From a virus: a DNA stretch of 38,631 nucleotides. The stretch covers positions 1-38,631 of IMG/VR virus record IMGVR_UViG_3300005841_000055. The stretch is one strand, 5' to 3'. Position numbers and translations under genes: made by a program. The notes beneath the pieces were generated by a model that was given only the letters and a program-made list of their open reading frames with translations, was not told where the DNA came from and made no database searches. Below, piece after piece: positions 1 through 38,631 of this stretch. The number at the start of each line of letters is the position of its first letter. Position 1 is the first letter of the stretch.

Positions 1-60
1 CAGGCAATGTCCTCGACCGGCCTGCAGACGCAGTTGCGGCAGCAGAAGATCGCCGAGGAA
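1..60. repeat. Left copy of the 60-bp terminal direct repeat
   Basis: Bases 1-60 are identical to 38572-38631. An exact short overlap at contig ends is the usual sign that an assembler closed a circular or circularly permuted molecule. A true physical terminal repeat would normally be longer and lie outside genes, whereas this one lies inside a gene that reads through in frame. The unique genome length is therefore 38571 bp. Confidence 0.95.
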
Positions 61-297
61 GCGCAGCGTCGCAGCATGAGCCTGAACGAGATGAACGCGC
101 TGATGAGCGGGCAACAGGTGCAGACGCCGCAGATGCCGGGCTTCCAGACGGCCGTGGGTTCGCAGCCGGTGCAGTCGCTGAGTGCGGCGCAGATGACCGG
201 ACAGTCGATGATGGATCAGTTCAACGCCCAGCAGCAGCAGACACAGGGCATGATGTCCGGTGCCATGGGGCTGGGCTCCAAAGCAGCGATGATGTAG
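1..297 (+). CDS. Gln-rich tail-region structural protein, C-terminal part
   Basis: This is the last 98 codons of a gene that starts at 37531 and crosses the contig junction. The frame is open from base 1 and the stop is TAG at 295-297. Joining 37531-38571 to 1-297 gives a 445-residue protein. The visible part is rich in Gln, Met, Ala and Ser and lacks a recognisable catalytic motif. It ends in a Gln/Met-rich stretch followed by a Gly-Ala-Met segment. Its composition and position after the tail genes suggest a structural or ejected virion protein, but this is inference. The continuity in frame across the 60-bp overlap is the best evidence that the molecule closes into a circle. Confidence 0.75.
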   Translation, partial: QAMSSTGLQTQLRQQKIAEEAQRRSMSLNEMNALMSGQQVQTPQMPGFQTAVGSQPVQSLSAAQMTGQSMMDQFNAQQQQTQGMMSGAMGLGSKAAMM

Positions 298-307
298 CGC
301 GCATAAC

Positions 308-997
308 ATGCATAACGTGATCCAGATCTCGGGCGGCATCGACAGCATGGCAATGCTGATCTACCTGCGCGGCCTGTGGTCCGACTCGGTGGTCATGTGG
401 GGTGACACGGGCGCGGCGTATCCCGAGACAACGGAACTGATGGAAGACGTGCGCCGCATGGTGCCGCACTTCCTGCACGTGCAGGGTGACCAGCCGGAAG
501 TGATCCGCACCTATGGCTGGCCGGTGGACGTGGTGCCGGTGAGCCACACCCGCTTCGGCGAGCACATCTATGGCCCGCGGCCGATCGTGTTTCAGTCTTA
601 TCTCGACTGCTGCGGCCGTGCGCGCTTCCTGCCACTGCAGCATGCGGTGCAGCGTGTCGGTGCCAAGGTGGTGTACCGCGGCCAGCGCAACAGCGACAAG
701 CGGCGCCCGCGCATCGAGCATGACAGCATCGATGAGTTCGGCATCACCTACAAGTTTCCGCTGCGTGATTGGTCGCGCGAGCGCGTGTTCGAGTACCTGC
801 AGCAGAACGCGCCCGAGCTGGTGGCGGCGTACTACAGCGAAGGCGAGTCCACCAGCCGTGACTGCTGGAGTTGCACGGCGTACCGGGACGACAACGTGGC
901 GCGCGTCGAGCATCTGCCACCACCGCAGCGGGAACAGGTGGAAACGGTTTTAAAGCAGTGGCGCGACATCGTGCGCGCCGACATGCAAGGAGCGTGA
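308..997 (+). CDS. PAPS/APS reductase-like PP-loop protein with Fe-S cysteines
   Basis: The 229-residue product belongs to the PP-loop (adenine nucleotide alpha-hydrolase) fold of PAPS/APS reductases and DndC-like proteins. The ATP-binding PP-loop SGGIDS is at residues 8-13. A Cys-Cys pair (C101-C102, in a CCGRARF context) and a later C186-x2-C189 reproduce the CC...CxxC pattern that binds a [4Fe-4S] cluster in assimilatory APS reductases. A basic GQR segment lies near 125-127. The C-terminal catalytic Cys motif of true reductases (ECGLH) is absent, so reduction of sulfate esters is unlikely. A sulfur-transfer or nucleotide-activation role, for example in DNA or RNA modification as in DndC, is inference. 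The ATG at 308 has no clear Shine-Dalgarno (SD) sequence. The gene sits 10 nt after the previous stop, inside the virion gene block. Its end overlaps a TTTTAAAG element at 948-955. Confidence 0.8.
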   Translation: MHNVIQISGGIDSMAMLIYLRGLWSDSVVMWGDTGAAYPETTELMEDVRRMVPHFLHVQGDQPEVIRTYGWPVDVVPVSHTRFGEHIYGPRPIVFQSYLDCCGRARFLPLQHAVQRVGAKVVYRGQRNSDKRRPRIEHDSIDEFGITYKFPLRDWSRERVFEYLQQNAPELVAAYYSEGESTSRDCWSCTAYRDDNVARVEHLPPPQREQVETVLKQWRDIVRADMQGA

Positions 998-998
998 C

Positions 999-1679
999 AT
1001 GGCCTCACCCCTCGGTGGAATTGATCCGAAGATCCTGCAGATGATCCTGCAGCAAGTAGGCGGCGACCCGAGCAAGCTGGCGAGCCTGCTGTCAGGCGCC
1101 ATGCCGGGCGGGCCGCCGGGCGCACCGCCGCCACCGGGCGGCGCCCCGCCGCCACCGGGCGGGCCACCGGGCGCACCGCCGCCACCGGGCGGCCCCAGCG
1201 CGATGCCACCTCCTCCCGGCATGCCGGGCGGCAACAGCGTGCCCGGCCTCACGCCGCCGCCACCGGGCGGGGGCATGCCGCCACCGCAATCGCCCTTCGG
1301 CCCCGATCCCGGCGGGCCGTCGATGGGCGGCATGCCGCCGCCACCGCAGGCGCCACAGGCGGGTGCGCGCAATCCGCAGATGGACGCCGTCAACATGACG
1401 CTGGGGCAGGCCGCCTTCGGCGGGCAGGAGCGCGACCTCGACCGGCAGCAGAAGCTCGCCGACGAACTACGGGGTGAGGCGATGCCCGGCATGCGCGGCA
1501 ACTCGCGGGTGCAGACGGCAGCGAACCCGCTGGAAATGCTCGCCACCGGCCTCGGCAACATCGGCGGCCAGATGAAGTCCGACAAGCTCGGCGTGGAGCG
1601 CGAGGCCATGTTCAAGAAGCGCATGGACCTCCTGCGCGACGACATGGAAGCATCGCGTAGCCGGTTCGGCCCAGAGTAG
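999..1679 (+). CDS. Pro/Gly-rich probable virion protein
   Basis: The 226-residue protein has three parts. A short helical N-terminus (about 1-33, PKILQMILQQ) is followed by a low-complexity Pro/Gly block (about 34-120) made of repeated PPPPGG and PPGAP units, then a charged, probably helical C-terminus (about 125-226). The start ATG follows an AAGGAG SD and lies 1 nt after the stop of the preceding gene (TGA-C-ATG), so the two are probably translationally coupled. The repeat block is also visible in DNA as near-identical CCGCCGCCACCGGGCGG units at 1117-1290. No family is recognised. The flexible middle linking two helical ends suggests a virion or tail-associated linker, which is inference only. 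Confidence 0.7.
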   Translation: MASPLGGIDPKILQMILQQVGGDPSKLASLLSGAMPGGPPGAPPPPGGAPPPPGGPPGAPPPPGGPSAMPPPPGMPGGNSVPGLTPPPPGGGMPPPQSPFGPDPGGPSMGGMPPPPQAPQAGARNPQMDAVNMTLGQAAFGGQERDLDRQQKLADELRGEAMPGMRGNSRVQTAANPLEMLATGLGNIGGQMKSDKLGVEREAMFKKRMDLLRDDMEASRSRFGPE

Positions 1680-1693
1680 GAGTCACCTACACC

Positions 1694-3097
1694 ATGTACA
1701 TCGACCCGTCCGCGCTCGACCTGTTCGGCCCTGACGACGGCGTGACCGGCACCGGCTCGCCGCCGGTCCTGCCGCTCGCCTACGCCGTGCGCAAGGGCAG
1801 GGGCAAGGGCCTCGAACTGGGTGACCGCAGCATGCTGCCGCAGGCCACCGCGGCCGCGGCCAGCGTGCCCGCGGCCAGTGCTGACCAGATCCGCACCCTG
1901 CCCAACGCGACGCAGGCGGCGCGCTCACCCAACCTCGGCGGGCTCGCGGCCGGCTACGACACCCAGATCAGCGAGTACCAGAAGCAACTGCAGGGACTGA
2001 ACGAAGACCCCGACTACAGCGGGGCCGCCACGGCCGCACGCAGGCGCGGCAGCGAGGGCGTACAGGTGCTCGGCGCGGCGCTCGCCGCCGGCTTGGGGCC
2101 GAAGGACATGCAGGGACTGCAGGGCCAGTTCGCGCAGCAGTCCGCGCACATGATGCAGCCGCAGAAGATCGAGGGCGGCGAGATCGACGTCAGCGGCAAC
2201 GTCAACCTCGATCCCGGCTACAAGCGGCAGAAGCAGATCACCGACTTGCGGGCGTCGATCGAAACGCTGGAGAAGCAGAAGCTCACCGCGGTCACGGCCG
2301 AGGAGAAGATGCGCGCCGAGGCGCTGCAGCACCAGCAGATGAATCAGTTGAAGGAACTGCAGATCATGGCGATGCGCGAGGCTGCGGCCGATCGCGCGGC
2401 CAACCAGCGCGAACTGATCGCGATGCGGCGCGAGGCCGCGGCCGGTGGCGGCAAGATGCAGGCGCACGGGGTCACCCCCGAGGGGCAGATCGTCAGCTAC
2501 AGCCCGACGCTCGGCCGCACCTTTGTCGCAGGGCCGAACGGCGACATGGTCGAGTACAAGGGACCGATGGTGTCGCAGGGCACTGCCGACAAGCAGGTGC
2601 TCGCGGCGCAGCATCTGCAGGGCTCGGAGCAGACCTTCCTCGATCTGGAAGCGCGCATGAAGGCCTTCCCCAATGCCTTCGGCGGCGCCTCGTCGCTGGC
2701 GGCGCTGACGCCCACCATCATTCAGTCACGCATCCTCAATGCCAAGCTCACGCCCGAGGAGCAGCAGGTACGCGCGGACGTGCTGCGGCAGGCCGCGCAG
2801 GCAGCGCATGATCTGCTCGGTGCAGCGCAGACACCGGCCGAACTCGCCACCGTTGCCAACTTCATCCCCAATGCGCAAGATCCGCCCGATCGTGTGCTGC
2901 AGAAGCTGGTGTCGTCGCGCGAGTGGCAGCAGCGGCAGTTGAAGGTTCTGGGGCCATGGGCCACGCAGGCGCGGACCATCAACGGCCCCGAGGCGCCGGC
3001 ACGGCCCGCGCCGTTGGCGACGCCCAAGGTGGGCGACGTGGTGGACGGTCATCGCTTTAAAGGCGGCGACCCGAAGCAGCGATCGAGTTGGGAGTAG
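1694..3097 (+). CDS. Ala/Gln-rich helical protein, probable internal virion protein
   Basis: The 467-residue protein is unknown to me. After a Pro/Ala-rich N-terminus (about 1-70) it has a long Gln/Glu/Ala/Arg-rich stretch (about 145-255) with heptad-like spacing that should form coiled coil. Residues 320-410 (QVRADVLRQAAQAAHDLLGA and following) are also helical, with a small basic C-terminus. An AGGAG lies 11 nt before the ATG. Short-tailed phages carry two to three large Ala/Gln-rich proteins next to the tail genes that are ejected with the DNA. This gene and the next two large ones occupy that place, which is the basis of the call. A CTTTAAAG element at 3055-3062 encodes Phe-Lys near the C-terminus. 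Confidence 0.65.
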   Translation: MYIDPSALDLFGPDDGVTGTGSPPVLPLAYAVRKGRGKGLELGDRSMLPQATAAAASVPAASADQIRTLPNATQAARSPNLGGLAAGYDTQISEYQKQLQGLNEDPDYSGAATAARRRGSEGVQVLGAALAAGLGPKDMQGLQGQFAQQSAHMMQPQKIEGGEIDVSGNVNLDPGYKRQKQITDLRASIETLEKQKLTAVTAEEKMRAEALQHQQMNQLKELQIMAMREAAADRAANQRELIAMRREAAAGGGKMQAHGVTPEGQIVSYSPTLGRTFVAGPNGDMVEYKGPMVSQGTADKQVLAAQHLQGSEQTFLDLEARMKAFPNAFGGASSLAALTPTIIQSRILNAKLTPEEQQVRADVLRQAAQAAHDLLGAAQTPAELATVANFIPNAQDPPDRVLQKLVSSREWQQRQLKVLGPWATQARTINGPEAPARPAPLATPKVGDVVDGHRFKGGDPKQRSSWE

Positions 3098-3101
3098 ACG
3101 C

Positions 3102-4814
3102 GTGAACCCGTGGGAGCGTGAATGGAGTGACGGCGCGGACACCGGGCCGTGGGCGAAGGAGTGGGCCAAGGTCGCACCGCCGCCCCCGCCGCCGGATGCC
3201 ACCGCGCTCGATCGCGCGCAGGCCGGCGCGGCCGGCGTCAACCGCGGTGCGCTGGTGAACCTCGCCGGCTTGCCGGTGGCAACCGCGCTCAACGCCTACG
3301 ACTTGGCGAAGGCCGGCGTCGGCGGCGTGATGGGCGCCTTCGGCGCCAAGCCCGAGAACCTGCCGGAACTGACTGATCGCAGCAAGGTGGCGGGCTCGCC
3401 CGAGTGGATCGCCAAGCAACTGGAAGAACGCGGCGCCGGGCCGGTCATCAATCCCAACCGGCCCGATGACCCGGCCTCGCGCTACCTGCACGTGGGCGGG
3501 CAGGGCGCGGCCGCCGGCATGGTGGCACCGCAGACGCTGCCGCAGGCGCTCGGCAGCGCCGCCACGGGCGCTGCCTCGATGCTGGCGAGCGAGGCGGCGG
3601 GCGACGCGGGTGCGGGCACCTCCGGTCAGGTGCTCGCGGCCTCGTTGCTGCCGGCGGCTACAACGGCCGCAGCGACGCGGGCGCAGGCCGCCATGGCGAA
3701 CGCGAGGCGCACTGCGGCCCAGCGCGCGGTGGTCGATGCCAACGTGGGCGCCGCACAGGAAGCGGGCTACGTCTTCCCGCCGGCACAGGTCAACCCGTCC
3801 CTCACCAACAAGGTCATCGGCGGCATCTCGGGCAAGGCCGCCACCGAGCAGGCGGCATCGCTGGACAACCAGCCGGTCACCAACGCGCTCGCGCGCAAGG
3901 CCTTGGGCCTGCCCGAGAACACGGCGCTGTCGGTGGAAACATTGGAAGCCGTGCGGCGGCAAGCGGGCGATGCCTACGATGCAGTCAAGAATTTCAATCT
4001 GCCGATCCGCGCCAACAACACCTATCAGCAGCGGCTCGCGGATCTGCACAGCGAGTATCTGGATCGCATCGGCGCGGGCGGCGGCGGCACCCCGGTGGAA
4101 TCGCTGCGGCTGTCGCACGTGGAGGACTTGCTGCGCGACATGAACCGCAACAGCTTCTCACCGACCAGTGCGGTCGAGTTGATCAAGCGATTGCGCAGCG
4201 ATGCCGACAGCGGCTTCCGCACCGGCAACGCCGAGTCCGCGCGCTACCAGAAGCGCATTGCCAATGCACTGGAGGATCTGGTGGGCGCCAATCTCAGGGC
4301 CGCCGGGCAGCGTGATCTGCTGACCGACTTTCAGGCAGCCCGGCAGCGCATCGCGCAGAGCTACGATGTGCAGAAGGCACTCAACCAAGGCACCGGCAAC
4401 ATCGATGCACCCAAGATCGCCGCGCGTCAGCGCGCTGATCGACCGTTATCCGGCGAACTGGAAACGATCGCCAATGCCGCCAACTTCGCGCCGTTGTCCA
4501 CGCGCGAGTTCCGGCAGACGCCGCCCGGCATCTCCGCGCTCGACGTGGGCCTCGGCACTTTGGGAGGTGCGGGCGCGATGGCATTCGGCCCTGCGGCGTT
4601 GGCGCCCGTGGCGCTGCCGGTGGCACGCATGCTGGCGCGCAAGGCCCTGCTGTCGAAGCCGTACCAGCAGTACATGGCGAAGCCCCGCACGGGTGAGCCG
4701 AGTGTGCTGGCGCGGGCACTCGCCGAGGCCGACGCACAGCAGGGCGCGCTGGCGGCGTCCTCGCTGTCGGAAGATGAGATGCGCCGCCGCCAACCCTTCA
4801 CCCAAGGACTTTAA
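3102..4814 (+). CDS. Large Ala-rich protein, probable internal/ejection protein
   Basis: The 570-residue product starts at GTG 3102, 4 nt after the previous stop. It begins with a Trp-rich peptide (WEREW, WAKEW), followed by a Pro run and Ala/Gly-rich segments (about 35-60 and 135-210) that could contact membranes. A mixed alpha region (about 215-440) holds a GYVFPP motif and regular helices. A second Ala/Gly/Pro hydrophobic segment lies near 480-515. There is no enzymatic motif. Proteins of this size with alternating hydrophobic Ala/Gly tracts and helical middles are common among phage ejection proteins, so that role is inferred from composition and position. The stop codon is part of a CTTTAAAG element (CTT-TAA), and the next gene starts 4 nt later. 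Confidence 0.65.
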   Translation: MNPWEREWSDGADTGPWAKEWAKVAPPPPPPDATALDRAQAGAAGVNRGALVNLAGLPVATALNAYDLAKAGVGGVMGAFGAKPENLPELTDRSKVAGSPEWIAKQLEERGAGPVINPNRPDDPASRYLHVGGQGAAAGMVAPQTLPQALGSAATGAASMLASEAAGDAGAGTSGQVLAASLLPAATTAAATRAQAAMANARRTAAQRAVVDANVGAAQEAGYVFPPAQVNPSLTNKVIGGISGKAATEQAASLDNQPVTNALARKALGLPENTALSVETLEAVRRQAGDAYDAVKNFNLPIRANNTYQQRLADLHSEYLDRIGAGGGGTPVESLRLSHVEDLLRDMNRNSFSPTSAVELIKRLRSDADSGFRTGNAESARYQKRIANALEDLVGANLRAAGQRDLLTDFQAARQRIAQSYDVQKALNQGTGNIDAPKIAARQRADRPLSGELETIANAANFAPLSTREFRQTPPGISALDVGLGTLGGAGAMAFGPAALAPVALPVARMLARKALLSKPYQQYMAKPRTGEPSVLARALAEADAQQGALAASSLSEDEMRRRQPFTQGL

Positions 4815-4818
4815 AGCC

Positions 4819-6390
4819 ATGCCACGCAACGCCGCAGGAGTCTACACATTGCCGCTGCCGCCCGTGGTGGCAGGCAACACCATCATGGCGTCGTTCGAGA
4901 ACACCACCGACAGCGACATCGCCAGCGAACTGACCAACTCCCTCGACCGCAACGGCCGCGGCGGCATGCTGGCGCCCTTCAAGATATTCGACGGCACCGT
5001 GGGCGCGCCCGGCATGGCGTTCACGCAAGACCCCGACAACGGCATCTACCGCATCGGCCCTGACCATTGGGCGCTGGCCGCGGGCGGTGCCGCGATCATG
5101 GACATGACGCCCACGCAGACCGGCATCAGCACCCCGCTGTGGCTGGGCGGGGTTTTGACGGCCACAGCCGGGATCACTCTTGCCGGCACCACCCAAGTGA
5201 CCGGCAACGTCGATATTCAAGGCAGCGTCGGCTCCATCGCGCAGGCAGCGCCCCAGCACAAGCTGTCGATCAGCAGCGCCGGCCCCAGCGATGCGGCCTA
5301 CATGGCCTTCAACATCTTGGGCGCCTATGCCTCGCTGTTCGGCCTGAGCGCCGATGGCAAGTGGCGCGTCGGCGGCTGGTCCGCGGGCGCAGTGCAGTAC
5401 CAGATTCTGCATGAAGGCAATTCCTTCAACTTCAACACCGCGAACACCCTAAGCACCGGGCTCAATATTTCGGCGCCAACGCTTTACGCCACCTACGATG
5501 TCGTCGCCGGGCGCAATGTGGGCATCACCGGCAACCTGACAGCGGGCTCGATCAACAGCAACAGCTACGTCACGGGCGCTGACCACTTCGCCAATCGCGC
5601 CGTCGATCAAGGCGTCTATTTCTTCGGCAGTGGCGGGGGGCGCTACCTGCAATTCGATGGTGCCTACTTTCGCTTCATGACGGGCTCGATCCTGCAGCCG
5701 GGCGCGTCCAGCTTCGGGCATCTACAAGACCCCAAGGGCGCCATCGACGTGATGGCAACCGGGCGACCGGACATGCACTTCACCATCACGGCGCAGGGCG
5801 CGAACAACGCCTATCTCGCCATTGGCTGCATCAACGATGCCTACACCGCATGGCAGAACCTCGCCTTTCAGGGCGGCGGCAGCTTCCATCCGGCCTATGA
5901 CGGCGCGCAGGCATTGGGCAATCTGGCGGAACGCTGGAACGCCGTGTACGCGCAGAACGGCGCCATCAACACCAGCGATGCGCGGCTGAAAAAGGACATC
6001 GTGGATTCGCCGCTGGGCCTGTCGTTCATCGAGACTCTGCGCCCGGTGCAATACAAGTGGATCGCCGAGCGCACCATCGTCACCCCGGTGCAGACCGGCA
6101 CCAAGCCGGTGCCCGAAACCGTGGACATCGACGGCAACGTGACGCCTGCGCACGATGAGCCGGTGATGGGCAACACGGTGACTCCAGTGCCCGGCGTGCG
6201 CCCGCACTGGGGGCTGATCGCGCAGGAAGTGCGGGGCGCGCTGGCGACAGCAGGCTTCGCCGACACCGGCATCGTGGCCCTGAGCGAAACCGAGGATGTG
6301 GCCGTGGGCCTCAACTACTCCGAGTTCATCGCGCCGCTGGTGGCCGCGGTGCAGGAGCTATCCACGCGCGTGAAGGCGCTGGAGGTTTAA
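4819..6390 (+). CDS. Tail fibre/spike with C-terminal S74 intramolecular chaperone
   Basis: The 523-residue protein is a receptor-binding fibre. The C-terminus carries the peptidase S74 (endosialidase-type) auto-chaperone. The motif NTSDARLKKDI starts at about residue 384 with the likely nucleophile Ser386, followed by GLIAQEV, and the chain ends in a coiled-coil-like LSTRVKALEV. In this family the domain trimerises the fibre and then cleaves itself off just before the Ser. The N-terminal half has Gly/Thr/Ala-rich beta-repeat character (LGGVLTATAGITLAGTTQVT). The frame stays open upstream to 4366 inside the previous gene, but the ATG at 4819 follows the neighbour's stop by 4 nt and gives a sensible N-terminus. 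The stop overlaps a GTTTAAAG element. Confidence 0.9.
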   Translation: MPRNAAGVYTLPLPPVVAGNTIMASFENTTDSDIASELTNSLDRNGRGGMLAPFKIFDGTVGAPGMAFTQDPDNGIYRIGPDHWALAAGGAAIMDMTPTQTGISTPLWLGGVLTATAGITLAGTTQVTGNVDIQGSVGSIAQAAPQHKLSISSAGPSDAAYMAFNILGAYASLFGLSADGKWRVGGWSAGAVQYQILHEGNSFNFNTANTLSTGLNISAPTLYATYDVVAGRNVGITGNLTAGSINSNSYVTGADHFANRAVDQGVYFFGSGGGRYLQFDGAYFRFMTGSILQPGASSFGHLQDPKGAIDVMATGRPDMHFTITAQGANNAYLAIGCINDAYTAWQNLAFQGGGSFHPAYDGAQALGNLAERWNAVYAQNGAINTSDARLKKDIVDSPLGLSFIETLRPVQYKWIAERTIVTPVQTGTKPVPETVDIDGNVTPAHDEPVMGNTVTPVPGVRPHWGLIAQEVRGALATAGFADTGIVALSETEDVAVGLNYSEFIAPLVAAVQELSTRVKALEV

Positions 6391-6394
6391 AGCG

Positions 6395-6583
6395 ATGGCC
6401 GACGAGATCAAGCTCGACGCGCAGGACATCATCGACGCGCTCACCGAGCAGCGCAATGGTGCCCTGAACGAACTGGTCCGCGCGCAGGCGGCGCTGCGGG
6501 CACTGCAGCGCAACACTGCCACGCCACCGGAGTCAGGCCATGGGAACGTTAGCCGACTTCCTGCGCAATCTGCAGGAGAGTGA
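6395..6583 (+). CDS. Small helical protein after the tail fibre
   Basis: The 62-residue protein begins 4 nt after the tail fibre stop and overlaps the start of the next gene by 44 nt. Residues 10-40 (DIIDALTEQRNGALNELVRA) look like an amphipathic helix or short coiled coil, and the tail is Pro/Ser-rich. No family is recognised. Small genes between fibre and lysis or ejection genes sometimes encode fibre chaperones, but the sequence does not show this. Confidence 0.55.
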   Translation: MADEIKLDAQDIIDALTEQRNGALNELVRAQAALRALQRNTATPPESGHGNVSRLPAQSAGE

Positions 6584-8612
6584 CAACCCGCTGGGCGATG
6601 CGCCGGGCGAGGCGCTCGGGCGTACGCGCAACCTCAAGCGGGACGAGCTAACCAGCGTCCTGCGCGAGACTCCGGAGATGGCGGCCGCGATCGCCAGCGG
6701 CGCCGCCTCGCAGGCCGCCGGGGGCTGGCAGGGGCTGTACACGCTCGCCAAGACCGGCGGCAACCTCGACGCGGCCGTCAAGGCCATTGCCGATACGCAG
6801 GAGAAGGGCACCTACGTGCCCCGCTCCACGGGCGCCCGGCAGGGGCTGGGCTACGTGGGCGAGGCGATCGAGCCCATCAACAAGCTCGCCAAGGAGAACA
6901 TCGCGGATCCGGTGGGCGCGGTGTCGCCGATGCTCGGCGCCGCCCTGACGGCGTTACCCGAGGCGCTGCCCGGCCCCAAGGGCTTCAGCGGGGCCAAGGC
7001 CGCAGGACGGGCTGCCAAGGCCGTCACAGGCGCGGAGCGGGGGGTAGTAGCCGCCGAGGGCGCAGCGCCCGTCCTAGAGGCCGTGCCGCGGTCCCGTGCC
7101 GCCCTCACGGCGCACTTCCCCGACGATCCCGACATCGTGGACTCGCTGCTCACCAACGAGAAGTACAAGGCCACCAAGATGGTGCCGGGCGAGGACATCG
7201 AGGCGGCCGCCAACGAGCGCGGCTACCTGCGCGCGGAAGAGCCGGTGCTGCCGAAGCCGGCGGCGCAGATGAGCGAGGCGGATTGGAAGGCATGGGGCGA
7301 GCAGCACGGCGTCAACATGACCGTCACGCCTGACCAGAGTCTCGGCGTGTCCGACATCGCCACCCGGCGCGAGCTAAAGCTGCCGGGCGGGATGGAAGGC
7401 AAGTTCAGCGTCCCTGACCTGTTCCAGATCAAGTCCAACAACTTCGATCCCACCATCCTCGGGCGGGATCTGCACAACGACTTGATGAAGAAGTTCCTGC
7501 GCACCTATGACCGGCCCGGCGGCATGCCGCCCGAGGAAAAATTCAACGCACTCAACTTCGCGCTGCTGTCGCCCAATGCGCCACTGGGGCCGAACGAATT
7601 CTTGGCCGCGCGCTTCCGCGTGCGCAATCCGGAGGAGCTATCAGCACTGGCGGACACGCCGAAGGAGCTACTGGCAGGGGAGGAGCGCGGCACCGGCAGT
7701 GCGTCGCGCGGCGGCATGGGGGCCAAGGGCACCGCCAATCTCGGCAACATGCAGCGCCTTGCACAGGTGCTGCGCGACAAGCCCGAGATGTTCGAGGCCG
7801 GCGCGGGCGAGACACTGCATGATGTCGCCCGGCGCACCATGAATCAGGTGCCGGGGCTGGGATCGAAGACGGCATCGCTCGGCGTGCCGTGGTTCGATCT
7901 GCCGAAGGCGAACACCTCGGCCATCGACCTGCACATGATCCGCGAAGGCTTCCCGCGGCTGCTGCGCGATCCCGAGCTAGGTGCCGACTTCACGGGCGCA
8001 GTGGGCCGGCGCATGGGCATCCCTGACGCAACGCCGGATCTGCTGGAAGCTCACGCGCATGCGGACCCGGCCTTCGCCAAGTCACTGGAAGAGACAGCGA
8101 TCGACATCATCGGCGGCAACACCCGCTCCATGGTGTACCGCACCGCGAAGGGCGAGGTTAATCCGGATCTGCATCCCTCGATCACACCGGACAAGCTGCT
8201 GCATGAGCCGAAGCAGGCGAAGGAGTTCGGGCCGTTCTACAACAAGATGGTCGAGTACGTGAACGAGTCGCGCGGCGAGAATCCGGAGATCGCGCTGTTC
8301 CCCGAGCAGTGGCGCAAGTGGGACACCCTGCGCGGGCGCATCGAGCCCCACGAAATCATGCACCCCGACTACAAGAAGCTGCCGCGCATGTCATGGGAAG
8401 AACTGCTGGCGGCCAAGCAGGCGAACGCCGAGGCCGGCTACTTCGCCAAAGGCGCGCAGCAGAATCCCGGCGAGGTGCCGTGGGGCCGCCTGTTCTACGG
8501 CAAGGCTGATCCGAAATTGCTGGCCGGCACTGCGGCCGCAACCGGGGGCGGGCTCGCGCTGGCGCGCGAGCGGGCCAAGGCACTGCGTGACGACGATGAG
8601 GAGAAGCGATAA
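6540..8612 (+). CDS. Large virion-region protein with an HhH glycosylase/lyase-like motif
   Basis: This is a 690-residue protein. The N-terminal 180 residues are Ala/Gly-rich, with a hydrophobic segment at about 120-145. The middle is mixed alpha/beta. Residues 437-446 read VPGLGSKTAS, followed by SAIDLHMIR at 461-469. This is the arrangement of helix-hairpin-helix GPD glycosylases such as endonuclease III (LPGVG-K-TA ... VDTH--R), with the equivalents of the catalytic Lys (K443) and Asp (D463) both kept and about 20 residues apart. The C-terminus has an Ala/Gly-rich hydrophobic stretch (about 662-676) and a charged tail (DDDEEKR), as in large polyvalent proteins packaged and injected with DNA. 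A DNA-repair or base-excision activity delivered to the host is a reasonable inference but unproven. Confidence 0.6.
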   Translation: MGTLADFLRNLQESDNPLGDAPGEALGRTRNLKRDELTSVLRETPEMAAAIASGAASQAAGGWQGLYTLAKTGGNLDAAVKAIADTQEKGTYVPRSTGARQGLGYVGEAIEPINKLAKENIADPVGAVSPMLGAALTALPEALPGPKGFSGAKAAGRAAKAVTGAERGVVAAEGAAPVLEAVPRSRAALTAHFPDDPDIVDSLLTNEKYKATKMVPGEDIEAAANERGYLRAEEPVLPKPAAQMSEADWKAWGEQHGVNMTVTPDQSLGVSDIATRRELKLPGGMEGKFSVPDLFQIKSNNFDPTILGRDLHNDLMKKFLRTYDRPGGMPPEEKFNALNFALLSPNAPLGPNEFLAARFRVRNPEELSALADTPKELLAGEERGTGSASRGGMGAKGTANLGNMQRLAQVLRDKPEMFEAGAGETLHDVARRTMNQVPGLGSKTASLGVPWFDLPKANTSAIDLHMIREGFPRLLRDPELGADFTGAVGRRMGIPDATPDLLEAHAHADPAFAKSLEETAIDIIGGNTRSMVYRTAKGEVNPDLHPSITPDKLLHEPKQAKEFGPFYNKMVEYVNESRGENPEIALFPEQWRKWDTLRGRIEPHEIMHPDYKKLPRMSWEELLAAKQANAEAGYFAKGAQQNPGEVPWGRLFYGKADPKLLAGTAAATGGGLALARERAKALRDDDEEKR

Positions 8613-8813
8613 ATGGATCTACTCGGACTGCTCGTAACGGTCGTCATTCTCGGCCTCATTTTCGCGGTGCTGTGGTGGGGCATACAACAACTGGCCCCGA
8701 AGGTACCGCCACCGTTCGCCACCGTGATGCAGGTGCTCTTCGTGCTGGTGGTGGTGGTCGTGCTGATCTCGCTGTTGCTCGGTCACATACCTCCCGTGAA
8801 GCTGGGGCGCTAG
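8613..8813 (+). CDS. Two-helix membrane protein, holin candidate
   Basis: The 66-residue protein has two strongly hydrophobic segments, at about 4-24 (LLGLLVTVVILGLIFAVLWW) and 39-57 (MQVLFVLVVVVVLISLLLG), joined by a Pro-rich turn, plus a short basic tail. Size and topology match class II-type holins, but such proteins diverge too fast for certainty. It starts directly after the stop of the 690-residue gene and is the last gene of the rightward unit. Its TAG stop shares the palindrome CTAG with the stop of the convergent gene. No endolysin is recognised next to it. Confidence 0.6.
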   Translation: MDLLGLLVTVVILGLIFAVLWWGIQQLAPKVPPPFATVMQVLFVLVVVVVLISLLLGHIPPVKLGR

Positions 8814-9046
8814 TGCGGTGACGGGCTCTCGGCCCGTGCGAGGAACGACTTCATCGCGGTGACCACGCCCTCGCGCTCGGCGTTGCTGATGTAGTTGACG
8901 CGGCCTTCGTCGCCGAACTTGAACGTCAGCAGCACGAAGCCCACCGTGCGCTCGCCGGGTGCCGCACCACGGTTGAAGGTAGTGTCGAGCACTTCGGCGA
9001 GCGCATTCATGGCCGCGATGAATTCCGGCTCGATGGGTTCGGTCAC
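8810..9046 (-). CDS. Small conserved-type phage protein, last gene of leftward unit
   Basis: The 78-residue acidic protein has a helical N-terminus, a central beta-like part (VGFVLLTFKFGDEGRVNYIS) and a helix (NAEREGVVTAMKSFLAR). The FGDEGRVNYISNA style is familiar from unannotated phage proteins, but I assign no function. Its ATG overlaps the stop of the upstream gene by 4 nt (ATGA), so it is translationally coupled. Its stop overlaps that of the convergent holin-like gene. Confidence 0.65.
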   Translation of the reverse strand: MTEPIEPEFIAAMNALAEVLDTTFNRGAAPGERTVGFVLLTFKFGDEGRVNYISNAEREGVVTAMKSFLARAESPSPH

Positions 9047-9261
9047 GCTTCCCCCTTGGGCACATCGACGTAGGGCATGGCGACGTCATCCGCCGTCAGC
9101 CCTTCGAAGATGGCCTGCTCGGTTTCGCCGTAGACGATGGCGATGGCGGGCATGGGGCCGAAGGCGTCCTTCACGATCGGCTGGCCCGCCACCAGTAGCT
9201 CCACGTTGCGCCGCGACAGGCCGATGATCAGCATGCCGGCATCGGTCTTGGCGATGATCAT
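9043..9261 (-). CDS. Small unknown phage protein
   Basis: The 72-residue protein reads MIIAKTDAGMLIIGLSRRNVELLV at the start (shown here only in part) and is mostly beta strand by appearance. It has a compact hydrophobic pattern and an acidic C-terminus. The ATG at 9261 shares its A with the stop of the repressor-like gene (TGATG), which favours it over the GTG one codon upstream. No family is recognised. It belongs to the chain of overlapping genes downstream of the helicase. Confidence 0.6.
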   Translation of the reverse strand: MIIAKTDAGMLIIGLSRRNVELLVAGQPIVKDAFGPMPAIAIVYGETEQAIFEGLTADDVAMPYVDVPKGEA

Positions 9262-9542
9262 CACACTCCCCAGAGATCCGGCCGCAGCAGCGCGGGCGAG
9301 ACTTTAAAGTACTCCGCGATCTGCCGCGCCCGCGGACCCGGCAGCAGGAAGTGGCGCGGTGCAGCCTCGGCCATGCGCTCCCAGCCGTACAGCGTCTGCG
9401 CGCGGATGCCGATCGCGATGGCAAGCTGCCGCTTGCTGCGCTCACCGAGCTTGTTCTCGATGAGCCAACTGAGCGGATGCTTGTTGGTGTTGCTGCCCCC
9501 CGGCATCTTGCGGGGGAGCTTCACGGGTTTTTGCGTTTTCAT
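9261..9542 (-). CDS. Cro/YdaS-like helix-turn-helix regulator
   Basis: The 93-residue basic protein has a helix-turn-helix at about 37-57 (KRQLAIAIGIRAQTLYGWER) and a C-terminal LRPDLWGV signature. This combination is typical of Cro/YdaS-like phage repressors, where the LRPD motif follows the DNA-binding helices. It is the only clear DNA-binding regulator in the genome, so it is a candidate reader of the CCTACA/TGTAGG operators or of the dispersed CTTTAAAG sites. That link is inference. Its start overlaps the helicase stop by 4 nt (ATGA). A CTTTAAAG element at 9302-9309 lies inside it and encodes Phe-Lys. Confidence 0.75.
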   Translation of the reverse strand: MKTQKPVKLPRKMPGGSNTNKHPLSWLIENKLGERSKRQLAIAIGIRAQTLYGWERMAEAAPRHFLLPGPRARQIAEYFKVSPALLRPDLWGV

Positions 9543-10945
9543 GCTTGTCCTTTCAGGACGTTGAGGATGGCTTGCTGGGCACTCGACTTCGCCTGCAGCG
9601 CGTCGAGGATGGCGCCGTCCACCGTGTCGCGAGCGACGATGTGGTGAATGACGACGGTCTTGGTCTGACCCTGCCGGTACACCCGGCGGTTCAGTTGGTC
9701 ATACTCTTCAAGGTTCCACGTGAGGCCGAACCATGCCACGCAGTGGCCGCCGGCCTGCAGGTTCAAGCCGTGCGCCACCGACGTCGGATGCACCAGCAGC
9801 ACCGGCAACTCGCCGCGGTTCCAGCGCGCCACGACGTCATCCGCGGCCTTCGCCGACACGCCGCCGCCGAGGTACGGGATGGCGGCATCGCCGAGGCGCG
9901 CACGGATGGCTTCCACTTCGTGCAGGAACGACACCGCGACCAGCAGCGGGGTGCCCTGCTGCTCTTCCACCAGATCCGCCAGCGCATCGAGCTTCGCTGT
10001 GTGGATCGCGACGGTCGCCTGCGTGCGCTCTTCAGTCTCGGCGTAGGCCGTGCCGTTCACCAGTTGGCGCAGCTTCATCAGGCACGCGGCCGCGTTGGCC
10101 GGGGCCATGGTGAGGCCGCCACCCGTGGCGAGGAACAGATCCTTGGCGAGCGTGTTGTACTGCGCGCGGGCCGGCGCCGGAAGCTCCACCTCGATGCGAT
10201 TGAAGATCAGCTTCGGCATGGTCAGGTGATCCTCGGCCTTGAGGCGCAGGGCCATGCCGTTGACGCGGGCGTAGACGCGATCGGCCGCATCCTTCTTCGG
10301 GTGCCATTTCTGGATCACGCGGCCGCCGCCGACGTGGACGGACTCGGGCATGCAGAACTCGCGGCGGAAGCGGGTGATGAACTTGCCCAGCGCAGCGCCC
10401 TCGTCGCAGATGTAGGCCTGCGAGAACAGATCCTCGATCGACTGCGGCGTCGGGGTGCCGGTCAGGATGTAGCGGCGGGCGAACTTGCCGAGGTGCTCAC
10501 GCAGTGCCTTGAAGCGCACGCTCGACGGGTTCTTGAAGCGGGTGGACTCGTCAACGACGAGCATCTCGGGGGCGCGCTCGCCGAGCAGCGACCACGTGGC
10601 GGCCTCGAACAGCCAAGCGACATTCTCGCAGTTCACCACGTAGATGTCAGCGTCGGCCTTCAACGCCGCTTCGCGCTGCTTGGCGCTGCCGAGCACCAGC
10701 GACACCTTGAGATGGGCGAAATCGGCCCACTTGGCGACCTCGGCCGGCCACACCAGCCGGGCCGGGCGCAGGGGAGCGATCACCAGCATGCGCTGCACCG
10801 CGCCGGCTTCCTTCATCACAAGGAAGGCGCCCAGCGACATCGAAGTCTTGCCGAGGCCCGGATCAAGCAGCAGGGCGCCGTTGGAACGGCCGGCGATAAG
10901 CTGGATGCCGCTGATCTGGTACGGGTGGGGCGTGTAGGGGATCAT
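9539..10945 (-). CDS. SNF2-like superfamily 2 helicase/ATPase
   Basis: This 468-residue protein is a DNA-dependent ATPase of the SNF2-type branch often encoded in phage replication modules. Motif I is DPGLGKT (K33), motif II is VDEST (SNF2 usually has DEAH), motif III is LTGTPTP and motif VI is NRRVYRQGQ. The NPSS that follows motif II is also SNF2-like. It probably remodels or unwinds DNA during replication or recombination. The length is complete for the two RecA-like lobes. A -24/-12 promoter lies 41 nt upstream of the ATG, with a leader containing TACCTACACC and CCCCACTAC. It heads a four-gene overlapping operon that ends at 8810. Confidence 0.9.
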   Translation of the reverse strand: MIPYTPHPYQISGIQLIAGRSNGALLLDPGLGKTSMSLGAFLVMKEAGAVQRMLVIAPLRPARLVWPAEVAKWADFAHLKVSLVLGSAKQREAALKADADIYVVNCENVAWLFEAATWSLLGERAPEMLVVDESTRFKNPSSVRFKALREHLGKFARRYILTGTPTPQSIEDLFSQAYICDEGAALGKFITRFRREFCMPESVHVGGGRVIQKWHPKKDAADRVYARVNGMALRLKAEDHLTMPKLIFNRIEVELPAPARAQYNTLAKDLFLATGGGLTMAPANAAACLMKLRQLVNGTAYAETEERTQATVAIHTAKLDALADLVEEQQGTPLLVAVSFLHEVEAIRARLGDAAIPYLGGGVSAKAADDVVARWNRGELPVLLVHPTSVAHGLNLQAGGHCVAWFGLTWNLEEYDQLNRRVYRQGQTKTVVIHHIVARDTVDGAILDALQAKSSAQQAILNVLKGQA

Positions 10946-10985
10946 GTTCTGTCTCGGGTAGTGGGGTGTAGGTAATGACTACTAA

Positions 10986-11001
10986 AGCGATTATCGTGCC
11001 A
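10986..11001 (-). promoter_or_regulatory. Sigma54-like -24/-12 promoter for the helicase operon
   Basis: On the minus strand this reads TGGCACG-ATAA-TCGCT. The GG and GC dinucleotides are 12 bases apart, as required for sigma54, with a single deviation from TTGCW at position -14. The predicted start is near 10975, giving a leader of about 30 nt. The -24 box also encodes the last residues (Leu-Ala-Arg-stop) of the upstream gene at 10991-11215. Confidence 0.65.
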
Positions 11002-11215
11002 AGGAGCGGATGGTGTTCCAGCCGCGGGCCTGCCCGGCACTGCGGCGGGGCGCGACGCGCGGGCCGAGCGCGGGGTGGGCGACGATGAAGGCCGACACCG
11101 CGGCGCTGGCGTCGATCGAGGCCTGCAGGGTAACGGGCGTCGGGGTGGCGCGGGCGACATCGCGGGCGGCGGCTGCGGTGGTGATCAGGGCGTCGAGTTG
11201 GCTGCGGAGGTTCAT
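10991..11215 (-). CDS. Small unknown Ala-rich protein
   Basis: The 74-residue protein is Ala/Arg/Val-rich. Its N-terminal helix (LRSQLDALITTAAAARDVAR) and later helical part have no recognised domain. It has its own -24/-12 element 41 nt upstream and a leader ending GAGACAGACC-ATG, nearly identical to the leader of the helicase (GAGACAGAAC). Its last three codons and stop are formed by the -24 box of the helicase promoter. Function unknown. Confidence 0.6.
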   Translation of the reverse strand: MNLRSQLDALITTAAAARDVARATPTPVTLQASIDASAAVSAFIVAHPALGPRVAPRRSAGQARGWNTIRSLAR

Positions 11216-11255
11216 GGTCTGTCTCGGTTGTAAGGGGGTGCCTACAGTACTTTAA

Positions 11256-11271
11256 AGCGATTATCGTGCCA
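11256..11271 (-). promoter_or_regulatory. Sigma54-like promoter merged with a CTTTAAAG element
   Basis: The minus strand reads TGGCACG-ATAA-TCGCT followed directly by TTAAAG. The -12 box therefore overlaps the palindrome CTTTAAAG (11250-11257). The related promoters have GCTTTAGTA or GCTTTACTA at this place, which suggests the octamer and the promoter tail are related. A TGTAGG half-site follows near +1. Confidence 0.65.
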
Positions 11272-11309
11272 GCCGGGGTGCCGGGCCAGCCTTCATTGTA
11301 GGTGACGCC

Positions 11310-11633
11310 TTACGGCAGATCAAGCCCTATTTGGACAACCGGCGTCGGCCGCGGGCGCCCCATCTGATCGGCCAGCAGATCCTTGAAGCGGGCGAAGCTG
11401 CGGATCACCTCCACCGGGTGGCCGAGCTTCGCCAGCTTGCGGAACTGGTGCGCCTGCCGGGCGCTCACCTCGCCGTCGGGCGACTTGAACTCGACCAGCC
11501 ATGTGCGACCGCCCGGCAGCAGGAACACCCGATCGGGCAGGCCCACCACGAAGCCGCCGAGCTTGATCGGCTGGCAGCCCATCCGCACCGCCCGCGCGCA
11601 GCAGCGGCGCTCGGTGTCCCCCTCAAGAGACAC
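11310..11633 (-). CDS. VRR-NUC family nuclease
   Basis: The 107-residue protein is a stand-alone VRR-NUC (PD-(D/E)XK-like) nuclease. GLPDRVF gives the metal-binding Asp (D34), and WLVEFK gives the E48-x-K50 pair. A helix with Ser-Ala-Arg-Gln follows, as in the family. Phage members are thought to act on branched or flap DNA alongside SNF2-type helicases, and such a helicase lies next in this unit. The start is GTG at 11633, overlapping the upstream gene by 11 nt, and no strong SD is visible. The region after its stop contains an 18-bp sequence also found at 15657-15674. Confidence 0.85.
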   Translation of the reverse strand: MSLEGDTERRCCARAVRMGCQPIKLGGFVVGLPDRVFLLPGGRTWLVEFKSPDGEVSARQAHQFRKLAKLGHPVEVIRSFARFKDLLADQMGRPRPTPVVQIGLDLP

Positions 11634-11976
11634 GGCGCGGCCCGGCCATCGAGCGGTGGGGGCGGGAAGGCACCGCCAGCAGGGCTGGCGGGCTCGCCAT
11701 GCGCTCCACGGCCTGCATGACTAGGGCCGTAGCTGCCAGCAGCGCCATGTCCTTCACGGCGGCCTTGTCGAGGTTCCCCAGCCGGGCGCGCTGGCGGGCC
11801 AGCAGCAGGGCGAACTCGGCCACCTGTTGCGCGGCCCCGCGGGCCACCAGCCGGCCGCTGCGCAGCGGCATCACCACGGTGGCGTCGCAGGCGTCGCAGC
11901 AGGGCTGGTCCGACAGCGGCCGAGCCGCGTTGCCGAGGCCGTCGAACTCGATCTTGCACAGGCTGCAGGGGGTCAT
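11623..11976 (-). CDS. Zinc-finger-like Cys-rich small protein
   Basis: The 117-residue protein starts with MTPCSLC and continues with CCDACD about 20 residues later. These two Cys pairs could bind one zinc ion. The rest is helical and Ala/Leu/Arg-rich (about 40-95) with a basic tail. Similar short Cys-motif proteins are common in phage early regions. No specific function is assigned. Its ATG overlaps the upstream stop (ATGA). Confidence 0.65.
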   Translation of the reverse strand: MTPCSLCKIEFDGLGNAARPLSDQPCCDACDATVVMPLRSGRLVARGAAQQVAEFALLLARQRARLGNLDKAAVKDMALLAATALVMQAVERMASPPALLAVPSRPHRSMAGPRRVS

Positions 11977-12203
11977 GGCTTCACCTCGGCCTGCGTCACC
12001 CGGCCCAGCATGATCAGGCGCTGGTAGAGCTTGCGCAGCTTGCCGGGTGACATCGAGCTTACGTACATGGCGGCCTCGGACGCGCGCCAGCCCTCCTTCA
12101 CGAACCAGCGCGACACGGCCTGTCCCTGCACGGCGGCCGGGGTGGCCTTGTAGGGGATGGCTACACGGGTGCCGTCAGCCTTGATCAGCAGTAACTGTCT
12201 CAC
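11973..12203 (-). CDS. Small unknown protein of the leftward operon
   Basis: The 76-residue protein starts at GTG 12203, preceded by AAGGAG and overlapping the upstream stop as GTGA. The frame is open further upstream to 12359, but that part lies inside the neighbouring gene. The sequence has a beta-like N-terminus (LLLIKADGTRVAIPY) and a helical second half (SRWFVKEGWRASEAAMYVSS, RKLYQRLIMLGRV). The latter resembles a small winged or plain helical DNA-binding fold, but no motif is decisive. Confidence 0.6.
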   Translation of the reverse strand: MRQLLLIKADGTRVAIPYKATPAAVQGQAVSRWFVKEGWRASEAAMYVSSMSPGKLRKLYQRLIMLGRVTQAEVKP

Positions 12204-12391
12204 GGTGTCTCCTTTTCCATCTTGGGGGTGAAATCGCGCCAGCCCAGCAGGAACTTGCGCGCGGTTGCTTCCGACAGGCCGGTGGCCTGCACGATGCGCT
12301 TGCGCGGCTTCCCGGTAGTCACTGCCTGACAGCGCAGGCAGTGCCCTGAGCGGCAGCACATGCGGGTGATGCGGTAGGTTGGCTCACTCAT
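12200..12391 (-). CDS. Small Cys-containing, helix-turn-helix-like protein
   Basis: The 63-residue basic protein contains CCRSGHCLRC at about 12-21, a likely zinc-binding cluster. It is followed by a possible helix-turn-helix (RIVQATGLSEATARKFLLGW). The start ATG at 12391 overlaps the upstream stop by 4 nt, so the longer upstream frame is not used. A DNA-binding role is plausible but rests only on this motif. Confidence 0.6.
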   Translation of the reverse strand: MSEPTYRITRMCCRSGHCLRCQAVTTGKPRKRIVQATGLSEATARKFLLGWRDFTPKMEKETP

Positions 12392-12726
12392 TTCAGCCAG
12401 CACTCGGGATCGGCACACGGCGGGCCGCCATGATTGCCGTCACACTTGTCTTGCGCCGCCTTGGGCGCGAGGGCGCGTTCGCAGCGGTCAGCTACCTCTT
12501 CCGCAAGGTCTGGTGCACCGTTGCCATACTGATAGCTGCGCAGTGCGTGGATAGCCGCTTGCAGCGCCGCCGCTACCTCTCCCTGCGCGGCCTCGGCGGG
12601 AGCGGCGTCGTACATGGCACGCCACATATGTGCAATAGGGTCTCCTCCTACATAAGTCGCAGTTGCCCCAGCCTTCTGCATTTCCGCTGTCGGCTCGCGC
12701 GGGCATAGCTTCGTGGGCGCGCTCAT
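12388..12726 (-). CDS. Small unknown phage protein
   Basis: The 112-residue protein starts at ATG 12726, overlapping the stop of the upstream gene (ATGA). The part REPTAEMQKAGATA...DPIAHMWRAMYDAAP is of a type seen in many phage early genes of unknown role. A helical middle and a C-terminal Cys/His-containing end (CDGNHGGPPCADPECWLK) follow. The end could bind zinc. No function is assigned. Confidence 0.65.
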   Translation of the reverse strand: MSAPTKLCPREPTAEMQKAGATATYVGGDPIAHMWRAMYDAAPAEAAQGEVAAALQAAIHALRSYQYGNGAPDLAEEVADRCERALAPKAAQDKCDGNHGGPPCADPECWLK

Positions 12727-12989
12727 TTCGTCACCCTTACGGCTTTTTTCGCCACCACGCAGACCAGCGTGCGCGACTCGTACCACTCGCGCCCGGCGAC
12801 CGACTCCATCAGGGCGCCGCGGGCGTCCAGTTCACTCTGGTACAGCCACACCGCTACGGTGGCGGTGTCGGCGTCGAGGACGCGAGCGCGGGCGTTGGTC
12901 AGCGCCGCGGTCTTGGTCACGAACGCCTGCCGCACCAGCTTGTTGCCGACGGCGTGTTCCGTCACGTGCAGTTGAGTTCCTTGTGCCAC
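12723..12989 (-). CDS. Small unknown protein, first gene of the VRR-NUC operon
   Basis: The 88-residue protein probably starts at GTG 12989. There GGAG is followed by the spacer CTTTAAA and then GTG, so the octamer forms the SD-to-start spacer. The sequence is beta-rich with a long helix (VRQAFVTKTAALTNARARVL) and a second strand pair (TVAVWLYQSEL). It is the first of six overlapping genes down to 11310. A leader element CCCCACTAC lies just upstream at 13002-13010. Confidence 0.6.
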   Translation of the reverse strand: MAQGTQLHVTEHAVGNKLVRQAFVTKTAALTNARARVLDADTATVAVWLYQSELDARGALMESVAGREWYESRTLVCVVAKKAVRVTK

Positions 12990-13007
12990 TTTAAAGCTCC
13001 GGTAGTG

Positions 13008-13025
13008 GGGCCGCTCGCGCGGCCC
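13008..13025 (-). terminator. GC-rich hairpin after the SprT-like gene
   Basis: The arms GGGCCGC and GCGGCCC enclose a GCGA tetraloop (minus strand), 9 nt after the stop of the SprT-like gene. There is no U-tract, so it may be a processing or pausing hairpin rather than a true intrinsic terminator. It separates the SprT-like gene from the VRR-NUC operon. Confidence 0.45.
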
Positions 13026-13033
13026 GGTGGGGG

Positions 13034-13678
13034 TCAGATGGTCTCGACAACCTTCTTCTTCTCGCGCTCGGTCTGCAGCATCATCTCCTGCTCGCAGGAA
13101 CCGCAGACCGGCCAGCCGTGCTCCTCGATCTTCTTCGCCGTCATGTAGCTGACGTTGCCGCAGCCGCACTCCAGCTTGTGCAGGCCGTGGCTGGCATTGC
13201 GCTTCTTCGCCACCAGCGCCACCTTGCCGTGCGGGTAGGCGCCAAGCTTGGCGAGGATCGCCGCCATCAGGGCGTGAGCGTCGGCGCGCTCGACCTTGGA
13301 GTGCTTGCCGCCCGTGTAGCCGACGGTCTTGCTGGCCTTGGTGAAGGCGGCGCCGTGACCGGACTTGCAGTCATCGACGGCGTGCAGCAGTTCATGCCCG
13401 AGCACGTCCAGCACTTCCAGCGGCTGGTCGAGCACCGGGGAGATCATCACCTCGTTGACGCCCGCGGCGCTGCGCGCACGGGGCCAGCACTCGCCGATGC
13501 GGCGCCGGGGCGAGCCGCCGCCGGGGAAGCCGCAGGCCATCTTGACGTCGGCCGGGACCACCACGCCGAGCTTGAGCCACGCCGCGCGGATGATGATGGT
13601 CGCCTGCGTCAGCCACTGCTCGCGGTGGAGCACCAGCTTCGGGTCGATCATGCCGCACAGGATTGCTTGCTTTTTCAT
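13034..13678 (-). CDS. SprT-like zinc metallopeptidase
   Basis: The 214-residue protein has the SprT/Spartan-type active site GHELLHAVDD (H95, E96, H99), a further His in SGHGAAF (H108), and a C-terminal zinc ribbon (CGCGNVSY...WPVCGSC). Cellular Spartan proteases cut DNA-protein crosslinks. Phage versions are common in early regions but their substrate is not established. A GTG three codons upstream (13687) is an alternative start, and neither start has a good SD. The gene is preceded by a long leader and a -24/-12 element at 13754-13769. Confidence 0.85.
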   Translation of the reverse strand: MKKQAILCGMIDPKLVLHREQWLTQATIIIRAAWLKLGVVVPADVKMACGFPGGGSPRRRIGECWPRARSAAGVNEVMISPVLDQPLEVLDVLGHELLHAVDDCKSGHGAAFTKASKTVGYTGGKHSKVERADAHALMAAILAKLGAYPHGKVALVAKKRNASHGLHKLECGCGNVSYMTAKKIEEHGWPVCGSCEQEMMLQTEREKKKVVETI

Positions 13679-13753
13679 TTGGGTCACTTTAGGTCAGTTT
13701 AGGGTAGGTGCAGGCGCCGGGTGTAATGTAGCAGGCGCCTGTACCTTTAGTAA

Positions 13754-13769
13754 AGCGAGAAGCGTGCCA
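13754..13769 (-). promoter_or_regulatory. Sigma54-like promoter for the SprT-like gene
   Basis: The minus strand reads TGGCACG-CTTC-TCGCT with correct GG-N10-GC spacing. The predicted start is near 13743, leaving a leader of about 65 nt. Its -24 edge overlaps the arm of the hairpin at 13766-13788. Downstream, CTTTACTAAAG forms a degenerate relative of the CTTTAAAG octamer. Confidence 0.6.
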
Positions 13770-13788
13770 ACGCTTTAAAGGCGTTGGC
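13766..13788 (-). other. Hairpin with TTTAAAG loop at a gene end
   Basis: Perfect 8-bp arms GCCAACGC and GCGTTGGC flank the 7-base loop TTTAAAG on the plus strand (CTTTAAA on the minus). The element includes the stop codon of the 74-residue membrane protein (CTT-TAA). The same architecture is repeated at 14967-14989. It may act as a transcript 3' end or as a protein-binding site. Confidence 0.55.
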
Positions 13789-13999
13789 TACAATCGGCAG
13801 CATCGGCCGCCGCATCGTCAGCTTCAGCCCATGAGGGGCCGTAGTCGGCGTCCTCAAAGGAGTAGCTACAGGGCAGGGGCGGCAGTGGGAGCGGCTGCGG
13901 GCGCTGCGAGTGGAGCAGCAGGATCACGATGATGGTCAGCAGCCCCACCACGGGGCCGCCGAGCCAGAACGCCACGGCGATGCAGAGGGCGTCGATCAT
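13775..13999 (-). CDS. Small membrane protein
   Basis: The 74-residue protein has a hydrophobic N-terminal half (IDALCIAVAFWLGG, VVGLLTIIVILLL; about 2-34) that can span the membrane once or twice. A Pro/Leu-rich linker and an acidic, Ala/Asp-rich C-terminus follow. The ATG at 13999 overlaps the stop of the DUF6011-like gene by 4 nt. Function unknown. The composition would also fit a membrane-anchored early protein acting on the host envelope. Confidence 0.6.
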   Translation of the reverse strand: MIDALCIAVAFWLGGPVVGLLTIIVILLLHSQRPQPLPLPPLPCSYSFEDADYGPSWAEADDAAADAADCSQRL

Positions 14000-14658
14000 T
14001 GAAATTTCCCGGCGCATACGGGGCCAATCCCCGCCTCGATCGAGGCCGGGTCCGTCAGGTCACGGCCGCAGGAGCAGCAGCGGCCCGAGAGCTTGCCGTG
14101 CTTCACGGCGGCCGCCAGCGGGTCCAGTTCGAACTCGGCCAGCAGGGCCACGATGGCATCCTTGTCGGCGCCGGCCTTGCCGTTCCAGACGAAGGCCTGC
14201 GCGTTGTCGAGCTTGCCGACGAGGCGATCGCTCCACACCAGCCAGCACATGCTGTCCTGATTCTTGCGGGAGATCTTGAGCGAGCCCGCGTGCAGGGTGG
14301 CGTGCTTCTGCATCACCTCGAACAGCTTCGGCACCGGGGTGCCGGCGGCGTAGGCGGGCTTCGCCGGGGCCGCCGGGGTGCCCGGCAGGGTTACCTGCGG
14401 CAGCGGCTTGCGCGGCAGCGACCACTCCACCAGCTTGCCGGCGAAGTCGCGCTGCTTGGCGCTGGCGTAGCCGCCGTTGTCCACCCGGCCAGCGATGTCG
14501 CGGCAGATGGCGCCCTTGCCCATGGCGAAGGCGTCGCGGCGGGCGTCGAAGCGCACCGCGGCGTCGCGCAGTTCGACCGCGCTCGGGCGCTCGCCGGCAA
14601 CGACGGCCAGCGCGGGGGTGATCGAGGGGGCGACGGCGACGGCGTTTTTCCAGTTCAT
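13996..14658 (-). CDS. DUF6011-like protein with C-terminal zinc motif
   Basis: The 220-residue protein ends with the signature CCSCGRDLTDPASIEAGIGP followed by VCAGKF, the hallmark of the DUF6011 group, where Cys residues probably bind zinc. The N-terminal half is Ala-rich and helical, with a Pro-rich hinge at about 105-120. Its role is unknown, though it is frequent in phage early regions. Two ATGs lie six bases apart. The second (14658) has GAAGGA at a proper distance and is chosen. A -24/-12 element lies upstream, and the leader carries TGTAGG-N5-CCTACA and CCCCACTAC. Confidence 0.75.
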   Translation of the reverse strand: MNWKNAVAVAPSITPALAVVAGERPSAVELRDAAVRFDARRDAFAMGKGAICRDIAGRVDNGGYASAKQRDFAGKLVEWSLPRKPLPQVTLPGTPAAPAKPAYAAGTPVPKLFEVMQKHATLHAGSLKISRKNQDSMCWLVWSDRLVGKLDNAQAFVWNGKAGADKDAIVALLAEFELDPLAAAVKHGKLSGRCCSCGRDLTDPASIEAGIGPVCAGKFQ

Positions 14659-14705
14659 GTTCATTCCTTCGTAGTGGGGGTGTAGGGGATGCCTACAACT
14701 ACTAA

Positions 14706-14721
14706 AGCACTTACCGTGCCA
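14706..14721 (-). promoter_or_regulatory. Sigma54-like promoter for the DUF6011-like gene
   Basis: The minus strand reads TGGCACG-GTAA-GTGCT, with correct 12-base GG to GC spacing and a deviation at -15. The -24 box encodes the Leu-Ala-Arg-stop end of the upstream gene, exactly as at the helicase promoter. The leader contains an inverted pair TGTAGG and CCTACA with a 5-base gap. Confidence 0.6.
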
Positions 14722-14935
14722 GCTTCTGCAGGTACTGCCACTCGCCCACCCACTCCGCGACGGTGAACGTCGTGAGGTGGTTGACGTAGACCGACGACGC
14801 CGGCCACGTGAGGGCGCCGCCGCCGACGAAGTAGAAGTAGCCATTGCCGCGGACTAGCTCCTGCTCGCCGCCCGCGGCCTTGATGGCCGCGTTGACGTTG
14901 TTCAGGGTGACGCGGGGGAGGGTGATCTTTGCCAT
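14711..14935 (-). CDS. Small conserved-type phage protein
   Basis: The 74-residue protein contains NGYFYFVGGGALTWPASSVY followed by a helix (FTVAEWVGEWQYLQKLAR). This pattern is familiar from many unannotated phage early proteins. The ATG at 14935 has GGAG 11 nt upstream. The frame is open to 14995, but that part spans a hairpin. No function is assigned. Confidence 0.65.
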   Translation of the reverse strand: MAKITLPRVTLNNVNAAIKAAGGEQELVRGNGYFYFVGGGALTWPASSVYVNHLTTFTVAEWVGEWQYLQKLAR

Positions 14936-14966
14936 GCTCGATGCTCCAGTTGAAAGGCAGTTGTTG

Positions 14967-14989
14967 GAGCCTGCTTTAAAGGCAGGCTC
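14967..14989 (-). other. Hairpin with TTTAAAG loop downstream of a gene
   Basis: Arms GAGCCTGC and GCAGGCTC (8 bp, perfect) flank the loop TTTAAAG, 12 nt after the stop of the gene at 15002-15370. Same design as 13766-13788. There is no U-tract. Confidence 0.55.
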
Positions 14990-15001
14990 GGGCAACGGTC
15001 T

Positions 15002-15370
15002 TTAGCCCTCGGCGCGCTCCAGCGCCAGATCCTCGTCCTGCCCGTAGGCGACGTAGGCGTCCGAGCCGTACACGGCACGCCCGGCAGCCCAGCGATCGAA
15101 CGCCACCGGGAGCTTGCCGCCCGCGACGCGCGCGGTCAGGGCCACGGCCAGCTTGATGGCCTTGGCTTCGGTGGGGCTATCAACGCCGTAACGCTCGGTG
15201 CCGACGAAGAACTGGCGGGTATCACCGAACGAGTTGGCGGCCACCACGAAGAAGGCGACGCCGAACTGCTCGCCGCGGGGGTTGCTCATGTCGGCGTTCT
15301 CGGGGTTGTAGCCGATGCCGACGACGTCCGAGGCGACGTAGAAGTAGGTGTTGGCGGCGGTGAAGTTCAT
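15002..15370 (-). CDS. Small unknown early protein
   Basis: The 122-residue protein looks compact and beta-rich at first (NTYFYVASDVVGIGYNPENA, QFGVAFFVVAANS), then has a helix (SPTEAKAIKLAVALTARVA) and an acidic C-terminus. No family is recognised. It has its own -24/-12 element 46 nt upstream of the ATG. The leader carries TGTAGG-N5-CCTACA and CCCCACTAC, nearly identical to the leader at 14658-14706, so the two genes should be co-regulated. Confidence 0.65.
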   Translation of the reverse strand: MNFTAANTYFYVASDVVGIGYNPENADMSNPRGEQFGVAFFVVAANSFGDTRQFFVGTERYGVDSPTEAKAIKLAVALTARVAGGKLPVAFDRWAAGRAVYGSDAYVAYGQDEDLALERAEG

Positions 15371-15416
15371 GTTCGTTCCTTGTAGTGGGGGTGTAGGGGT
15401 TACCTACAAGTACTAA

Positions 15417-15432
15417 AGCGAGAAGCGTGCCA
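15417..15432 (-). promoter_or_regulatory. Sigma54-like promoter for the 122-residue gene
   Basis: The minus strand reads TGGCACG-CTTC-TCGCT, identical in all 16 bases to the element at 13754-13769. The predicted start is near 15406. Confidence 0.65.
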
Positions 15433-15434
15433 AC

Positions 15435-15623
15435 CTACTCGATGATGCCGCCGATGTTGGCCGGGGCCACCCGCACCGGCCGCGGGAGCTTGTCCAGCTT
15501 GACCATCAGGTGCTTGCGGCCGATCGCCGCGACGGCGCCGAAGCGGGCGCCGCGCATCCACAGGTCCGTCGCCGGGTGCAGTTCCACCCGGTTGCCTACT
15601 TGGAAGTTGCGCAGTTCGAACAT
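15435..15623 (-). CDS. Small basic protein, SH3-like beta fold suspected
   Basis: The 62-residue protein (FELRNFQVGNRVELHPATDL at its start) looks like a small beta-barrel, with several KxV/RV strands. The chosen ATG at 15623 has GAGGAG 6 nt upstream, so the longer frame from 15650 is unlikely. It stops 2 nt before the promoter at 15417-15432. Immediately upstream of its SD is the 19-bp palindrome at 15647-15665, probably an operator. Function unknown. Confidence 0.6.
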   Translation of the reverse strand: MFELRNFQVGNRVELHPATDLWMRGARFGAVAAIGRKHLMVKLDKLPRPVRVAPANIGGIIE

Positions 15624-15646
15624 CTTGTACTCCTCAGTTGACGGCA

Positions 15647-15665
15647 TCACCTACACTGTAGGTGA
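15647..15665. promoter_or_regulatory. 19-bp operator-like palindrome
   Basis: TCACCTACACTGTAGGTGA has 9-bp perfect arms around one central base. The core half-site CCTACA/TGTAGG recurs at 16442-16457 and 17256-17268 and in several leaders, so it is probably the binding site of one regulator. The right arm and following bases (15657-15674) are repeated at 11297-11314. Confidence 0.65.
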
Positions 15666-15697
15666 CGCCTTACGTCACATTGTGCCGCCGTAAAGCG

Positions 15698-16375
15698 TCA
15701 CTTCTCGATGGCCGCCTGCCGGATGCGCTGCACCGGGTAGGCAAGTTCCTTGCCGCTGTCGTTCAGGTAGACCACGTGCGGCACCACGTTGCCGTTCAGG
15801 TGGGGGCCGCAGCCGCGGGCCATCCGGCTCTCGACGCGCAGGGCCACGCGCTCGGCGCCGAACAGCTTGAAGCGGGTGCCGGGGCCGATCACCTTGCGCG
15901 GCGCCTCGGCCACGCGGGCCACCAGCGCCTGCTTGCCCGTGATCTTGTCGGCGCGGGCAGTGATCGCGGCGCTGACGCGGGCGCATTCCTTGGCCTCGCT
16001 TTCGAGCGCGTGCTGCAGCGTCCGCACGGCGGCCTGCTGGTGCTCGGCCGGGGCGTCGGCGTAGTCCACCATCTCCCACACCGACTTGCCCATCACGCGT
16101 TCCATCTTGCCCGAGCGCGCCCGGCGCGGCAGCATCTCACCGCGCTCGACCGCCACTGCATCGGCGGCGCAGCTACGCGACCGCACCATGAGGCCGTGGG
16201 CGACCTTGTCGGCCTGCTCGCGGTCCTGCTCCAGCGGCAGGAACGCCGCGCCGGGGCAGACGCCGCGGAAGTAGTGGAACTGGACGTCATAGCCGTGCTT
16301 GGACAGCTTGCCCTCGGGCAGCGCCTGCAGCTTGCCGCAGACCTGACAGGTGCCGTTGTGAGTTGCCTTGATCAT
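15698..16375 (-). CDS. Unknown early protein with N-terminal Cys pair
   Basis: The 225-residue protein starts at ATG 16375 after AGGAG. A CQVCG motif at about 10-14 and another Cys near residue 39 could bind zinc. The middle is helical and charged (about 60-140, with VWEMVDYADAPAEHQQAAVR), and the C-terminal third is basic and beta-like (GPGTRFKLFGAERVALRVE). No function is assigned. It is the first gene of the leftward unit, driven by the promoter at 16420-16435, so it should be among the earliest leftward products. The region 16376-16518 upstream is the divergent control region. Confidence 0.65.
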   Translation of the reverse strand: MIKATHNGTCQVCGKLQALPEGKLSKHGYDVQFHYFRGVCPGAAFLPLEQDREQADKVAHGLMVRSRSCAADAVAVERGEMLPRRARSGKMERVMGKSVWEMVDYADAPAEHQQAAVRTLQHALESEAKECARVSAAITARADKITGKQALVARVAEAPRKVIGPGTRFKLFGAERVALRVESRMARGCGPHLNGNVVPHVVYLNDSGKELAYPVQRIRQAAIEK

Positions 16376-16419
16376 GGTGCTGACTCCTAATAGATATGGG
16401 GGGGATGCACTGCTACATA

Positions 16420-16435
16420 TGCAATGACCATGCCA
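16420..16435 (-). promoter_or_regulatory. Leftward sigma54-like promoter of the divergent region
   Basis: The minus strand reads TGGCATG-GTCA-TTGCA. Only one base (C to T at -21) departs from the consensus, and the -12 box is perfect. The predicted start is near 16409. It lies exactly as far from the palindrome 16442-16457 as its rightward partner. Confidence 0.7.
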
Positions 16436-16441
16436 GCCATT

Positions 16442-16457
16442 GCCTACATATGTAGGC
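16442..16457. promoter_or_regulatory. Central 16-bp palindromic operator between divergent promoters
   Basis: GCCTACATATGTAGGC is a perfect palindrome. Six bases separate it from the promoter on each side, so its centre is about 40.5 bp upstream of both predicted starts. It shares half-sites with 15647-15665 and 17256-17268. A regulator bound here could control both transcription units at once. Confidence 0.7.
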
Positions 16458-16463
16458 GTTAGC

Positions 16464-16479
16464 TGGCACGGTGCTTGCA
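16464..16479 (+). promoter_or_regulatory. Rightward sigma54 consensus promoter
   Basis: TGGCACG-GTGC-TTGCA matches the -24/-12 consensus at every defined position. The predicted start is near 16490. It drives the rightward unit beginning at 16519. Confidence 0.8.
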
Positions 16480-16518
16480 TGTATGTCTGGACCTCCACCG
16501 CATCTATTAGGACCGAAC

Positions 16519-16734
16519 ATGAAATTTCACCGTACCTCGCAAAGCTGGGCTGTTGGCGAAACCGTCAAGGTTGGCTTCCTGACCCTGCGCGTGCTCGCCA
16601 AGGTCGCCACGCCGGGCAACTACCTGCCCGACCAGTACGCCCTGACCAACAAGGATGGCAGCCGCTTCTATCGCTTCATCCCGCACAACGGCCTGACGCG
16701 CGTCGAGAACCTCCAGCAAGCGATGGAGTGGTAA
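16519..16734 (+). CDS. Small unknown early protein, first rightward gene
   Basis: The 71-residue protein is beta-rich at the start (TVKVGFLTLRVLAK) with a later RFYRFIPHNG segment and an acidic helix at the end. No family is recognised. The ATG at 16519 follows TAGGACCGAAC. The same leader end (CAGGACCGAAC) precedes the next gene, pointing to a duplicated promoter-leader cassette. The frame is open to 16471, but that start would lie inside the promoter. Confidence 0.65.
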   Translation: MKFHRTSQSWAVGETVKVGFLTLRVLAKVATPGNYLPDQYALTNKDGSRFYRFIPHNGLTRVENLQQAMEW

Positions 16735-16737
16735 CGC

Positions 16738-16753
16738 TGGCACGGGCCTTGCA
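16738..16753 (+). promoter_or_regulatory. Second rightward sigma54 consensus promoter
   Basis: TGGCACG-GGCC-TTGCA is again a perfect -24/-12 match, starting 3 nt after the stop of the previous gene. The predicted start is near 16764. The leader contains TACCTACCACCCCAC and AGGACCGAAC before the ATG at 16794. Confidence 0.8.
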
Positions 16754-16793
16754 TTGTAGTCTGTACCTACCACCCCACCTATCAGGACCGAAC

Positions 16794-17018
16794 ATGAACC
16801 AAGCTCACCTCACCAACGCGCCGGCCGGCGGCAAGCTCGTCGCGTGGCACACCTCCCTCGACCTCGCGGCCTACGTGATGGCCGACAAGTCCGAGGTGCT
16901 GATGATCAACGGCAAGCAGCACGCCTCGTTCGATCACCCGTCGCAGTACGTGATCTTCGTCTGCCGCATGACCCCCAAGGCCGCCGCCAAGTGGCTGGCG
17001 CCGTTCAACGTCAAGTAA
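16794..17018 (+). CDS. Small unknown early protein
   Basis: The 74-residue protein has a central part LAAYVMADKSEVLMINGKQH and a C-terminal VCRMTPKAAAKWLAPFNVK. It appears alpha/beta and soluble. No family is recognised. It has its own perfect -24/-12 promoter and AGGA before the ATG. The following gene starts 10 nt after its stop and is likely co-transcribed. Confidence 0.65.
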   Translation: MNQAHLTNAPAGGKLVAWHTSLDLAAYVMADKSEVLMINGKQHASFDHPSQYVIFVCRMTPKAAAKWLAPFNVK

Positions 17019-17028
17019 GGAGCACTCC

Positions 17029-17238
17029 ATGAAGACCCCCATGCACGTCGAGTTCGGGCGCATGCCCGTGGCCCTGATCAACGGCGTGTTCGCCGTCTAC
17101 GTGGTGCGGGGCGACAGCATCATCGCGTCCCGCACCGGCATCGACAGCGCCGCCCGCTGCGCCGAGTTGGCCCAGCAGTACGCCGACAACTACGGCGCCC
17201 CGCTCCGGCCCGAGGCGCGCTTCCTCGATCCGCTGTAA
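17029..17238 (+). CDS. Small unknown early protein
   Basis: The 69-residue protein (beta-like FGRMPVALINGVFAVYVVRG, then a helix SAARCAELAQQYADNYG) follows a strong AAGGAG SD. No family is recognised. It closes the first rightward group. Between 17239 and 17362 lie an operator-like palindrome and a hairpin containing CTTTAAAG. Confidence 0.65.
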   Translation: MKTPMHVEFGRMPVALINGVFAVYVVRGDSIIASRTGIDSAARCAELAQQYADNYGAPLRPEARFLDPL

Positions 17239-17255
17239 TTCTGCCCGAGCGGGCG

Positions 17256-17286
17256 CCTACAGTGTAGGGGCTGGCTTTAAAGCCCC
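17256..17286 (+). promoter_or_regulatory. Operator half-sites and CTTTAAAG hairpin before the replication genes
   Basis: CCTACA-G-TGTAGG (17256-17268) repeats the operator core. It runs into a hairpin whose arms GGGGCT and AGCCCC (17267-17272 and 17281-17286) enclose GGCTTTAA. The inner GGCTTTAAAGCC (17273-17284) is also palindromic. The element lies 18 nt after a stop and about 80 nt before the nuclease gene, so it could act as a regulated terminator or operator. Confidence 0.55.
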
Positions 17287-17362
17287 CCGCTTGCGCCACC
17301 CGGCCGGCGGGGTTTACCATCCGCCCTCACCTATTCACTGACCTAGATTGGAGTACCGGAAA

Positions 17363-18499
17363 ATGGCACTACATGCCGCATTCTCGCCCTCGGCGTCCAG
17401 CCGCTGGATCGCCTGCCCGGCATCGCATCTGCGCGCCGCGGCCCTCCCGCCTGCCCCTAGCTCCAGCTCCAGCTACGCCGAGCGCGGCACCCTGCTGCAC
17501 GAACTGGCTGCCTATGCCCTCGTCAACACACTGGCGACGATGGATGTCTACGCGGCGGCGCTGCCGGGCGTGAAGCTGGAGCCCGACGAGCGCGCGGCCA
17601 TCGCCACCTATGTCAAGTTCTGCCGCGATTTGCGCAAGGGTGCGACGGCGTGGGGGATCGAGACGCGCGTGGCCTACGATGCCGAACTGTTCGGCACCAT
17701 CGACTTCTGGGCCGTCAAGCACGGCACCCTGCACGTGGTGGACCTGAAGGGCGGCCGCGGCATCAAGGTGGACGTCATCGACAACACCCAGTTGCTGATT
17801 TACGCGATCATGCTGTCCAACCAGATTGCGATCGATAGGAAATCGGTCGCGGCCACCATCGACCACGTGGAACTGCACATCGTGCAGCCGCTGTTCGAAG
17901 GCGATGCGCCGATCCGTGGCGCCACCTACACCATGGCGCAGCTTGGCCTCTGGCGCGGCAAGATCTTCGATGCCATGGTGGCCGCCAAGAATCCCGCCGC
18001 CGCCTTCAACCCCGGCGAGCACTGCCGCTTCTGCCCAGTGAAGCCGGCCTGCCCGGCCCTGCTCGGGCTGGTGCAGCAGATGCCGTCGCCGCCGGTCTTC
18101 AACGGCCTCTCGGTGGAGAAGATCTCCGAGTGGCTGGCGAAGGCCGACACCATCGAGATGTGGATCGCGGCCCTGCGCGAGCATGCCCACGGCACCATCA
18201 ACTGCGGCACACCCATCCCCGGCTGGCGCCTGCAGGACAAGCGCGCGACGCGCAAGTGGACCGACGAGCGCGCCGTGCAATCCGAAGCCAAGGGCGCCGG
18301 CATCGTCGTCACCGCCCGCAAGCTCATGTCGCCGACGCAGGTCGAGAAGAAGTTCCGCGGCATCCCGGTGGTGCTGCAGCCGTTCGTGGATCAAACGCCC
18401 TCGGGCCAGAATCTGGTGCGCGACGAGTCCTACGTCGCCACCGATACCGAGCAGCCCGCGCTGGACAAGGCGCTGCTCAACCTGCAGTACCGTGTGTAA
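17363..18499 (+). CDS. DUF2800-like RecB/Cas4-type nuclease
   Basis: The 378-residue protein is of the DUF2800 type, a PD-(D/E)XK nuclease related to RecB and Cas4. Visible landmarks are SPSASSRWIACPAS at the N-terminus, GTLLHELAA, the active-site region GTIDFWAVKHGTLHVVDLKGG with the Asp and Asp-x-Lys pair, QLLIYA, and a Cys cluster CRFCPVKPACP that may hold an Fe-S cluster. In phages it occurs with a DNA polymerase and helicase and probably processes DNA ends for replication or recombination. The ATG at 17363 has GGAG 9 nt upstream. It overlaps no neighbour and heads the replication cassette. Confidence 0.85.
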   Translation: MALHAAFSPSASSRWIACPASHLRAAALPPAPSSSSSYAERGTLLHELAAYALVNTLATMDVYAAALPGVKLEPDERAAIATYVKFCRDLRKGATAWGIETRVAYDAELFGTIDFWAVKHGTLHVVDLKGGRGIKVDVIDNTQLLIYAIMLSNQIAIDRKSVAATIDHVELHIVQPLFEGDAPIRGATYTMAQLGLWRGKIFDAMVAAKNPAAAFNPGEHCRFCPVKPACPALLGLVQQMPSPPVFNGLSVEKISEWLAKADTIEMWIAALREHAHGTINCGTPIPGWRLQDKRATRKWTDERAVQSEAKGAGIVVTARKLMSPTQVEKKFRGIPVVLQPFVDQTPSGQNLVRDESYVATDTEQPALDKALLNLQYRV

Positions 18500-18535
18500 C
18501 CTGACCTAACCTAGACTTTAAAGGAGACACCTACC

Positions 18536-19213
18536 ATGAGTGCATTAGTACCGTTTGGCGGCAATGGTGCCGTGGCTGACCCGACCAAGCTCGCGGCCGC
18601 GCTGCAGAACGTTTCGCGGCAGGCTGCCCCGCAGGGCATGTTCCTGCGCATGGGCAAGGATGGCGTGTGGGTCATCGGGATCGAGGCCGAGCCCGTGGCC
18701 GAGGGCGCCGAGTTCGCCATCAACCCGGCCGGCTTCGGCCATGGCTGGATTGCGTGGGGCAAGTCCGAGCGCCTCGGCGAGTCCTTCGTGCCGCTGACCG
18801 ATCCGCTGCCGGCGACGCCGGCCACGCCCGAGGGCGCGGTGCGCGGCTGGGAGCAGCAGTTCGGCATGCATCTGCGCGAAGTCGGCACGGGTGCGGACCT
18901 GATCTTCCGCACCAGCAGCGTTGGCGGCAAGCGCGCGATCGGCGCGCTGGCGAAGGAAGTCGGTGCCCGCATGGCCGAGGGCGACGCGCGCAGCGTGGCG
19001 ATCGTCACCCTCGGTGCCGACTCCTACAAGCACAAGGAGTACGGCAAGATCTACGTGCCCGAGTTCGCCATCGAGCGGTGGGTCACGCCGGCCGACATCA
19101 CGGCCGACGTGCAGCCCGTGAAGGGCAAGGGAACGCCTACACCGCCGCCTACGGGCATCAAGAAGGCGGCCAAAGCCAAGGGCAAGCCGGCCACCAAACC
19201 GGCGCGCCGTTAA
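18536..19213 (+). CDS. Unknown replication-cassette protein, possible ssDNA-binding protein
   Basis: The 225-residue protein has a beta-rich body (MFLRMGKDGVWVIGIEAEPV, GFGHGWIAWGKSERLGESFV, SVAIVTLGADSYKHKEYGKI) and a flexible Lys/Ala/Pro tail (about 196-225). Its position between a DUF2800-like nuclease and a DNA polymerase is where phages of this kind keep a single-stranded DNA-binding protein, and the fold looks compatible. The tail is basic rather than acidic, which is unlike typical SSB. I do not recognise the family. The SD AAAGGAG is part of CTTTAAAGGAG, the dispersed octamer at 18516-18523. Confidence 0.65.
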   Translation: MSALVPFGGNGAVADPTKLAAALQNVSRQAAPQGMFLRMGKDGVWVIGIEAEPVAEGAEFAINPAGFGHGWIAWGKSERLGESFVPLTDPLPATPATPEGAVRGWEQQFGMHLREVGTGADLIFRTSSVGGKRAIGALAKEVGARMAEGDARSVAIVTLGADSYKHKEYGKIYVPEFAIERWVTPADITADVQPVKGKGTPTPPPTGIKKAAKAKGKPATKPARR

Positions 19214-19225
19214 AAAGGAGCAGCC

Positions 19226-19798
19226 ATGAGCAAAGCATATAAGCCTGCGGGTATACGGGTGAAGATAGTGGTCACCAAGGAAGCCATCGACCTAGCCATA
19301 CCAAGGGACTCCACGCATTGCATGATCGCGGACAGCGTCAGGAGCAGCTATCCGGCAGCGTCACGGGTGTCGGTGGATCTCGCCACCATTCGCTTCAGCG
19401 ACTCCGCCAAGGGGCTGCGCTATACCTTCCTCACCCCGCGTACCGCTCAGGTCGCCTTGGTGAACTACGATCGCGGGATTAAGCCCACCCCGTTTGATTT
19501 CGAGCTACGGGGTCCGCACATCACTCGGGCCGGAAGCCGCCACACACCTCGCGCCACGCTCACGGAAGCGCAGAAAAAGGGGTATGAAAAGCGCGGCACA
19601 AAGGGAGTGGAGAAGGCCCGTGACGTACTCCGTAAAACGGGCTTAAGGGCAAGCAACAAAGGCCCGCTGCAGTTCAACGACAAGATTCCTGATCGCGTGG
19701 GCGGCCAGACCCCGCCCCTGCAGCAAAGCAAGACCAGCAAGGGCAACATACCGTTCACGCGGCGCCGCGCCTACGGCCTGCGTGCCCTCGATATGTAG
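19226..19798 (+). CDS. Unknown basic protein, visibly lower GC than neighbours
   Basis: The 190-residue protein has a beta-rich N-terminal part (IRVKIVVTKEAIDLAIPRDS, STHCMIADSVRSSYPAASRV, YTFLTPRTAQVALVNYDRGI) and a very basic, probably disordered C-terminal half (KKGYEKRGTKGVEKARDVLR). No family is recognised. Codons such as ATA, AGG and TTT are more frequent than in flanking genes, which suggests recent acquisition. A strong AAAAAGGAG SD precedes it, and a classical intrinsic terminator (19818-19851) follows. It therefore looks like a cargo unit inserted at the end of a transcript. Confidence 0.7.
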   Translation: MSKAYKPAGIRVKIVVTKEAIDLAIPRDSTHCMIADSVRSSYPAASRVSVDLATIRFSDSAKGLRYTFLTPRTAQVALVNYDRGIKPTPFDFELRGPHITRAGSRHTPRATLTEAQKKGYEKRGTKGVEKARDVLRKTGLRASNKGPLQFNDKIPDRVGGQTPPLQQSKTSKGNIPFTRRRAYGLRALDM

Positions 19799-19817
19799 CC
19801 ATTGGCAGCACTCCTGT

Positions 19818-19851
19818 GCCCGCGCCGGCTGAGTTGGCGCGGGCCTTTTTT
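19818..19851 (+). terminator. Intrinsic terminator between unknown gene and DNA polymerase
   Basis: Arms GCCCGCGCC (19818-19826) and GGCGCGGGC (19836-19844) are perfect over 9 bp with a 9-base loop, followed by CTTTTTT. It lies 20 nt after a stop and is oriented rightward. A small dyad GACGCA-ATTC-TGCGTC follows at 19876-19891. I find no promoter for the polymerase between the two. Confidence 0.85.
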
Positions 19852-19915
19852 CTGGCGCACAATTCGAACGCTTTTGACGCAATTCTGCGTCGGCCCTTGA
19901 CGGCCTCCATCAACC

Positions 19916-21997
19916 ATGAAAGGCAGCACCGTGAAGAAGCATTTCTGGATCGACATCGAGACCCGCTCCCGCACCGACCTCGTCAAGCATGGCGTCTACC
20001 GCTACGCCGCTGACCCCTCCACCGAAGTCCTGATCATCTGCTACGCGCTCGGCCACGGCCCCATCAAGACATGGGTGCGCGGCGCCGCCATGCCCGCGGA
20101 CCTGATGAGCGTGCTGGCGAAGCCCGCCCCGCACGTGTACCTGACGGCGCACAACGCCGGCTTCGAGCGCCACGTGCTCACGCGCCTGTTCCCGGCCGTG
20201 CGTGATCCGCGCCGCTGGTACTGCACGGCCACGCAGGCCCGCGCCGTGGCGCTGGCCGGCTCGCTGGAGTCAGCGAGTCACATGCTGGGCACCCATGTGC
20301 GCAAGGATCGGCGCGGCGGCGAGTTGATCCGCCTGCTGTCGATGCCGCAGGCCGATGGCAGCTTCCTTGAGGATGCCGGCCTGATGGCCGAGTTCGCGCG
20401 CTACTGCGCGCAGGACGTCGAGGTGATGCGCGCCATGTCCACCAACATGCCACCGCTCACCGAGGAGGCGCTGGCACTGTACGTGGCGAACGAAACCGTG
20501 AACGATCGCGGCCTGCCGATCGACGTCGATCTGTGCGCGGCCGCGACCACGTACGCCGAGCAGGCCGCGGACGAGGCGGCACTGCGCATCCGCGCCGTGA
20601 CCCGTGATGCGATCAACAGCGCCCGCTCGGTCAAGCTGGCGCCATGGATTCACGCTCGCCTCGCGCAGCAGCACCAGCACCTGATGCACGTGACGCGCAC
20701 CAAAGTAGCGGACGTACAACTGCATGGCGCTGCCGGCGGGGGTGGTATGCGCGCGGGCGACGCGCGGGGCGCCGCCCATAACCTTGCACGGGCCGCTGGC
20801 GCCACCTCGCAGCAAGGCCTGTCGCTCGACTCGGGCGTACGCGCGGCCCTGCTGGAAGCGATCGACCTCTACCCTGATGACTTCACGGCCGAGGTGATCG
20901 AGGCCATCGCGGCCGCGGAGGATGCGTCGATGGCCTCGGTGTCCAAGTTCGCCACCATGCTCGATCGCGTCAGTGCCGACGGGCGCCTGCGGGGTGCCTT
21001 CGTGATGAACGGCGCCAGCCAGACCGGACGCTTCTCCTCGACCGGCGCGCAACTGCACAACTTCCCGCGTGCGGTGGCGGAAGATCCGGACGCACTGCGG
21101 GCCACCATCCTCAGGGGCGGCGACTTGGGCGACAGCGTGCTCAAGGCTTTAAAGTCCATGCTGCGGCCGGCGGTGCGTTCGCCCAAGGGACTGATCGTGC
21201 GGGCGGATTGGAACGCCGTCGAGGCGCGCGGCCTGCCGTGGCTGGCAGGGCCGAGCGCCACCGACTACCTTGCCATGTGGGCCGACGAGGCGCGTGATCC
21301 GTACATGGAGCAGGCACTGCTGGCGGGGCTCACGCTGCGGCAGGGCGGCAAGGTGGTGGTGCTGTCGCTGGGCTACGGCGGCGGCCCCAATGCACTCGGC
21401 CGCATGAGCGGCACCTACGGGGTGCAGATCGCCGACAAGCAGCAGGTAGTGTGGAACTGGCGCAATGCCAATGCATGGGCGCCGGCATGGTGGGCCGAGC
21501 TTGAAGCGGCTGCCTTCAGTGCCCTGCGCAAGCGTGACTTGGTGTGGCAGGGGGCGCAGCGCATCAGCTTCGCCGCAGATGCGTTCGGGCTTGCCATGCT
21601 GCTGCCATCCGGTCGCGTGCTCCGCTATCCCGATGCCAAGTTCGAATGGCAGGGCGAGCAGTCGCGCATCACCTACCAGAAGGCGGCATGGAAGCCCAAG
21701 GCCAACGTCAAGGAATGGCCGCGGGCCACCATGTGGCACGGCACCCTCGCGGAGAACGCGACGCAGGCCATGTGCGGGGATCTGCTGCGGCATGCATTGA
21801 TCGGCGCGGTGCAGGACGGACTCCCGATCATCGGCCATGTGCATGATGAGTTGATCGCGGAAGCGCCGAACACCAAGGCCGCCACGGTGCGGGATCTTGC
21901 ACGCGCGCTGCAGCAGCGTATGCTCGACTTACCCGTATGGGCGGCTGGCTTGCCGCTCGCTGTCGAGACTGACAGCGCCGCCTACTATCGCAAGTGA
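19916..21997 (+). CDS. Family A DNA polymerase with 3'-5' exonuclease domain
   Basis: This 693-residue replicative polymerase is related to DNA polymerase I but lacks the 5' nuclease. The exonuclease motif I is WIDIETRS (D13, E15). Polymerase motif A is VRADWNAVEARGLPWLAG with D431. Motif B is LRQGGKVVVLSLGYGG with K479 and Y487. Motif C is HVHDE with D644-E645. The usual DYSQIELR of motif A is replaced by DWNAVEAR, as in many phage enzymes. A GTG at 19931 with an AAAGG SD is an alternative start and would remove five residues without affecting the exonuclease motif. A CTTTAAAG element at 21147 is read as Ala-Leu(TTA)-Lys. Confidence 0.93.
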   Translation: MKGSTVKKHFWIDIETRSRTDLVKHGVYRYAADPSTEVLIICYALGHGPIKTWVRGAAMPADLMSVLAKPAPHVYLTAHNAGFERHVLTRLFPAVRDPRRWYCTATQARAVALAGSLESASHMLGTHVRKDRRGGELIRLLSMPQADGSFLEDAGLMAEFARYCAQDVEVMRAMSTNMPPLTEEALALYVANETVNDRGLPIDVDLCAAATTYAEQAADEAALRIRAVTRDAINSARSVKLAPWIHARLAQQHQHLMHVTRTKVADVQLHGAAGGGGMRAGDARGAAHNLARAAGATSQQGLSLDSGVRAALLEAIDLYPDDFTAEVIEAIAAAEDASMASVSKFATMLDRVSADGRLRGAFVMNGASQTGRFSSTGAQLHNFPRAVAEDPDALRATILRGGDLGDSVLKALKSMLRPAVRSPKGLIVRADWNAVEARGLPWLAGPSATDYLAMWADEARDPYMEQALLAGLTLRQGGKVVVLSLGYGGGPNALGRMSGTYGVQIADKQQVVWNWRNANAWAPAWWAELEAAAFSALRKRDLVWQGAQRISFAADAFGLAMLLPSGRVLRYPDAKFEWQGEQSRITYQKAAWKPKANVKEWPRATMWHGTLAENATQAMCGDLLRHALIGAVQDGLPIIGHVHDELIAEAPNTKAATVRDLARALQQRMLDLPVWAAGLPLAVETDSAAYYRK

Positions 21998-22003
21998 CCC
22001 GGT

Positions 22004-22043
22004 AAGAAAAACGCCCGGCGCTGCCGTGAAGCAACGCCGGGCG
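22004..22043 (-). terminator. Strong intrinsic terminator facing leftward, antisense to the polymerase
   Basis: Arms CGCCCGGCG (22012-22020) and CGCCGGGCG (22035-22043) form a 9-bp stem. On the minus strand the stem is followed by TTTTT-C-TT. On the plus strand only GCGAGC follows, so it cannot be a good rightward terminator. No leftward gene lies here. Confidence 0.7.
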
Positions 22044-22125
22044 CGAGCACTGCCGTCACACCCCCCACTACGGAAGCAAGACGTGCATTCTTCATTGACC
22101 CGATCACCCGTCGAAGGACAACCAC

Positions 22126-24165
22126 ATGAGTCACGAAGCGCGGACACAGAATACACCACCTACCTTCAACTACCCCCTGCGCCTGCGCAAGGCGGCCCGC
22201 TGGCTGTTGTGGCGCGACGACAAGGTGCCCTACTACGCGCATGAGCAAGGCCTGCGCCTCAAGCGTAATGGCAAGCTCGACACGGCGCATGACGTCGCCC
22301 GCTTGGTCGATCACAAGACTGCGCTCGCGACCTTCAAGGCCGATGCCGGCTACTACAGTGGGCTTGGCTTCGCCCTCGGCGCCGGCTGGTACGGCATCGA
22401 TTTCGACCACGTGCGTGACCCGGCTACGGGCATGCTGCTGCCACGCTGGATTCCCGACGTGATGCAGGCCGGCAGCGATAGCGGGATGTACGCGGAGCGG
22501 TCACCCTCGGGCACGGGCCTGCACCTGATCGGCTACTGGCCGGGCGCCGACTTCCGCAACGGCCGCCAGAACGAGCATGCCGAGGCCTATCACTCGGGCC
22601 GCTACTTCACCATGACCGGCTGGGCCACGCCCTCCAGCAACACCTATCGCTTCCGGCCGGCGAACCCGGCACCCCTGCTGGCCCTGCTCCCGCGGCCGAC
22701 GCTGCGGCTGGTGTCCGCGGACCCGCTGCCAACCCCGCCAGAACGGCCTAGGAGCGATCGGGCAGGGGGCCGGGCTACCACCACATGGCTGGCCGATCGC
22801 CAAGCGATCCTAGAGGCGCTGGCGGTGCTGTCCGCGGACTGCGGGCATGAGGCATGGCTGCATGTGGGGATGGCGATCCACCATGCCAGCAAGGGCAGCG
22901 CCGAGGGGCTGGCCCTGTGGGAGCAGTGGAGCGCCACTGCGGCCGGCGCCGTCAATGCCCGTGGCGAGCCGCGCTACGTGGTGGGCCGCACCACGACGCG
23001 CTGGGCCAGCTTCGAGCGCACCCACGCGGGCGCCGCGGCACCCGTGACCCTCGGGAGCCTGATCCACCGAGCCCGCGAGGCGCAGGCCGCACAGGCCTTT
23101 GCGCGGGCCGGGCAGGCACCGGAGCAGCCGCCCGCGGTACCCGAGCTACCACGGGTCAAGGCGCCGCCACGGGTGCTGCCGGGCAACCTGCCGGAACGCT
23201 TCAGTCGCGCCGAGTTGAAGCGCATGAGCATCCCGGCCACGCGCTGGCTGGTGGCGGATCTGATCGCGCCCGGCCTCACCCTGCTGGCCGCGCCACCCAA
23301 GACCGGCAAGTCCTACCTTGCATTGCAGATGGCGCTGTGCGTGGCCGCGGGCAAGCCGTTCCTCGATCGCGAGACAACGGCGTCGCGCGTGTGCTACTTC
23401 GACCTTGAGCAATGGCACGCCCTGATGCTGGAACGCGACGATCGCATCAGCAAGGCGCACGCGATCCCGGCCGAGGTGCCGCTGGACTACAGCCTGACGA
23501 TGGATGTCGGCGACGGCGCGCTCGCGGCCATGCAGCAGGAGATCGACCGCGGCACCAAGCTGATCATCGTGGACCTGTTCGCACGCATCAGGGATGAGTT
23601 GAACGAGAACGAGAAGAAGGGCGTGTATGCGCGCGACTACGCCGCGATCGTACGCATCGCCGACTTCGCGCTGCAGCATCCCGAGGTGGCGATCGTGGTG
23701 GTGCATCACGCCAACAAGGGCAAGCATGACGAGTGGCAGGCCAAGATCAGTGGCAGCTATGGCCTCACAGGTGGATCGCATGCCAACGTGTACATGGAGC
23801 GACCGGATCTGCGCGGCATGGATGAGGCCGACAAGGAACACGCGATGCAGTACCGCACACTGCGGGCGCAGGGCAAGCTGGTGCAGGAGCAGGAGATCGT
23901 GATCGAGATGATGCCGGCGGGCGGTGGCTGGCAGTGCTCCAAGGCGAAACCGTGGGAACTCAGAGGCACGCTGATGCAGACGCGCCTGCTGCTGTTGCTG
24001 GCGCCGCTGTACCCGGCGTACACGCCGGCCAAGGACATCGCGGACATGGTTGGCAAGACCTTCACGGCCACGCGGCAGATGCTGATGCGGATGGCGCAGC
24101 GGGGCACGCTGGAATCCGAGGGGCAGGGCGGCGGGGGTTATCGCGTGCGGCGAGGAGACAAGTGA
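22126..24165 (+). CDS. PrimPol-PriCT-RepA type primase-helicase
   Basis: The 679-residue protein combines three domains. The N-terminal archaeo-eukaryotic-type primase-polymerase (about 1-180) has GIDFDHV with the metal-binding D92 and D94, SGTGLHLIG with H133, and RYFTMTG. A PriCT-2-like segment (about 220-320; ADRQAILEALAVLSADCG) follows. The C-terminal RepA/KaiC-like ATPase (about 355-600) has Walker A PPKTGKS (K395), Walker B KLIIVDLFARI and VVHHANKG. A final helical winged-helix-like part follows. It should prime and unwind DNA for the polymerase just upstream. The leader carries CCCCACTAC at 22063-22071, the same element seen before four leftward genes. Confidence 0.88.
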   Translation: MSHEARTQNTPPTFNYPLRLRKAARWLLWRDDKVPYYAHEQGLRLKRNGKLDTAHDVARLVDHKTALATFKADAGYYSGLGFALGAGWYGIDFDHVRDPATGMLLPRWIPDVMQAGSDSGMYAERSPSGTGLHLIGYWPGADFRNGRQNEHAEAYHSGRYFTMTGWATPSSNTYRFRPANPAPLLALLPRPTLRLVSADPLPTPPERPRSDRAGGRATTTWLADRQAILEALAVLSADCGHEAWLHVGMAIHHASKGSAEGLALWEQWSATAAGAVNARGEPRYVVGRTTTRWASFERTHAGAAAPVTLGSLIHRAREAQAAQAFARAGQAPEQPPAVPELPRVKAPPRVLPGNLPERFSRAELKRMSIPATRWLVADLIAPGLTLLAAPPKTGKSYLALQMALCVAAGKPFLDRETTASRVCYFDLEQWHALMLERDDRISKAHAIPAEVPLDYSLTMDVGDGALAAMQQEIDRGTKLIIVDLFARIRDELNENEKKGVYARDYAAIVRIADFALQHPEVAIVVVHHANKGKHDEWQAKISGSYGLTGGSHANVYMERPDLRGMDEADKEHAMQYRTLRAQGKLVQEQEIVIEMMPAGGGWQCSKAKPWELRGTLMQTRLLLLLAPLYPAYTPAKDIADMVGKTFTATRQMLMRMAQRGTLESEGQGGGGYRVRRGDK

Positions 24166-24169
24166 GCGA

Positions 24170-24283
24170 GCCTCGCGCACACCCGCGCGTCGATCTATGT
24201 ATTGTTTTCCCAATACATATAATACATACATGTATCACATGTACGTGGAAGCGCACACACACTCGCGCGGGTGTGCGCGAGGC
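24170..24283. repeat. Perfect 20-bp inverted repeat flanking an AT-rich island
   Basis: GCCTCGCGCACACCCGCGCG (24170-24189) and its exact reverse complement (24264-24283) flank 74 bp. The centre (about 24194-24246) is strikingly AT-rich for this genome, with TGTATTG-N6-CAATACA, TATAAT at 24218-24223 and ATACATGTAT. The right arm can also pair with GCGCACAC at 24251-24258. This is the longest gene-free stretch of the replication/packaging boundary. A replication origin, a packaging site or a promoter region are the main options. Confidence 0.8.
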
Positions 24284-24336
24284 CGCGATCGTCGCACGCT
24301 TGTCGGACAGGCGCCGACAGCGGACAATCGCGCCCC

Positions 24337-24684
24337 ATGCAGAAGAGCGCGACAGTCAACGAGTTAGCGGTGCCTGCCAAGGGCGCCTTGCAGCCGGTGC
24401 GCGCGGAGCGCGGACGCAGGCGTGTGCCGCGGCCGCTCGCGCAGCAGCGCGACGGGCACACGACCAGCGCAGAGCGTGCGCGCATGCACATCAAGGCGCT
24501 GTCGCTGGTGCGCCTGCTGCACAAGGTCGCTGACGGCAAGAAGCAGGTCGAGCCGCATCAGGTAACGGCTGCTGTTGCGCTGCTGCGCAAGGTGATGCCG
24601 GATCTGCAGGCCACGCTGATCGGTGGCGACCCGGCGCGCCCCATCACCATCATCACGCGCATGCTCAGTGACAGCGATGAATGA
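24337..24684 (+). CDS. Probable terminase small subunit
   Basis: The 115-residue basic protein precedes the large terminase. Its C-terminal part (VEPHQVTAAVALLRKVMPDL, then QATLIGGDPARPITIITR) resembles the helix pair and following segment of many short terminase small subunits (xxVxAAxxLLxKxxPDLKxxE). This would recognise the packaging site and regulate the large subunit. The N-terminal half is Arg-rich and low complexity. The ATG at 24337 lacks a good SD, and starts further upstream (frame open to 24271) would run into the inverted repeat. It overlaps the next gene by 8 nt and shares a 32-bp direct repeat with it. Confidence 0.65.
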   Translation: MQKSATVNELAVPAKGALQPVRAERGRRRVPRPLAQQRDGHTTSAERARMHIKALSLVRLLHKVADGKKQVEPHQVTAAVALLRKVMPDLQATLIGGDPARPITIITRMLSDSDE

Positions 24685-24734
24685 CGCCGCCTACAAGCCG
24701 CTGCTGGTGCGCCTGCTGCACAAGGTCGCTGACG
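24504..24734 (+). repeat. Pair of 32-bp direct repeats in two adjacent genes
   Basis: Bases 24504-24535 recur identically at 24703-24734, 199 bp apart. Both encode LVRLLHKVAD in the same frame of their genes. The identity continues only at the protein level outside the core, so this is either a partial tandem duplication or a recent conversion between the two genes. Confidence 0.85.
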
Positions 24735-24916
24735 ATGACACGGCGACCACAGCTTACATCGCGCTGCAGGTTGAGAACGAGCGCAAGCGCGTGCAGCTTG
24801 AGAGCTTTAAAGCGTGGGCACGCAGCGTGGCCTATCGCACCAATGGCGCCGCGTCGCACGTCGAGCGCGTGATCCATGCCGAGGCCGTGCTGCGTGGTGG
24901 TGATCCCGATGAGTAA
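24677..24916 (+). CDS. Small protein between terminase subunits, related to its upstream neighbour
   Basis: The 79-residue helical protein starts at ATG 24677, overlapping the previous stop, and ends overlapping the large terminase start. It shares the peptide LVRLLHKVAD (and its DNA) with the probable small terminase subunit. The rest (ALQVENERKRVQLESFKAWA) is helical and charged. It could be a second part of a split small terminase or a helper. The relationship is seen, the function is inferred. A CTTTAAAG element at 24805 encodes Phe-Lys. Confidence 0.65.
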   Translation: MNDAAYKPLLVRLLHKVADDDTATTAYIALQVENERKRVQLESFKAWARSVAYRTNGAASHVERVIHAEAVLRGGDPDE

Positions 24917-26312
24917 GACGCGCGGTGCATGGGACCAGCCACCGCGGGACAACGGCCTCACGCATGAGATCACTTTAAAGGCGCGGCCATGGCAGCGGCC
25001 GCTGCGTGACTACTTCCACGCGGGTGGCAAGCGTGCCGTCGTCGTCGCCCATCGGCGTGCCGGCAAGGATCGCGTGGCCCTGTTCATCGAGCTTGAGCAG
25101 GCACTGCGCGTGCGCTGCGAGGTGTGGCACTGCCTGCCGACCTACAAGCAGGCGCGCAAGGTGGTGTGGGATGCGCTCACCGGAGATGGCGAGCGCCTGA
25201 TCGACGTCGCCTTCCCCCGCTCGATCGTGCGCAAGCGCATCGAGGACGAGATGAAGATCGAGTTGATCACTGGCTCCCTCTGGCGCCTCGTCGGTGCCGA
25301 CAACTTCGATGCGCTCGTCGGTGCCAACCCGAAGCACGTGACGTTCAGCGAGTACGCCCTGACCAGCCCGAAGGCCTACGAGTTCGTGCGCCCGATCCTC
25401 GCTGAGAACGGCGGCTCGCTGCTGTTCATCACCACGCCCCGTGGCTACAACCACGCGCATGCGCTCTACACGCATGCGCAGACGGCGCCTGCGTGGTACG
25501 CCGGCTACCACCCGGTGAGTGACACGCACCTGATCCAGCAGGACGTGCTGGAGGAGGAGCGGCGCACCATGCCGGATGAGTTGTACCGGCAGGAGTACGA
25601 CTGCGACTTCAGCGCCGCCAACGTCGGCTCGATCCTCGGCAGCTACCTTGAGCAGGCCGAGCGTGATGGTCGCATCGCAGGCGCCGACCTGTATGACCCC
25701 GGCGGTGCGCCCATCGAGTTGTTCAGCGACATCGGCTTCCGCGACGCGGCTGCGTGGTGGTGGGTGCAGCCCTGCCCCGGCGGGTTCAACGTCATCGACC
25801 ACGATGAGGCCACCGGGCTCGATGCCGAGCAGTGGATCGAGCGCATCAGGGCCAAGCCATGGTCAGCGCACCAGCAGCGCCTCGGCTGCATCCACCTCCC
25901 GCATGATGCGCGGGCCAAGACCTTCCGCTCGCGCCATACCGTCGTCACGCTGTTCCTCAACAGCCAACTGGCCGACCGCTACTCCGTGGTGCCGCAGACC
26001 ACGGTGGCCGATCGCATCAATGCGGCGCGCGTGTTCGTGCGTACCTGCAGCTTCAACCGCGCCGCCTGCGCCGCCGGGCTGCACCATCTGCGCGAGTGGC
26101 ACTTCCACTTTGACGAGGACCGCCACAACTTCGGGCGCGAGCCCGAGCACGATGAGCACTCGCACAGCGGCGATGCCTTCAGCTATGCTGCCGTGGCTTT
26201 AAAGCCGTACGTGCCCAGCGCAGCGCCGCCCCCCGCCGACCGCGACGTCGGCGTCGAGGCCAACTACGCCTTCGACCTGAACCGACTGTTTGAGGACCGC
26301 GATGCCGCCTGA
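24909..26312 (+). CDS. terL: Terminase large subunit
   Basis: The 467-residue packaging motor has the N-terminal ATPase with Walker A VAHRRAGKD (K53), the segment WHCLPTYKQARKV, and a Walker B region HVTFSEYAL in which Ser-Glu takes the usual Asp-Glu place, as in T7-like terminases. Motif III follows as LLFITTPRG. The C-terminal nuclease starts at ELFSDIGFRDAAAWWW, with the first catalytic Asp in SDIG, and a late HSHSGDAFSYA contains another. It cuts concatemers and pumps DNA into the prohead through the portal encoded next. It overlaps both neighbours (8 and 11 nt). CTTTAAAG elements lie at 24973 and 26197, both read as Leu(TTA)-Lys. Confidence 0.93.
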   Translation: MSKTRGAWDQPPRDNGLTHEITLKARPWQRPLRDYFHAGGKRAVVVAHRRAGKDRVALFIELEQALRVRCEVWHCLPTYKQARKVVWDALTGDGERLIDVAFPRSIVRKRIEDEMKIELITGSLWRLVGADNFDALVGANPKHVTFSEYALTSPKAYEFVRPILAENGGSLLFITTPRGYNHAHALYTHAQTAPAWYAGYHPVSDTHLIQQDVLEEERRTMPDELYRQEYDCDFSAANVGSILGSYLEQAERDGRIAGADLYDPGGAPIELFSDIGFRDAAAWWWVQPCPGGFNVIDHDEATGLDAEQWIERIRAKPWSAHQQRLGCIHLPHDARAKTFRSRHTVVTLFLNSQLADRYSVVPQTTVADRINAARVFVRTCSFNRAACAAGLHHLREWHFHFDEDRHNFGREPEHDEHSHSGDAFSYAAVALKPYVPSAAPPPADRDVGVEANYAFDLNRLFEDRDAA

Positions 26313-28467
26313 TCCCGTCATGCCGCCGCAGCAGGCAGCGCCTACAGCGCCGCCACCGTACCTCGCCGAGCCCAAGCCGCAACAGCAGCAGGCAGGGGCT
26401 ACACCCGAGCAGGCCGAGCACGCCACGCCCGAGTACTGGGCGAAGGAGATCGCGGCATCGAAGAAGTGGCTGCAGAAGTGGCACCAGCGGGCCAAGACCA
26501 TCGAGCGCAAGTACCTGCTGGCCGAGCAGGATGCCAACAGCAACACCCGCGACACCTCGCGCTTCCCGCTGTTCTGGTCCAACGTGCAGACGGTTCTCGC
26601 GGCCATGTATGGGCAGATCCCCAAGGTCGATGTCGATCGCACCAACCTCGATCCCGGCGACGACGTCGCGCGCGTCGCGGCCATCATCCTTGAGCGCATC
26701 TTCCAGTTCGAGGCCGACGACTTGGAGAACAGCCCCTACTACGTGATGCAGGACTGCATCCTCGACCGGCTGGTGGCCGGCATGGGTGTGTCATGGGCGC
26801 GCTACGAGTTCAAGTCGCAGGACTTCACCGTGGGCGGCGTGATGGACGACCAAGGTGCCCCGCTGGTGATCCCCATCATCACCGAGGAGCGGGCGCCGAT
26901 CGACTACGTGCGCTGGTCCGACTTCCTGTTCTCGCCGTGCAAGCGGTGGCAGGAGCGGAGGTGGGTTGCTCGCCGGGTGCCCATGACCGCGGATGCGCTG
27001 AAGAAGCGGTTCGGCGCCGCGGCCGAGGGCGTGCCGATGGCGTTGAAGTCATCGGCTGTCAGTCGCGCTGCCAGTGACGATGACCCGCTGCGTGCGCTGA
27101 CCGAGGACATGGCCGACGTGTGGGAGATCTGGTGCGGCACCACCAAGTGGGCCTACTGGTACGTGCAGGGCCATGACAAGCTGCTCGACGCGAAGCAAGA
27201 TCCGCTGCAGTTGCAGGACTTCTTTCCGGTGCGACGGCCGCTCTGCGCCACCGCGCTCACCAAGGCCTACATCCCGAAACCGGACTACGACTACGCCCGC
27301 TCGCAGTACGACGAGCTTGACCTGATCGCGAGCCGCACCGGCATGCTGACCGAGGCTTTAAAGCTGGTGGGCGTGTACGACAAGGCGGCCGAGGGCGTGC
27401 AACGCATGCTCAATCAGGCCAGCATGAATCAACTGATCCCGGTGGACAACTGGGCCATGTTCGCCGAGAAGGGCGGCATCAAGGGACAGGTGGATTGGCT
27501 CCCGCTCGACACCGTGGTGGCCGCGCTCGGCTATCTGGTGCAGCGCAAGCAGACGCTGTCGCAGGAGGTGTTCGAGTTGCTCGGCATCAGCGACATCCAG
27601 CGCGGCATGGCGGCGACCAAGGAGACTGCCACCACGCAGCGCCTCAAGGCCCAGTTCGGCAGTGCCCGCTCGGCGCGCGGCACCGAGGAGGTGGCGCGCT
27701 TCGTCACCGACAATTACCGCATGCGCGCGGAGATCATCTGCAAGCACTGGCAGCCGCAGACCATCCTCTACATCTCGCAGATCGACAAGACACCGGACAA
27801 GGCGCTCGCGGCCGAAGCCGTCAAGCTGCTGAAGAGCGATCCCTCCGTCGCCATGCGCGTCAAGATCAGCGCCGACAACGTGACCGCGCCGGATTGGGAA
27901 CTGGAGAAGGGCCAGCGCGTCGAGTTCCTCACCGCGGTCACCGGCTTCATCTCCGCGGCCTTGCCGATGGTGACGCAGTCGCCCTCCGCGGGGCCATTCG
28001 TGATCCAGATGCTGCAGTGGACCGCATCCGGCTTTAAAGCCGGCAAGCAGATCGAGGGCGTGCTGGATCAGGCACTGCAGGCGATGCAGGCCGACAAGGC
28101 CAAGCCCCCGCCACCCCCGCCGCCGCCCACTCCGTTCGACAAGAAGGAGATCACGGCCGCGGAGAAGAACCGCGCCAGCGCCTCGAAGGAGTTCGCCGAG
28201 GCCGTGCAGACGCTGGTCGAGCTTGGCATCGATCCCATGATGGCAGCGCAGCAACTGCAGATGTACAGCATGCAGAACGCGCAGTCGGTGCAGGGAATAA
28301 CTACACCGCCGCCGCCCCCGCAAGGCTCGCCGGGTGGTGCGCCACCGGGTGGTGCGCCACCGGGTGGACCGCCACCGGGTGGCCCACCGGGCATGCCGCC
28401 CGGCGCAGGCTTGCCGCCCAATGCACCGGGGCCGATGCCGCATCTGCCCGGCCTGCCGGGGGTGTAG
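26302..28467 (+). CDS. Portal protein with Pro/Gly-rich C-terminus
   Basis: This is a 721-residue protein directly after the large terminase. The start region AKEIAASKKWLQKWHQRAKT and the segment RFPLFWSNVQTVLAAMYGQI followed by PKVDVDR are characteristic of portals of podovirus-like phages, as is the RGMAATKETATTQRLKAQFG region (about 434-453). It should form the dodecameric ring at the head vertex. The last 150 residues contain two Pro runs and a PPGG-rich tail (about 660-721), also visible as GGTGGTGCGCCACCGG DNA repeats at 28331-28385. That tail is longer than usual for portals and may be a flexible extension. CTTTAAAG elements lie at 27356 and 28032. Confidence 0.87.
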   Translation: MPPDPVMPPQQAAPTAPPPYLAEPKPQQQQAGATPEQAEHATPEYWAKEIAASKKWLQKWHQRAKTIERKYLLAEQDANSNTRDTSRFPLFWSNVQTVLAAMYGQIPKVDVDRTNLDPGDDVARVAAIILERIFQFEADDLENSPYYVMQDCILDRLVAGMGVSWARYEFKSQDFTVGGVMDDQGAPLVIPIITEERAPIDYVRWSDFLFSPCKRWQERRWVARRVPMTADALKKRFGAAAEGVPMALKSSAVSRAASDDDPLRALTEDMADVWEIWCGTTKWAYWYVQGHDKLLDAKQDPLQLQDFFPVRRPLCATALTKAYIPKPDYDYARSQYDELDLIASRTGMLTEALKLVGVYDKAAEGVQRMLNQASMNQLIPVDNWAMFAEKGGIKGQVDWLPLDTVVAALGYLVQRKQTLSQEVFELLGISDIQRGMAATKETATTQRLKAQFGSARSARGTEEVARFVTDNYRMRAEIICKHWQPQTILYISQIDKTPDKALAAEAVKLLKSDPSVAMRVKISADNVTAPDWELEKGQRVEFLTAVTGFISAALPMVTQSPSAGPFVIQMLQWTASGFKAGKQIEGVLDQALQAMQADKAKPPPPPPPPTPFDKKEITAAEKNRASASKEFAEAVQTLVELGIDPMMAAQQLQMYSMQNAQSVQGITTPPPPPQGSPGGAPPGGAPPGGPPPGGPPGMPPGAGLPPNAPGPMPHLPGLPGV

Positions 28468-28469
28468 CC

Positions 28470-28805
28470 ATGCCCAAGCGACGCTTCGTGCAGGACCGCG
28501 ACACGCTGGAGTTCCATGAAGTCGGCAGCGACTACGCGCCCGTTGTAGCCAATACCGACAGCGCGCTGTGGGGCGATCGGCACTACGCCGGCATGCAGAC
28601 CAGCGACGGCACCGACATCAGCACCCGCAGCAAGCACCGCGAGTACATGCGCCAGCACGGCCTGACCACGATCGATGACTACGGCCATGACCACTGGCAG
28701 AAGGCCGCTGCGCAGCGCGAGAACGTCGCCCGCGGCGTCGATCCCAACCGCAAGCACGACCTTGTGCGTGCCATTGCGCAGCTACAGGAGCGAACCCGTC
28801 GATGA
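28470..28805 (+). CDS. Small conserved-type head-region protein
   Basis: The 111-residue protein lies between portal and scaffold. It contains DRHYAGMQTSDGTDISTRSK, HREYM and DDYGHDHWQKAAAQRENVAR, a pattern common in podovirus genomes at exactly this place but without known function. It starts 3 nt after the portal stop and overlaps the scaffold start by 4 nt (ATGA). A role in head assembly is inferred from position only. Confidence 0.75.
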   Translation: MPKRRFVQDRDTLEFHEVGSDYAPVVANTDSALWGDRHYAGMQTSDGTDISTRSKHREYMRQHGLTTIDDYGHDHWQKAAAQRENVARGVDPNRKHDLVRAIAQLQERTRR

Positions 28806-29887
28806 ATACTGCCGAGCTTGACACCGCATCACCGCCCGTCGAGGACGCGCCGCCTTCGGTGCGCGAGTCGCTGGAAGCAGCCATCAGCACCCACGCACCG
28901 GAGGATGGTGCGTCCAAGCCGCCCGAGCCCGGCGGCGTCGCCGCCCTGCTGGCCGCGGGTGCGACCCCAGATGGACCCCAGACGGACCCTAAGCAGGGTC
29001 CGGCTACCACCCCCGCTGCCGCCCCTGACACGGCGCCTGCGCCCGCGCCCGCTAGCTGGAAGGCCGGCCTGCGCGAGCACTGGAAGACGCTCACGCCCGA
29101 GGTGCAGCAGGAGATCCAGCGGCGCGAGAACGAGCAGGTTGGGCGCATGCGCGAGAACGCCGCCATGCGCCAGCACCTCGATCGCTTCAACTCCATCGTG
29201 GAGCCCTACCGGGCACTGATGGAAGCCGAGGGCGGCGAGCCGCTGGCAGCGTTCCATGACTACCTGAAAGCGGCCACGCTGCTGCGCACGGGTGCGCCCA
29301 ACGATCGCGCTGCCTTCGTCGCGGCACTGGTGCAACGCTACGGCGTGCCCCTCGATGCGCTCGACGCGCACCTCGCGTCGGCGATTCAGCGTGGTCCCGG
29401 TGCGCAGTCGCCGCTGTACCCGACGCAGCAGGCACAGATGCCGCAGCAGCAGCCGCAGCAGTTCCGCGATCCGCGCGTCGATGCCATGTTCCAGCGGGTC
29501 GAGCAGCAGGCCAACGCGATGGTGCGCAGCGAGGTGGACAGCTTTAAAGCCGATGCCAAGCATGAGTTCTTCGATGATGTGCGTCTGACCATGGCCGACG
29601 TGATGGACGCAGCCGCGAAGCGCGGGATCGAGATGTCCATGGAGGATGCCTACCAGCGCGCCATTATGATCGAGCCCGAGGTGCGCAAGGTGGTGGAGTC
29701 CCGCGGCATGCGCATGAACGCCTCGCAGGCCGCGCGTACGCTCGCCGCAGCGCGGCATGCGTCGTCGTCCCTGCCCTCGGGCAATGCCCCGCCCGCGGCC
29801 AAGCTGGCAACCACCAACGGCCTCGCGGCGCCGTCGGTGCGGCAGTCGCTGGAAGCCGCAATTGACACCCTGCGCACTAGCGCGTAA
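28802..29887 (+). CDS. Scaffold-like capsid assembly protein
   Basis: This is a 361-residue protein just upstream of the major capsid gene. It has a disordered Pro/Ala N-terminus (about 1-85), the segment SWKAGLREHWKTLTPEVQQE and a coiled helix to about 150, then a Gln-rich linker (about 205-222) and a helical C-terminus. This matches phage scaffolding proteins, which template the prohead and leave before DNA entry. A short motif SVRESLEAAIST near the N-terminus returns as SVRQSLEAAIDT at the very C-terminus. A CTTTAAAG element at 29542 encodes Phe-Lys. Confidence 0.82.
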   Translation: MNTAELDTASPPVEDAPPSVRESLEAAISTHAPEDGASKPPEPGGVAALLAAGATPDGPQTDPKQGPATTPAAAPDTAPAPAPASWKAGLREHWKTLTPEVQQEIQRRENEQVGRMRENAAMRQHLDRFNSIVEPYRALMEAEGGEPLAAFHDYLKAATLLRTGAPNDRAAFVAALVQRYGVPLDALDAHLASAIQRGPGAQSPLYPTQQAQMPQQQPQQFRDPRVDAMFQRVEQQANAMVRSEVDSFKADAKHEFFDDVRLTMADVMDAAAKRGIEMSMEDAYQRAIMIEPEVRKVVESRGMRMNASQAARTLAAARHASSSLPSGNAPPAAKLATTNGLAAPSVRQSLEAAIDTLRTSA

Positions 29888-30058
29888 CTTTTACAAGCTC
29901 GCAGCACAGTAGCGCCTTCGTGCATGAACCCGGCCCCCGCGGCCGCGCCATCCTCTGCACCGGAGCGAGCGTGTCTTTAAAGGACACGGCTCCCCCACCG
30001 AAAGAGGCGACGACTTGAAGCGATTCTGCTTTTATTCGTCAACCATTCGGGAGGAACC
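29888..30058 (+). promoter_or_regulatory. Capsid gene leader with CTTTAAAG hairpin
   Basis: This 171-bp gap holds a hairpin at 29971-29987 with arms GTGTC and GACAC around TTTAAAG, extended by GAGC and GGCTC with one bulged base. A short AT-richer part follows (TTCTGCTTTTATTCGTC, 30023-30039) and then a strong GGGAGGA SD. No clear promoter hexamers are seen. The leader probably controls the high expression of the capsid gene. Confidence 0.45.
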
Positions 30059-31060
30059 GTGTCTTTCCCCACCGTTACAGATATCGTCGCCACCACGATC
30101 GAGTCGCGCTCGCGCCAGATCGCCGACAACGTCACCAACAACAATGCAGGCCTTGCCTACATCAAGGACAAGGGCAACGTAAAGACCGTTTCCGGCGGTT
30201 CCGAGATTCTGGAAGAACTGTCCTTCGCCGAGAACTCCAACGGCGGCTTCTATTCCGGCTACGACCTCCTGCCCGTGGCAGCGCAGGACGTCATCAGTGC
30301 CGCGCGCTTCACCTTGAAGCAGGCCGCGGTCCCGATCGTCATGTCGGGGCTGGAGGATCTGCAGAACTCCGGACGCGAGCAGATGATCGACCTGCTCGAT
30401 GCGCGCATCGGCGTCGGCGAATCCACGATGGCGAACATCCTTTCGTACGGGTTCTACGGCGACGGCACCACGGCCGGCGGCAAGGCCATCACCGGCATCG
30501 ACGCAGCAGTGCCTGCCGACGTCGCCACCGGCCGCGTCGCTGCCAGCACCTATGGCGGCATCGTGCGCGGCACGTGGGCCTTCTGGCGGCCGTACTTCAG
30601 CCTGATGGCAGCCGCAGCGACACCGCAGAACCTGCCGGCCGCGATGAATGACTGCTGGGCCAATCTGGTCCGCGGGCAGGACCGGCCCAACGTCATCATC
30701 GCCGACAACTTCATGTGGGGCGTGTACGTGGCTTCGCTGCAGGCGCTGCAACGCTTCACCAATCCGGACTCCGCGCGCCTCGGCTTCCCCACCATCAAGT
30801 TCATGGACGCCGACGTGGTGCTCGATGGCGGCATCTACTTCGCCAGTTCGTCATGGGGCAGCGGCGCGCCGGCCAAGACCATGCTGTTCCTCAACACCAA
30901 GTACCTGAAGTGGCGTCCGCATGCGCGGCGCGACATGGTGCCGCTGTCGCCGAACAAGCGATACGCCATCAATCAGGATGCGGAAGTCACGATTCTGGCG
31001 TGGGCGGGCAACCTCACGTGCTCGGGTCAATACTTCCAAGGGCGGCTCAAGAGCCCGTAG
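30059..31060 (+). CDS. Major capsid protein
   Basis: This 333-residue protein begins at GTG with a GGGAGG SD, the strongest SD seen in the structural region. It has the overall composition of HK97-fold coat proteins: an N-terminal helix (TDIVATTIESRSRQIADNVT), then beta segments and the stretch MLFLNTKYLKWRPHARRDMV near the C-terminus. The fold is inferred from length, position after a scaffold-like gene and the balanced hydrophobic composition, not from a signature motif. Similar proteins are the coat of podovirus-like phages that carry this portal type. Confidence 0.82.
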   Translation: MSFPTVTDIVATTIESRSRQIADNVTNNNAGLAYIKDKGNVKTVSGGSEILEELSFAENSNGGFYSGYDLLPVAAQDVISAARFTLKQAAVPIVMSGLEDLQNSGREQMIDLLDARIGVGESTMANILSYGFYGDGTTAGGKAITGIDAAVPADVATGRVAASTYGGIVRGTWAFWRPYFSLMAAAATPQNLPAAMNDCWANLVRGQDRPNVIIADNFMWGVYVASLQALQRFTNPDSARLGFPTIKFMDADVVLDGGIYFASSSWGSGAPAKTMLFLNTKYLKWRPHARRDMVPLSPNKRYAINQDAEVTILAWAGNLTCSGQYFQGRLKSP

Positions 31061-31132
31061 CCTGTCACGGTTGCGGATTCTTCGCGGCGGTTGCCTAGTG
31101 CACCGCCGCGTCACCATTCAAAGGAGCACATC

Positions 31133-31774
31133 ATGCCCGCAGGCTTACCCGGCGACTCGGCCGCCAACAATCTCGCCAACCCCAGCGTGGGGCGGCCCGT
31201 CATCTTCGATCCGCTGTCGGGTCCGAAGGGCTCGCCCTTCGACAAGGGCTCGGCCGGCACGTGCTCGACCGGCGCGCTGTCCACCGGCATCGGGTTCGGC
31301 CTCAACTCGATCTTCTACGCGCTGCAGAAGGACGGCATCACGCCGCTGTCGCCGCAGGTCACGGTGGCGCAAGCAGGTTTTAACTACAACCAAGAGCCCG
31401 GCACCAAGCCGACCTATGCGGCGCCGCCGCCGCCGGGCGTGGTGACGACCAACTTTACCGACGGCCGCTACATGTACATCGGGGGCGGCCGCACCACGGC
31501 CAACGTCACCACACCGGACAAGTACAGCGTGCCGTTTGTCGCCAACCCCTACGTCACCGGCATCGCGTTGATGGCGGCGGGCAATGGCGGCTCGCGCGAC
31601 GCGGGCTCCACTTCGCCGTACACCGGCTTCGGGATGCGCCTGCTGGGCGCCACGGGTGCCGTGGCGAACGGCAATGCGGTTGTGGCGGGCTACACCAATC
31701 GCAGCGGCATCGGGCTGGTCAACGGCCAATCGGTGTTCGCTTCCGAAACAGCGGCGCAGGCCGCGCCGGCATAA
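31133..31774 (+). CDS. Gly/Ala/Thr-rich head protein, possible decoration or minor capsid protein
   Basis: The 213-residue beta-type protein lies directly after the capsid gene and follows an AAGGAG SD. It is rich in Gly, Ala, Thr and Asn with few charges, including TDGRYMYIGGGRTTANVTTP and GGSRDAGSTSPYTGFGMRLL. No motif is diagnostic. Genes in this place often encode capsid decoration or head-surface proteins, so that is the best guess. Confidence 0.65.
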   Translation: MPAGLPGDSAANNLANPSVGRPVIFDPLSGPKGSPFDKGSAGTCSTGALSTGIGFGLNSIFYALQKDGITPLSPQVTVAQAGFNYNQEPGTKPTYAAPPPPGVVTTNFTDGRYMYIGGGRTTANVTTPDKYSVPFVANPYVTGIALMAAGNGGSRDAGSTSPYTGFGMRLLGATGAVANGNAVVAGYTNRSGIGLVNGQSVFASETAAQAAPA

Positions 31775-31783
31775 GGAGCAGTC

Positions 31784-32122
31784 ATGCGCTACACATTTTT
31801 CAGCAAGGATGGCGCCGAGTACGTCCGCATCCAAGTCGGCGCCGATGCGGTGGAACGGCCGGTAGCCGAAGGCGACAAGGAAGCAGCCGATCGCGAGAAC
31901 GCCGCGGAGGATGCGCTGCAGGCCACGCTCGACAAGGAACTGAAGGAACGGCAGGAGCGCGAGGCCGCGAACGAGGCGCGTGCGCTGGGCAAGGAGCCGG
32001 CACCGTATCTCGCCGATGAGCCGACGCAGAAGCAGCTTGAACTGGAGTCCGATGCGCTGCTCGCCGCCGAGCTTGAGAAGCACGGTGACGACAACGGCAA
32101 GCACAGCAAGAAGCACAAGTAA
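31784..32122 (+). CDS. Small charged head-region protein
   Basis: The 112-residue protein has a short beta N-terminus (RYTFFSKDGAEYVRIQVG) and then a long, highly charged helix (about 35-75) likely to form coiled coil. It ends in a His/Lys tail (DDNGKHSKKHK). An AAGGAG SD precedes the ATG. No family is recognised, but it belongs to the head completion block. Confidence 0.65.
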   Translation: MRYTFFSKDGAEYVRIQVGADAVERPVAEGDKEAADRENAAEDALQATLDKELKERQEREAANEARALGKEPAPYLADEPTQKQLELESDALLAAELEKHGDDNGKHSKKHK

Positions 32123-32124
32123 CC

Positions 32125-32727
32125 GTGGGCGCCATGATGGGGCAGGCCGCCCCGAACTACTCGCAGATGGCGAGCTTCGCGCAGCCGCAGGGCGGGGGCT
32201 CACCTTATGGCCCGATGCAGGGCTACAGCATGCCGGGTGGCGGTTACCAGCAGCAGCAAGGCATGCAGGGCTCACCCTACGGCCCGATGCGAGGGCAGAG
32301 CATGCCCGGTGGCGGATTCTCGCAGGCGCAGGGCGGCGGCTGGGGCGGGGGCCGCATGCAGCAGGCCATGCCACCGTGGATGCAGCAACAGATGCAGCAA
32401 CCGCAGGCGGCAACGGCCGCGGCGGCGGCTCCCGATGCAGCGGTTCCCGATGCAGCGGCTGCGCAGGCCGGCTTGGCAGGGGGCAGCACCACACCCGTCG
32501 GTAGCGAGGCCGTGCCCCTGCCGCAAGCGCAGGCACCGATCGGCATGCGCCCGATGGGCGGCGCCATGTACCAGCGCGGCGGCTACGGCGGCGGCTACGG
32601 CGGCGGCTACGGTGGCGGCTACGGTGGTGGACGTGGCGGCGGCTGGGGTGGTGGCTGGGGTGGTGGGGGCGGTTGGGGCGGCCCCATGCAGCGACAGATG
32701 ATGCAGGCGCAGGCACTGCGCCGTTAA
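32125..32727 (+). CDS. Low-complexity Gly/Gln/Tyr/Trp-rich protein
   Basis: The 200-residue protein probably starts at GTG 32125 (ATG 32134 is possible). It has two imperfect copies of GSPYGPM-x-G-x-SMPGGG (about 26-40 and 49-63) and a Gln/Met/Ala middle. Residues 152-190 are a nearly pure Gly/Tyr/Trp array of GGYGGGY units followed by GGGWGGGWGG. The DNA is correspondingly repetitive (32578-32685). Such sequences are disordered and can form sticky, reversible assemblies. No fold or enzyme is visible. Its position in the head block suggests a virion component. Confidence 0.6.
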   Translation: MGAMMGQAAPNYSQMASFAQPQGGGSPYGPMQGYSMPGGGYQQQQGMQGSPYGPMRGQSMPGGGFSQAQGGGWGGGRMQQAMPPWMQQQMQQPQAATAAAAAPDAAVPDAAAAQAGLAGGSTTPVGSEAVPLPQAQAPIGMRPMGGAMYQRGGYGGGYGGGYGGGYGGGRGGGWGGGWGGGGGWGGPMQRQMMQAQALRR

Positions 32728-32766
32728 CCAGTGCCGACACGTTGACCCAGCTAGGAGCTACAGACG

Positions 32767-33357
32767 ATGGAAACGTTCGAACATGACCCGAAGGACTTCA
32801 CGCCCGGCGACAGTCGCAAGGGTGACGAGCATCTGGCGGTGCGCTTCTTCCGCAAGGCCGCGCGCGACGACGTCGCCTCGGCAGCCGAAGGCATCATGCG
32901 CTTTAAAGAAGTGGACATGATCCAGATCATGGTGCCGGGCGATCGCGACAACGTGATCGTGCGGCCGGCCGGCGCGGGTGACATCAACCGCTTCGGCAAG
33001 CAGTACGAGGATTGGAAGCGCAACAGCACGTCGGAGCAGTTGAACGGCACGCCGCTGGAATTGTGGGGCAAGCTGTCGCTGGCGCAGGTTGAAGAGTATC
33101 GCTACATCGGCGTGCGGACCATCGAGCAGTTGAGCCAGCTATCCGACAGCGCCTGCATGAAGATGCCGGGCTCGCTCGACCTGAAGCGCAGGGCCGCGGA
33201 GTTCATCAGCTTGCAGAAGGACGAGGCGCCATTGCGCAAGGTGCAGGCCGAACTGGAAGCGCGCGACGCGACGATCACGTCGCTGACCGAGCGGCTGGCA
33301 GCGATCGAGGCCAACCAGCAAGCCGCGAAGCAACCGCAGAACAACCAGCGGCGATAA
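32767..33357 (+). CDS. Head-region protein with C-terminal coiled coil
   Basis: The 196-residue protein has an alpha/beta front part ([40 protein letters not shown]), a helical hairpin-like middle ([20 protein letters not shown]) and a coiled-coil tail (about 155-190, [20 protein letters not shown]). Similar proteins precede adaptor genes in podovirus-like genomes without known function. The ATG is preceded by AGGAG. A CTTTAAAG element at 32901 encodes Phe-Lys. Confidence 0.7.
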
Positions 33358-33361
33358 GGCA

Positions 33362-34564
33362 ATGCCTGTACAAATCGCGCAGTTCAACTTCGGGCAGGCG
33401 ATTAATTTCGTCTGCTCGCTGGTTGGCTATCCGGCTTCCGCGGACCCGGCAGGATCGGTGGACACCAAGCATGCGCAGATGCGTGCCGCGCTCACCGACG
33501 CCTGCGCGGAGTTGCTGGCGCTGCGTGAATGGCAGGACTTGACGCAGGAAGGCGTGATCGACGTCGTCGGCGACAGCGCAGGGCAAACGCAGAAGGCCTT
33601 CGCGCTGCCCCCCGACTTCTATCGCTTCATCGACCAGACGCAGTGGTCTTCACACTCGCTGGCGCCCCTGCTCGGCGGCCCCGCATCGGCGCAGGCATGG
33701 TCGCGCTTCACGGCCGTGGGGTACCCGGCGGCGACCTCGTTGTGGCAGATCCGCGGCGACCAGTTGTGGGTGATGGCGCCGCCGTACCCGACGGCGCAGC
33801 CGTTCAGCTTCTTCTATCTCAGCAAGGCGCAGATCATTGATGAGCGTGATCCGCTGCTGCGCAAGAACACGCTCGACAACAACGGCGACTCGTTCGTGCT
33901 CGACGCCTATCTGGTGGCGTTGCTCGCGCGGAAGAAGTGGCTGGAGTGGAACGCGATGTCGTCGGAAGCGGCGACGGCCGACTTCAACACGGCCTTCGCT
34001 TCACGCGCGGGTGCGGACAAGGGTGCGCCGGTCCTGTCGCTGTCGAGCACGCCGGAAGGCTTCGCGCTGATCGGCAACATCATCGGCACTGCGGGCATTC
34101 CCGGCCCCGAGGGGCCGGCGTCCAACGTTCCCGGCCCGGCAGGACCAGCCGGCCCCACCGGAGCGCCCTCGACCGCGATTGGACCTACGGGCCTGACGGG
34201 CGCTACCGGCCCCACCGGACCCGTCGGGGCTACGGGCGCTGCTTCTACGGTGCCCGGCCCGATCGGTGCCACAGGTGCCACAGGTGCGGACTCGATCGTG
34301 CCGGGGCCGCAGGGCGATCCCGGCCCGATCGGTCCCAAGGGCTCCACCGGGACCACGGGTGCGACCGGCGCAGACTCCACGGTGCCGGGGCCGCTCGGAC
34401 CCGTCGGCGCCACGGGCGCCACGGGCTCCACCGGGCCAACGGGTGCGCCGTCAGTGGTACCCGGCCCAGCCGGCGCAACCGGGCCTACAGGCCCGCAGGG
34501 CGTGCCCGGCGCGAGCGGAGCTACCGGGGCCACAGGAGCTACCGGCACGGGCGTCTGGAGTTAG
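33362..34564 (+). CDS. Adaptor/tail-tube-like protein fused to a collagen-like tail
   Basis: The 400-residue product has two parts. Residues 1-235 ([20 protein letters not shown], then [20 protein letters not shown] and [15 protein letters not shown]) are typical of the head-to-tail adaptor or tail-tube A-like protein of short-tailed phages, which sits below the portal. Residues about 243-397 are an uninterrupted Gly-x-y array ([27 protein letters not shown]) like the collagen-like stalks of phage fibres, which form triple helices. The two together are unusual: a ring protein is normally 12-mer, a collagen stalk 3-mer. The repeats are visible in DNA at 34090-34550. Confidence 0.72.
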
Positions 34565-34567
34565 GCT

Positions 34568-36208
34568 ATGGCGCGGGCCAACACGTCATTCGCGCCGCAG
34601 CCGCAGCGTTACCAAGGCGGCATGTTCCCCGCCCCTTTAAAGGGGCTCACGGTGCGCTACACGCTGAATGCGCAGGACGCGAACACGGCACTGCTGCTGC
34701 GCAACGTGTTGTGCCGGCGTTATGGCGTTGAGTTGCGCCGGGGCTACCGGCGCTGGATGACCGGCATTCCCGGCGAAGTGCGCTCCCTGATGTCCTATCT
34801 GCCGGCACGGGGCGCGGGCAGCACCATGCAGCCCCGCTTGTGGGCCGCAGCCTCGGACGGCATCATCTATGAAGTCACCGCGCAGCAGGTAACGCCTACT
34901 GATGCAGTGACGCCGTTCCTGACCGTACCGAACCAGAGCACGCCGGGTGTGTTCAGTTGGACTAATTTCAGCGCGGGCGGGCAGAACTATCTGGTGGCCT
35001 GCAGCGCCGGGGGCGGGGTGTGGACGTTCGAGGATAGTGCCGGCTGGATCGATCGCACTGCCGGCATCACCGGCACCGATGCCAGCAAGTTCGACTTCGT
35101 GATGGTGTGGAAGAATCGCCTCTGGTTCATCGCGCTCAATTCCAACATCGCATGGTATCTGCCGGTGCTGGCGTTTCAAGGCGTGGCGCAGCCGTTCGAC
35201 TTCGGGCCGCTGCTGGTGTTCGGTGGCGACCTCGCCGCGATGGCGTCATGGACGCTCGATGCTGGTGACGGCGTCGATGACAAGCTGGTGGTGGTGGGCC
35301 GCGGGGGTGACGTGCTGGTGTACGAAGGCACTGACCCCGCTACGCCGGGGGAGTTCCGCATCGCGGGGCGCTGGGCCGTCGGCAGGGTGCCTGTAGGCCG
35401 GCGCTTCATGTCCAAGTACGGCGGCGATCTGTCCATCATCACGCCCAACGGCATCGAGCGCATGAGCCAGCTAACGTCGGCGCGCGGGCTCAACGTGCCG
35501 GCTGGCGAGCTTGGCGGCACCGAGGATTGGGTGCGCTACATGGAGCGCATCGCGCAGGATGTGCGCGGCAGCTATCAGTCGCCCTTCTGGCAGTTGCTGC
35601 ACTTCATGGGCGAGCAGTGCGCCATCATCATCACGCCGCACAACGGCCCGCAGGACGGGCTGCAGTACGTGTTCGGCACGCTGTCGGGCGGCTGGAGTGA
35701 GTTCAGCGGCATCCCCATGCTGTCGATCGAGGCGCACGATGGCGAGCTTTATTTCGGCACCAAGGATGGCAAGGTGATGCAGATGTTCTTCGGCACCACC
35801 GATGACAGCCTGCAGGACGGCACGCCGGGCACCGCGGTAGTGGCATCAGTGCAGACGTCGTTCGTGGCGTTGAGCAGCGACGAGTTCCACACCAAGCGGC
35901 CGCTGATGGTGATGCCCATGTTCATCGCGCCGAGCGCGCCCAGCGTGAAGGCGCAGGTCAACACCGATTGGAGCTTCCAGCCGATACCGGGCTCACCCAT
36001 CTACAGCCCGCGGGGGCTCGCGGTGTGGGATAGCGCGCAGTGGGACAACGCGATATGGGCGGGCAGCGGCAATTTCTACAATGCGTGGGTTGGCGCCGAG
36101 GGGCTCGGCACCCATTGCTCGCTGCGCATGGACTTCACGGGCGAGTCGCCCGGCACCATCTTCACCACGTGGAAGTTGCTGGCTGAAGTCGGCCAAGGAG
36201 TGCTTTAA
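34568..36208 (+). CDS. Large beta-rich tail protein, tail tube B/propeller-like
   Basis: The 546-residue protein, 3 nt after the adaptor-like gene, is beta-rich with regularly spaced Trp, Phe and Gly (FEDSAGWIDRTAGITGTDAS, FVMVWKNRLWFIALNSNIAW, DKLVVVGRGGDVLVYEGTDP, FGTKDGKVMQMFFGTTDD). This is the pattern of the beta-propeller-containing nozzle or tail tubular B proteins of podoviruses, which close the tail tube. Length is a little below that of T7 gp12. The stop lies in a CTTTAAAG element (CTT-TAA), with the next gene starting 1 nt later. A 16-bp palindrome GCCCCTTTAAAGGGGC lies at 34631-34646 inside it. Confidence 0.78.
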   Translation: MARANTSFAPQPQRYQGGMFPAPLKGLTVRYTLNAQDANTALLLRNVLCRRYGVELRRGYRRWMTGIPGEVRSLMSYLPARGAGSTMQPRLWAAASDGIIYEVTAQQVTPTDAVTPFLTVPNQSTPGVFSWTNFSAGGQNYLVACSAGGGVWTFEDSAGWIDRTAGITGTDASKFDFVMVWKNRLWFIALNSNIAWYLPVLAFQGVAQPFDFGPLLVFGGDLAAMASWTLDAGDGVDDKLVVVGRGGDVLVYEGTDPATPGEFRIAGRWAVGRVPVGRRFMSKYGGDLSIITPNGIERMSQLTSARGLNVPAGELGGTEDWVRYMERIAQDVRGSYQSPFWQLLHFMGEQCAIIITPHNGPQDGLQYVFGTLSGGWSEFSGIPMLSIEAHDGELYFGTKDGKVMQMFFGTTDDSLQDGTPGTAVVASVQTSFVALSSDEFHTKRPLMVMPMFIAPSAPSVKAQVNTDWSFQPIPGSPIYSPRGLAVWDSAQWDNAIWAGSGNFYNAWVGAEGLGTHCSLRMDFTGESPGTIFTTWKLLAEVGQGVL

Positions 36209-36209
36209 A

Positions 36210-36911
36210 GTGGCCCGTCAGAAAAAGCTAACCCTACCGAAAGGAACGCGCGTGAATCGTCCAAGCACAAAACCTGTTGATCCGTTGTGGGTGCCGGCCA
36301 AGAGTTACCAGACGTCGATGAAGATGGTGGAGGATCTGCAGGCGCACGATTGGGCCAACAAGGTGCTGCTCGATGGCGGCGACGTGGTGCAGTTCTCGCT
36401 GATGCCGCCGCCCGTGCTCAACTACTACACGCAGGCTGATTGGAGCGTCGGCCAGCAGTACACCAGCGGCCAGCCGACCGGCGCCGACACCGGCACGCAG
36501 GGCGGCGAGGCCGGCGTGCTGCCGTTCGGCGGCCACGTGTACACAGGCGTCGATCCGTACCCGAGCATGAAAGGCGACGACCTGTACAAGCTCACGCTCA
36601 CGGTGCCGGCCGATTGGCCCAAGGGACCGAACATGAACACCATCAGCGTCGGCGAGCACGGCGCCAGTGGCGGGCCGCAGCAGCGCGACGTCAAGCTGCG
36701 CGACGGCAGCGGCAAGATCCTGTATCAGACGATCGGCACTTACCCGAGCATCCCTTACTGCGTCGGCGGGCCGCCGGGCGCGGGTGTGATCGTGCTGGAG
36801 CCGGCCGGCGTGTATTACCTCGAAATTTTTAACAACGGGCCGCTGGCCGAGGGTGCCACGTATCCACCGATCACCGACATGGTGGTGTACTGCTACGCAC
36901 CGCAAAAGTGA
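36210..36911 (+). CDS. Tail-region protein
   Basis: The 233-residue protein starts at GTG 36210, using the final G of a CTTTAAAG element. GGAG lies 9 nt upstream and the previous stop is 1 nt away. The N-terminal 20 residues are basic and the rest is beta-type with many Gly, Pro and Tyr (GGDVVQFSLMPPPVLNYYTQ, GSGKILYQTIGTYPSIPYCV, LEPAGVYYLEIFNNGPLAEG). No family is recognised. It is likely a tail accessory or baseplate-like component, judged from position. Confidence 0.65.
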   Translation: MARQKKLTLPKGTRVNRPSTKPVDPLWVPAKSYQTSMKMVEDLQAHDWANKVLLDGGDVVQFSLMPPPVLNYYTQADWSVGQQYTSGQPTGADTGTQGGEAGVLPFGGHVYTGVDPYPSMKGDDLYKLTLTVPADWPKGPNMNTISVGEHGASGGPQQRDVKLRDGSGKILYQTIGTYPSIPYCVGGPPGAGVIVLEPAGVYYLEIFNNGPLAEGATYPPITDMVVYCYAPQK

Positions 36912-37060
36912 ACGCAGCCGGCGAGCCGCCGGTCAATGGCAGCGTCGGCACCCGGCTGGCGCTGCTAGAAGCACGGGTGAGGCTGATCACGATCGCGCTG
37001 GAAGGCATGATCGTGGTGGTGGTCAGCGCATTGCTGGCGTACTTTTTCAAGGGACAGTAG
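36908..37060 (+). CDS. Small single-span membrane protein, XhlA/holin-like
   Basis: The 50-residue protein starts at GTG 36908, overlapping the previous stop as GTGA, and ends TAG directly before the next ATG. An amphipathic N-terminal helix (VGTRLALLEARVRLITI) precedes one membrane segment (about 28-47, EGMIVVVVSALLAYFF) and a short basic end. This is the design of XhlA-like proteins that assist lysis and of spanin- or holin-type small phage proteins. The tight packing between two genes supports it being real. Confidence 0.7.
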   Translation: MNAAGEPPVNGSVGTRLALLEARVRLITIALEGMIVVVVSALLAYFFKGQ

Positions 37061-37516
37061 ATGCACGTGGTCACGGCGTTAACGGTGCAAGAGAAGGTCG
37101 CCATGCTGGGCTTCCTGTCCGAGCATGAGGTGCGCCTGCCACCGAGCGGCGACTTTCAGGCCTTCGGCAGCGTGTCGGCCGTCAACCATGAATTGCTGGG
37201 CGTGGTCGCGTTCAATGGATTCTGGGGCCACGTGTGCAGCATCCACACCGCGGGTGAAGGCAACTGGATAAGCCGCACCCTGATCTGGCGCACCTTTGAC
37301 TATCCGTTCCGCCAACTCGACATGCGCGCATTGATGGCGCCGGTCGCCGCGAGCAACGTGCGCAGCTACAACTTCATCAAGCGCATGGGCTTTAAAGAGA
37401 TCCACCGGATCACCGATGGCTGGGACGCCGGCGATGACCTGATCGTGCTGCAGATGCTGCGTGACGAGTGCCCGTGGCTGGCGAAGCTCGACAAGCACTT
37501 CACCAAGTATCATTAA
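37061..37516 (+). CDS. GNAT-like acetyltransferase fold protein
   Basis: The 151-residue protein shows the GNAT pattern in its second half. A helix (TLIWRTFDYPFRQLDMRALM) is followed by VAASNVRSYNFIKRMGFKEI, which corresponds to the conserved N-x-x-S/A-x-x-F-x-x-x-GF of the family, and a final VLQMLRDECPWLAKL. Such proteins are frequent near tail genes of podoviruses. Their substrate is unknown. The ATG lies directly after the stop of the small membrane protein. A CTTTAAAG element at 37390 encodes Phe-Lys. Confidence 0.78.
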   Translation: MHVVTALTVQEKVAMLGFLSEHEVRLPPSGDFQAFGSVSAVNHELLGVVAFNGFWGHVCSIHTAGEGNWISRTLIWRTFDYPFRQLDMRALMAPVAASNVRSYNFIKRMGFKEIHRITDGWDAGDDLIVLQMLRDECPWLAKLDKHFTKYH

Positions 37517-37530
37517 AGGGAGCACCTACC

Positions 37531-38631
37531 ATGGGCGGCAAGTCAGCACCACAGGCACCCGACTACAACGACGCTGCGCGTGAGCAGGCAGCGTCGAGTG
37601 CCGCGCTCACGGCCCAGCAGAACTGGGCCAACCGGCCGCAGCAGTACACCCCGTGGGGCCGCACTGAATGGCAGACCTATCAGGACATCGATCCCGGCAC
37701 CGGCCAGCCGGTCACGAAGTGGGTGCAGAGTGAGAACCTTAATCCCCAACTGCAGCAGGCGCTCGACAAGCAGATCAGTATGCAGAACGACCGCTCCGAT
37801 CTGGCGGCGTCGTTCACCGATCGCCTGCAAGCGGACATGGGGCAATCGTTTGATTGGGGCAAGATCGACCGCGACACGCCCGCTGCCGGTAGGGTTGATG
37901 CACGTGCCTACATCACCGGCACGCAGCCGATGCAGAACTACGTGCAGCAGGAAGCGATGGACACGTCGGCGCCGCAGCAGATCACCACTGGGCGCGAGCA
38001 GCTAGGCATCACCGGACAGGACACGCAGGGGCTGCAGCAGACCACCGGCACCACCAATGCGGCGAACTTCAGTGCCGATCGGCAGCGCATCGAGCAGTCG
38101 CTGTTCGATCGCATGCAGCCCGAGCACGATCGCGCCACCGCGCAGTTGCGCACGCAACTGGCGAACCAAGGCATCACGCCCGGCAGCGAAAGCTACAACC
38201 AGCAGATGCAGGCGCTGAGTGACAACCAAGCCCGTGAGCGATTCAACGCCGTGCAGCAGGGCGGGCAGGAGCAGCAGGGCTTGCAGAGCATGCTGATGGG
38301 CCAGCAGCAGCAGGCCTTCGGGCAGGGGCAAGCCTCGCAGCAGGCGCGCAATCAGGCACTGCAAAATCTGTTCGGCCAGCAGCAGGGCGCGGCCCAGTTC
38401 GGCCTCGGCGCCGGGCAGCAGGGCTTCGCGCAGGATCTCGCTTCGCAGGAAGCGCAGAACGCGGCGCGCACCGCGCAGTTCCAGCAGGCCATGAACGCGG
38501 GCAACTTCTACAACACTGCGGGCATGAACACCTACCAGCAGCAGCTAGGTGTGGACAACCAGAACTACCAGCAGGCAATGTCCTCGACCGGCCTGCAGAC
38601 GCAGTTGCGGCAGCAGAAGATCGCCGAGGAA
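37531..38631 (+). CDS. Gln-rich tail-region structural protein, N-terminal part
   Basis: The gene begins at ATG 37531 after a GGGAG SD and stays open to the end of the window. Across the 60-bp overlap it continues at base 1 to the stop at 297, 445 residues in all. The N-terminus MGGKSAPQAPDYNDAAREQA is of a kind seen in many phage proteins encoded between tail and ejection genes. The body is extremely rich in Gln, Ala and Asn (up to about 40 % Gln+Ala) with runs such as QQQQAFGQGQASQQA, and should be mostly helical. No enzymatic motif. A tail or ejected component is likely. Confidence 0.8.
   Translation, partial: MGGKSAPQAPDYNDAAREQAASSAALTAQQNWANRPQQYTPWGRTEWQTYQDIDPGTGQPVTKWVQSENLNPQLQQALDKQISMQNDRSDLAASFTDRLQADMGQSFDWGKIDRDTPAAGRVDARAYITGTQPMQNYVQQEAMDTSAPQQITTGREQLGITGQDTQGLQQTTGTTNAANFSADRQRIEQSLFDRMQPEHDRATAQLRTQLANQGITPGSESYNQQMQALSDNQARERFNAVQQGGQEQQGLQSMLMGQQQQAFGQGQASQQARNQALQNLFGQQQGAAQFGLGAGQQGFAQDLASQEAQNAARTAQFQQAMNAGNFYNTAGMNTYQQQLGVDNQNYQQAMSSTGLQTQLRQQKIAEE
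38572..38631. repeat. Right copy of the 60-bp terminal direct repeat
   Basis: Identical to bases 1-60. See the left copy. The reading frame of the gene starting at 37531 passes through it without interruption. Confidence 0.95.

Follow-up and report, generated by a model that had tools for sequence, protein, structure and literature searches.

A SprT-like protein as the predicted reader of a dispersed phage palindrome, with a loop that would set site specificity

The palindrome CTTTAAAG, dispersed over the window (the whole 38,631-bp stretch of phage DNA analyzed here), is predicted to be bound by a SprT-like protein that the phage itself encodes, a reading drawn from sequence comparison to which we assign a probability of about 0.72. 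In the proposed mechanism an inverted half-site NTTT makes NTTTAAAN, and the outer base N would be set by a loop, KKRNASH in the window, that links the protease domain to the C-terminal zinc ribbon. SprT proteins form a family of DNA-repair proteases, and we know of no member that binds DNA sequence-specifically. The sites, the candidate reader and a second protein considered for this role are listed in Table 1.

Exact copies of CTTTAAAG number 21 in the window, the same count as in an earlier sequence-only reading, whose figure of about 180-fold excess is a fair one for a base-composition model. That reading had also proposed a Markov model as a check, and the roughly 20 copies are not predicted: an order-2 model expects 0.02, and 100 dinucleotide shuffles gave a mean of 0.03 and a maximum of 2. 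An order-3 model of both strands, fitted to the motif itself, predicts 2.86. Among the 7- to 8-mers of the window, CTTTAAAG is over-represented by far the most; 21 of the 23 TTTAAA hexamers have C and G as their flanks, and one-mismatch variants lie at 948 (TTTTAAAG), 6385 (GTTTAAAG) and 37511 (CATTAAAG). Spacing is evener than random (CV 0.62 versus 0.93, p = 0.017). Six of the 21 sites lie between genes and a further three overlap stop codons, in a genome with a non-coding share of only 7%, and the remainder fall within genes on both strands. The sites contain 5 of the 16 TTA codons of called genes (the sequence-only reading had counted six such copies), together with 7 of 31 TTT and 7 of 40 AAA codons. 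The window record also carries a 60-bp direct terminal repeat, and this phage has related structural genes in common with Mx8 and Stenotrophomonas phage BUCT555.

Table 1. Exact CTTTAAAG sites and proteins considered as their reader, in window coordinates
Feature	Position	Strand	Context	Remark
CTTTAAAG site	3055..3062		end of gene 1694-3097	conserved in G001
CTTTAAAG site	4809..4816		overlaps stop codon of gene 3102-4814	
CTTTAAAG site	9302..9309		within HTH gene	
CTTTAAAG site	11250..11257		overlaps sigma54-like promoter	
CTTTAAAG site	12989..12996		immediately downstream of sprT	
CTTTAAAG site	13773..13780		95 bp upstream of sprT start	in hairpin
CTTTAAAG site	14974..14981		intergenic	loop of hairpin with 8-bp stem
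CTTTAAAG site	17275..17282		intergenic	
CTTTAAAG site	18516..18523		intergenic, ahead of gene 18536	
CTTTAAAG site	21147..21154		DNA polymerase gene	same codon in G001, G002, G010, L007, L231
CTTTAAAG site	24805..24812			
CTTTAAAG site	24973..24980		terminase gene, codon 33	
CTTTAAAG site	26197..26204		terminase gene, codon 441	retained in every aligned site-bearing relative
CTTTAAAG site	27356..27363		portal gene	GCT TTA AAG; site-less relatives GCG CTC AAG
CTTTAAAG site	28032..28039		portal gene	
CTTTAAAG site	29542..29549		gene 28802-29887	
CTTTAAAG site	29975..29982		upstream of major capsid gene	in hairpin
CTTTAAAG site	32901..32908		gene 32767-33357 (R F K)	same codon in G025
CTTTAAAG site	34635..34642		gene 34568-36208	
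CTTTAAAG site	36203..36210		overlaps stop codon of gene 34568-36208	
CTTTAAAG site	37390..37397		gene 37061-37516	8 codons off in G001, G002, L013 (site turnover)
SprT-like protein, 214 aa	13034..13678	-	HExxH H95 E96 H99 + H108, C-terminal zinc ribbon	candidate reader
Loop KKRNASH codons, residues 158-164	13187..13207	-		proposed specificity loop
Cro/C1-fold HTH protein, 93 aa	9261..9542	-		not favored as reader

Conservation had been suggested as a further check, and sites are indeed kept more often than other 8-mers: in relatives at 75-83% nucleotide identity retention of the site 8-mer is 40-100% across aligned sites, compared with 14-35% for all 8-mers and 15-39% for AT-rich 8-mers. Site-less relatives encode the same residues with GC-rich codons, as in the portal gene (Table 1), which supports the DNA word, not the protein, as the target of selection, in line with the earlier claim of selection on DNA or RNA. 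A lost site can be replaced a few codons off, at codon 110.7 versus 102.3 of gene 37061-37516 and at codon 33.3 versus 46.7 of the terminase gene. The nearest site-less relatives (L014 and L015 = G003), with major capsid proteins 82% identical, have zero sites and lack the early and replication module that the window carries.

Phages with a related early module can carry other words, GTTTAAAC and GTTTACAC in G016, G022, G017 and G015, and ATTTACAC and ATTTAAAT in place of CTTTAAAG in G013. The variant changes jointly across a genome, which bears CTTTAAAG, or GTTTAAAC/GTTTACAC, or ATTTAAAT/ATTTACAC. At one orthologous place, GTTTAAAC at position 1419 of G016 corresponds to ATTTAAAT in G013 and to CTTTAAAG in G025; upstream of the capsid gene, the leader of G016 and G022 carries GTTTACAC (compare window site 29975..29982), replaced by CTTTAAAG in G020 and G025. 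The terminase and polymerase genes exchange GTGTAAAC and GTGTAAAT, one base apart at the third position of an Asn codon, and variant exchange at orthologous sites is often synonymous. Such coordinated exchange is the pattern expected of a diverging trans-acting reader.

The candidate reader matches annotated SprT-like phage proteins in tblastn searches, with up to 44% identity, and has the HExxH motif and third metal-ligand histidine of the SprT-like family (PF10263). Thirteen of 18 family members match this Pfam family (E <= 0.01), and the window protein itself matches no family. Residues H95, E96, H99, H108, C171 and C173 are invariant in 18 aligned SprT sequences. An AlphaFold model of the window protein (pLDDT 80.7) has a confident protease domain and drops below 50 at residues 158-164, exactly the loop, a low value that might fit a segment able to become ordered on DNA.

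Across 46 SprT proteins of site-bearing phages, the outer base of the site can be predicted with zero exceptions from the loop preceding the C-terminal zinc ribbon: R without P goes with outer G (28 of 28 proteins), P with outer A (8 of 8) and Y or H with outer C (10 of 10). G-type loops are mostly KKQ(S/T)TR and A-type loops KKQPTR, and C-type loops read KRNASH, KKKATY, KKDKTY or KVQKTY, the last belonging to a separate lineage, L308. In the window loop, H164 replaces the R of the G type and A162 the P of the A type. Arginine-guanine contacts are common, and the pairing of R with outer G is consistent with this. Pooled word counts follow the loop: phages with Y/H loops contain 92 copies of CTTTAAAG (0.18 expected) and none of the other words, those with R loops 232 copies of GTTTAAAC (5.6 expected) and those with P loops 33 copies of ATTTAAAT (0.66 expected).

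A single alignment column of 199 separates all four C lineages from G and A, and a single column separates both A lineages from G; the two columns lie two residues apart, both in the loop. On a SprT tree built without the loop columns (best tree, four C pairs and two A pairs), site type changed at least six times, each time with the matching residue change; the independent switches number only six, and with two or four pairs a sign test by lineage necessarily falls short of 0.05 on its own. For other proteins, which are not shared across all 46 phages, columns were tested in a smaller set of 7-15 phages, where a few separating columns arise by chance in several proteins and nine are found in SprT.

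Most phages found in a scan with SprT as the query carry dispersed NTTTAAAN or NTTTACAN sites; these phages range from 32 to 67% GC and often have no detectable homologue of the window's HTH protein. When loci of 8 kb or more are compared, sites are enriched in 75 of 116 that have SprT and in 29 of 161 that do not, and every one of the 29 is a CTTTAAAG fragment from the lineage of the window, G025 or G020, where SprT lies elsewhere; SprT-negative loci outside these window-type lineage fragments are enriched in 0 of 132 cases. Co-occurrence alone is weak because many loci were chosen through SprT, a bias that does not extend to the covariation. For the words tested, SprT-bearing L261, L266 and L282 have few or no sites and the SprT-bearing isolates Eden, Epa5, PSA20 and FP1 zero or one, and a comparison of family content between SprT-positive loci with and without sites revealed no second near-universal family that separates them.

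By tblastn, Venkman, R26L, Mica and other isolates have SprT and little else in common with the window, the further matches being a distant terminase and tail in Venkman and a distant helicase in R26L. Venkman nevertheless contains 34 copies of GTTTAAAC (1.7 expected), the whole R26L record 20 and Mica 7 (0.09 expected); actinobacteriophages are mostly without this word. Zeta1847 and Lego were checked after the code had been fixed: their loops, KKQSTR and KKQTTR, predicted outer G, and they carry 22 (0.08 expected) and 25 copies of GTTTACAC, respectively. The same word occurs 13 times in 4A (0.22 expected), 41 times in JackieB, 23 in Amyev, 19 in Soondubu and 17 in Caron, and a reversed-word control gave 0 hits in Zeta1847, Lego, JackieB, Amyev, Soondubu and Caron.

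In 12 of the 14 phages checked, the sprT gene is preceded by a site at a distance of 9-95 bp. The distance is 16-20 bp in Mano, MQ-4, KA2-1, ECO1230-10 and Mica, 31-66 bp in Amyev, Lego (one GTTTACAC at 37 bp), Soondubu, Caron and JackieB, and 9 bp in Zeta1847 when measured from the likely ATG, the annotated start being earlier; 4A and R26L have no site this close. The chance of at least five of seven lineages having an upstream site, with the two misses counted, is ~9e-7, a guide only, the 100-bp limit having been set after the positions were seen.

Because some 20 dispersed sites are joined by one before its own gene, SprT is most likely a self-regulating DNA-binding regulator at dispersed operators. 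It would occupy these sites genome-wide, reading them as a dimer, and once bound would silence the genome locally, for lysogeny or immunity in temperate phages and for temporal control in others; binding, its dimeric form and its effect are each what we infer. A SprT regulator accounts for the intragenic sites, for the one ahead of sprT and for a specificity that changes often, the last resembling the joint divergence of repressor and stoperators in cluster A phages (PMC6550527). That the dispersed sites work in the manner of stoperators is a tentative proposal, to which we give somewhat less than an even chance. Since no integrase or ParB was found in the window phage, a lysogenic role is not evident there, and its SprT may serve in temporal control or, as ArdC suggests (PMC7213743), as a tethered protease that protects the phage DNA.

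Three possible readers had been named in the sequence-only reading, and its Cro/YdaS-like protein is not supported. This 93-residue protein has a modelled Cro/C1 fold, occurs in every full-length phage of the window type and the G016/G025 type and contains one CTTTAAAG site in its gene, but its homologue goes undetected in many site-bearing phages, isolates included, its recognition helix does not differ between C-type G020 and G-type G017, and 0 of its 84 columns separate C, or A, from G. We dropped it for this absence of covariation with site type and consider its binding to the sites quite improbable. VIA-align and Foldseek returned only the common Cro/C1 fold for it. It was not found in the genome collection scanned, and a capsid scan gave four distant loci. 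A host reader, such as the nucleoid protein named there, is unlikely because related phages switch specificity genome-wide with a phage protein. The suggestion of an unrecognised small phage protein came closest: the best candidate is the SprT-like protein of 214 residues. A third, unshared protein, or SprT with a partner, might read the sites while the loop covaries by touching that partner or adjacent DNA; SprT has no classical DNA-binding fold assigned and neighboring gene families differ between lineages, but the code holds across phages with little but SprT in common, and we judge this improbable, if less so than the Cro-like protein.

A different rival concerns what SprT does rather than which protein reads the sites: these could tether the protease to phage DNA or activate it there, so that it removes host proteins or restriction enzymes bound to that DNA, with regulation secondary. 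The invariant catalytic residues favor this, as do the top Foldseek match, human Spartan (6mdx, E 0.076, non-significant), and the Spartan-like metalloprotease ArdC of R388, an antirestriction protein (PMC7213743). Antirestriction by ArdC, however, did not need protease activity (PMC7213743), and the site before sprT in most phages looks regulatory; we regard the tethered protease as the less probable function, though one to be taken seriously. Methylation linked to an iterated palindrome, on the model of cyanobacterial HIP1, also an over-represented 8-bp palindrome (PMC4390886), is scarcely credible given the asymmetric site variants, the loop-base code and the result of a search of eight phages for two methyltransferase families, PF01555 and PF00145, which gave no match. 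Partition sites of the ParB/parS type were rejected, with no PF02195 match in the same number of phages, as was an RNA role, with no Rfam family in the window and flank complementarity of the sites overall not above shuffles; a few intergenic sites do sit in hairpins. The 109-kb contig IMGVR 3300025934_000001 was considered as a prophage with host flank and set aside, its flank encoding another phage.

We found no paper on CTTTAAAG, GTTTAAAC or GTTTACAC as phage repeats, nor on a sequence-specific SprT, in a search that most subscription papers lay outside. Powerpuff and other Arthrobacter phages of cluster AZ are temperate and yield stable lysogens that are immune to superinfection, with no identifiable repressor gene (PMC8758107). 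These phages have sprT, and Lego, a relative described in the same study, encodes a SprT-like protein whose loop is of the G type. If the SprT reading is true, SprT is a named candidate repressor for them. More broadly, it is possible, if doubtful, that phage SprT-like proteins are widespread, so far unrecognised sequence-specific regulators with a simple loop code, which read dispersed sites of the NTTTAAAN type in phages of both Proteobacteria and Actinobacteria, supplying the missing immunity repressors of temperate ones and using protease activity as a switch. If the SprT reading is true, a family known for cutting proteins off DNA became a sequence reader, its specificity loop can be read from sequence alone and the dispersed repeats of many phages are explained.

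Among the nearest known systems are the stoperators of the cluster A mycobacteriophages L5 and Bxb1, which are 20-30 short genome-wide sites, most of them off promoters, and whose consensus diverges together with the immunity repressor between related phages (PMC6550527). The window shares that layout, with many dispersed sites, a likeness that the sequence-only reading had raised, and with most of them outside promoters. L5 stoperators, however, are asymmetric 13-bp sequences that follow the direction of transcription, and their reader is a monomeric repressor of two domains (PMC9283540). Here the site is a palindrome or near-palindrome of 8 bp and the candidate reader is SprT-like; orientation with transcription is absent, CTTTAAAG being a perfect palindrome and the asymmetric GTTTACAC lying on both strands in Zeta1847. 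The SPBRE operators of SPbeta are likewise dispersed and read by a protein of unexpected fold, the former tyrosine recombinase MrpR (PMC10516654), but they comprise about ten sites of a 15-bp motif in promoter regions, whereas window sites lie mostly within genes. HIP1 is similarly a highly iterated 8-bp palindrome, but of cellular genomes and linked to methyltransferases (PMC4390886). Spartan/SPRTN, with its SprT domain, and ArdC are also HExxH metalloproteases associated with DNA, but sequence specificity is not known for them, and ArdC binds single-stranded DNA non-specifically (PMC7213743). Dispersed phage operators are already known, but we know of no precedent for a reader of SprT type that follows a loop code.

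The early region of the window carries a series of sigma54-like promoters, all of which lie in non-coding DNA and most of which are followed, 55-62 bp downstream, by the start of a small early gene. TGGCACGNNNNNNGCTTT occurs five times against 0.00 copies expected, and an inverted repeat (nine matches in the window with at most one mismatch, 0.29 expected) often lies directly downstream of the promoters. Promoters of this type are also present in G001, G002 and L231, relatives that share site positions with the window, and none was found in the G016/G025 group, a second clade with a related early module.

Sequence features of the window
Feature	Position	Description
Sigma54-like promoters (n=8)	10986-16754	TGGCACG-N4-T(T/C)GC
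Inverted repeat	10968, 12150, 14682, 15393, 16756 and others	GTAGG-N5-CCTAC
Hairpin-rich leader 5' of major capsid gene	29900-30058	Conserved within window clade

The capsid leader, for which no Rfam match was found, contains a copy of the site within a variable hairpin. In L008, another sequence compared with the window, the capsid gene start looks broken by intron-like sequence upstream of position 6609.

L163, a 109-kb IMG/VR record, joins the window phage to a different 70-kb phage around base 10711 and is probably an assembly chimera.

Other words are over-represented in the sister phages L014 and L015 (= G003), which lack CTTTAAAG: CAGCTG (121 copies against 19.6 expected) and CGATCG (125 against 37.7), each in 40 kb. 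The SprT-bearing locus L293 has nine copies (0.17 expected) of GTGTACAC, a palindrome unlike the other sites, together with an unusual SprT loop, GKQKNR; this pairing possibly represents a fourth SprT specificity.

Follow-up and report, generated by a model that had tools for sequence, protein, structure and literature searches.

The sigma54 form of bacterial RNA polymerase initiates no transcription until a signal reaches an activator that uses ATP. To our knowledge, viruses have rarely been found to make use of this host factor, and a partial literature search turned up no report of sigma54 promoters for early phage genes or of sigma54 arrays in phages. The bacterial sigma54 (-24/-12) promoter consensus has been given in one published form as TGGCA(T/C)(G/A)N4TTGCA (PMC11704786) and in another as the halves tGGcacg and tTGCt (PMC4641369). 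Pseudomonas phage YuA, which a preliminary description of the locus reported here had cited as precedent, serves as one in part: its record (AM749441) annotates three regions among the structural genes as high-activity promoters with a -24/-12 consensus, but no site comparable to ours was found in its bases 1-50000, and the annotated stretches are without TGGCAY-N7-GC on the annotated strand. Moreover, whereas the YuA promoters lie among structural genes, the eight elements described below all lie outside the structural block. Elsewhere in YuA, genes are accompanied by a 28-nt repeat that the record labels a sigma70 promoter dependent on a phage cofactor; such repeats (beginning CTTTACTTCTTCGG; locus L206) stand at 7722, 10500, 22639, 29058 and 31098, before genes outside the structural block. 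The YuA relative PAE1 shares with the present phage a distant homolog of its first left-arm gene, and in PAE1 a 28-nt repeat of the YuA type precedes that homolog.

The DNA analysed here (hereafter the window) is the 38,631-base record of a phage; its ends are identical over 60 bp and its GC content is 66.8%. Its plus strand encodes a DNA polymerase, a primase/helicase, a terminase, a portal and a major head protein, and a minus-strand block holds mostly small genes, with a helicase of PHROG 62 (9539..10945, minus strand) near the end of this putatively sigma54-led left arm. The portal has only distant relatives in named phages (Mx8, Mx9, BUCT555 and others), and a host search by alignment of the head protein and helicase against genome contigs found no relative. 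The arms diverge between the first left-arm gene (15698..16375, minus strand; 225 aa, PHROG 17208, function not assigned) and the first right-arm gene (16519..16734, plus strand; 71 aa, no family). The preliminary description had placed here the divergence point of two transcription units covering the whole genome; the gene layout agrees with the divergence, but units of that extent are less certain, given an intrinsic-terminator-like site at 19818-19844.

Two divergent sigma54-type elements occupy the space between the arms, and their sequences and spacing are exactly as first described. The leftward element, P_L, reads TGGCATGGTCATTGCA on the minus strand from 16435 to 16420, and the rightward element, P_R1, reads TGGCACGGTGCTTGCA on the plus strand at 16464-16479; six bases separate each from the 16-bp palindrome GCCTACATATGTAGGC (16442..16457), whose centre at 16449.5 is 40.5 bases from both predicted starts, near 16409 and 16490 respectively. 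Measured from the T of TGG, P_L stands 60 nt from the ATG of 15698-16375 and P_R1 55 nt from the ATG at 16519. Six more elements were found beyond these two. P_R2 (TGGCACGGGCCTTGCA, 16738..16753, plus strand) lies 56 nt from the ATG at 16794, and the other five point leftward: TGGCACGCTTCTCGCT at 15417..15432 (62 nt to the ATG of 15002-15370), TGGCACGGTAAGTGCT at 14706..14721 (63 nt to the ATG of 13996-14658), a second TGGCACGCTTCTCGCT at 13754..13769 (91 nt to the SprT-like gene 13034-13678), and TGGCACGATAATCGCT twice, at 11256..11271 and 10986..11001 (each 56 nt to an ATG, of 10991-11215 and of the helicase gene 9539-10945). All eight, six leftward and two rightward, are thus directed into a gene start at a distance of 55-91 nt, and all lie within 10986-16753.

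The pattern TGGCAYR-N6-GCW occurs eight times in the window, a count reached by none of 1000 dinucleotide shuffles (mean 1.86), and the strict TGGCAYR-N4-TTGCA three times against 0.03 expected. The looser YTGGCAY-N7-GC is less discriminating (10 copies, equalled by 11 of 1000 shuffles). When the spacer of TGGCAY-Nk-GCW is varied from 3 to 12, k=7 yields nine matches and every other length between one and six. A weight matrix was also built from 27 ChIP-chip-bound Salmonella sigma54 sites, namely the intergenic sites printed in Table 3 of PMC3844500. Over the whole window its eight best matches are the eight elements: P_L leads at 19.8, followed by 14721 (19.3), 11271 and 11001 (19.1 each), P_R2 (18.7), P_R1 (18.5) and 15432 and 13769 (17.9 each), scores which resemble those of the experimentally bound Salmonella sites (median of the training sites 19.5). 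The ninth match (TGTCACGCTCCTTGCATG, 984-999, minus strand), at the end of a plus-strand open reading frame, scores 15.3 and was left out of the set of eight; the tenth scores 6.9. At a threshold of 17.88 the matrix found no site in 60 shuffles of the window, and only nine in 1.83 Mb from 154 loci fetched by protein similarity outside the clade, never two in one locus. Three relatives of the window (G002, G003 and G004; IMG/VR contigs 3300006237_000041, 3300006358_000035 and 3300025934_000061) have two sites each at this threshold, their other elements scoring lower (e.g., 16.5, 17.6); none reaches it in the L129 contig introduced below, in G005, G006, G007, G008 or BUCT555, in bases 1-50000 of YuA, or in 60 kb of record G001.

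These three relatives have the gene order of the window in common with it, and at all 14 covered orthologous promoters among the four phages the element is intact; the ortholog of P_L was found in G002 and G003. The comparison comprises 18 sites (8 + 4 + 4 + 2), matches at 5118 in G004, 23017 in G005 and 35413 in G007 having been dropped. Between orthologs no difference occurs at TGGCA or GC, against differences in up to 8 of 10 comparisons at spacer positions; the search pattern for the relatives' sites itself fixed TGGCA and GC, which makes the zero partly built in, and presence at 14 of 14 orthologous places is less affected by that bias. Three positions outside the search pattern are also constrained: the base preceding TGG is C or T in 18/18 sites, position 12 is T in 15/18, and position 17, after GCW, is T in 18/18. 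The sigma54-type recognition proposed in the preliminary description is thus strongly supported by a matrix of independent ChIP sites and by conservation in relatives.

Compared with bacterial sigma54 promoters, the three strict window copies agree at all specified positions, and all eight elements have the GG-N10-GC spacing with A or T after GC. They differ in being phage-borne, in supplying, with eight copies, the chief promoter class that can be recognised in one arm, and in that no activator gene or enhancer was found for them. No protein of the window matched the Sigma54_DBD family, the sigma54 DNA-binding domain (the controls worked), or the Sigma54_activat family (all 14 controls matched); RNA polymerase family PF00940 gave no match, but as its controls also went unmatched this carries no weight. 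The sequence match, the copy number, the placement before genes and the conservation of the sigma54-type elements are matters of observation. As to their meaning, we think it probable that P_L and P_R1 are two of eight -24/-12 promoters read by host RNA polymerase with host sigma54 (RpoN). The host holoenzyme would bind the elements, start about 12 nt after the GC, and transcribe the left-arm genes (the helicase, a VRR-NUC nuclease, the SprT-like protein and small unknowns) together with two small right-arm genes. Since neither a sigma54 DNA-binding domain nor an activator was found in the phage, activation may, more tentatively, fall to an enhancer-binding protein of the host. The elements stand before early-type genes, which suggests that the phage leaves the expression of its early genes to a switch by which the host answers stress and nutrition; its programme would then depend on signals of the host (nitrogen, membrane stress or motility), unless the phage supplies some bypass.

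A sister phage differs in this respect. The L129/L087 contig (IMGVR_UViG_3300045284_000246) has the same gene order and retains both the palindrome and the TGTAGG..CCTAC repeats, but lacks the sigma54 element at 3/3 comparable promoters. Upstream of its first left gene stands TTGACT-N17-TAAGAT (9/12 matches to the sigma70 hexamers) and upstream of its SprT-like gene TTGACA-N18-TACAAT (11/12); at the third locus no hexamer pair of 8/12 was found. Sigma70-like hexamers of 8-9/12 also occur at P_L of G002 and G003, where they overlap the sigma54 element, and at the SprT promoter of all four element-bearing phages. In the window the latter (TTTACT-N18-TACATT, 8/12; 13725..13754, minus strand) abuts the 13769 element, and at this promoter the spacing of 18 is kept in 5/5 phages. 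P_L of the window itself has no hexamer pair of at least 8/12 and does not class as a sigma70 promoter, and across 10800-19950 sigma70 consensus matches number one, against 1.1 expected. A pairing of the TTTA after the element with a downstream TACA as -35 and -10 was rejected by eye, the spacing running from about 11 to 19.

The hexamers at P_L of G002 and G003 and at the SprT promoters indicate that sigma70 may contribute to transcription there. They also lend some weight to an unlikely alternative, that TGGCACG-N5-NGC is the site of a transcription activator aiding weak sigma70 promoters and no sigma54 promoter at all: good hexamers are present at two of the three loci of the element-less L129 contig and weaker ones where the element is present, and the spacing at the SprT promoter is invariant. 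The geometry is against it, however. At P_L of G002 and G003 the element falls inside the -35/-10 spacer and at the SprT promoter it lies upstream of the -35, so that a single activator could not work in the same way at the two places; furthermore, 6 of the 14 element-bearing orthologous promoters lack a sigma70-like pair of at least 8/12, and the motif agrees with the sigma54 consensus wherever the latter specifies a base. The sigma70 hexamers of L129 and the overlapping kinds in G002 and G003 fit promoters able to change sigma class, and the window and L129 form a natural pair in which corresponding promoters can be compared in a sigma54 and a sigma70 version. It is less probable still that the copies serve to titrate host sigma54 off host genes rather than as promoters. 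The phage-shock response would be one such target, the psp operon being given as sigma54-dependent in the account from which the matrix sites were drawn (PMC3844500), and titration might be read from the copy number and from clusters of up to 27 motifs, some of them in tandem with a period of 26-28 bp, in viral contigs unrelated to this phage; yet the copies of the window are single and directed into gene starts 55-91 nt away, and eight per genome seem few. Chance resemblance, which a GC-rich genome and single long-pattern matches in many viral contigs might be thought to favour, has a vanishingly small probability: it is contradicted by the shuffles, by ortholog conservation and by the matrix scans of the window and the 154 loci, and for the set of eight it is ruled out.

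The relation of the palindrome to these putative sigma54 promoters is a separate matter. GCCTACATATGTAGGC occurs exactly once in the window, and matches with up to three mismatches are expected 0.08 times (one was present in 7/100 shuffles); its CCTACA/TGTAGG half-sites number 32 in the window against 6.5 expected. The window has CCTACA-N1or2-TGTAGG palindromes at 16443, 15650 and 17256, and G003 has two. The second (CCTACACTGTAGG, 15650..15662) lies upstream of 15435-15623 and the third (CCTACAGTGTAGG, 17256..17268) upstream of 17348-18499, neither adjoined by a sigma54 element. In the L129 contig CCTACCATGTAGG takes the corresponding position, and in the window, G003 and L129 alike the palindrome stands 7 nt before the leftward promoter, whichever its sigma class, while G002 is without it. 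Because this distance is kept across sigma classes, the palindrome is probably an operator that serves mainly the leftward promoter, for a repressor or an activator of either phage or host origin.

The control model first built on these elements is supported only in part, joint control of both arms by a single regulator through the palindrome being its weaker point. P_R1 is present only in the window and in the near-identical copy of this phage within G001, and has no counterpart in G002, G003 or the L129 contig; palindromes at 15650 and 17256 occur without a sigma54 element; and the right-arm replication block, from 17348, seems to have a promoter of its own, a weak sigma70-like TTGCGC-N18-TACCAT (17291..17320, plus strand) noted by eye below the scan threshold before the DUF2800/PD-(D/E)XK gene, with similar sequences in G002 and G003. 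The flanks of the 16738 element are 79-90% like those of 16464 (families D14 and D17), the leaders of the two are near-repeats, and ATCTATTAGGA or a similar sequence recurs in the leftward leader. The three promoters around the divergence point look like duplicates, and P_R1 like an inverted duplication of the leftward promoter, in which case the exact symmetry would be a local event. That symmetry, with the palindrome at -40.5 from both predicted starts, speaks for an enhancer at which a sigma54 activator drives both divergent promoters at once, and so does the conserved position of the palindrome in G003 and L129, 7 nt ahead of the promoter that points leftward. We nevertheless regard this role as doubtful, as in L129 the palindrome lies beside a sigma70-type promoter, at 15650 and 17256 it adjoins no sigma54 element, G002 has the promoter without the palindrome, and 6/8 window promoters have no such palindrome adjoining; enhancers, besides, usually lie farther upstream.

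The candidate regulator is a 93-aa helix-turn-helix protein (9261..9542, minus strand), conserved at 78-85% in relatives. Its helix-turn-helix matches fall below threshold, its AlphaFold model has a mean pLDDT of 76, and Foldseek returned weak matches to XRE/lambda-type repressors (best E 0.19), which makes an XRE/lambda-repressor fold plausible. Inverted repeats of the kind TGTAGG-N5-CCTACA span the predicted starts of two leftward promoters, at 15392..15408 (the 15432 promoter) and 14681..14697 (the 14721 promoter); the former is a possible operator or 5' hairpin. Tested over 18 sites, 5'-end RNA hairpins gave a mean z of -1.2; they were strong at all four SprT promoters, where z ranged from -2.7 to -4.8, and G004 had one further strong site (-2.7). 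The SprT promoter of the window (13700-13754, minus strand) has a long hairpin, CAGGCGCC..GGCGCCTG, at its predicted start; the hairpin of G002 is CAGGCGGGG..CCCCGCCTG, and its changes relative to the window are paired.

Motifs of this type are also found in viral contigs outside this clade. In two IMG/VR pattern scans at least 225 loci matched, and among the matches listed (225 loci) there were 491 motifs of the right spacing, about 225 of them the query matches themselves, against 61-89 for each of six wrong spacings. Among the matches listed, clusters occur in G010 with 27 motifs, in G009 (the contig that holds L220) with 24, and in L353 and L363 with nine each; these contigs were chosen by motif, so no frequency is derivable. 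Tandem, back-to-back and face-to-face arrays were seen in L220 (6500-8600), L314, L353 (8236-8447), L363, L381, L344, L402 and L246, whose contigs showed no relation to the window; where copies are in tandem the period is in places 26-28 bp, and about 7-10 bp separate the members of back-to-back pairs. Some arrays are too tight for one polymerase per site, and the motif can accordingly have another use. In the homologous arrays of L353 and L363, 0/80 core positions differ against 17/80 other motif positions, over ten site rows, one of them doubled by an alignment gap, with sites defined by the pattern in either sequence. Applied to 13 cluster-type records, the Salmonella matrix found at least one site of at least 17.88 in 12 and at least four in 10; the exception, G018, had none in the 20 kb examined. 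Phage-type genes are present in at least L220 and L246, and no sigma54 or activator domains were found in 13 records of this kind. As a tentative generalization, which we hold to be possible though on balance improbable, several unrelated phage lineages may independently have entrusted an early regulatory block to host sigma54, with anything from single promoters to dense arrays of up to two dozen sites; the timing of infection would then follow a host enhancer-binding protein, or else sigma54 would be titrated, and sister phages could convert corresponding promoters from one of the two sigma classes to the other.

Two further observations concern the records themselves. G001 (IMGVR_UViG_3300025934_000001; 109 kb) contains this phage at about 70711-109416 together with about 70 kb of other sequence (bases 1-70711). 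Window 12411-12610, for which named phages gave no match, shares 98.5% identity with the opening 200 bases of that record, and because these roughly 200 bases recur at the record start, G001 looks like a misassembly or a recombination of two phages. Finally, the palindrome CTTTAAAG occurs 21 times in the window against 0.04 expected in a genome of 67% GC, both within and between genes, at 3055, 4809, 9302, 11250, 12989, 13773, 14974, 17275, 18516, 21147, 24805, 24973, 26197, 27356, 28032, 29542, 29975, 32901, 34635, 36203 and 37390. It is absent from G005 and from the 60 kb of G001 examined, and it numbers 16 in G002, 20 in G003 and 14 in G004, its position being kept in 7/11, 13/18 and 6/13 aligned cases, respectively.
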